This document shows, one piece after another, positions 1-34,544 of a stretch of DNA of 34,544 nt (position 1 is its first letter; each line of letters starts with the position of its first letter). Below the pieces are notes generated by a model that had not been told where the DNA came from, did not search any database, and saw nothing but the letters and a program-made list of their open reading frames with translations. The position numbers and the translations under genes were made by a program. This DNA is from Clostridia bacterium (lineage in GTDB: Bacteria; Bacillota; Clostridia; Oscillospirales; Acutalibacteraceae). The stretch is taken from assembly GCA_017549285.1 (NCBI GenBank), contig JAFYVE010000021.1, positions 1 through 34,544 on the forward strand, in the 5' to 3' direction.

Positions 1-30
1 AGCAATAACGATTGAAAATCGTTCAATTAC

Positions 31-138
31 AATAAACCAAATAAATTAATTTGTTTTGTTAACGGAAATCAGAGATTTCCGATTTGTCTTCGACAAATGC
101 GGACCGATGTGGGCATCGGTCCCTACGATTGGTTTATT
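31..138. repeat. Intergenic palindromic repeat with three tandem hairpins
   Basis: Three perfect hairpins lie end to end. Stems are 64-70/74-80 (7 bp, 3-base loop), 82-88/92-98 (7 bp, 3-base loop) and 101-109/114-122 (9 bp, 4-base loop). The unit is bounded by a perfect 10-bp inverted repeat (31-40 and 129-138). There is no coding potential. This architecture is typical of non-coding palindromic repeats scattered between genes in gut clostridia. Family membership is my recollection; copy number cannot be tested from one window. It sits beyond the terminator of the neighbouring acyltransferase operon. Confidence 0.6.
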
Positions 139-164
139 CAATCATCCCGACAAATTCTGATTTA

Positions 165-191
165 TAAAAAAAACACCTCGTGAGAGGTGTT
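165..191 (-). terminator. Rho-independent terminator of the acyltransferase operon
   Basis: An 8-bp perfect stem (172-179 with 184-191, loop GTGA) is followed on the minus strand by a run of T (complement of the A-run 166-173). It begins about 5 bases after the stop codon at 197-199. T-runs flank both sides, so it could act in both directions. Confidence 0.85.
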
Positions 192-196
192 TTTTG

Positions 197-1471
197 TTAC
201 GCAATAATTGTATTTATATTCTTCTCCATAAGCTCAAAGAAACGGTTTACGATTTTCTTATCTTCATCGTTTCCTCTGACACACATTGAAAGGGTAATAA
301 CTTTCTTGTATGTAGTAACTGTCAGAAGAACAAAGGGTTTATATTTTACAGCACCCGACATAAATGCATCGACAGGCTCATTACCTTCCAAAGCATATTT
401 CTGACCGTTCAGAATACCGATATTACTCATAGCCATAAGAGGGTTTGAATAACCGATTTTTATAATTTCTTCCGAAACGGCGTGAGGCATAAAGCTGTAA
501 CCGAAATTGAGAAGAGGAAGTCCGTAAAGCCCCATAAACTTATCTTTTTTGAATCTGTTTGAGCTTTCAACAACATATTTTACGGTTTCAAAAATATCTT
601 TACCTCTTTCGGGAATGGCACACTGCATCCACGCAGTATGGTTTGTGAAGCCCTTACCTTCCATATTATCCATATGACGGCGCAGGTCAATGGCATTTGA
701 AATCATAATCTTATCACTTGCAGGATATTCTGCCAGCTCATAAATGCTGTAAAAATAGCTTGTAAGAAGGAGTTCGTTGATTGTGGCGCCGAGTTCTTTT
801 CCCTTAACTTTGAGCTTATCAAGAGTTTCTTCACTGAAGCTCTTTCTTGCAATAAATGACTTATCACGGATATTATCAGCTGTAAGGGGGAATCGGTGGT
901 CGTCTCTTTCGTTGATATTCTTGAAAAGACGACGGGCAACGCCTGCCTCGGTTTTTGAAAAGCCTGAATAAACATCTGTATATGAACGTGAGCCTGTTCT
1001 GAAGCTGACGGGGCTTACACCCTCTGCGACATACTTTGAGTAATTTTCGCAGAATTCCTGCAGGAAGTATTTAAGGTCACCGCCGTCCATACACATATGG
1101 TTTTCTATCATACAAAGAGTGCTTTTACCGTCTTTGATGAAGAGGGCAACCTTCATCTGTATGCTTTCGGTGGGAGCAATGTACTGTGTAAGGAATTCAT
1201 CACAGGCAGCCTCTATATCATCAGGATACTCTACCGTGAAAATATCATCAATGTGATAAGGCATAACTTCCCAATGAGTCCAGAGCTTCTTATCAACAAA
1301 CTTTGAATGAAGTACGGGAACTTTCTCAAAAGCACATATAAGCACGGTTTTAAGTGCTTCAATATCGGGAATAAAATCATATTTCAATTCAACGTGAACC
1401 ATTCTGTCGTTGAAATCACGGAACAGATAATGCATTTTATCCCACAGTTCGGCTTCAAGTCTGCGTTTCAT
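197..1471 (-). CDS. Condensation-domain-like acyltransferase
   Basis: 424 residues. The diagnostic feature is H125-x3-D129-G130 in the context ENHMCMDGGDL, the HxxxDG catalytic motif of the CoA-dependent acyltransferase superfamily (NRPS condensation domains, PapA-type acyltransferases, wax-ester synthase-like enzymes). The length matches a stand-alone, two-lobed condensation-type enzyme. No signal peptide or membrane segment is seen, so it should be cytosolic. It starts on the last base of the preceding gene's stop (TAATG overlap at 1469-1473), with GGAGG just upstream, so the two genes are translationally coupled. Acyl donor and acceptor cannot be read from sequence; no NRPS or PKS module is nearby. 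Acylation of a lipid, sugar or alcohol is possible. Confidence 0.7.
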   Translation of the reverse strand: MKRRLEAELWDKMHYLFRDFNDRMVHVELKYDFIPDIEALKTVLICAFEKVPVLHSKFVDKKLWTHWEVMPYHIDDIFTVEYPDDIEAACDEFLTQYIAPTESIQMKVALFIKDGKSTLCMIENHMCMDGGDLKYFLQEFCENYSKYVAEGVSPVSFRTGSRSYTDVYSGFSKTEAGVARRLFKNINERDDHRFPLTADNIRDKSFIARKSFSEETLDKLKVKGKELGATINELLLTSYFYSIYELAEYPASDKIMISNAIDLRRHMDNMEGKGFTNHTAWMQCAIPERGKDIFETVKYVVESSNRFKKDKFMGLYGLPLLNFGYSFMPHAVSEEIIKIGYSNPLMAMSNIGILNGQKYALEGNEPVDAFMSGAVKYKPFVLLTVTTYKKVITLSMCVRGNDEDKKIVNRFFELMEKNINTIIA

Positions 1472-2265
1472 TATTCCTCCACCTCCTGCTTATATGTAAA
1501 GTATTTCATATTACTTGCTATCATATAAATAATATATGCAAGGTCAGCAAAAAGACCAAGAAGAATAATTATCCAGCCTCCGCCCCATGTTACAACAGAG
1601 TTTGCAGCAAGAACAACATAAATCATTGTTGCAATTGCAGGCATATAAAAGAAAAATGAAATTGTACGGAGCTTCTGTTTTGTTCCGAAAGAAAAAATAA
1701 GATCACAGATAAGGGCTACTGCCACACCTGCAGGAAGAGTGGGCCAGACATAAAGTTCTGTAGGCACCATAATATGCAGGAAGAGGAATGTAAAAACAGC
1801 AAGAAGTATCGTACACAGAACAATCAGCACCCTTGCGATCGGGTGAAATACACGACGCATTGTGCAGAGCTTTGCAATAAGAAGTATAAAAAGAAAAATT
1901 ATAAGAGCAAAAACACCGCCAACGATTATAAGCCATGTTTTTCCCCATGCACACGTTACACCGCTTACAATGAAATATGTAACAAGCATAAGGACAATAA
2001 ATACAAGACTACCTACAGGCAGACCGATTTTGAGAAGTTTCTTTCTCTTTTTCTTTTTTTCAAATTCAATAAAATCTTCTTCAAGATTACCGGATTCAGA
2101 TATAACAAGGTCAGCTATGACATTTTCATCTGCAAGCCCGATACCGGAAAGCTCTTTCGATTTTGCTTTCATATCTTCAAGAACTTTTCTTTTATAGCGG
2201 TATGTGTTCTTATTATCTTCAAGATTTCTGCAAGAAGATTCAATATGTTCAATAAGTCGATTCAT
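1471..2265 (-). CDS. Membrane protein with permease-prefix-like N-terminus
   Basis: 264 residues. Residues 1-65 are soluble, charged and helical, resembling the permease prefix / DUF1700-like region found on clostridial membrane proteins. A lysine-rich stretch near residue 70 follows, then about six hydrophobic segments (roughly 76-98, 107-127, 134-155, 161-182, 194-214, 222-245). No catalytic motif is recognisable. The start is supported by AGGAGG six bases upstream. It is the first gene of a two-gene operon driven by the promoter at 2299-2327 and is coupled by a one-base overlap to the acyltransferase. A membrane role linked to the acylated product is a guess from context only. Confidence 0.6.
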   Translation of the reverse strand: MNRLIEHIESSCRNLEDNKNTYRYKRKVLEDMKAKSKELSGIGLADENVIADLVISESGNLEEDFIEFEKKKKRKKLLKIGLPVGSLVFIVLMLVTYFIVSGVTCAWGKTWLIIVGGVFALIIFLFILLIAKLCTMRRVFHPIARVLIVLCTILLAVFTFLFLHIMVPTELYVWPTLPAGVAVALICDLIFSFGTKQKLRTISFFFYMPAIATMIYVVLAANSVVTWGGGWIIILLGLFADLAYIIYMIASNMKYFTYKQEVEE

Positions 2266-2298
2266 ATAATTCCTCCTATATCATTATTTTACAAAATA

Positions 2299-2327
2299 AG
2301 TATAACAGAAATAATGATGTTATACAA
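2299..2327 (-). promoter_or_regulatory. Sigma-A promoter of the acyltransferase operon, with dyad
   Basis: On the minus strand TTGTAT (2322-2327) and TATACT (2299-2304) are separated by exactly 17 bases, about 34 bases upstream of the start codon. A perfect 6-bp inverted repeat, TATAAC (2301-2306) and GTTATA (2319-2324), overlaps both promoter boxes, which is a plausible repressor position. The regulator is unknown; the divergent XRE gene is one candidate. Confidence 0.65.
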
Positions 2328-2442
2328 TAATTTTCCTGAAATTAAATTTCCAAATTACAAATTTTTTGTTTATCGAAAAATAATTATATTTTATACAATG
2401 CTGTTACAATGGCTATACAGTAGGTAATAAGATATAGGATTG

Positions 2443-2478
2443 AAACTCCGTTCGGAAAGTGCAGGACGGAGTTTTTTT
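2443..2478 (+). terminator. Orphan plus-strand terminator, possible small RNA
   Basis: Stem 2443-2451 (AAACTCCGT) pairs with 2466-2474 and runs into eight T. Every gene to the left is on the minus strand, so no plus-strand gene ends here. The rest of 2266-2570 contains only the promoter elements listed. A weak promoter-like sequence (TTGTTT at 2366) precedes it, so a roughly 70-80 base transcript is possible but unproven. Confidence 0.6.
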
Positions 2479-2542
2479 TCAGGTTGATTTATGTATATAT
2501 AAACTCACTCACACGGTTATTTTCTTTTATCATTATCCGGGT

Positions 2543-2563
2543 TATAATAGCATCATAAGGAGG
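2543..2563 (+). promoter_or_regulatory. -10 box and RBS of the XRE regulator
   Basis: A perfect TATAAT lies at 2543-2548, but the -35 position (near 2520-2525) has only a poor match. AAGGAGG at 2557-2563 is seven bases from the ATG at 2571. If transcription starts 6-7 bases after the -10 box, the message is almost leaderless, beginning close to the RBS. Confidence 0.5.
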
Positions 2564-2570
2564 AATCAGA

Positions 2571-3098
2571 ATGAACACACAGAAAGTCGGCTCACAGATT
2601 TCCATACTCAGAAAAGCAAAAGGAATCACTCAGAATGAACTCGGAGAGAGAATCGGAGTATCTTTTCAGGCTGTCAGCAAATGGGAAAGAGGCGAAACTC
2701 TGCCCGATACAGCCATTTTACCCGACCTTGCAAAAATTCTTGAAACAACAATTGATAACATCTTGCTCGGCAACGAAAAAGTCATTGAATATAAAGGAAA
2801 ATGCACCGTTTCTGACATAAAAAACGGTCTTCTTTGCCTTAAAAATGCAGGTGAATACTTGTGCAAAGATAATATCATTTACCGTGCTGCAATCGACGGC
2901 ATAAATTCAGAACTTAACACCGATATTGCACCTGCTTTTTCGGATGATTATATTTTTGAAGCATTTCTTGCCGAAGCAGTTATCAGCAACCTCACATCAG
3001 GGATGTATGTTGACATCAGTGACGTGAAAAACAATTTCAAATACGACCATTTCAAGAATATCGTTGTTGATTACTGCAATAAACACGGGATTAAATAA
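2571..3098 (+). CDS. XRE-family helix-turn-helix regulator
   Basis: 175 residues. Residues 6-62 form a classic Cro/CI-type HTH (QNELGERIGV and QAVSKWERG mark the two recognition helices), ending in the DNILLG segment common in clostridial XRE proteins. Residues 70-175 are an uncharacterised helical domain that probably senses a ligand or mediates dimerisation; it has no peptidase or cupin motif. It lies immediately upstream of the GH27 gene on the same strand and divergent from the acyltransferase operon, so either could be its target. The GH27 gene has its own promoter just after this stop codon, allowing both co-transcription and independent expression. Confidence 0.85.
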   Translation: MNTQKVGSQISILRKAKGITQNELGERIGVSFQAVSKWERGETLPDTAILPDLAKILETTIDNILLGNEKVIEYKGKCTVSDIKNGLLCLKNAGEYLCKDNIIYRAAIDGINSELNTDIAPAFSDDYIFEAFLAEAVISNLTSGMYVDISDVKNNFKYDHFKNIVVDYCNKHGIK

Positions 3099-3103
3099 AA
3101 ACC

Positions 3104-3132
3104 TTGTTTTTGTCTTTTTCAGGTGATATAAT
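3104..3132 (+). promoter_or_regulatory. Sigma-A promoter of the GH27 gene
   Basis: TTGTTT (3104-3109), 17 bases, then a perfect TATAAT (3127-3132). It starts five bases after the XRE stop codon and fits transcription starting near 3139, about 25 bases before the ATG at 3164. Confidence 0.75.
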
Positions 3133-3163
3133 AAATGAAAAACCTGAAAAGAGGTATATCTTT

Positions 3164-4471
3164 ATGCATAAAAAATTAGCTCCCACTCCCCCTATGGGAT
3201 GGAACAGCTGGGACTGCTACGGTGCGGCTGTAAATGAAGAACAACTACTTGCAAATGCCGATTATATGGCAGAACATCTCAAAGATTACGGCTGGGAATA
3301 CGTTGTTTGCGATATTCAGTGGTCTGAACCCACGGCAAACAGTTTTTACTATCATTACTTTGCTCCCCTTTGCATGGATGAATTTTCACGTCTCATCCCC
3401 TCAGTTGAACGTTTCCCTTCATCCGCAGACGGAAAAGGTTTTAAACCTATTGCCGATTACATTCATTCACTCGGTCTTAAATTCGGTATTCATATTATGA
3501 GAGGTATTCCCCGTCAGGCAGCACATCAGAATACAAAAATCAAGTGTGAAGGACTCACTGCAAGAGATATTGCACATCCGACTTCAATCTGCAAATGGAA
3601 TCCCGATATGTACGGTGTTGATACAGGCAAAAAAGGTGCTCAGGAATACTATGACTCAATTTTTGAGCTGTATGCTTCATGGGGTGTTGACTACATCAAG
3701 TGTGATGATATCGCTAACACAGAAATGTTCCCCGATAACCCATACTCAGCGAGAAAAGAAATCGAAATGCTCCGCAAAGCCATTGATAATTGCGGTAGGG
3801 ATATGGTGCTGAGCCTCTCCCCCGGTCCTGCTCCGGTATGGGAACACGAGCACCTTGCGGCAAATGCCAATATGTGGCGTATGACGGGTGATTTCTGGGA
3901 TGAATGGAGCAAACTCCATGCAATGTTTGAGCGTTGTTTTGCCTGGCAGGAATATGTTCAGCCCGGTGCATGGCCTGACTGCGATATGCTCCCCTTAGGT
4001 AGAATACAGATAACAGAAGAACTCCCCCAATACAGAAACCGCTATACACGTTTCACTCACGATGAACAGATTACAATGATGACTCTGTGGGGAATATTCC
4101 GTTCACCCCTTATGATGGGCGGTGAAATGCGTGAAAACGATGAATTCACCCTTTCACTTCTTCAGAACAGAGAACTTATTGATATGCTTAAAAATTCAAG
4201 CGGCGCAAGACAGTTCAGCCGTGAAGAAACAGACGGCAAAGGTGAAATCATATGGACTTCGACAGGTGTAAACTGCAAATATGTTGCTCTCTTCAATACC
4301 GATGACACTGAAAGAGAAATCAGTTTTGATATAACAGATATCTCAATCGGTGGTGTAAAATACAGCGTTCACGATATGTGGAAACATGAGGAATATGCCG
4401 TAACTGAAAATGAATTCTCAGCAAAAGTAAATCCTCACGGTGCAAGACTTTTCAGAATAGAAATAAAATAA
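3164..4471 (+). CDS. GH27 alpha-galactosidase-like glycoside hydrolase
   Basis: 435 residues from the ATG at 3164, preceded by AAAAGAGG. A longer frame opens with TTG at 3104, but that codon is the promoter -35 box, so I reject it. GH27 hallmarks: PTPPMGWNSWDCYG at residues 8-20, VVCDIQW (47-53), CSWNPD-like CKWNPDMYGVD (143-153), WGVDYIKCD with the likely nucleophile D181, and RMTGD with the likely acid/base D243. A C-terminal beta-sandwich follows from about residue 355. No signal peptide is present, so it should act inside the cell on imported galactosides such as raffinose- or melibiose-type sugars. GH27 also contains beta-L-arabinopyranosidases and isomalto-dextranases, so the exact substrate is open. 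No transporter is adjacent. Confidence 0.88.
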   Translation: MHKKLAPTPPMGWNSWDCYGAAVNEEQLLANADYMAEHLKDYGWEYVVCDIQWSEPTANSFYYHYFAPLCMDEFSRLIPSVERFPSSADGKGFKPIADYIHSLGLKFGIHIMRGIPRQAAHQNTKIKCEGLTARDIAHPTSICKWNPDMYGVDTGKKGAQEYYDSIFELYASWGVDYIKCDDIANTEMFPDNPYSARKEIEMLRKAIDNCGRDMVLSLSPGPAPVWEHEHLAANANMWRMTGDFWDEWSKLHAMFERCFAWQEYVQPGAWPDCDMLPLGRIQITEELPQYRNRYTRFTHDEQITMMTLWGIFRSPLMMGGEMRENDEFTLSLLQNRELIDMLKNSSGARQFSREETDGKGEIIWTSTGVNCKYVALFNTDDTEREISFDITDISIGGVKYSVHDMWKHEEYAVTENEFSAKVNPHGARLFRIEIK

Positions 4472-4484
4472 CTCTTAAAAAAAC

Positions 4485-4787
4485 AAACCCACCTTTGGGC
4501 GACACTTCGTAAGGAAGTTAAGCCATAAAATTTGTTATTTTGGCGCATAACTGCGTTAAAAATGCTCGAAATCCACAAAGGATTTCTGTGCTTTTTGCCT
4601 TATTCTGCATCCAAACTAAACAAATTTTAAGGTGCAAAGCAGTTTTTATCGAGTAATTTTTCGTTTGAACAATATGATAAAATCCCCGCAATACTGACGT
4701 ATTACGGGGATTTTTCATGCAGTTCAGGCGGAAAAGGACCGATAAAAACCTAACTTCCTTGCGGAGTGTCGCCCTTAAGGTGGGTTT
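4485..4787. mobile_element. MITE-like non-coding element with terminal inverted repeats
   Basis: The left arm (4485-4520) and right arm (4751-4787) are inverted copies of 36-37 bases that differ by two transitions and a small indel near the middle. Nested inside are a perfect 11-bp inverted repeat (4526-4536 and 4619-4629), a small hairpin (4569-4586) and a strong hairpin (4681-4715). The element fills the 328 bases between the convergent GH27 and zinc-ribbon genes. The short open frame inside it (4518-4718, minus strand) looks like structure-derived translation rather than a gene. There is no transposase. Target duplication cannot be confirmed. Confidence 0.7.
4680..4716. terminator. Bidirectional terminator-like hairpin inside the repeat element
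   Basis: AATCCCCG and CGGGGATT arms extend to a stem of about 15 bp with one mismatch and a short loop, with A-rich sequence before and T-rich sequence after on both strands. It could end the GH27 transcript from the left and the long minus-strand transcript from the right. Confidence 0.6.
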
Positions 4788-4799
4788 TTAATTACGGAA

Positions 4800-5477
4800 T
4801 TAGCCGTACATATTGAAATGTTCGTTCATCTTATTAACAGCCTTAAAGAACTTGTGGATAAAAATGAAGGGACCGACAATAATAATACCACCGAGAACAC
4901 CCCAAAGCCAGAAGTCTTTAGCTGAGAAGTGGAAATCAACCTGACGTCTCTTAAGTTCGTCACCGATACGATTGCAGATTTTGTGAATCCATACAACAGC
5001 AGCGATTCCTAATGTAAGAGGTGTGATAAGGAAGATTAACAGATAGTAATTCATTGTCTTCTTGCCGTCATAACGTGAACAAACAAGATTAACGTCATCA
5101 GTAATCTGTCCGTATACAATAAGTGCATAAATACCGAAAGTAATCATTGACAGAAGAAGTGTTTTGATAAAGCTTCTGTTTGTTTTTAACTGTGCAACGG
5201 GCATCGCATTTGGCTGAGGAGCGTTAGCCGCAAAGTTCTGCTGAGGAGCAAAGTTCTGCTGAGGAGCAAAGTTCTGCTGAGGAGCATACTGAGGCTGTGC
5301 AGGACTTGCCTGATTCTGATAATTAAACTGAGGCATCATATCGGGTGTTAAAACAGTGGTTGCGTTGGGATCTGCCGCATTATTTACGGGAGCCTCCGCC
5401 TGAGCGAACTGAGTACCGCAATGATAGCAGAAGCGTGCATTATCTTCCACCTGATTATTACAGTTAGGACATATCAT
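4800..5477 (-). CDS. Zinc-ribbon DUF4234-type membrane protein with TTVL motif
   Basis: 225 residues. The N-terminal zinc ribbon uses C3-x2-C6 and C17-x2-C20. It is followed by a low-complexity linker (residues 25-98) with a TTVL motif at 40-43 and three tandem APQQNF units (65-82), then a DUF4234-like region with three membrane segments (about 103-123, 143-165, 188-210). AAGGAGT lies upstream of the ATG. It is the last gene of the long minus-strand unit, 62 bases after the giant surface protein. The TTVL motif also occurs in two other proteins of the unit, suggesting it is a kinase substrate or FHA ligand. DUF4234 proteins have no established biochemical role. Confidence 0.75.
   Translation of the reverse strand: MICPNCNNQVEDNARFCYHCGTQFAQAEAPVNNAADPNATTVLTPDMMPQFNYQNQASPAQPQYAPQQNFAPQQNFAPQQNFAANAPQPNAMPVAQLKTNRSFIKTLLLSMITFGIYALIVYGQITDDVNLVCSRYDGKKTMNYYLLIFLITPLTLGIAAVVWIHKICNRIGDELKRRQVDFHFSAKDFWLWGVLGGIIIVGPFIFIHKFFKAVNKMNEHFNMYG
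5232..5285 (-). repeat. Three tandem 18-bp repeats in the zinc-ribbon gene linker
   Basis: Three copies of an 18-base unit encode APQQNF three times (residues 65-82). The copies are nearly identical at DNA level, so slippage in copy number is likely between strains. The unit lies in the flexible linker between the zinc ribbon and the membrane domain. Confidence 0.85.
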
Positions 5478-5500
5478 AATTCAAAACTCCTTTTTTATCT

Positions 5501-5531
5501 GAGCGATTGCCGTTTTTTACGGCAACCGCTC
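5501..5531 (-). promoter_or_regulatory. Intergenic stem-loop between giant protein and zinc-ribbon genes
   Basis: A 13-bp stem (5501-5513 with 5519-5531) closes a 5-base loop. One position is a G-U wobble in the minus-strand RNA but an A-C mismatch in the plus-strand RNA, so the structure suits the minus transcript. On the minus strand it is followed by an A-rich stretch rather than U, so it is not a standard terminator there; the T-run lies on the plus side. It may stabilise or process the mRNA, or cause partial attenuation. Confidence 0.6.
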
Positions 5532-5539
5532 ATTTTTTA

Positions 5540-8500
5540 TTACTTCTGTTTCTTTTCGTCTTTTCTTCTCTTATAAACCACAAGGAAAACGATAAGACCT
5601 GCGAGAACAATCACACCTGCAATAGAACCATAGAACAACGGTTTATTGTTGTAGAATTGAATCCAGATGTTGGTTGTAACGAAGAAATCGCTGATATCGC
5701 TTTCGTGAGTATTGCCTGCAGCATCGACTGCAACAACCTTAACTGAATGCGAGGTGTATGTATCATCACCCGGAACTGTGAATGTAAAGTCATCACCGCT
5801 GTCAAGAAGTGTCTGTAAAGCTTCACCTTCCCATTTTGCAAACTCTTTACCGTCAAGGTAAACTGTAAGCTTTGTAAGGTTAAGGTTATCAGCACCGGAG
5901 AACATTACTTCATAGCTTTCAACAGGATATGTTGCACCATTTGCAAGGTTCTTGATATTGAGTGTAGGAGCAGTCTTGTCAACGATGAAGCCGATATCTG
6001 TATTCTTTGTATCAAGGGTATTCTGAGCTTCATTACCTGCAGCGTCCTTTGAATATACAGTTATCTTATAAACACCGTCATCTGCAAAGTTCTCTTTGAA
6101 GATTGTGTATGTATAATCATACCACTTGCCATTACCGCCTGTTACGGTAATCTTATAATCCTTATCTTTCTCAAGTTCGATTATCTTACTATTCTTGTTA
6201 AGAGTAATCTTGATATCTGAAAGTTCAGTTGCATTAACTTCACGGATAACTACATCAGTTGCTTCCTTAACGTGTGAGTTATTAAGCTTCTTTGTAGAAT
6301 CATCAAGTGTGTAAACAGAACCGAAGCGGTTTACAGAGAAGTTGATGGTCTTTGTAACCTGTCTGCCGGCCATATCAGAAATGCTTGCAGTAAGTGTATA
6401 AATATCATCAATCTTTTCTTCTCTTGCAAAGTCAGAGAAATTGAACTGTTTACCGTTGTGTACTTCTGAATAACCGCCTACGGGAGAAACTGCTCCTCTG
6501 TTTGCACCTGTGAGTGTGAGTCTGATGCTGTTGGGATTATAGTTAGTATCTGTGCATGTTACAACAGGCTTGATAACATCGCCATAAGGCATCTTATCAA
6601 CAACATCCTTGAACTCAATAACAGGATCAGTGTTATCTACATAGAATGATTCTGCTGCATAATCAGCAATATTATTACCTGCAAGGTCTCTGAAATCGAT
6701 ATCGAATGAATAGAGAGCATCACCGGGATAATTGATTATTGCTGTGTGCTTATCGCCTTCTGTCTTCCAAGCGCCTACTGAAGGAAGAGTTGTGTTAGCA
6801 CCGTCATCAGTTGCTGTAAGACTGAGAGCGATACGATCCTGAGTGAAGTTGTGTTCATCGATAACAACAGTAGCAGTTCTGCCTGAGCTGAAGTAGTTTG
6901 TATTTGCAGCATTGTTGTTATCATAAGTTACTGTTACAACAGGGATAGTCTTATCAACTGTGAAATCCTTTGCTGCTACTGAAGCACCATAGTTCACAGC
7001 TGCAGTCTTAAGACCGGCTTTATCAGTAAACTGAGCATCAAATGTGTAGTCACCGTCTGCATTGTAAAGGAGTGTTGCTGTATGAACAGTATCATCCTTG
7101 TTAAGCTTACCTTCTGTTGTCTTCCATGCAGAAATAACAGGAATAATTTCATCAGTATTTGTAATTGTTGTGATGAAGTCTTTTGCATCGAAGTTACGTT
7201 CTGTAACCTTGATTGTAGCAGTTCTGTCTGCCTTGAAGTATTTACTGCTGTCTGCATTGTTGTTATTGTATGTAATATCAACCTTGGGAGCAGTAATATC
7301 GACCTTGATTACACAGTAGCTGTTAGCATTTGCCTGTGAATTATCAACATAATTGAGTGAGTTATCAGTTGCGTAAACAACAATCTGAATGTTGTTACTG
7401 TTGTTCTTTGCTGCTTCAACAACGATTTCCTTTGTGATTGACTGAACAAGTTCAGACTGTTTGGGATTTACGATTGTGAAGTTGAAGAGTTCGCCTTCCT
7501 GTGTGGGAACATCCGGTGTAGCTGAATCTCTGTCGAATACAGCATATTTAACATTCTTAAGACCTGAATATGTACCACTTACAAGAGGATCTTTTACTGT
7601 GATTGTGACCTTTACATCATCACTGTAAATGCCGTTTACAGGCTTTTCGGGTACAGCTGAAATTTCAGGTGCAACTGATTCATCAAGAGGATGCTGATCA
7701 TCGATGAGCAATCCGTTTGTGCTGATGTATGTGTAGTTACCTGCGTTATCTGTGATCTTAAGGTAAACTGTAAACTGAGTATTTGCATTTACATCAAAGT
7801 CATTATAGGGTTTCCACATTGTTACCTTATCAAGGTCTGCAAATTTCAATGCATCTGTTTCATCTGTCGCATTTGCAGAAATAGGCATATAATATTCAAC
7901 CTTCATAATGGGCGATGTTTTATCAGCATTTGAAGCAGTAATAGAAATCTGCTTGTTTGACCAGAAACCGAATACAAGATTTTCAACAAGACCGGTCCAT
8001 GTTTCTGTTCTTGAAGAATTATCTGTATTTTTTGAAGTTGCAGTAATGCTTCCTGTAGGAGCAGTATTATCAACTGTGAACTTATAAGGTGTCTTCTGTC
8101 CTGTTACATCAACAGGAATATTTTTGTTATCTGCCTTATCAGCATATTCTATTGCAAATGTGTAATTTGCATTTGCAGCATATGTGATAACAGCTGTATG
8201 AACAGCTTCATCAGGAGTTGCGCCTTCAACTGTTGTCCAATCACTGATTGTGTAAGCACTGTTTACTTCTTTTTTGTCAACATCAACAGCAGTAATTGTG
8301 ATACCGTCTGTTGCGAGAGCTTTATTGAAATGAAGTGTTCTTTCAGTGATTTCAACAGTTGCTGTTCTTGAAGTGTAATAACCTTCAACTGCACCTTCGT
8401 TGAATGTATCTGCATATGTAACCTTTATTGAAGGAGCTACAACGTCGATATCAAGCTTCTGGCTTGTTTCTGTATAGTTACCTGCATTGTCGGTAACACC

Positions 8501-11500
8501 TACGAATACCTTGACATTTGAGCTGTTGTTGAGAGCAGCGTTAACAACGATTGAACCGTTCCATTTTTCTTTGAGCTGTGCCTGAGTGGGAACATTGCCT
8601 TCGTAATTTTCAACTACTTCTTCACCTGTAGCTCTGTCTGTGATAGTGAGTTTACCGTTATTGGTATTCTCGCCTTCTTCACGAGTGTAATCGAATGAAT
8701 AAAGTGTCTGACGCTTTGTTTCTTCACCGTCTGTAACAATCCAGTATTCAATCTTGGCAATACCTGAGTAAGGAGCTGCATCAGTTGCTTCGATTGCAAT
8801 ATTTACATCACGGTTATACATACCGTTTTCATTCGGAGCATCGGGAGAAAGTGTGATACCGGGTTTTTCAAGGTCTACGATATATCCGTCTGAACTGATG
8901 TATCTGTAGTTACCTGCAAGGTCTGAAACCTTGACATAAACAACAAACTGTTCGTTTGCATTGACTGTGAACTTTTCGTAAGGAACAAATGTCTGCTTAT
9001 CAAGGAATTCCTTTGTTTTGACAATAGGATCATTTGTCTTGAAATATTCAACAACAACGGGGCTGATTGTATCGTTTGCTTCGATAACAACATCAGCTTT
9101 TGTATTTGAGTAAAGACCGAAAGTGAGAACCTTGAGAATCTTGCTCCATACTCTGTCATTGATTGTGATTGTTGCTTCTTCAGGAGCTACTGTATCAACA
9201 GTGAACTCATTTGAAGCTACTGTTTCATCTGCATAAACAACATCAGCATTTTCGTTACCTGAATAGCTTACATAAGAAACTGCAAATGTGTAGTTTGCAT
9301 CTTCAGCGAACTTAACAGTAGCAGTATGCTTTGTATCATCAGGATTTGAACCGTTGGGAGCTGACTGCCAGCCATTGATAATTACAGCATCTTCAACATC
9401 ATTATTTTCAGCATCTTTTGCTGTGATTACAATTCTGTTCAATGCATCTTCTGAATTGAAGTGATTATCTCTGTCTGTAATAGTAATTGTTGCTGTTCTT
9501 GAAGCATCAAAATATTTGTCATTCTTGCTTGTGTTGTTATCAAATGAAACATTGATAGTGGGAACTGTAATGTTGATATCAAGATTTACTTTCTTTTCAA
9601 CAACGTTACCTGCGTTATCTGTAACAGTAACAGTTACAGTTACAAAACTACTGTTGTTCTTTGCTGCATCAACGATGATGCTGCCGTTCCATGAGTTGCG
9701 TAAATCTTCTTTTGAAGGAACATAACCATTCTTCTGAACAGTTTTTTCGTTAACATCAGTTATTGTGAGTGTACCGCCGTTGCTGTTATCCCCTGCATCA
9801 CGTACATAATCAAACTTATAAAGTGTTTCAGCCTGAGTAATTTCAGTTTTACCATTGATAAGTGCAGACACTTCATATCTGATTTCTTTGATGCCTGAAT
9901 ATGTATCACTGTTTTCATTTGCAGCAATATCAACCTTAACGCCCTTGACTTTATTGCCGTCCACATCATATGTCTTGACGTCAGCAAGGCCGAATATGTT
10001 GTTTGCATTGGGTTCATCAGCAATTTCAACTGTAAGACCTGTTGTTGTCTGGTCTACAATATAACCATCTGAATTGATAAGAATCTGATGTCCTGCATAG
10101 TCTGTGATTTTTGCATAAATATCAAACTGCTTATCTGATGTGTATTCAAAGCTATCTGTGTAATCTTTGAATTCAAGGCTTGAATAATCATCATTTTCAC
10201 CTGTACCGACAGCATACTGAATTGTAACAGGGCTTGTTATATCAGTTGCTTCAACAGTAACAGTTGCCTTTTTATTGCTGTAAAGACCGAATGTGATTAC
10301 ATCAAGGAACTTGGTCCATTTATTATCGTTGATTGTTACTGAACCTTCAGGATCAACAGTATCAACAGTAAATTCATAAGAGTGCTTAAGAGCCTTGTTT
10401 CCAGCTTCACCGATGTATGCAGCACTGGGATCTTCACTGTCAACAATATCAAATGTATAGTTTGCATCCTTATTGAAGTTGATTGTAGCAACAAAAACAT
10501 TCATATCAGGATTACTGTTCAACAGGTCTTTTGTCCATGTGATTGAATATGAATCAGCAATATCATTACCTTCTGCATCTTTTGCAGTGATTCTGATATT
10601 CTGTGCTGCAATATCCTGACGGAAGTGATGTTCTCTCTCTGTGAAGATAACAGTTGCAGTTCTGGGTGCATTATAATATTTTTCATTCTTGGGTGCATCA
10701 GTATCAAATGAAACCTGAACAGTAGGAGCTGTGATATCAATATCAAGTTCTGCAGTTTCAGTTTTTTCATTACCTGCATTATCAGTAACAGTTACTGTAA
10801 CATATGTCTTACAACTGTTGTTAAATGCAGAATCAACAACGATACAACCTGCCCATTCACGGCAAAGGTCTGCCTTAACAGGAACCTTTCCTTCTTTTTC
10901 TGTTACAGAATCTTTATTTGAATCTGTAATTGAAAGTTTACCGCCGTTTGAACCTGCAACATTATCACGTGCATAAGCAAATTCATAAAGAGTACCGGTC
11001 TGAGTTTCTGTAAGTTTGCCGTTAATAACTGAATTTACAACATAAGTAATTGATTTTATACCTGAATAGGAATCTTCAGCATATTCAGCTTCTTTTGCAG
11101 AAACAGCAACTTTGATACCATTTACTGTTTTGCCGTTTACGGTATATTCCTTAACATCATTGATACCGTAAATACCATTTGTATTAGGAGCATCAGTTGC
11201 GTTAACAAAGAGATCTGTCTGAGTAGCATCAATAACATATCCGTCAGATGAAACGTAGATATAATTGCCTGCGTTATCAGTTACTCTCATATATAATGCG
11301 AACTGCTGTTCACCTGTAATTACAGGAATATCTGAAGTGAAGTTGTCAGCATTCACATCATTGTAAAGTGCATCAAGATCATCCTTACTGAGTGCTGTAT
11401 CTGAACTTGACAAATAGTATTCTTTCTTGACAGGGCTGAAACCGTCATCAGCTGTTGAACTTACTTCGGGAGCAGCCTGATTGTAAAGACCGAAAGTGAG

Positions 11501-14500
11501 AACCTTAAGTAATGTTTCCCATGTGTTTGTGTCGACTGTTACAGAACCTGTGGGATCCTGTTTATCAACTGTGAATTCATAGGGAGATTCAGCATTACCT
11601 GAATTGATTTCAGAAGCTTTAAGTGTATTACCTGCTTTATTTGTGTATTCAATTGACCATGTGTAGTTTCCGTTTGCAACGAAATCAACATTGATACTGT
11701 GAATATCATCGTTATTTGTCCATGTGCCGAAAACAACATCTTCTGCACCAAGTAAGATCTCTTCACCTGCAGCATTTGTTGCCTTTACCTTGATTGCTGC
11801 TGTTGCGGCATCTTCAAGGAAACAGCTTGCACGGTCTTTGATTGTGATTGTTGCTGTTCTGGTATTGTTGTACCAGCCGTAACCGTCTTCAAGAGTTACT
11901 GCAGAACCTGTAACACCGACAATAGCAGTCAGCTCATCAAGATTGATTTCTTTGAGAGTGATGCTATCAGTTGATTCATTGTCTGCATTATCAACAACAG
12001 TAACTTCAAGAACAACATTCTTACCGTTATTCTTGTCTGCATTGATAATTACTTCGCCTGCCCATTCACGCTGAAGATCCTTCTTTGCAGGCTTTGAAGC
12101 GGGTTTGTATTCAAACAGAGTACCTGTCTGAGTCTGATTGGAATCCATCAATACTCTGTAAGTGATCTTCTTAAGACCTGAGTAATAATCAGAATCAGCA
12201 TTTGCGTCTTTTACGTTAACGGCAACCTTGATACCGTTGAAGTCTTTACCGCCTTCTGAATATGTTTTTACATTATCAATACCGTAAATTGCATCTGCGT
12301 TTGCCTTATCAATAACGTCAAAAGCAATTTCACTCTGTGTCATATCATAAATAACACCGTCTGTACCGATATATCTTACGTTACCGGCATTATCAACGAT
12401 ACGTGCATAAACAGCAAACTGTTCATCAGCTGAAACAACAATTCTGTCGGGAGTGAATTTACCTTCAGCAAAAAGTTCAGCGAGTGTACTTTCTGCAAGA
12501 ACTTCATCAGTATTTGACTTATAATATGTAACGCTCTGGAAACCTGAAAGGTTATCTGAGTTTTCTTTAAGACCTACAGCAACTTCCTTATTTGAGTATA
12601 AACCGAAAGTGAGCTTTTCAAGAAGCTGATTCCAGTCAACACCTTCGCCGTCCCATGTAGCTGAATTTGCTGAGATAACACCTGAAGGAGCTGTTTTGTC
12701 CTGTCTGAAACTGAATCTCTGGCTTGTGCAGTCAAGTTCAGCTTTATTCTTATATGTGAATGTCCAGTCAAAAGTACCTTCACCTGCGAAAGTAACAGTT
12801 GCTGTATGCTTATTACCTTCTGACTTCCATTCTGTGATACTGATATTTTCGCTTGAACCTTCAGCAAAAATAAAACCGTTTGTTGCAACTGTTGCATCAA
12901 ATACATCAGCACGGTCTGTAATTGTTATTGTTGCCTTGCGATCAAAATTATACCAGTTTTCAACTGCTTCAGCAGGCTGTTCATCGTTGAAATCAACATC
13001 AATAACAGGAGCTGTTGCACATATCTTAAGAGGAATCTCTTTGATTTCTGACTTATTTCCTGCTCTGTCTGTAGCCTGAATATAAACAACTACATTATCG
13101 CTGTTGTTAGCAACTGCAGAAACAGTGATTGTTTCATCTTTGATTTCATCAACAATTTCTGCATCTTCTTCAAACTTGTAAATTGAAGTTTTGGGAAGAG
13201 TTTCTTCACCGTCACATTCTACCCAGTATTCAAGAACTTCAAGACCTGAATAGTTATCGAAATCCTTTGCTGAAACATTGATATCAACATCTGAATTGTA
13301 GTAACCTGAAGCAAGTGCTTCTGCTGCTTCGGCAGTTACAGTGGGCTTTCTGCCGTCAAAATAAATGCTGATGCCTTTATCACTGATTTCGGCAACATGC
13401 CATGCGTGATCATATCGTACTTCAATCTTTTTGATTTTTTTGTCTTTCTGAATTACAACAGTTCTTGAATCCTTATCACCATCTGTTGTACCGTCAGCAA
13501 AAGTAAGTCTGATACCTTCTTTATCTGTATAGAAAGCGATATCTGTGTCTGAATCGAATATATATTCTGTATTATCATCATTAACACGGAGATTATCTGC
13601 TGAATTCCATACATAATCACCGTTTTTTGCAGTTTCAGTCTTCTTGAATGTTACAACAACATCTTTATCTTCTGTAATCTCATCAATTGAAACAGTAAGA
13701 GCTGTATCACTTGATTCAACATCAACAAGATTGCTGTAGAAATCAACATTATTTACTGTAATTGTATCAACACAGTAGCCTTCATCAGGATTGATTGTGA
13801 TAACTGTGCTGCCACCGTAATTAACGGGTGTATCAGAAACTGAAAGTGTTCCGTTTGCAGGAGCATTTACAGTTACATTATAGATAAGGGGGGCAAATGT
13901 AACAACGACTTTGTAATCCTTATCTGCATTGAGAGTCTTTGTATAAGGATTGCTCTTGTTGTATGTATTGTCTACAAAGTTTTCTTCAGGCATATCTGTA
14001 ACAGAAACCTTAAGAACTCTGTATGTATCACCGGGTGTTGCTGTTACAGTAACTGATGTTCCCTGGGTAACAGTAACTGAACCGCCGAGTGTTTCGGGTA
14101 ATGTGTTTACAGTACCCATAGTTGTATCATATTCTACTACAACTGTATAAATTCTGATAAATTCAACTTCAACATTGATATCCTTATTGACTGTGATTTC
14201 TTTGCTGAATGATGTAGGATCAGAAATTGTCTGAACATCATTGTTGATTTTTACACTTGCAATATAATGCTCTGAATCGGGATTGACATCAAGAACAAGT
14301 TTTGTACCTTCAACAAATTTGTTACCTTCTTTGTTGATTGAAACAGTACCGCCTTCAACTGAAGGAAGATTTACATTATAATAGTCCTTGACATGCAGAT
14401 TTATTGTTTCTGTTGAGCAAAGAACTGTGCCTGCATTTTCACCGTTTGCATATTTCATTGATGCAACAACAGAGAAATCGCCTGCTTCACGGAATTTGAC

Positions 14501-15229
14501 TCTGAAAGAGCTTGTTCCATCGATCATCGGGAAGCCTGTAGCAGGACCGAAATCACCGTAGAACTCAAACCATTTTCCTGCATCATCACCATTTGTTTCT
14601 TTGTACTGAAGGCTTTCGATAGCATCTTTATTGCTGAATTCGAATGAACCAAGCACCATAACACCGGCAAAATCTTTTGCTGTTGTTGTGAATGTAAACT
14701 CAGTGTATTTACCTACAACGAAATTCTTTTCACCGATATCTGAAGAAATAATGCTCTTCTCTTTTTCGGCAACAACAACCGCATTTTCTGTTGAACATAC
14801 AACTTCACCGTTATCTACTCTCTTCATTGCAACTTTAAGAGTATAATTACCGGATTTTTTGAATGTTACTCTGAATGTACTTGTACCGTCAATCAGAGGG
14901 AAACCTGAATCAGGTCCGAAATCACCGTAGAATTCAAACCATTTGCCGGCATCAGTACCGTTAGTTTCAAGATACTCAAGCTTTTCAACCGCAGTATTAT
15001 CGCTGAACTCAAAAGTACCTCTGACAAGCACACCGGCATTCTCACCTGCAACAGTTGAGAATGTAAATTCTGTCGCTTTTCCTACTCTGAACTCTTTGGA
15101 TGCCATATCTGTGGAAACAGCACTCTGATTACTTGCAAATGCTGTAACAGGTACAGCAGTAAAGATCATCAGAATCGCAAGGAACACAGATATCACTTTT
15201 TCAGAAAAACGAACTTTTGACTTACTCAT
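5540..15229 (-). CDS. Giant modular surface protein, C-terminal membrane anchor
   Basis: 3229 residues in one unbroken frame. Signal peptide at residues 1-32 (FLAILMIFTAVPVTAFA). Two tandem ~120-residue domains follow, each with the block GKWFEFYGDFGP. Residues ~285-530 hold about three InlB/Listeria-type beta repeats (GGTVSIN, NGTLSVS). From ~640 to ~2760 come Ig/cadherin-like units, including five ~370-400-residue modules marked by LTFGLYSN, TDNAGNYxYISSDGY, YSGIK and TATITITDR. Further Ig-like domains reach ~3190. A single membrane helix (~3201-3222) and a KRRKDEKKQK tail end the protein; there is no LPXTG sorting signal. It should extend far from the membrane as an adhesin or stalk. The start overlaps the preceding gene by eight bases. 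The ligand is unknown. Confidence 0.88.
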   Translation of the reverse strand: MSKSKVRFSEKVISVFLAILMIFTAVPVTAFASNQSAVSTDMASKEFRVGKATEFTFSTVAGENAGVLVRGTFEFSDNTAVEKLEYLETNGTDAGKWFEFYGDFGPDSGFPLIDGTSTFRVTFKKSGNYTLKVAMKRVDNGEVVCSTENAVVVAEKEKSIISSDIGEKNFVVGKYTEFTFTTTAKDFAGVMVLGSFEFSNKDAIESLQYKETNGDDAGKWFEFYGDFGPATGFPMIDGTSSFRVKFREAGDFSVVASMKYANGENAGTVLCSTETINLHVKDYYNVNLPSVEGGTVSINKEGNKFVEGTKLVLDVNPDSEHYIASVKINNDVQTISDPTSFSKEITVNKDINVEVEFIRIYTVVVEYDTTMGTVNTLPETLGGSVTVTQGTSVTVTATPGDTYRVLKVSVTDMPEENFVDNTYNKSNPYTKTLNADKDYKVVVTFAPLIYNVTVNAPANGTLSVSDTPVNYGGSTVITINPDEGYCVDTITVNNVDFYSNLVDVESSDTALTVSIDEITEDKDVVVTFKKTETAKNGDYVWNSADNLRVNDDNTEYIFDSDTDIAFYTDKEGIRLTFADGTTDGDKDSRTVVIQKDKKIKKIEVRYDHAWHVAEISDKGISIYFDGRKPTVTAEAAEALASGYYNSDVDINVSAKDFDNYSGLEVLEYWVECDGEETLPKTSIYKFEEDAEIVDEIKDETITVSAVANNSDNVVVYIQATDRAGNKSEIKEIPLKICATAPVIDVDFNDEQPAEAVENWYNFDRKATITITDRADVFDATVATNGFIFAEGSSENISITEWKSEGNKHTATVTFAGEGTFDWTFTYKNKAELDCTSQRFSFRQDKTAPSGVISANSATWDGEGVDWNQLLEKLTFGLYSNKEVAVGLKENSDNLSGFQSVTYYKSNTDEVLAESTLAELFAEGKFTPDRIVVSADEQFAVYARIVDNAGNVRYIGTDGVIYDMTQSEIAFDVIDKANADAIYGIDNVKTYSEGGKDFNGIKVAVNVKDANADSDYYSGLKKITYRVLMDSNQTQTGTLFEYKPASKPAKKDLQREWAGEVIINADKNNGKNVVLEVTVVDNADNESTDSITLKEINLDELTAIVGVTGSAVTLEDGYGWYNNTRTATITIKDRASCFLEDAATAAIKVKATNAAGEEILLGAEDVVFGTWTNNDDIHSINVDFVANGNYTWSIEYTNKAGNTLKASEINSGNAESPYEFTVDKQDPTGSVTVDTNTWETLLKVLTFGLYNQAAPEVSSTADDGFSPVKKEYYLSSSDTALSKDDLDALYNDVNADNFTSDIPVITGEQQFALYMRVTDNAGNYIYVSSDGYVIDATQTDLFVNATDAPNTNGIYGINDVKEYTVNGKTVNGIKVAVSAKEAEYAEDSYSGIKSITYVVNSVINGKLTETQTGTLYEFAYARDNVAGSNGGKLSITDSNKDSVTEKEGKVPVKADLCREWAGCIVVDSAFNNSCKTYVTVTVTDNAGNEKTETAELDIDITAPTVQVSFDTDAPKNEKYYNAPRTATVIFTEREHHFRQDIAAQNIRITAKDAEGNDIADSYSITWTKDLLNSNPDMNVFVATINFNKDANYTFDIVDSEDPSAAYIGEAGNKALKHSYEFTVDTVDPEGSVTINDNKWTKFLDVITFGLYSNKKATVTVEATDITSPVTIQYAVGTGENDDYSSLEFKDYTDSFEYTSDKQFDIYAKITDYAGHQILINSDGYIVDQTTTGLTVEIADEPNANNIFGLADVKTYDVDGNKVKGVKVDIAANENSDTYSGIKEIRYEVSALINGKTEITQAETLYKFDYVRDAGDNSNGGTLTITDVNEKTVQKNGYVPSKEDLRNSWNGSIIVDAAKNNSSFVTVTVTVTDNAGNVVEKKVNLDINITVPTINVSFDNNTSKNDKYFDASRTATITITDRDNHFNSEDALNRIVITAKDAENNDVEDAVIINGWQSAPNGSNPDDTKHTATVKFAEDANYTFAVSYVSYSGNENADVVYADETVASNEFTVDTVAPEEATITINDRVWSKILKVLTFGLYSNTKADVVIEANDTISPVVVEYFKTNDPIVKTKEFLDKQTFVPYEKFTVNANEQFVVYVKVSDLAGNYRYISSDGYIVDLEKPGITLSPDAPNENGMYNRDVNIAIEATDAAPYSGIAKIEYWIVTDGEETKRQTLYSFDYTREEGENTNNGKLTITDRATGEEVVENYEGNVPTQAQLKEKWNGSIVVNAALNNSSNVKVFVGVTDNAGNYTETSQKLDIDVVAPSIKVTYADTFNEGAVEGYYTSRTATVEITERTLHFNKALATDGITITAVDVDKKEVNSAYTISDWTTVEGATPDEAVHTAVITYAANANYTFAIEYADKADNKNIPVDVTGQKTPYKFTVDNTAPTGSITATSKNTDNSSRTETWTGLVENLVFGFWSNKQISITASNADKTSPIMKVEYYMPISANATDETDALKFADLDKVTMWKPYNDFDVNANTQFTVYLKITDNAGNYTYISTNGLLIDDQHPLDESVAPEISAVPEKPVNGIYSDDVKVTITVKDPLVSGTYSGLKNVKYAVFDRDSATPDVPTQEGELFNFTIVNPKQSELVQSITKEIVVEAAKNNSNNIQIVVYATDNSLNYVDNSQANANSYCVIKVDITAPKVDITYNNNNADSSKYFKADRTATIKVTERNFDAKDFITTITNTDEIIPVISAWKTTEGKLNKDDTVHTATLLYNADGDYTFDAQFTDKAGLKTAAVNYGASVAAKDFTVDKTIPVVTVTYDNNNAANTNYFSSGRTATVVIDEHNFTQDRIALSLTATDDGANTTLPSVGAWKTEGDKHTAIINYPGDALYSFDIDFRDLAGNNIADYAAESFYVDNTDPVIEFKDVVDKMPYGDVIKPVVTCTDTNYNPNSIRLTLTGANRGAVSPVGGYSEVHNGKQFNFSDFAREEKIDDIYTLTASISDMAGRQVTKTINFSVNRFGSVYTLDDSTKKLNNSHVKEATDVVIREVNATELSDIKITLNKNSKIIELEKDKDYKITVTGGNGKWYDYTYTIFKENFADDGVYKITVYSKDAAGNEAQNTLDTKNTDIGFIVDKTAPTLNIKNLANGATYPVESYEVMFSGADNLNLTKLTVYLDGKEFAKWEGEALQTLLDSGDDFTFTVPGDDTYTSHSVKVVAVDAAGNTHESDISDFFVTTNIWIQFYNNKPLFYGSIAGVIVLAGLIVFLVVYKRRKDEKKQK
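6950..12673 (-). repeat. Five-module internal repeat of the giant surface protein
   Basis: The block [LV]xFG[LF][YW]SN-like recurs near residues 873, 1245, 1645, 2036 and 2418, spacing of about 372, 400, 391 and 382. Each is followed by the AGNYxYISSDGYIVD, DAPNxNGIYG, YSGIKxIxY, VxVTDNAGN and FTVDxTxP blocks. Modules 2-4 look most alike. Boundaries are approximate. Confidence 0.8.
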
Positions 15230-15722
15230 TTTCCTTTCGCTCCTTTTGGTTAAGAAATTTTTCGTATGCTTTTATATATAAATAGTTTTTACCATTAAAA
15301 AATGAATGTAATAAAAATGATAAAAACATACATATCAAACAAATAATTGTAAGCCATTCATTCTGAATATCAACTATAGCCATTATAATAACAGCTAATG
15401 CAGAAATAATGAATATACAATCAAAAATTCCGGCTTCTTTATTTGAAAAAAAACTGATAATTCCCATTCTGGGTCTGTATGTAAGGAAATTATTTTTTTT
15501 AAGCTTTTTTTCAATTCTTTTACAATATCCGTTTGCATTTATAAAGAAGACAGTTCCTGTGATAAGACCTGCCCAGAAAATAACAGCTACAAAATAAGGT
15601 ATAATTTTTTCAAAAAAATTACCTTCGAAATCTGACAACGGTATACCAAGCAGTGATACCGCTGACAGACTGTAACCTATTATTGAAAAATAATAACATC
15701 TTCTGAATTTATTTAAAATCAT
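15222..15722 (-). CDS. Small four-helix membrane protein coupled to giant gene
   Basis: 166 residues with four predicted membrane helices (about 9-30, 40-62, 99-117, 120-141), a basic cytoplasmic loop (KRIEKKLKKNN) and a lysine/glutamate-rich tail (NQKERKENE). No enzyme motif is visible and I do not recognise the family. The last codons overlap the start of the giant surface protein by eight bases, so translation of the two is coupled. The RBS is weak (GAGG). Position suggests a partner, assembly factor or membrane anchor for the giant protein, but this rests only on gene order. Confidence 0.65.
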   Translation of the reverse strand: MILNKFRRCYYFSIIGYSLSAVSLLGIPLSDFEGNFFEKIIPYFVAVIFWAGLITGTVFFINANGYCKRIEKKLKKNNFLTYRPRMGIISFFSNKEAGIFDCIFIISALAVIIMAIVDIQNEWLTIICLICMFLSFLLHSFFNGKNYLYIKAYEKFLNQKERKENE

Positions 15723-15739
15723 TTTATTGCCTCAGAATA

Positions 15740-16357
15740 TTATCCGATAATCTCTGAGCTTCCGCAGAAACCGATTTCATAATCAACCGAAAAAGAAGCT
15801 GCACTTGCATTTGGATTAAAACCTGATAAAACGGTTGTTTCCGCTCCGGCATTCTGGTATTCATTTGCACTGAAATCTGAAAGAACTGTTGTTTCAGAAG
15901 TTGCATTCTGATTCATATTGAAATCAGAAAGAACGGTTGTTTCAGATGCTGTAATCTGTTCTGCAGAAGTGTTATTAAGAACTGTTGTTTCAGCAGAAAC
16001 AGGCATTTGCTGAGTTGGCTGGACATCACCATGTTCAAGCTTGGATGTTCCTGTTGCTACTGTAAGAGGATTAGACTGTGGTTGAATTCGTCCCGAAGGC
16101 GAAATCTTATCTGTGACCTTTCCTCTTTCCATATTTACATGACTGGGCTTATATGCCTTGTCACCGGATTCTTCATTCTGCTGTCTGATATTTTCAATGG
16201 CCTTACGGGCTGTAGAGCCTGAAATGTCACCGACAACACGGATTATATCAAACAAGAAAAACAAAGCGATACTGATAAGCAGAAATACACCTGCAAGTAT
16301 AAAGGAAACAAGGGATAATGTTTGCAATAATTGTTCAACAGTCATTTGAACGTTCAT
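15740..16357 (-). CDS. Membrane-anchored protein with four ETTVL motifs
   Basis: 205 residues. One N-terminal membrane helix (about 14-38) is followed by a hydrophilic, low-complexity tail. The tail holds four copies of [SA]ETTVL, with threonine pairs at 124/125, 140/141, 156/157 and 174/175, mostly followed by SDF or SGF and spaced 16-18 residues apart. The ETT core resembles the kinase-targeted, FHA-binding site of GarA and OdhI (ETTSVF). The start overlaps the kinase stop codon (TAATG at 16355-16359), with GGAGG upstream, so it is made together with the kinase. Best guess: a membrane scaffold multiply phosphorylated by that kinase, giving docking sites for the FHA protein. The motif array is seen; its phosphorylation is inferred. 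Confidence 0.75.
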   Translation of the reverse strand: MNVQMTVEQLLQTLSLVSFILAGVFLLISIALFFLFDIIRVVGDISGSTARKAIENIRQQNEESGDKAYKPSHVNMERGKVTDKISPSGRIQPQSNPLTVATGTSKLEHGDVQPTQQMPVSAETTVLNNTSAEQITASETTVLSDFNMNQNATSETTVLSDFSANEYQNAGAETTVLSGFNPNASAASFSVDYEIGFCGSSEIIG

Positions 16358-18051
16358 TACTTATTACCTCCTTTATATGTATTGTATGCGATTTCTGCCT
16401 GCTTTTCAGCGTCAGGAAGTGTATCGAGAATACTGTTTTTAAGATTTGTGATCTTTTCTGTTCTTTCAGGAATAGACTCAATGCACGAGTTAATTTTTTC
16501 AATCATCGCAAAAACATCTGTTTCGGGAATATCGTCCCTCTTAAGAGATGTTGAATATGTGTAAATCATTGAAGTTGCAAGATCAAGAACTTCAAGACGC
16601 ACAATTTCTGATTCCTCAGCATTCTGAGCTACAGTATCAATAAGTTTTGATACATTTTCAAACAGAGGTTTATACATACCGAGGTCTTTACCTTTTTCAA
16701 TCTGACCTACAATGTTTTTATAGAATTCACCAACACTTATGTATGCTTCACAAGTACCTTTGTTAACATAGTCTTCGCCACCGTTTTCCAATGCTCTCTT
16801 GAACCATTCGATAGCATTCTTCGGACCGGTCATTTCATTTGAATCATCATATGAGAACCAATAAAGAGAACCAAGCTCATAACAGATATCAACATAACCC
16901 TCAAGATACTGAGAAGTCATAGCAGTCTTATTAACACTGATAAGAGTATCAATTTCATTGAATTCTTCATCTGTGAATACATTATCAAAATCATATGCCT
17001 GAATTAGTCTCAGATATGCATCGGGTTTACCACCCTGATCAATAACATTGATAGCTTTTACCAACGCTTCTCGTTTTGTTGTAATATTAGCCTGACCATC
17101 TGCACTGTCAAGATATCCCTGATATGAGTCTGTTGCTTTTTTATCTGCCATTACATTCAGAACAACACCTGAAATAACGCAGACGATACAGAGAACACAC
17201 ATTGTGATAAAAACACTTAACTTATTCTTCTGTTTCTTTCTGTACTGATCATCGATTTCTTCGTAATGTTCGAGAGCGTACATAAGTTCTGCTGCAGACT
17301 GATAACGGTCTTCCGGATTACGCTGAACACATTTTTCAATAATTCTTTCAAGACCACTCGACAATGTGGGATTAATCTGTCTGATGGGTTTGATTTCATA
17401 AGGAGGTTCGCTGGGATTGCAACCTGTAACAAGGTGATACATTGTTGCACCGAGACAATAAATATCAGTTCTTGCATCAGTCTGCCCCATACCGCCAAAC
17501 TGTTCGGGAGCAGCATAACCTACTGTACCGAGACAGGTAGTATCTGCAAGATTTCTCTCCTTGAACTCACGGGCCGTACCAAAGTCAATAAGCGTAACAT
17601 TACCGTCAGGTTTAAGCATAACGTTGGCAGGCTTCATATCACGGTAAATGATAGCAGGTTCTCTGGAATGAAGATAACCGAAAACGTCACAAAGCTGTTT
17701 TGCCCATTCGATTACATATTCCTGAGGCTGTGCACCATATTCTTCAAGCGCCTTGTTAAGAGAGTTACCCTGAATATAGTCCATAATGATAATGAACGAA
17801 TCTTCAGTATCAATAACGTCTATAATACTTGGGAGATTTGGATGATTAAGCTTTTTAAGAATATCTGTTTCAGCAACAAGTCCCTGTTTAACAGATTCAA
17901 AATCAAGAACACCATCTTTACGGACTTCCTTAACTGCCCATGTTTTATTTGCCTTTTCATTGATGGCCATGTAAACGACACTCATACCGCCCTGGCCGAC
18001 TTTACTCAGTATTTTATATTTTCCGTCAACAACGGAACCGATTTCAAGCAT
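16357..18051 (-). CDS. Transmembrane Hanks-type Ser/Thr protein kinase
   Basis: 564 residues. The N-terminal kinase domain (about 12-265) has the glycine loop GQGGMSVVY (19-27), ATP-binding K41 in AVKEV, catalytic loop YRDMKPANVM (D138, K140, N143), DFG at 156-158, and GTVGYAAPEQF in the activation segment (TTCLGT upstream offers autophosphorylation threonines). The HRD histidine is tyrosine, as in many Firmicutes kinases. A membrane helix spans 278-301. The outer domain (about 305-564) is helical, with TPR-like stretches, and lacks the PASTA repeats of PrkC/Stk1, so it probably senses something else. GGAGG precedes the ATG. It lies between its presumed phosphatase and the ETTVL protein. All catalytic residues are present. 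Confidence 0.93.
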   Translation of the reverse strand: MLEIGSVVDGKYKILSKVGQGGMSVVYMAINEKANKTWAVKEVRKDGVLDFESVKQGLVAETDILKKLNHPNLPSIIDVIDTEDSFIIIMDYIQGNSLNKALEEYGAQPQEYVIEWAKQLCDVFGYLHSREPAIIYRDMKPANVMLKPDGNVTLIDFGTAREFKERNLADTTCLGTVGYAAPEQFGGMGQTDARTDIYCLGATMYHLVTGCNPSEPPYEIKPIRQINPTLSSGLERIIEKCVQRNPEDRYQSAAELMYALEHYEEIDDQYRKKQKNKLSVFITMCVLCIVCVISGVVLNVMADKKATDSYQGYLDSADGQANITTKREALVKAINVIDQGGKPDAYLRLIQAYDFDNVFTDEEFNEIDTLISVNKTAMTSQYLEGYVDICYELGSLYWFSYDDSNEMTGPKNAIEWFKRALENGGEDYVNKGTCEAYISVGEFYKNIVGQIEKGKDLGMYKPLFENVSKLIDTVAQNAEESEIVRLEVLDLATSMIYTYSTSLKRDDIPETDVFAMIEKINSCIESIPERTEKITNLKNSILDTLPDAEKQAEIAYNTYKGGNK

Positions 18052-18069
18052 CTGGGTTTACCTCCGGTT

Positions 18070-18837
18070 TCAGAATGTTCTGACAGCTACAACAGTAATG
18101 TTATCACGTTCCTGTCTCTGCTTGTCTGTTTCAATAAGAGCTCGGATATTTGCAGTCATACCATCTGCATCAAGCATTACATCCGGATTGAGGTATGAAT
18201 ATATCTCCTGCTCAGTAATCTCATGTCTGAAGCCGTCTGAACACAACATATAAACTGCGTTGTTAACAGTATCGCCGAAGAACATATCGGGATATACACT
18301 GTCAGATGCTCCGATACACTGAAGAAGAACACTTCTTCTTGAATCAACCTTTGCCTGTTCTTCAGTAAGAAGACCAAGCTCAACTTCCCTTGCAACAACG
18401 GTCTGATCTTTTGTAAGAACTTTAATCCCGTTTGAAATCTCATAACAACGTGTATCACCAACGTTAAGAATATAATATCTTTTTTCTGTGATAAGAATTG
18501 CCGTTATGGTTGTTCCGAGATTAATTCCGTGCTGCTTACCGTATAATTTAATTTTTTCGTTATAATCTACAACGATGTTGTTCCACTCAGTGCGAAGAAC
18601 AGAATCAGCAATCTCTGATTCACTGAGTTCAGGCAGACGTGTTTTTGCCCAATTTGCAAAAGCACTGACTACGGTTGAACTGGCAACCTCGCCTTTTGCA
18701 AGACCACCCATTCCGTCGCACAAAACGGCAAAAGCCATTTTTCCCTGTTTAGTGGAAAAAACGGACGAATAATAACTATCCTGATTTGTACTTTTTACAA
18801 TTCCGATATCTGTATCGGCTGCAATAATGAAATTCAT
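18070..18837 (-). CDS. PP2C-family Ser/Thr protein phosphatase
   Basis: 255 residues from the ATG at 18837, chosen over an in-frame upstream start at 18855 because AAGGTGA lies eight bases before it. PP2C motifs: D8-T-D-I-G with STNQDSYY (16-23), LCDGMGG (39-45, metal ligand D41), GTTITAI, NVGDTRCY, CSDGF and the C-terminal RDNITVV. Length is typical of bacterial PrpC/Stp1. It is cytosolic and manganese/magnesium-dependent, and should dephosphorylate the kinase encoded 18 bases downstream and its targets. The small gap and order (phosphatase then kinase) match prpC-prkC pairs elsewhere in Firmicutes. Confidence 0.93.
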   Translation of the reverse strand: MNFIIAADTDIGIVKSTNQDSYYSSVFSTKQGKMAFAVLCDGMGGLAKGEVASSTVVSAFANWAKTRLPELSESEIADSVLRTEWNNIVVDYNEKIKLYGKQHGINLGTTITAILITEKRYYILNVGDTRCYEISNGIKVLTKDQTVVAREVELGLLTEEQAKVDSRRSVLLQCIGASDSVYPDMFFGDTVNNAVYMLCSDGFRHEITEQEIYSYLNPDVMLDADGMTANIRALIETDKQRQERDNITVVAVRTF

Positions 18838-18864
18838 ACAGTTCACCTTAAACATTAATTTTTA

Positions 18865-18900
18865 AGCAGGCATCAGAAAAATCATTTAATGATGCCTGCT
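18865..18900 (-). promoter_or_regulatory. Intergenic stem-loop between FHA and PP2C genes
   Basis: A perfect 11-bp stem (18865-18875 with 18890-18900) closes a 14-base loop. On the minus strand only two T follow it, then A-rich sequence and the PP2C RBS, so it is not a good intrinsic terminator. No promoter is evident in the 92-base gap. It may be an mRNA processing or stability element, or a partial terminator separating the FHA and kinase/phosphatase segments. Confidence 0.6.
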
Positions 18901-18929
18901 ACAACATCATCAGCGTAAAGCTATTTTAA

Positions 18930-20702
18930 TTAATAAAGTTTAAACTCAAAATCTTCATTTGCGAAACGAAGTTTTGAACCATGTACAATTTCATATTCAC
19001 TGTTTGACTGCAAAATACCACCATCAAGGAAAGTATGATTGGTAGAATTTGTATCAACAACATAATATTTGCCGTTACGGGTAATAATATTTGCATGACT
19101 ACGGCTGATTGTACTGTTGTCTCCTATAAAATAGTCAACATAACTCTTTTCTTTACCGATTCTGAAAACAGGTTTGTTAACAGGAATCTTTTCGTTATTT
19201 TTTGAGCGGATCAGATGAGGAGCAACAATTGTATTTGTCTGCATACCTGCAGAAAGAACAGTTGTTTCACCTATCATACCTGCGCTCAGAACCGTTGTGT
19301 CACCGAAGTTCATTGACATTCCTGTAGGAGCAGCAGTCTGTACAGGTGCAACGGGAGGCTGTACAGGTGCAACGGGAGGCTGTACAGGTGCAACGGGAGG
19401 CTGTACAGGTGCAACGGGAGGCTGCACAGGTGCGACAGGAGGCTGTACAGGTACGACAGGAGGCTGTACAACAGGTGTAACAGGTTTTACCGGAGCAACG
19501 GGCTGTACAGGAGGAGTTTTTGTTGCACTGTTAACTGCCGGTGTCGACTGTCCGGGAATTGCAAAACCTGCAGAATTAGAACTCTTTGAAGCTGAATTAT
19601 CAGGTGCAGCGGAAGCTGAAGCCTGACCGGCTTTTTTTGCTGCTTGCTGAGCATCATATATTGCTTTATTTTCTTTGCTGTAATGCCGTAACAAATACAT
19701 CATTGACATTGGCTTTTCATCAGAAGCAGGTGCTGCGTTCTGTGACTGCGCAGCAGGAGCAGCAGGAGTTGCAGGTGCAGCGGCACCAGCTTTCAATGCA
19801 GCCTGTTGTGCATCATATATTGCTTTGTTTTCTTTACTATAATGCTGCAGCAGATACATTTTTGTCATCGGCTTTTCACCGTTAGGAAGCACATTATTGT
19901 TCTGCTGAACAGGTGCAGGCTCCTGTCCGGGAACCTGAAATGCAGACTGTGATGCCGGCTGAGATGTTACAGGGGCTGATACCACAGGCTGAGGCTGAGG
20001 AGCAACAGGAGCAACAGGAGCAACAGGTGCAACAGGCTGCTGTGCAGGTGTTACAACTGGAGGTTTTATCTCTGCTTTAGGCTGCTGTACGGGTGCTGCA
20101 ACAGGTGCAACAGGAGTAAAAGCAGGAGCAGGTGCTGCTGTTGCAGAAGATCCTGAAACAATACTTTCAAGCAGGTTTTTAAATTCAACAAGAGAGAAAA
20201 CAGGCATACTGTTGAGATGATTCATAATTTTTGCAACATAATCGCAATTCTCTGTCTGATCAAACTGTGTTGAAAACATTATATTTTTAAAGAATACACC
20301 AAGATCGTTATGTTTACGATCCATATCAATAATGGGAAGGCAGATAAGTGATGTTTCACATGTTGATACATCAGCAAAGATATAATCAAGATCAAGAAGA
20401 ATCATATCCGGATCTATCATATAATCTTCAGCAGAAAGCATTGCATTGACAACACCGGTGAAAACACCTATAAGTCTAGCTTTATTTACAACGCCTGCAA
20501 AAAACTGACTGACAGAAATTTTTGCTGAAACATTGTACTTAATGTATTTGGAAGTATCCATCTGCAAACACATTGTCTGTGCCAGACCTGAGATATGATT
20601 GTTTGTTATCATACCGAGTTCCATTGTATCAAGAACTTCATCTTCACCGACTTTATAAACGAGATATGTGTTTGTTCCCTGATTTTCATATGTAAAATTC
20701 AT
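18930..20702 (-). CDS. FHA-domain protein with DUF6382-like N-terminus
   Basis: 590 residues. Residues 1-190 match my memory of DUF6382, a domain found with FHA in Firmicutes. Residues ~190-460 are a Pro/Ala/Gln-rich linker holding a duplicated ~34-residue segment (MYLLxHYSKENKAIYDAQQA) and six PPVxPVQ units. Two TTVLSAGM motifs follow (threonine pairs 469/470 and 480/481). A C-terminal FHA domain (about 510-590) has FRIGK, SRSHA (533-537, phosphate contact) and TNSTNHT. No signal peptide or membrane helix is seen. AAGGAGAG precedes the ATG. FHA domains bind phosphothreonine; the TTVL motifs just before it suggest intramolecular switching, as in GarA and OdhI, or binding to the ETTVL scaffold. 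It bridges the pilus genes and the kinase genes. Confidence 0.88.
   Translation of the reverse strand: MNFTYENQGTNTYLVYKVGEDEVLDTMELGMITNNHISGLAQTMCLQMDTSKYIKYNVSAKISVSQFFAGVVNKARLIGVFTGVVNAMLSAEDYMIDPDMILLDLDYIFADVSTCETSLICLPIIDMDRKHNDLGVFFKNIMFSTQFDQTENCDYVAKIMNHLNSMPVFSLVEFKNLLESIVSGSSATAAPAPAFTPVAPVAAPVQQPKAEIKPPVVTPAQQPVAPVAPVAPVAPQPQPVVSAPVTSQPASQSAFQVPGQEPAPVQQNNNVLPNGEKPMTKMYLLQHYSKENKAIYDAQQAALKAGAAAPATPAAPAAQSQNAAPASDEKPMSMMYLLRHYSKENKAIYDAQQAAKKAGQASASAAPDNSASKSSNSAGFAIPGQSTPAVNSATKTPPVQPVAPVKPVTPVVQPPVVPVQPPVAPVQPPVAPVQPPVAPVQPPVAPVQPPVAPVQTAAPTGMSMNFGDTTVLSAGMIGETTVLSAGMQTNTIVAPHLIRSKNNEKIPVNKPVFRIGKEKSYVDYFIGDNSTISRSHANIITRNGKYYVVDTNSTNHTFLDGGILQSNSEYEIVHGSKLRFANEDFEFKLY
19338..19463 (-). 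repeat. Six tandem 21-bp repeats in the FHA protein linker
   Basis: Six in-frame 21-base units encode one PPVVPVQ and five PPVAPVQ (residues 414-455). Near-identity at DNA level implies recent slippage and probable copy-number variation between strains. The polyproline-like linker would hold the FHA domain away from the N-terminal domain. Confidence 0.88.
19626..19886 (-). repeat. Duplicated ~34-residue segment in the FHA protein
   Basis: Two copies (about residues 273-306 and 326-359) share EKPM, MYLL, HYSKENKAIYDAQQAA and KAG. Charged, helical, aromatic-containing segments conserved inside a low-complexity linker are likely binding motifs; the partner is unknown. Boundaries are approximate. 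Confidence 0.8.
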
Positions 20703-20717
20703 AATTATATACTCTCC

Positions 20718-22010
20718 TTACATTTTACTGAATACGGATAAGGAAGTCCATACATCATCAACCTTAACAAAAGTTACACCATAATTGTTAAAATCACATA
20801 CATCATCGAACTGGAAATCAATGCAGACTTTATTTGTCTTATCAATAAATCCCCACTTGCCGTCTTTACAAACAGCAGCAAGTCCGTTAACGAATGAATG
20901 AGCATCCTCATATGTAGGTTCAACAACAGTTTCACCTGCTGTATTCACAAAGCCCCATTTTGAACCAACTTTAACAGCTGCAGGGTCAGCACTTAAAAAT
21001 GCCTTTGCAGAGTCAAAAGTCTGTTCACAAATCTTATTGCATTTTGAATCTATCAGATTATATTTACCGTCAATTGCAACAAATCCTCGATCATTTCTGA
21101 ATGCAACACCTTTGTCATCAACGGGAATATCAGAAATTGCACTTGATGAAACTTTTTCACCTTTTTCATTGATAATTGCCCAAGTATTACCTTCTTTTAC
21201 GGGAGCAACACCATTATTGAAGGCACCTGCATAATCATAACTACCAAAAAGATATTTGTATGAATCTGAGTAATAACCGTATTTATTATTTGTTTTAATT
21301 GCAACTTTACTATCGAGAATTCCGATATCCTGAATTGCGGTATCCAAAACAGGAGCATTTGTTTTGTCACCATTCACATCAATATAGTACCAATCACCAT
21401 TAGGTTCCTGAACACCGGCTGAGTTAAGAGCAAACGGTTTTGCCTGAGCATATTTAAATCCGATATCATTTCTGCCATAAGCATCAAGATAACCATACAT
21501 TTTGTCTTCTTTACATGCAACCCAGAAGTTGCCACTGCAGTTATATACTTCTACATAATCTGAAAAACCCGTTTCATATACATACTGGATTTCAGTATAC
21601 ATCTTGTCGATTTCTTCAGACTGAAGTTTTCTCTTATTAACAGTTTTCATTACTTCAAAGAAGTCTTCATACTCCTGAAGATCATAATAAACTTTCAAAA
21701 GGAATTCATATGCTTTAGCTGTTTTAGGATAAAGAGTTATTAATTCTTCACCGTAACTGATAGCAGCAGAAACATAATCATTATTATAATACATCTCTGC
21801 TTTTTCATATGCTATTTCAAAATCATCTTTAATAAGCAGTGCATTGTCATATGCTTCTGCAGAACGGACAACAACACCCTGTGATGCCAGTGTTCGGGCC
21901 TGTTCAAGATATGATTCATATTCTTTTTTTGATTCAATTCTTCCTGAAATAAGCATATAACAGGATAAAACCATTGCTATAACCAATACTAAGGGAAATA
22001 CTTTTTTCAT
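20718..22010 (-). CDS. Membrane-anchored TPR and WG-repeat protein
   Basis: 430 residues from the ATG at 22010; an in-frame TTG nine bases upstream is rejected because GGAGG (22021-22025) is correctly spaced for the ATG. Residues 4-24 form an N-terminal membrane helix or uncleaved signal. Residues ~30-135 are helical with TPR-like periodicity (ARTLASQGVVVRSAEAY and related helices). Residues ~155-430 contain several WG (KWGFI/V) repeats, including KYGYYSDS, KWGFVNTAG and KWGFIDKTN, which build beta-rich scaffolds. It is probably extracytoplasmic. Its place between the prepilin peptidase and the FHA gene suggests a pilus- or envelope-associated scaffold. No enzymatic motif is present. Confidence 0.8.
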   Translation of the reverse strand: MKKVFPLVLVIAMVLSCYMLISGRIESKKEYESYLEQARTLASQGVVVRSAEAYDNALLIKDDFEIAYEKAEMYYNNDYVSAAISYGEELITLYPKTAKAYEFLLKVYYDLQEYEDFFEVMKTVNKRKLQSEEIDKMYTEIQYVYETGFSDYVEVYNCSGNFWVACKEDKMYGYLDAYGRNDIGFKYAQAKPFALNSAGVQEPNGDWYYIDVNGDKTNAPVLDTAIQDIGILDSKVAIKTNNKYGYYSDSYKYLFGSYDYAGAFNNGVAPVKEGNTWAIINEKGEKVSSSAISDIPVDDKGVAFRNDRGFVAIDGKYNLIDSKCNKICEQTFDSAKAFLSADPAAVKVGSKWGFVNTAGETVVEPTYEDAHSFVNGLAAVCKDGKWGFIDKTNKVCIDFQFDDVCDFNNYGVTFVKVDDVWTSLSVFSKM

Positions 22011-22026
22011 ATATTTCAAACCTCCA

Positions 22027-22740
22027 TTAAGCTCCGAATATTATAACCGAAATAAAAGTACCAATCAGAATGCAAGGTGCAAATGCGATAAAATCTTTCC
22101 GGCTTTTTTTCTTTGTCAATATTAAAAATACCGAGTAAAAGAATGCACATATAAGTGTTGTAAATATTGAAGACATTACTCCTGATATCCCCTGACATAG
22201 CGCCATAAGAATAAAGAGCTTGATATCCCCCATTCCGATACCATTGCGTATAATAAGCAATCCTACAACAGAGAGAATCACCAATGCAGCAACTGCAATT
22301 CCTTCAGATATAAGATTTCCTATTACCGCGTCACGATAAAAGATAAATTCAAATATCAATAAAACTGCCCTGCATCCTAACCCGCATAATATTAATTTAT
22401 TCGGTATCCTGTATTCAAGATTATCATAATAAGCTGCAACAAACAAAATCGCAACGAGCAATACTCGTTTTAAAGTATATACTACATCATCAAACCCAAA
22501 AGCAAAAACGAAAACAAGACCAACAGTCAATATAGATATAAAAGATATTATACTGTATATAATTGTTTTTGTTTTATTAACTTCTTTTGTTTCAGGCTCA
22601 TTACTGTCAAAATTATCAGTATCAGTTACAATTTCGGGAACTTTCTTTTTTGCAAGAAGACGAAAAAGAATTCCGAAAACAGCACAGATACCGATGATTA
22701 CAGTACCGGATAACTGTAAAATCATCTCTGTTATAGCCAT
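22027..22740 (-). CDS. A24-family prepilin peptidase (TadV/CpaA-like)
   Basis: 237 residues, multi-pass membrane aspartyl protease. Both catalytic aspartates are visible: D106 in YYDNLEYRIPN and D172 in GMGDIK (the GxGD motif). About seven hydrophobic segments are predicted, with a charged cytoplasmic stretch at 31-58. It should cleave Flp and the TadE-like pseudopilins encoded in the same unit. It lacks the N-terminal cysteine-rich domain of PilD-type enzymes; such a domain is encoded alone at 33728-34198. It lies four bases after the small unknown gene and 16 bases before the WG-repeat protein. Confidence 0.9.
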   Translation of the reverse strand: MAITEMILQLSGTVIIGICAVFGILFRLLAKKKVPEIVTDTDNFDSNEPETKEVNKTKTIIYSIISFISILTVGLVFVFAFGFDDVVYTLKRVLLVAILFVAAYYDNLEYRIPNKLILCGLGCRAVLLIFEFIFYRDAVIGNLISEGIAVAALVILSVVGLLIIRNGIGMGDIKLFILMALCQGISGVMSSIFTTLICAFFYSVFLILTKKKSRKDFIAFAPCILIGTFISVIIFGA

Positions 22741-22744
22741 AATT

Positions 22745-23218
22745 TCATCCTAACTCTTTAAAACTATTGTTTAAGATATATTCAATGCGTCGGATATTTT
22801 CTGCATCTGCAGAACTGTTTTTAAGTTCAATAAATAAAGAATTTAAAGTATTCTTATATTTTTCTGCAGACACAGTATCGTCAAGATAAATCAACATTTC
22901 GAGAAATGTTTCATAAACATATCTGCGAACATTTTCAGGCTGATTGCTCACCTGCTCTGAAAAAAGAAAGTCAAACAAACAATCTATATCAGACACATTT
23001 TTTGTTTTTCTTACCGATGAGCAAGCCTTTGTAAAATCAATTTTAATATCAGAAGAATCAGACAGATTACGGATTGCAGAGGAATTTATTTCTGTCAGCC
23101 ATATACTCTCCTGTTCTTTCGGAATATTATATGACTTGTATTCCTCATAAACACCGTCATTAGCCATATAATAATGATTACCGTTATATGTGAAAAATAA
23201 ATATTCAGCTCTGTCCAT
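22745..23218 (-). CDS. Small protein of unknown function in the Tad unit
   Basis: 157 residues from the ATG at 23218. A start seven codons upstream (23239) is possible, but has no RBS, whereas the chosen ATG overlaps the preceding stop (TAATG at 23216-23220), a coupling used repeatedly in this window. The protein is acidic and mostly helical, with the N-terminus MDRAEYLFFTYNGNHYYMAND and no signal peptide or membrane helix, so it is probably cytosolic. I do not recognise a family. It sits between a TadE-like protein and the prepilin peptidase, so a chaperone or assembly role for pseudopilins is conceivable but unsupported. Confidence 0.6.
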   Translation of the reverse strand: MDRAEYLFFTYNGNHYYMANDGVYEEYKSYNIPKEQESIWLTEINSSAIRNLSDSSDIKIDFTKACSSVRKTKNVSDIDCLFDFLFSEQVSNQPENVRRYVYETFLEMLIYLDDTVSAEKYKNTLNSLFIELKNSSADAENIRRIEYILNNSFKELG

Positions 23219-24489
23219 TATTTCTTTACTGCTTTCCATAACCCATTACTGGAATTATACTCAAAAGTGTATCCTTTCTGTTTGAGCCAGTTGACTTCTT
23301 TTGCGTATGAACCGGTAGCTGTTGAAGGATTATCAGTAAGATAGAATGTCTTCCCCTGAGAATGCTGAGTTTCAAGGAAGCTCTTGTTTATATCCCACAT
23401 AAAGTCAGAATTTGATTGAGCAGCAACTTCATCATAATTATCCATATCAAAATATGTAGCTTCAATTCTGATAGCTTCATCAATATAAGAATGTCCTATT
23501 TCAGAATTATTATATTTACCGAGAACAACAGAATCAGAAGATGCATTTTTAGTTGACAGACGTGCATATTCAGAAGCGGATTTAAGCTGAGATTTTGTTG
23601 TTTCCTCACTTGCTGCCCCACCGTCTTCACCATTTGCAATACCGTCTTTATCTGAAACAGTTGTACTTTCTGCACCGCCTGATGAACCACCTGCACCGTC
23701 ACCGCCTGCAGGTTTGTCAACTTTCAAGGTTTCTGCAAACCAAGCCTTTGTAGCAGCACATTGAGTAAAAGGAATCCTGATATCAATATTCAATAATTGC
23801 ATAACCTTGATTTCATATTTAACAATGATTTTTATTTCATTTGTACCATTCAGAAACAGAACGGAATCTCCGAAATCAAGACCTTTAAGATATGAACCGT
23901 TTTTAGGAACAACTCCGAGATATTTCAGGAATGCTTCACAATTATCTCCTTCAGAACGAAGCAGATGTTTTTTTGCAAAAACAGGAACAACCTTAGATAC
24001 AAGATATGATTTTACGGTTTCTATACCTTCATTGGCAAGCATTTTCAACAAGCTCGTCGGATCTGATACAACAGAATCAAAACCACCTGTAATATCGGAA
24101 TAACCACCTTTAGCAGCTTCAATATCAGATTTGATACTATCATAAGCCGCTCCGTATTGTGATGGATCACTTGCAGATGAAGAAACAGAATTGCCGATTG
24201 ATGCTGCTGAAGAAAATAATGTGCTTACACCGCCTGCCATCTGGTCGATACCGGCTCTTGCGTTCTCTCCTTCTGCATATAAACCGGCCTGTTTATCATT
24301 CAAACCTGTAAGACCGTAAATATACGAATACTGTGAAAGTTCTTTTGCTGTTTCGTTAATTGCGACACCGATTTTTGCCTGAGCAAAACATATATTTACT
24401 ATTGATAACACAGTTATAATAGCAAACATAAAGAACGGCAATATAATTGTAGCCTCAATAATTATGGCACCATTCTCATTTCTTTTCAA
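23218..24489 (-). CDS. TadE-like pseudopilin with large C-terminal domain
   Basis: 423 residues beginning at TTG (24487-24489); GGAGG lies seven bases upstream and no ATG occurs until residue 21, inside the helix. The N-terminus NGAIIIEATIILPFFMF is a TadE/TadF signature: cleavage after G7 leaves glutamate at mature position +5, followed by a hydrophobic helix to about residue 36. The remainder is extracytoplasmic, with a Gly/Ser/acidic linker near 265-300 (GGDGAGGSSGGAES). It is much longer than a typical TadE (~150-200 residues), implying added binding or structural domains. It is followed by a one-base overlap with the next gene. Confidence 0.8.
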   Translation of the reverse strand: MKRNENGAIIIEATIILPFFMFAIITVLSIVNICFAQAKIGVAINETAKELSQYSYIYGLTGLNDKQAGLYAEGENARAGIDQMAGGVSTLFSSAASIGNSVSSSASDPSQYGAAYDSIKSDIEAAKGGYSDITGGFDSVVSDPTSLLKMLANEGIETVKSYLVSKVVPVFAKKHLLRSEGDNCEAFLKYLGVVPKNGSYLKGLDFGDSVLFLNGTNEIKIIVKYEIKVMQLLNIDIRIPFTQCAATKAWFAETLKVDKPAGGDGAGGSSGGAESTTVSDKDGIANGEDGGAASEETTKSQLKSASEYARLSTKNASSDSVVLGKYNNSEIGHSYIDEAIRIEATYFDMDNYDEVAAQSNSDFMWDINKSFLETQHSQGKTFYLTDNPSTATGSYAKEVNWLKQKGYTFEYNSSNGLWKAVKK

Positions 24490-24525
24490 AATATCGCCTC
24501 CGCAACATTTTTTTGTGTCTTTTAA

Positions 24526-25326
24526 TTATTCAGCAACGAAAGGAATGTCATTCTCAAGAGCATATGTTTCTGCTGTTGAACCGGCTGCACCATGTAACAC
24601 AACATTCGGACATTCTGTTATAGCACTAGGATCGAATTCCGCGTTTGGATTAAGAACATACATATCTTTTAAACTATCAGAACTATTTACTGTCTGCAAT
24701 CCTAAATATGCAACGGATGCAGGAATTGTAACTGATATCAATGCTGTGTCTCCAAGACATGATTGACCGATTGACTTTAAACCTTCCGGAAGTTCAATTG
24801 ATGAAAGTTTTTCACAACATGCGAATGAACAGATTCCGAGAGTTTCAACAGTTGAAGGAATATTGATTTCAGTTAATTCGTAACAATTGATAAATGCATC
24901 ATCACCAATTGTTTTTATTCCTTCATTTAATACAACTTTTTTTAATACTAACTGATTTTCAAACGTACGTGCTTCAATTTCAGTAATTGTTGAAGGAAAA
25001 TATACTTCTTCCATCTGAACATTAAAGAATGTTGAATAAGAAATACCTTCAACAGTTTTTCCGTTAAGAGTTTCAGGGATTCTTATAATCTGTGCATCAC
25101 CGACATAATCAGTTATATAATAACCTTTATCAGTATCTTCAGCATAAAAATCTTCATCTTTTGATTCTGTTTTTATTCCGCCTTTATTACCATCAGCAGA
25201 ATCATCAGCATTATTATTTGAGACTGTTGTCTGTACATCATCAGTAGTTTCATCTGATGTATCACCGCATGCACATAAAGAAACTGTCAATAATAATGCA
25301 ACAAATAATGCTATAAATTTTTTCAT
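24526..25326 (-). CDS. LRR_5 (BspA-type) leucine-rich-repeat lipoprotein
   Basis: 266 residues. A lipoprotein signal ends in LCAC-G (lipidated C20), followed by an acidic Asp/Thr/Asn linker (21-60). Residues ~70-250 carry BspA/LRR_5 repeats (IRIPETLNGKTVEGISYS, EINIPSTVETLGICSF, SIELPEGLKSIGQSCL, SVTIPASVAYLG). These domains mediate protein-protein or host-surface binding in other bacteria. AAAGGAGAT precedes the ATG. It lies inside the Tad gene set, between the DUF5702 protein and the second TadE-like protein, so it may be an accessory surface or tip-associated component. That role is inferred from position. Confidence 0.85.
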   Translation of the reverse strand: MKKFIALFVALLLTVSLCACGDTSDETTDDVQTTVSNNNADDSADGNKGGIKTESKDEDFYAEDTDKGYYITDYVGDAQIIRIPETLNGKTVEGISYSTFFNVQMEEVYFPSTITEIEARTFENQLVLKKVVLNEGIKTIGDDAFINCYELTEINIPSTVETLGICSFACCEKLSSIELPEGLKSIGQSCLGDTALISVTIPASVAYLGLQTVNSSDSLKDMYVLNPNAEFDPSAITECPNVVLHGAAGSTAETYALENDIPFVAE

Positions 25327-25345
25327 ATAATTATCTCCTTTTTTA

Positions 25346-28300
25346 TTAATATCCTCGTGTTGTAGAATAAGTAAATGAATTCCACTTTACTTTTTCAAGG
25401 TTTTTATAACCTTTAGATGATTTTATAGATTTATTATCACTTCCGGTTGATGACATATAATTATCAATAAGCGGAACAGGGAACAACAATGGCTTGACTG
25501 TTATATCAGCTTTTAATGAAAAGTACACTTGTGCTTTTGACATCAGAAAGCTTTTGTCACCATTTATCTGATCTATATTAACTTGCACAACATCGGCAAT
25601 TCGCAGATAAATTGCATCAGCTTTATCTGAACTGAGTAATGACATAAACAATAAAATCTGCAAATAATCACTATATTGAAGGAACAAACCTCCTACTCCA
25701 AGAGCATCATCATTTGTATTTGAATTCATAGAACCATCTTTACTGAATGTTGTAAATAATTGCTCTTTTGATTTTAATAACGGAACACCTAAACCCTTTT
25801 TTATGTATGACAAATCCATTCCGGCTTCCATTGCAGTAAGCCCAAGACATATTGCAAATTTTATAACAGGAACGGGAATAACACCAGATGTTGCAGCAGA
25901 AATTGCTGTCGCTAAACCTCTGACAGCACTGTCATTAAAGAACTTTGAAAATATAGGCCCCATATCAAGCGCAAGACGGATCATATAAATTGTTGCATAA
26001 GCTGCTGATTTGTTTGCTGTATTTGTCTTGCCGTAGAGGATGTATTCAACTTCATTACCGTAAGAATAACAGGTGGATGTATCAATAATATGATTTGTCA
26101 AAGATTTATGGAAATGATCTGTCTGTCCGGGTTTTTTCCACTTTTCAGTATATGCAGATTTAAAATCGGTAGTAGATGTAAGTGAATCATTCGGATGATC
26201 GTTTTTCCACATTTCAAGAAGACCTTCACTGACATATGTATCATAACTGAACATACTCATAATATAGTCGACTGTGTAAAGATTATCTCTGACTGTTGTT
26301 GCAGCACCCGAAAGAGTTTTACCGAGATCACCGAACAAATCACCGATAAATGATGTCAGTTTTGAAAGTTCACTTGTTTTTTCTCTTTTCAGACTTTCTT
26401 TAGCTGCATTTTTTGAAGGAAGATTCTTTGATTTTGAAATTTCATTTTTACTTGTTTCATTTACAACATCATCTTTTTTATCTTCCATATTTTTGTCTTT
26501 GGACGCTTTCAGACTATCATATTGAGATTCCGCATCTTTTTTCTTCATTTTGGATTCATCTGCATTATCAAGTTTATTCTTCATCCATGTATAAACAGCA
26601 GGTGTATTAACATCCAATGCGGGATTATTATTATTTGTGATTTGAAGTGTAATGTTTGCATTTGTAAATGAATAATTGGAATTTATATAATTATTAATTT
26701 CAGCAACCGTAATGCCGACATCTTTGACATTTGCAACTGAACCGAACCCATCAAGATTTTTTATATCTTTTATAGCTTTACCTTTGAATTTATAATCTTT
26801 AAGGGCTTTTTCCATTTCGCCGAGAGCGGATTTTATATTGTTGAGTCTGTTAATCAATGTGTTTACATTCTCAACAGTAAGGTTCTTCATTACATCAGGA
26901 TCTTGCTCTCTCTGAGCAATATCACTTCTTGACTGCGCGGCAAATTCATTTTTTGAAGACACCAATTCAGAATTATTTGCAGCAGTTTTCCAGTTATTAT
27001 AATCAGTTTTATATGTACCGATTAACTCTTTAAGTTTATTAAGAGTTTTTACAGCATCATCAACTTGTTTTTTTCCTTCTGTTATTTTTTTAAGGTAAGC
27101 ATCGATTTCATTGTAAATACCTTCAATCATTGTGTTGGCTTTACTTCTGTCAATATTACCAACTGTACCATCCTGAGGTCTGGGAATGTCAGTATTACCA
27201 TTTGAAATACTGGAATAAAGATTGCTCATTCTATTACTCAGAACTTTATATGAACCCTGAGAATTTGTAAAATTTCCCTTCAGGCTGTTATACTGACTTA
27301 AAAGAGCGGAATAATGGGCATCAATTGTTTTTTTACCGGATGTATTTACATTACTTCTGTCTGCCAAATCAATATCTCGCTTAGTTACCTCTTCCATATT
27401 TTCATATGCGTTCTTAAGCTGAGCCATTTTTTTTGTAAGATTATTTGCAGAAGAAACATAATTCTGATACTGATTATTCTTATTCAGTTCAGCCATAACG
27501 TTCTGATAATATCTTGTTGAATAAGTTCCTTGTTTATACTTAAAAGTTATATTAACAAGATTATCAAGAGATTTTTGTTTATTTACAAAATCCTGAATTG
27601 CTTCTGAAACATCATCTACAAGACCTTTTGTTGTTCCCCATGATGCAGGATTATTTTCATTATATTTAAGAACCGATGCTTCAGTATACGGTTCTGTGAT
27701 TGTTTGTGTAGAAAATTTTGAAAGTTTTGAAGGACCTGCAAGGTCATAAACATATTTTACATATACATTCTTATAATCAGTAGGATATGTCTTTATATTT
27801 TCAAAAAAGTTGGTAACATAAGTTTTTGTAAACTTAAGTTTTTCATATTCTTTAATCTGATCGTATGCTTTTTTTGCAGTTTTCATCAGGCTTTCTTCTG
27901 TTTCATAGAAATCCTGCTGTTCTTCCGCACATTTTGTCTGCTCTTCCATTGTTTCTGTTTCATTTTTAATATTAGTAAGACTATCAAGAAGAGAAGATGC
28001 TGCATTTATAGGACTTCTGTACTTCATAAAATCAACAATTTCAGTTTTTATGAGTGCAGCATTATTCAATGCACCGTTTTTAGTCGGAGTTACATCAAAA
28101 GAACCTTCATTAACAGTAATATTAAGAAAATCTGCAATATTACCACCATTGGTAAACATACCTGATATGGAATTTACGTAATTTTTAATATATGATGAAT
28201 CAACACCCTGTGAAATAAGACAAGCCTCAAAATACTTATCAATCGCAGCGTTTACATCATCTATATCCTGAGCAGATGCGAGCATACCGTAATAATCATT

Positions 28301-28486
28301 CAGTTCACTGTCAAAATCTGTCATGTATGTATTGAGTGTAAGGTCACCTGCAGAAGCAACAAGTGCTTGTGCAAGTTTTACTCTTGCTGTTTCAACAAAC
28401 AGGGTTGCACAGGTAATCATAGGTACTAACACTATAACAAGAAAAACAGCAACAGCACCTCTGTTTTCACAAAGTTTCTTATACAT
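25346..28486 (-). CDS. DUF5702 TadG-like giant pseudopilin
   Basis: 1046 residues. The N-terminus NRGAVAVFLVIVLVPMITC (8-26) is a prepilin-like helix with a G-A cleavage site but no glutamate at +5, as in TadG/DUF5702 proteins that accompany clostridial Tad loci. Residues ~30-740 are strongly helical and charged, with heptad-like stretches (KEQVDDAVKTLNKLKEL-type and the Lys/Asp-rich KDAESQYDSLKASKDKNM) suggesting coiled coils. Residues ~800-1046 are more compact, with hydrophobic segments near 855-900. It starts two bases after the tadE stop codon; its RBS GGAGG lies within the end of tadE. Probably a large minor pilin or pilus-base component. Confidence 0.78.
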   Translation of the reverse strand: MYKKLCENRGAVAVFLVIVLVPMITCATLFVETARVKLAQALVASAGDLTLNTYMTDFDSELNDYYGMLASAQDIDDVNAAIDKYFEACLISQGVDSSYIKNYVNSISGMFTNGGNIADFLNITVNEGSFDVTPTKNGALNNAALIKTEIVDFMKYRSPINAASSLLDSLTNIKNETETMEEQTKCAEEQQDFYETEESLMKTAKKAYDQIKEYEKLKFTKTYVTNFFENIKTYPTDYKNVYVKYVYDLAGPSKLSKFSTQTITEPYTEASVLKYNENNPASWGTTKGLVDDVSEAIQDFVNKQKSLDNLVNITFKYKQGTYSTRYYQNVMAELNKNNQYQNYVSSANNLTKKMAQLKNAYENMEEVTKRDIDLADRSNVNTSGKKTIDAHYSALLSQYNSLKGNFTNSQGSYKVLSNRMSNLYSSISNGNTDIPRPQDGTVGNIDRSKANTMIEGIYNEIDAYLKKITEGKKQVDDAVKTLNKLKELIGTYKTDYNNWKTAANNSELVSSKNEFAAQSRSDIAQREQDPDVMKNLTVENVNTLINRLNNIKSALGEMEKALKDYKFKGKAIKDIKNLDGFGSVANVKDVGITVAEINNYINSNYSFTNANITLQITNNNNPALDVNTPAVYTWMKNKLDNADESKMKKKDAESQYDSLKASKDKNMEDKKDDVVNETSKNEISKSKNLPSKNAAKESLKREKTSELSKLTSFIGDLFGDLGKTLSGAATTVRDNLYTVDYIMSMFSYDTYVSEGLLEMWKNDHPNDSLTSTTDFKSAYTEKWKKPGQTDHFHKSLTNHIIDTSTCYSYGNEVEYILYGKTNTANKSAAYATIYMIRLALDMGPIFSKFFNDSAVRGLATAISAATSGVIPVPVIKFAICLGLTAMEAGMDLSYIKKGLGVPLLKSKEQLFTTFSKDGSMNSNTNDDALGVGGLFLQYSDYLQILLFMSLLSSDKADAIYLRIADVVQVNIDQINGDKSFLMSKAQVYFSLKADITVKPLLFPVPLIDNYMSSTGSDNKSIKSSKGYKNLEKVKWNSFTYSTTRGY

Positions 28487-28488
28487 AG

Positions 28489-29115
28489 TTATGATTTACC
28501 TCCCGGCAGTTTATTGAAAAATTCACTTACGGTATTCATACCATCCTGAATAGCTTTATTACCTTCAACAAAGTCGACGGCCATATCAACATTACGTATG
28601 AATTCACCAACATCGGTTATAGGAACTTCGGATCTGGAATTAAATTTAAGCAAATCAAGTTTTATTCCGAAAATATTCATCGGAATTTTGATTTTAAACT
28701 CAACATCAACATAAAATGTAGAATAAAACAGTTTTGTATCAGCATCAGCAGTTGTTGAACATGTTACCGTCATATTTGAAAAGAAACCTGTATTTTTGAG
28801 TTCTTTATTAATTTTTGTAGTCACTTTAGCGCCGATGTCCCCCATATAGCCTGTAAATATGTATCTGTAAGGCTTGACATCAACACCTTTTGATGATGTG
28901 GGAAGACTTCCGCCTGATGCAGAATTTAGCAGAGGGTCTGCACACTGGGAAGCACCGATAAGTGAATACTGAGTAACATAACTATCAATTCTTGCTTTAA
29001 GATAATATCCGTTTCCTAAATATATTAAAAGAATAAGAATAAAAAAAACTATAGGAAAAATAAATGTTGCTTCTACGATAGTAACAGCACCGCGTTCATT
29101 TTTATTGGTTTTCAT
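28489..29115 (-). CDS. tadE: TadE-family minor pseudopilin
   Basis: 208 residues from the ATG at 29115, supported by AAAGGAG nine bases upstream. A longer frame reaching 29331 would run antisense-free through the end of the Flp gene and is rejected. N-terminal RGAVTIVEATFIFPIVFF gives a G9-A10 cleavage site and a glutamate at +6, then a helix to about residue 35. The rest (35-208) is an extracytoplasmic domain of mixed beta/alpha character, typical in length for TadE. It follows the major pilin after an 88-base gap containing a stem-loop, suggesting lower expression than Flp. Confidence 0.85.
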   Translation of the reverse strand: MKTNKNERGAVTIVEATFIFPIVFFILILLIYLGNGYYLKARIDSYVTQYSLIGASQCADPLLNSASGGSLPTSSKGVDVKPYRYIFTGYMGDIGAKVTTKINKELKNTGFFSNMTVTCSTTADADTKLFYSTFYVDVEFKIKIPMNIFGIKLDLLKFNSRSEVPITDVGEFIRNVDMAVDFVEGNKAIQDGMNTVSEFFNKLPGGKS

Positions 29116-29147
29116 AGTTTTTTTCTCCTTTCCTGTAATTGCGGGAT

Positions 29148-29179
29148 TGCTCAAGCCAAGAAAGGACTCGGCTTGAGCA
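29148..29179 (-). promoter_or_regulatory. Stem-loop downstream of the Flp pilin gene
   Basis: A perfect 10-bp GC-rich stem (29148-29157 with 29170-29179) closes a 12-base loop. On the minus strand it is followed by ATCCCGC, not U, so it should not terminate efficiently. It lies just after the major pilin gene, where many pilus operons use a hairpin to protect the abundant pilin mRNA or cut down read-through. Function is inferred. Confidence 0.65.
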
Positions 29180-29203
29180 TTCTGATTACTTATAAAACAA
29201 TTT

Positions 29204-29434
29204 TTACAGTCTGTCATTAACAACACCGGTACTGTTACCGCTGATTGTATCAAACAGGCTCTCAATAAGATCACCAAGTGAATCTTTGAATACGATAGCA
29301 AGAAGAACAGCAACACCGATAAGAACAACAACTGCTACGATATCTACAGCACCTTTTTCTTCCTTAAAGAAGTTTTTTACTTTGAAACCTGTAACATAAA
29401 AAATTGTCATAAGCTTTGCATATAATTCTGTCAC
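29204..29434 (-). CDS. flp: Flp-type major prepilin
   Basis: 76 residues from GTG at 29434. The longer frame opens at GTG 29443, but that codon overlaps the GGAGG itself (29443-29447), while the chosen GTG is eight bases from it. A long leader ends in FFKEEKG, with predicted cleavage after G28, then AVDIVAVVVLIGVAVLLAIVF as the pilin helix. Mature length is about 48 residues, right for Flp. The usual Glu at mature +5 is absent; Asp31 (+3) is the only acidic residue near the site. Substrate of the A24 peptidase in the same unit and assembled by TadABC. Confidence 0.85.
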   Translation of the reverse strand: MTELYAKLMTIFYVTGFKVKNFFKEEKGAVDIVAVVVLIGVAVLLAIVFKDSLGDLIESLFDTISGNSTGVVNDRL

Positions 29435-29456
29435 AACTTTCACCTCCTCTTAAAAG

Positions 29457-30335
29457 TTATATTCCTGACCCCATATTTGTGAATATGGGAATAAGAACCA
29501 TAATAAGAATACCGACAAACATCAGCATCATAGGAGCCATAAGCTTTGTGCCTGCTTTTTCGCTCTCAGTTTTTACCTGATGCTGTCTTGTTGACCATAC
29601 TTCTTTGCTCTGATTCTGAAGAGCAATTGTAAGTTCACTGTTACCACGTGTAAGACCCTGAACAATTGTTGATGCAAATTTTTTAATTTCAGGAACCATA
29701 CATCTCTTACCGAAAGCATGATATGCATCAAGTTCTGACATACCGTTATTCATATCATCAACAGTAGTCTGCATTTCTTTATATAATGTAGATTCACCGT
29801 CATATGCAGTCAGTTCCCATGCTTCTTTAAGGATCATACCGGCATTTGTAAGAAGGGCAAGCTTAGAAACTACTTCAGAAAACTCACCCATCATTTCTGC
29901 TGAACGTTTTTCAATCATTTTAGTTGTAATAAGGCCAAAATAATAATATGCAAGACCAGCAAAACCGATAAGAAGGAATAATGCAGCAATTTCCTGTGAA
30001 AGACCATAGAATATAAATGCAAAAACGAATAATGTCATAGCCATTGTTGTTTTCTGAGCGTGAACAACTCTGACATAATATTCAGAATACTTTTCACCGT
30101 AAAGAATTTCTGTTTCCTGACGGAGTTTTCTGTCTGATTTTGATTTATATTCATATTTTAATGTTTCCATCACGGCATAACCTACAAAGTATATTTCCTT
30201 AAGACGGAAATCTTTATCATCAAGAGGTTCAAACATATCGGCATATTTCAGACCTTTAACGTAGAACAGAAGCCATACAGCCAATGAAATAACACCGAGT
30301 GCCATTATTACAATATCAAGAACCGATATAAACAT
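29457..30335 (-). CDS. tadC: TadC inner-membrane platform protein
   Basis: 292 residues with a GspF/T2SF domain (about 145-285; EFSEVVSKLALLTNAGM and the terminal helix MLMFVGILIMVLIPIF) and membrane helices near 5-25, 93-135 and 262-286. Length and position directly after tadB fit TadC. With TadB it forms the membrane platform through which the TadA ATPase drives Flp assembly. The RBS is GGGGAGGG, seven bases before the ATG. It lies 15 bases after tadB and 22 before flp. Confidence 0.9.
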   Translation of the reverse strand: MFISVLDIVIMALGVISLAVWLLFYVKGLKYADMFEPLDDKDFRLKEIYFVGYAVMETLKYEYKSKSDRKLRQETEILYGEKYSEYYVRVVHAQKTTMAMTLFVFAFIFYGLSQEIAALFLLIGFAGLAYYYFGLITTKMIEKRSAEMMGEFSEVVSKLALLTNAGMILKEAWELTAYDGESTLYKEMQTTVDDMNNGMSELDAYHAFGKRCMVPEIKKFASTIVQGLTRGNSELTIALQNQSKEVWSTRQHQVKTESEKAGTKLMAPMMLMFVGILIMVLIPIFTNMGSGI

Positions 30336-30350
30336 TACTGTACCCTCCCC

Positions 30351-31223
30351 TTAAATACTGATATCAAGAATTTTCTTGCCTACGAAATAAGCAATAACGA
30401 ACATAACAATAGCAATTGTTGTTGAAATAATACCGGAACCTGACACGAAATTACTTGCAAATTCTGGTGACATCATTTTTATCATAGCAATAAGAATAAC
30501 AGGCATAACAATCATAATATACTGTTCCATTTTGCTTGATGAAACAAGAGTTTCAAGTTCCTCTCTTATTTCCATCTTATCGCCTAATATTGTTGTTGAG
30601 TTACGGACAACATCCTTGATATTACCGCCTTTACGATAACATGTCTGGAACACACTTGCGAAGCTTTCAATATCTTTGATACCGCTTCTCTTACCGAAAT
30701 CAGCAAGAATATCTTCAATTGCAAGATTATTTTCAAGACCGGCAAGAACAACCTGTAATTCATTGAGAATAAATGTACCTTCAGCATACTGAACCTTAAG
30801 GTCATCATTTACTGCAATAAATGAATCAACAACATTCTTACCTGAACCGATAGCAGTACTGAGTCCGTCAAGCATATCTCTAAACTGAGAATTGAGCTGT
30901 TTTCTGCGGTTATTTATTATCTGTTTTGTTCTGATAGGAAGGAACAATTTAGCAGCAATAACTCCTACAACACAAGGAATAAGCACATTCAATACATATG
31001 TAATGGTTGTCGGCTGACCAAGATCATCTTTACCGATTCCACCATAGAAAAGAAAACCGACTGCAGCACCAATAGCGAAAGCAAGGAGACTGTAAAGCAA
31101 CTTTTCCTTTTTTGACATATAGTAAACTTTATAGTTCAGAACCTGCATATTGATTGCATTTACATAATACTGAGGCTCAGCAACCACTACTTCTTTTGCT
31201 TTTTTCTGTTTTTTTTCTTTCAC
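30351..31223 (-). CDS. tadB: TadB inner-membrane platform protein
   Basis: 290 residues from GTG at 31223, preceded by CAGGTGG; an in-frame TTG at 31253 would overlap the tadA stop and has no RBS. A basic N-terminus (VKEKKQKKAKE) is followed by membrane helices at about 45-62 and 79-98, a T2SF domain (about 115-240; QFRDMLDGLSTAIGSGKNV, CYRKGGNIKDVV), and two C-terminal helices. It is the partner of TadC in the pilus platform. The gap to the ATPase gene is 19 bases. Confidence 0.9.
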   Translation of the reverse strand: MKEKKQKKAKEVVVAEPQYYVNAINMQVLNYKVYYMSKKEKLLYSLLAFAIGAAVGFLFYGGIGKDDLGQPTTITYVLNVLIPCVVGVIAAKLFLPIRTKQIINNRRKQLNSQFRDMLDGLSTAIGSGKNVVDSFIAVNDDLKVQYAEGTFILNELQVVLAGLENNLAIEDILADFGKRSGIKDIESFASVFQTCYRKGGNIKDVVRNSTTILGDKMEIREELETLVSSSKMEQYIMIVMPVILIAMIKMMSPEFASNFVSGSGIISTTIAIVMFVIAYFVGKKILDISI

Positions 31224-31242
31224 AAAAAACACCACCTGAAAC

Positions 31243-32481
31243 TCAAATTTCAATATTGAAACCGGATAATTGTAATTTATGGATATTTACCATCTTATTT
31301 TCAGTTCTTTTCAGTGAACCCGACACCTTGGTTAATGTAGAATTTTCATCTTCTTCAAATTTATATAAAGGATTAAGAATAACTCTGCCCTTTTCATAAC
31401 CTACAACTTCAGAAATTTCCATAGTTTTTCTTGATTTATCTCTGAGTCTGGAAAGATGAATGATAATATCAACAGCTGAAGCAATCTGCTGACGGATAGC
31501 TTCAAGAGGAAGACCTTCCGCACCCTGAAGAACCATTGTTTCAAGACGGGAAAGCATATCTTCAGTTGAGTTCGCATGACCTGTAGACAAAGAACCATCG
31601 TGACCGGTATTCATAGCCTGAAGCATATCAAGAGCCTCGCCGCCACGACACTCACCGACAATAATTCTTTCGGGACGCATACGAAGAGAAGATTTGATAA
31701 GATCTCTGATTGTAATCTGACCAACACCTGAAGCATTTGCATTTCTTGTTTCAAGACTTACAAGGTTGTCGATATTAACTATCTGAAGTTCTGCAGAGTC
31801 TTCTATTGTAATAACACGTTCATCATGAGGAATATAATTTGACAATGCATTCAGGAATGTTGTTTTACCTGAACCTGTACCGCCACAGATGAAAATATTA
31901 TACTTTGCTTTAACAAGCAATTCAAGTTTGTCTGCAATTTCCTGTGTGATTGAACCGTATTTAATCAGACGTTCAATTGTCATAGGTGTTTTTGAAAACT
32001 TTCGGATTGTAACCGTCGGTCCGCAAAGAGCAATCGGAGGAAGAACAACGTTAACTCGGGAACCGTCCGGAAGTCGGGTATCACATATCGGGTTTGCCTG
32101 ATTGACTTCTCGACCTGCAAGACCTACTATACGCTGAATGATATCTTCAAGTCTTCTCTGACTTTCAAAATGTTTATCCAACTGAAAAAGACGACCATTC
32201 TGTTCGATAAATATATTATCAGGGCCGTTTATCATAACTTCAGTAATTGTGTCATCAAAAATTATACTGTCCAAAAGTCCGAATCCTCGGATTGAAGAAT
32301 AAACCTGCTGAATAATAGAAACTTTCTGTTCAATAGGACAATATAATCCTTTTATTTTCTGAGAAACTATATCTTCAACCTGATCCTGTAATTCCTCATC
32401 ACTTAATTTACTCAAAGGCAAATTATCCTGAATATATCGCTTTACCTCAGAAACTATCTGTTGTTCAAGTTCTTCATTCAC
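31243..32481 (-). CDS. tadA: TadA/CpaF secretion ATPase
   Basis: 412 residues. Residues ~60-180 are the N-terminal domain (GFGLLDSII, EVMINGPDNIFIE, RLPDGSRVNVVLPP). The ATPase core has Walker A GGTGSGKT (200-207), Asp box TIEDSAELQ (225-233), Walker B region PERIIVGECRGGEALD (270-285) and His box GHDGSLSTGHAN (293-304). All catalytic elements are intact. It works as a hexamer on the cytoplasmic face, powering Flp pilus extension, and in some systems retraction. The gene follows tadZ by 13 bases; GGTGAAATG-like spacing precedes the start. Confidence 0.95.
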   Translation of the reverse strand: MNEELEQQIVSEVKRYIQDNLPLSKLSDEELQDQVEDIVSQKIKGLYCPIEQKVSIIQQVYSSIRGFGLLDSIIFDDTITEVMINGPDNIFIEQNGRLFQLDKHFESQRRLEDIIQRIVGLAGREVNQANPICDTRLPDGSRVNVVLPPIALCGPTVTIRKFSKTPMTIERLIKYGSITQEIADKLELLVKAKYNIFICGGTGSGKTTFLNALSNYIPHDERVITIEDSAELQIVNIDNLVSLETRNANASGVGQITIRDLIKSSLRMRPERIIVGECRGGEALDMLQAMNTGHDGSLSTGHANSTEDMLSRLETMVLQGAEGLPLEAIRQQIASAVDIIIHLSRLRDKSRKTMEISEVVGYEKGRVILNPLYKFEEDENSTLTKVSGSLKRTENKMVNIHKLQLSGFNIEI

Positions 32482-32494
32482 AACATTTCACCTC

Positions 32495-33556
32495 TTAATC
32501 AAGATTATTAAACATATCAGATGTTGCAAGCTGACCGATAATCTGTTGTACAGTTGCCTGTGCATATACAGGTGCACCACCGATATTTTTCAGTGCATTA
32601 TCAGAAACTGCATGACCTGATTTATTACTGAATTTGTTATACGCAAGACAGAAACGATTCAGGATGGGTGTTTCTGAATTCTGATCCATTGTTTCCAATG
32701 CAGCAAATGCACGCATAACTTTCAAATCTGAAATTTCAGATCCGTCACAAACCATTATAACATTATGTGATTTTGTGTAATAATCAAAATGTTCCTTGTC
32801 CAATGCAAAATCAATATCAAGAATAATGTAGTCATATGAACCTGTCATTTTAAGGTTTGAAATCAACTGCATTTTCTCATCGTGTTTAAGTTCGAGCATA
32901 TCAAGTGCAAATTTTGCAGCAGCAAAGAAATAAACACCACGGTAATCCTGCTTGACATAGCTTTCCAATTTCATAGCAAGATTTGCCTTTTTACTCTTTA
33001 AAGCAAAAATAACATCACTCATATCAAACTGGCCTTCTGCTGAGAAAAACACATCAGATGAACCAAAATTTTCAAGCGGCAGATATAATGTACGTTTTCC
33101 CTTGGATGCAAGATTAATAGCACATGCTGCAGCAAGAGATGATGTACCGGTACCACCACAGGGAGAAGAAAATGTAATTATTTTACATTCATCATCAGTT
33201 AATTTAAGACCTGCAAGACTGCCGGCATTTTCAGAATAAAGGCTGAGAATTTCTTTATATATCAGTTCTGCTTTCTGGAATTTACATATAGCTCTCTGAT
33301 TATTTACCGTATCAACATCGGGACTGTCAACAAAATATGCAAATGAACAACGTGCAGGAAGTTTATCAACATCAATTTCAAACAAATCATTTGCAATAAG
33401 AACATCTATTTTTTCTGATGCAACAGACTCAAATGCCATCTCCATACTGGTAAATGAATAAATCTGAAATTTATCAATATACTTTGTGCTGAAAACAGTA
33501 ACAATCCTGTTCAGGTAATTCTGATCTTTTTCAAGAATAGCAAGTTTTATTTTCAT
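32495..33556 (-). CDS. tadZ: TadZ/CpaE localisation protein with atypical P-loop
   Basis: 353 residues from the ATG at 33556, supported by AGGTGG; an upstream in-frame start (33589) is rejected for lack of RBS. Residues 1-110 resemble a receiver-like domain (MKIKLAILEKDQNY; DVLIAND) and 120-353 a MinD/ParA-type domain. The P-loop region reads SPCGGTGTSS (131-140), lacking the lysine of the KGGxGK[ST] deviant Walker A motif; YDYIILDID is the Walker B strand. From memory, clostridial TadZ proteins share such a divergent loop. CpaE/TadZ places the Tad machine at a cell pole. First gene of the long minus-strand unit. Confidence 0.88.
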   Translation of the reverse strand: MKIKLAILEKDQNYLNRIVTVFSTKYIDKFQIYSFTSMEMAFESVASEKIDVLIANDLFEIDVDKLPARCSFAYFVDSPDVDTVNNQRAICKFQKAELIYKEILSLYSENAGSLAGLKLTDDECKIITFSSPCGGTGTSSLAAACAINLASKGKRTLYLPLENFGSSDVFFSAEGQFDMSDVIFALKSKKANLAMKLESYVKQDYRGVYFFAAAKFALDMLELKHDEKMQLISNLKMTGSYDYIILDIDFALDKEHFDYYTKSHNVIMVCDGSEISDLKVMRAFAALETMDQNSETPILNRFCLAYNKFSNKSGHAVSDNALKNIGGAPVYAQATVQQIIGQLATSDMFNNLD

Positions 33557-33650
33557 AAAAAACAACCACCTAAATTTCAAATTTTTCATTAACTTATTTT
33601 CATCGATACTAACATATTTCGACGAAAAGTTATATTATTATACAAATTAT

Positions 33651-33679
33651 ACTATATCACTTGCTGTTTATAAAGTCAA
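33651..33679 (-). promoter_or_regulatory. Main sigma-A promoter of the Tad/signalling unit
   Basis: On the minus strand TTGACT (33674-33679), 17 bases, TATAGT (33651-33656). Transcription should start near 33644, leaving an 88-base leader before tadZ. This is the only strong promoter I found for the entire 4800-33556 gene array, although weaker internal promoters cannot be excluded by eye. Confidence 0.85.
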
Positions 33680-33682
33680 GGA

Positions 33683-33723
33683 GGAACTTCCGTTTTCTGT
33701 AATAATATGTATACAAAATTACA
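33683..33723. promoter_or_regulatory. Dyad sequences upstream of the tad promoter
   Basis: Two dyads lie just upstream of the -35 box: GGAACTTCC (33683-33691), and a larger AT-rich one with TGTAAT (33698-33703) and ATTACA (33718-33723) around the palindrome TGTATACA (33708-33715). The position fits an activator site. No cognate regulator is identifiable in the window. Confidence 0.4.
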
Positions 33724-33727
33724 ACTG

Positions 33728-34198
33728 TTATTTTATGAAAAATGCAAAAAATTCAACTGAAATTAAGTATTTAAACATAGATAAGACAGCAATAATATAT
33801 TCCCTGCAGAAATTATATTCACGTTTACCCTTGATTATTATAAAGCCGAGACGAACTGTTTCATAATACAGAAAGCTGAAAAATATGCCGAGTGCAGAAA
33901 AATCCGATATAAATGATATAAGACTCATTCCTATAAATATAGCGATCTCAAGCAATAACGGATAAACAGGTATTTTCCCACCACAATTACGGCATTTACC
34001 TTTGCAGATTATATAAGATATAACCGGCAACTGAAGAAATGGAGTAATCTTTGTCCCACAATAATCACAAAAACACTTTGAACTTCTTACAGGCAATTTA
34101 TTTCCTGCTGTAAGACGCAATATATTTGTCGTAGCAAGACCACCAAGAATAAAATAAACAGTACATATTGCAATAATCACAAAAATATGCTTTTCCAT
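33728..34198 (-). CDS. Stand-alone PilD-type N-terminal cysteine domain protein
   Basis: 156 residues. A membrane helix at 5-25 is followed by C44-x2-C47 and C69-x2-C72 spaced by TPFLQLPVISYIICKGKC, closely matching the cytoplasmic zinc-binding N-terminal domain (DiS_P_DiS, PF06750) of PilD/ComC prepilin peptidases, including the YPLLLE ending. Two or three more hydrophobic segments follow (about 81-100, 104-120, 135-154). The catalytic aspartate motifs are absent and the protein ends where they would begin. It has its own promoter and AGAGGTG RBS, and lies 172 bases upstream of tadZ. It may be a separated methylase/accessory half of the peptidase, or a decayed PilD. The intact frame and promoter favour a working gene. 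Confidence 0.8.
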   Translation of the reverse strand: MEKHIFVIIAICTVYFILGGLATTNILRLTAGNKLPVRSSKCFCDYCGTKITPFLQLPVISYIICKGKCRNCGGKIPVYPLLLEIAIFIGMSLISFISDFSALGIFFSFLYYETVRLGFIIIKGKREYNFCREYIIAVLSMFKYLISVEFFAFFIK

Positions 34199-34220
34199 AA
34201 AAACACCTCTTATTTTATAA

Positions 34221-34250
34221 ATTTTACAATAATAATTCGTTTTTTGTCAA
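34221..34250 (-). promoter_or_regulatory. Sigma-A promoter of the PilD-domain gene
   Basis: Perfect TTGACA (34245-34250) and TAAAAT (34221-34226) on the minus strand, 18-base spacer, about 23 bases before the ATG at 34198. No terminator follows the gene, so this promoter could also feed the tad unit. Confidence 0.8.
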
Positions 34251-34284
34251 TATTGATTCACAGATTTATTCAAACTCACCTATA

Positions 34285-34327
34285 AAAAAAATTAAAAGCC
34301 TTGAAACGCTTATGTTTCAAGGCTTTT
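34285..34327 (-). terminator. Terminator downstream of the tRNA fragment
   Basis: A perfect 14-bp stem (34294-34307 with 34314-34327) and 6-base loop, followed on the minus strand by AA and a run of T. It lies about 10 bases after the CCA end of the tRNA-Ala sequence and is probably its native terminator. Confidence 0.85.
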
Positions 34328-34336
34328 CGGTGTGCG

Positions 34337-34395
<59 letters not shown>

Positions 34396-34440
34396 GATAC
34401 ACGCAAAAACGCACCCCATAATTTAAAATTGTAAAAAACT

Positions 34441-34486
34441 AACCTCTTGTTTTCGGCAGTTGTATCCTGCTTTATAACAAGAGGTT
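34441..34486. terminator. Strong hairpin, bidirectional terminator
   Basis: An 11-bp perfect stem (34441-34451 with 34476-34486) encloses a smaller GCAG/CTGC stem (34456-34459 with 34467-34470). T-runs follow on both strands (TTTT on plus, AGTTTTTT on minus). It probably ends a gene that lies beyond the right edge. Apart from this, 34396-34544 shows no gene. Confidence 0.65.
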
Positions 34487-34544
34487 TTACATAAATTTTA
34501 AACGATATTAAAACTTCATCTGCGATTAAGCTTATCCGACAAAT

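What the first reader, a model, noticed from the sequence alone, without database searches (positions are those of the whole stretch)
4800..33679. Tad pilus and complete Ser/Thr phospho-signalling circuit in one ~29-kb unit
All 18 genes from tadZ to the zinc-ribbon protein are on one strand, with largest gap about 92 bases, several TAATG overlaps, and one strong promoter at the head. The unit combines a full Tad machine (tadZ, A, B, C, flp, tadE, DUF5702, prepilin peptidase) with an FHA reader, PP2C eraser, transmembrane kinase writer, candidate substrates and a 3229-residue surface protein. Tad loci and prpC-prkC pairs are each well known; I do not know of a described system that joins them with a giant adhesin. 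The inference is phosphothreonine control of pilus or adhesin assembly.
Basis: partly seen in the sequence, partly recalled or inferred. Interest (0 to 1): 0.88.

Follow-up and report, generated by a model that had tools for sequence, protein, structure and literature searches.

The report
Pilus operon carrying a phospho-switch cassette
A Clostridia-type bacterium carries, in one run of genes, a machine for making surface pili and a complete protein-phosphorylation switch with a giant surface protein; a matching switch set was described for a different secretion machine, so it may be a control cassette that can serve either.

Summary
Nineteen (not 18) genes lie on the minus strand from tadZ to a zinc-ribbon gene, with gaps of -22 to 88 bases. 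Tad and phospho blocks form a conserved unit: of 80 named-genome loci (the best 80 of 155 found with a Tad-linked query), 42 have at least 3 Tad genes plus FHA-PP2C-kinase-ORF205 in order.

The phospho block plus giant protein is not unprecedented. It matches accessory set J, F, D, K, I of the published type VII secretion variants T7SSe/T7SSj. Here it sits on a Tad operon. EssC and WXG100 were not found in the window's genome, nor in 19 more of 22 genomes whose locus has Tad and no EssC.

New points: (1) an ETTVL motif, T to L at +3, is enriched in K tails and in J linkers before the FHA domain; (2) DUF6382 of J is predicted to have a kinase fold without recognisable catalytic residues; (3) a J linker segment occurs in Tad-linked but not in nine T7SS-linked J.

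Best reading: a portable phosphothreonine switch. No step is shown biochemically; 'adhesin' is unproven.

The parts
33646..33679 (-). promoter-like sites at the head of the unit (TTGACT-17-TATAGT with TG at 33679-33651; a second overlapping one at 33674-33646)
   Evidence: consensus scan, weak
32495..33589 (-). tadZ (atypical receiver + ATPase)
   Evidence: PF21194 2.9e-46
31243..32481 (-). tadA, pilus ATPase
   Evidence: PF00437 1.1e-59
30351..31253 (-). tadB, platform protein
   Evidence: PF00482 4.9e-5, 23.7 bits against cut-off 25.2; matches in relatives at the same place
29457..30335 (-). tadC, platform protein
   Evidence: PF00482 8e-9
29204..29443 (-). flp, prepilin (KGAVDIVAVVVLIG)
   Evidence: sequence; homologues at the same place
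28489..29115 (-). tadE-like minor pilin; RBS-preceded start at 29115
   Evidence: PF07811 8.5e-4, 19.8 bits against cut-off 22.9; start
25346..28486 (-). DUF5702 protein with N-terminal pilin-like segment
   Evidence: PF18960 1.2e-25
24526..25326 (-). lipoprotein-like BspA-type LRR protein
   Evidence: PF13306 1.3e-27
23218..24489 (-). second TadE/F-like minor pilin (ORF423)
   Evidence: N-terminal pilin-like segment; conserved position; no Pfam family
22745..23239 (-). ORF164, unknown; no relative found in the loci searched
   Evidence: no family; one hit, itself, with its profile
22027..22740 (-). prepilin peptidase, A24 domain
   Evidence: PF01478 6.9e-9
20718..22019 (-). WG-repeat protein with N-terminal membrane segment
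   Evidence: PF14903 5.7e-26
18930..20702 (-). J: DUF6382 (predicted kinase-like fold) - Pro-rich linker with two LLxHYSKEN segments - two TTVL motifs - FHA
19255..19268 (-). codons of the ETTVL motif of J, just before the FHA domain
18070..18855 (-). F: PP2C/PPM phosphatase, metal-site motifs intact
   Evidence: PF13672 9.4e-10; motifs
16357..18051 (-). D: Ser/Thr kinase, one membrane helix, helical TPR-like outer domain
   Evidence: PF00069 1.4e-48; motifs; outer-domain profile against solved structures
15740..16357 (-). K: single membrane helix and a tail (cytoplasmic by inference) with four ETTVL motifs
15828..15991 (-). codons of the four ETTVL motifs of K
15222..15722 (-). small membrane protein (four hydrophobic segments by eye), between K and I in many loci
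5540..15229 (-). I: 3229-residue protein, Sec-type signal, Ig-like/InlB-type repeats, C-terminal membrane anchor with NNKPLFYGSIAG and short basic tail
4800..5477 (-). zinc-ribbon/DUF4234 membrane protein with NATTVLTPD motif
   Evidence: PF14018, PF13240; a similar protein follows I in 1 of 3 relatives read downstream, with NATEVLTAES (L185)
4676..4712 (-). hairpin after the last gene (-22 kcal/mol)
   Evidence: not listed by the scan

Best explanation
A Tad (type IVc) pilus operon in which J (DUF6382-FHA) connects the pilus machine to a membrane phosphothreonine switch made of D, F, K and I. SEEN in sequence: monoderm-type Tad gene set; intact kinase and phosphatase motifs; FHA with SRSH and N; repeated ETTVL motifs in K and J; conserved gene order; no T7SS found in the genome. 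PREDICTED by model: DUF6382 has a kinase-like fold. INFERRED: D senses an envelope or surface cue through its helical outer domain, perhaps with the envelope-spanning I protein. It phosphorylates the Thr of T-x-x-L motifs in the K tail (four sites) and in the J linker. The FHA domain of J binds pT-x-x-L on K, which brings J to the membrane, or binds its own linker, which closes J as in GarA. The kinase-like domain of J and the Tad-associated linker segment (LLxHYSKEN) contact the Tad motor (TadA/TadZ/TadB/TadC). Pilus assembly, or display of I, is thus switched by phosphorylation and reset by F. A matching J-F-D-K-I set belongs to T7SSe, so it would be a portable control cassette.
Against: No phosphorylation, binding or pilus data. 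12 of 18 Tad-linked J in the phylum sample have no F or D beside them. The J motif is as frequent without D (9 of 17) as with D (15 of 24; p 0.75) in the two unbiased samples. J-F-D-K also stands with neither other Tad genes nor EssC nearby in L097 and L099. Genome-wide, the ETTVL-coding pattern has 12 matches against 8 for the reversed control, so the excess is local only. The FHA has GK where GarA-type domains have GR (recalled). DUF6382 has no profile similarity to kinase D (hhalign probability 0.2%). In the kinase tree the T7SS label as a whole is no more clustered than in shuffles (6 changes, shuffled mean 5.9). The linker segment is absent from 34 of 88 Tad-linked J and was not corrected for relatedness. 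The query was built from Tad-linked J, which favours Tad-linked loci. The window's genome is only 88% complete.
Confidence: 0.55

Rival explanations
1. Two independent systems share one transcript: J is the only true Tad part, and F-D-K-I is an envelope-sensing or wall-spanning system of its own that merely travels with Tad.
For: J-F-D-K occurs with neither other Tad genes nor EssC nearby in L097 and L099, and with EssC in L121 and L040. Tad plus J without F or D is common (12 of 18 in the phylum sample).
Against: 42 of 80 loci keep Tad and J-F-D-K together with short gaps (median J-F 24, F-D 14, D-K 0). J carries the same TxxL motif as K and lies between the blocks.
Confidence: 0.25
2. A decayed T7SSe: an ancestral T7SS locus next to Tad lost EssC and WXG100, leaving J-F-D-K-I as a remnant with a new or no function.
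For: J-F-D-K-I are named T7SSe/T7SSj parts (PMC11217815). Tad lies directly beside an EssC gene in L080, L081, L111, L117 and L120.
Against: The set is intact and syntenic in many loci without EssC. Six of eight T7SS-labelled J fall in one clade among several Tad-linked lineages, which fits transfer from Tad to T7SS at least as well (FastTree, root unknown).
Confidence: 0.12
3. The giant I protein is the regulated output: a surface adhesin or receptor whose display is controlled by D/K, with the pilus as an accessory.
For: A large protein follows K or the small membrane protein in 58 of 66 K genes examined, 56 of the 58 with a signal-peptide-like start. Its size varies while the anchor region is similar between loci.
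Against: Pfam shows only Ig-like and InlB-type repeats and weak hits. The published proposal for TsdI is an envelope-spanning conduit or a part in target recognition.
Confidence: 0.2

Closest known systems
T7SSe and T7SSj of Bacillota (Garrett et al. 2024, PMC11217815; passages and section 9 read)
   Same: J (DUF6382 + FHA), F (PPM phosphatase), D (membrane kinase), K (single TM, unstructured cytoplasmic stretch) and I (large, Sec signal, Ig-like, C-terminal TM); same order J-F-D-K-I as in the EssC/WXG100 locus L121 of Neobacillus
   Different: No EssC and no WXG100 found in the genome; attached to a Tad operon; J has LLxHYSKEN linker segments and no zinc ribbon
Tad/Flp (type IVc) pilus loci
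   Same: tadZ, A, B, C, flp, tadE-like pilins, prepilin peptidase
   Different: DUF5702, WG-repeat and DUF6382-FHA genes, and a kinase-phosphatase set with a giant Ig-like protein at the end
T6SS threonine phosphorylation in Agrobacterium: PpkA, Fha, TssL (PMC3953482; abstract and outline read)
   Same: kinase and FHA protein tied to an export machine; the FHA binds a phosphothreonine on a membrane protein and this activates secretion
   Different: unrelated machine; J is not TagH (TIGR03354 24.5 bits, cut-off 120.25)
Archaellum regulators ArnA/ArnB/ArnC (PMC12852372; abstract and outline read)
   Same: FHA protein with a zinc finger and a kinase regulating the archaellum, a type IV filament relative (the kinship is recalled); J's FHA aligns to ArnA 5a8i at E 0.0025
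   Different: archaeal; no giant surface protein described in what was read
GarA/OdhI FHA switches (PMC5448819; passages read)
   Same: ETT motif in a disordered stretch outside the FHA domain, phosphorylated by a Ser/Thr kinase
   Different: metabolic regulators; J is long, with DUF6382; OdhI model 19.8 bits, cut-off 200
PrkC-PrpC / Stk1-Stp1 pairs (recalled)
   Same: PP2C and transmembrane kinase side by side
   Different: kinase under the PASTA-kinase cut-off (201.4 bits, cut-off 450); a stronger Pkinase hit in a 765-aa frame lies elsewhere in the genome

Membership tests
Tad (type IVc) pilus | TadA-type ATPase | tested here: met
   PF00437 1.1e-59
Tad (type IVc) pilus | TadZ, TadB/TadC pair, prepilin peptidase | tested here: met
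   PF21194 2.9e-46; TadC PF00482 8e-9; TadB 23.7 bits, just under cut-off 25.2; A24 6.9e-9
Tad (type IVc) pilus | Flp prepilin and TadE pseudopilin | tested here: inconclusive
   flp by sequence and position only; TadE 19.8 bits, cut-off 22.9
Tad (type IVc) pilus | assembled pili | not testable with these tools
   needs microscopy
T7SSe/T7SSj | EssC/TsxC ATPase | tested here: not met
   no hit at E <= 1e-20 with a 3-row EssC profile in G000, 88% complete
T7SSe/T7SSj | WXG100 protein | tested here: not met
   no PF06013 match at E <= 0.001 in G000
T7SSe/T7SSj | J, F, D, K, I components | tested here: met
   DUF6382+FHA, PP2C and kinase families; K and I related to those of the EssC/WXG100 locus L121
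T6SS-associated FHA protein TagH | curated model score | tested here: not met
   24.5 bits, cut-off 120.25
GarA/OdhI FHA switch | ETT motif outside the FHA domain | tested here: met
   GETTVL before the FHA
GarA/OdhI FHA switch | curated OdhI model score | tested here: not met
   19.8 bits, cut-off 200
Stk1/PrkC PASTA kinases | PASTA kinase model score | tested here: not met
   201.4 bits, cut-off 450; outer domain TPR-like
Protein kinase fold (DUF6382) | kinase fold in a confident model | tested here: met
Protein kinase fold (DUF6382) | catalytic Lys and Asp residues | tested here: inconclusive
   none recognisable; the helix-loop region reads YMID...ADV in A3, correspondence judged by eye

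The most novel reading that the evidence does not exclude
J-F-D-K-I is not a set of type VII secretion core components but a machine-independent phosphothreonine cassette. A pseudokinase-FHA adaptor (J) reads pT-x-x-L marks on a membrane scaffold (K) and carries a machine-specific docking segment, so that one kinase-phosphatase-wall-spanner set can switch either a Tad pilus or an EssC-type secretion machine. J itself is a general, overlooked part of Bacillota Tad pili.
Probability: 0.5. Interest if true: 0.8.

Novelty: new variant of a known kind. Interest (0 to 1): 0.7.

Why it matters
If true, a set of proteins filed as type VII secretion core is instead a shared control cassette, and Tad pili of many Clostridia would be under direct phosphothreonine control. 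It also gives a domain of unknown function (DUF6382) a predicted kinase-like fold, and names an exact peptide (ETTVL) and partner pair (K and J) that can be tested with purified parts. It bears on the question left open by Garrett et al., whether Tad genes beside some T7SS loci are functionally linked or there by coincidence.

Tried and rejected
'Giant adhesin' as such: no adhesin domain in Pfam beyond Ig-like and InlB-type repeats; position and C-terminus resemble TsxI. Housekeeping PrkC-PrpC pair: rejected on the PASTA-kinase model score and genome context. Rfam and tRNA searches of the window: nothing. A viral-contig scan with the kinase alone (close relatives only): none confirmed. An early note that the giant of G219 has a TTVL motif in its tail was wrong: those residues lie in its membrane helix and the claim is dropped. 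The strict regular expression for the I anchor matched 8 of 19 complete proteins; the T7SS-linked L121 and L123 did not match it and are called similar by eye. Profile comparison of DUF6382 with kinase D found nothing. EssB, the T7SSb pseudokinase, is not among the 50 fold rows shown; this neither supports nor excludes kinship. The test that the J motif follows the kinase failed in the unbiased samples.

Dropped rows: J hits with E of 1e-12 or worse, or under 200 aa, were not counted. This removed L037 and L038 (both beside Tad) and L159, L166, L167, L169, L173, L175 and L177-L180 of the phylum sample. Of the 22 DUF6382 genomes of the order sample, G238 and G050 were not fetched with more flank. 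Of the 35 of the phylum sample, 29 were fetched, 3 (G000, G023, G031) were in hand and left out of the 21, and 3 (G428, G271, G419) were not fetched. L181 repeats L042 and was left out by hand. For one search, L074, L102, L181 and J under 300 aa were left out, and L121-L123 were labelled T7SS by hand (L122 shows neither EssC nor a checked WXG100 in its locus).

Literature: searches returned one paper naming DUF6382 and, among the papers listed (lists were capped), none joining this set with Tad pili; only open-licence papers are held. Papers: PMC11217815 passages and section 9; PMC5448819, PMC6916266 and PMC12786226 passages; PMC3953482 and PMC12852372 abstract and outline; others search listing only.
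Full report
What is there. The window is one whole contig (G000:C16, 34544 bases) of a 2.3-Mb genome in 56 contigs, 88% complete. On its minus strand 19 genes run from tadZ (33589) to a zinc-ribbon gene (4800). In order: tadZ, tadA, tadB, tadC, flp, tadE-like, DUF5702, an LRR lipoprotein-like protein, a second TadE/F-like pilin, ORF164, prepilin peptidase, a WG-repeat protein, DUF6382-FHA (J), PP2C (F), transmembrane kinase (D), ORF205 (K), a small membrane protein, the 3229-residue protein (I), and zinc-ribbon/DUF4234. Gaps are -22 to 88 bases when tadE starts at 29115. A hairpin of -22 kcal/mol follows the last gene at 4712-4676. Motifs of D (AVK, YRDMKPAN, DFG, APE) and F (NQD, DGMGG, GDTR, SDGF, DNI) are intact. 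The FHA keeps SRSH and N but has GK where GarA-type FHA domains (recalled) have GR.

Is the unit real? In 245 genomes of the order, DUF6382 occurs in 22 and the Tad-variant marker DUF5702 in 14. Thirteen of those 14 have DUF6382, against 9 of the 231 others (p 5e-15). In 11 of the 13 the two lie on the same contig; in G081 and G238 they are on different contigs; G118 has DUF5702 only. Of J genes with E under 1e-12, 11 of 19 in the order sample and 18 of 21 in a 398-genome phylum sample stand beside at least two Tad genes. J is thus often the last gene of this kind of Tad operon across the phylum. The kinase set is rarer. Complete Tad plus J-F-D-K was seen in 4 of the 245 order genomes (G000, G062, G181, G127; three families); several other loci are cut by contig ends, so this is a lower bound. 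In the phylum sample 12 of 18 Tad-linked J have neither F nor D beside them. A scan of named genomes with a profile of seven Tad-linked J proteins gave 155 relatives, of which the best 80 were kept. Of these, 62 have at least three Tad genes, 55 have J-F-D-K in order (unassigned frames between them were passed over), and 42 have both; none of the 42 has EssC in the locus. Record titles include Lachnospiraceae, Ruminococcus and Clostridium. This set favours Tad-linked loci by construction of the query. Of the 13 J-F-D-K loci without three Tad genes, eight are cut by contig ends near J; L097, L099, L121, L122 and L123 are not.

What the second half is. Garrett et al. 2024 (PMC11217815; passages and section 9 read) describe T7SSe and T7SSj with these parts: TsxJ, DUF6382 plus FHA; TsxF, a PPM phosphatase; TsxD, a membrane kinase; TsxK, one membrane helix with a short unstructured cytoplasmic stretch; and TsxI, a large protein (TsdI, 1654 residues) with Sec signal, Ig-like domains and a C-terminal membrane helix. 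The window's J, F, D, K and I fit this point by point. A Neobacillus locus (L121) with EssC and two WXG100 proteins carries J-F-D-K-I that match the same profiles. The ends of the I proteins are similar: FVTTNIWIQFYNNKPLFYGSIAG in the window and LVSTNPIVRWYNNKTLFMGSIGG in Neobacillus. A strict pattern for this anchor matched 8 of 19 complete proteins, and the likeness of L121 and L123 is by eye. A protein of 350 residues or more follows K or the small membrane protein for 58 of 66 K genes. Of the 58, 56 have a signal-peptide-like start; of the 19 not cut by the locus end, 12 pass a strict hydropathy cut for a C-terminal helix.

No type VII machine found. Over 29 chosen genomes, a full-length EssC was not found in G000 or in 19 more of 22 genomes whose J locus has Tad and no EssC; two of these (G246, G253) gave only FtsK-like partial hits of 74-79 bits. 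WXG100 is unfound in the same 20. Both are present in G133 and G248. Of seven comparison genomes, six have both (G199, G156, G122, G250, G251 and G257, the last with Tad and EssC in one locus); G219 has neither. Eleven of the 12 genomes with complete Tad plus J-F-D-K lack both; the exception is Oribacterium (G248, L075). The window genome is only 88% complete, so its own absence is not proof; the pattern across genomes carries the point.

A shared phosphothreonine-type motif. K tails and J linkers carry E-T-T-V-L-S-like repeats. In 57 non-redundant K tails, T followed by L at +3 occurs 262 times against 56 in shuffles (z 29.7); in 92 J linkers 164 times against 52 (z 15.3). T to L at +2 is raised too (z 14.8 and 13.7), as the double T implies; Ser to L shows no peak at +3. 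Repeats within a protein and relatedness between proteins inflate these z values. The +3 rule fits a known preference of FHA domains (recalled). In the window the codons for ETTVL occur 5 times, all in J and K, against 0.06 expected. In the whole genome there are 12 matches against 8 for the reversed control, so there is no genome-wide excess. The other seven read in frames of 49 to 158 residues with no sign of a gene, or in two long frames that look like SpoIVA and glycerol kinase (names recalled). The zinc-ribbon protein has NATTVLTPD; of three relatives read past the end of I, one (L185) has a similar zinc-ribbon protein, with NATEVLTAES, and two have none. A comparable ETTS motif outside the FHA domain of GarA is phosphorylated in cells (PMC5448819). 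Against a simple link to D: in the two unbiased samples the J motif is as common without a neighbouring kinase (9 of 17) as with one (15 of 24). Among all Tad-linked J it is commoner with a kinase (61 of 65 against 20 of 33), but that set is biased.

A Tad-associated segment in J. The linker of J holds L-[LM]-x-H-Y-[SN]-K-E-N, twice in the window. It is found in 54 of 88 Tad-linked J (40 of 47 of those with D and K), in 0 of 9 T7SS-linked J (p 4e-4, not corrected for relatedness), and in 3 of 11 J of unassigned context. In loci with both Tad and EssC, the J next to Tad has it in 4 of 5 and the second J in 0 of 3. It is a candidate docking segment for a Tad part; this is inference.

Descent. 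In an 80-row kinase tree, D of L040, L121-L123 and L042 form a clade (support 92, inner node 99) next to a 53-row clade (97) holding the window, with 45 Tad-linked and 8 unassigned rows. Three other T7SS-labelled kinases (L036, L043, L174) lie elsewhere, and over the whole tree the T7SS label needs 6 changes, no fewer than in shuffles (mean 5.9). Several Tad loci hold clearly different kinases, so a kinase seems to have joined this position more than once (quick method, several long branches). In a 111-row J tree six of eight T7SS-labelled J, with two unassigned ones, form a clade (88, inner 97) among Tad-linked lineages; L174 and the second J of L040 lie elsewhere (FastTree, unrooted). Transfer from Tad to T7SS is one reading but is not settled.

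Mechanism proposed. D, with one membrane helix and an outer domain whose profile matches TPR repeats and, weakly, the TorS sensor, senses an outside state. It phosphorylates the tails of K and J. J reads the marks with its FHA and, through its kinase-like domain and linker, acts on the Tad motor. F resets. I spans the wall and may guide or present the structure. The nearest proven analogue is the Agrobacterium T6SS, where PpkA marks TssL and Fha binds the mark (PMC3953482, abstract). The archaellum regulators ArnA/ArnB/ArnC are a filament analogue (PMC12852372, abstract).

Verdict. Its reading is partly right: the block matches a described secretion-linked set in a new place, and the adhesin label is unproven. 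I score interest 0.7 and novelty as a new variant of a known kind.

Noticed in passing
33728-34198 (-): An orphan prepilin-peptidase N-terminal domain (A24_N, PF06750 1.2e-13) lies just upstream of the unit, while the operon's own A24 gene matched only the catalytic-domain family; L071 and L114 also have an A24_N-like gene beside a tadZ. The peptidase may be split in two genes.
   Followed up: partly
L080, L081, L111, L117, L120: A Tad operon runs straight into J (in three of the five a second J and a tadZ) and an EssC gene. Garrett et al. note that Tad components other than the TadZ-like part are not encoded at T7SSf clusters. This is a second kind of Tad-T7SS neighbourhood.
   Followed up: partly
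L121, L123, L041, L042: These J proteins (three of them T7SS-linked) carry a zinc-ribbon-like stretch between DUF6382 and FHA; in the window a zinc ribbon with a TTVL motif is a separate gene at the operon end.
   Followed up: partly
L097 and L099: tadZ-J-F-D-K (with the small membrane protein and the giant in L097) stand with neither other Tad genes nor EssC in the fetched stretch: a third context for the set.
   Followed up: no
L074 and L102, protein after K or D: The protein at the I position ends in FGETTVLS/FGETTLLA-like and DET-L motifs; it may itself be a target, or may be a different kind of protein.
   Followed up: no
about 34336-34400 (-): The sequence near the contig end contains what looks like the 3' part of a tRNA ending in CCA that ARAGORN does not report as a gene; possibly an altered or cut tRNA gene.
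   Followed up: no
3104-4471 (+): An alpha-galactosidase-like gene (Melibiase_2) converges on the end of the unit.
   Followed up: no
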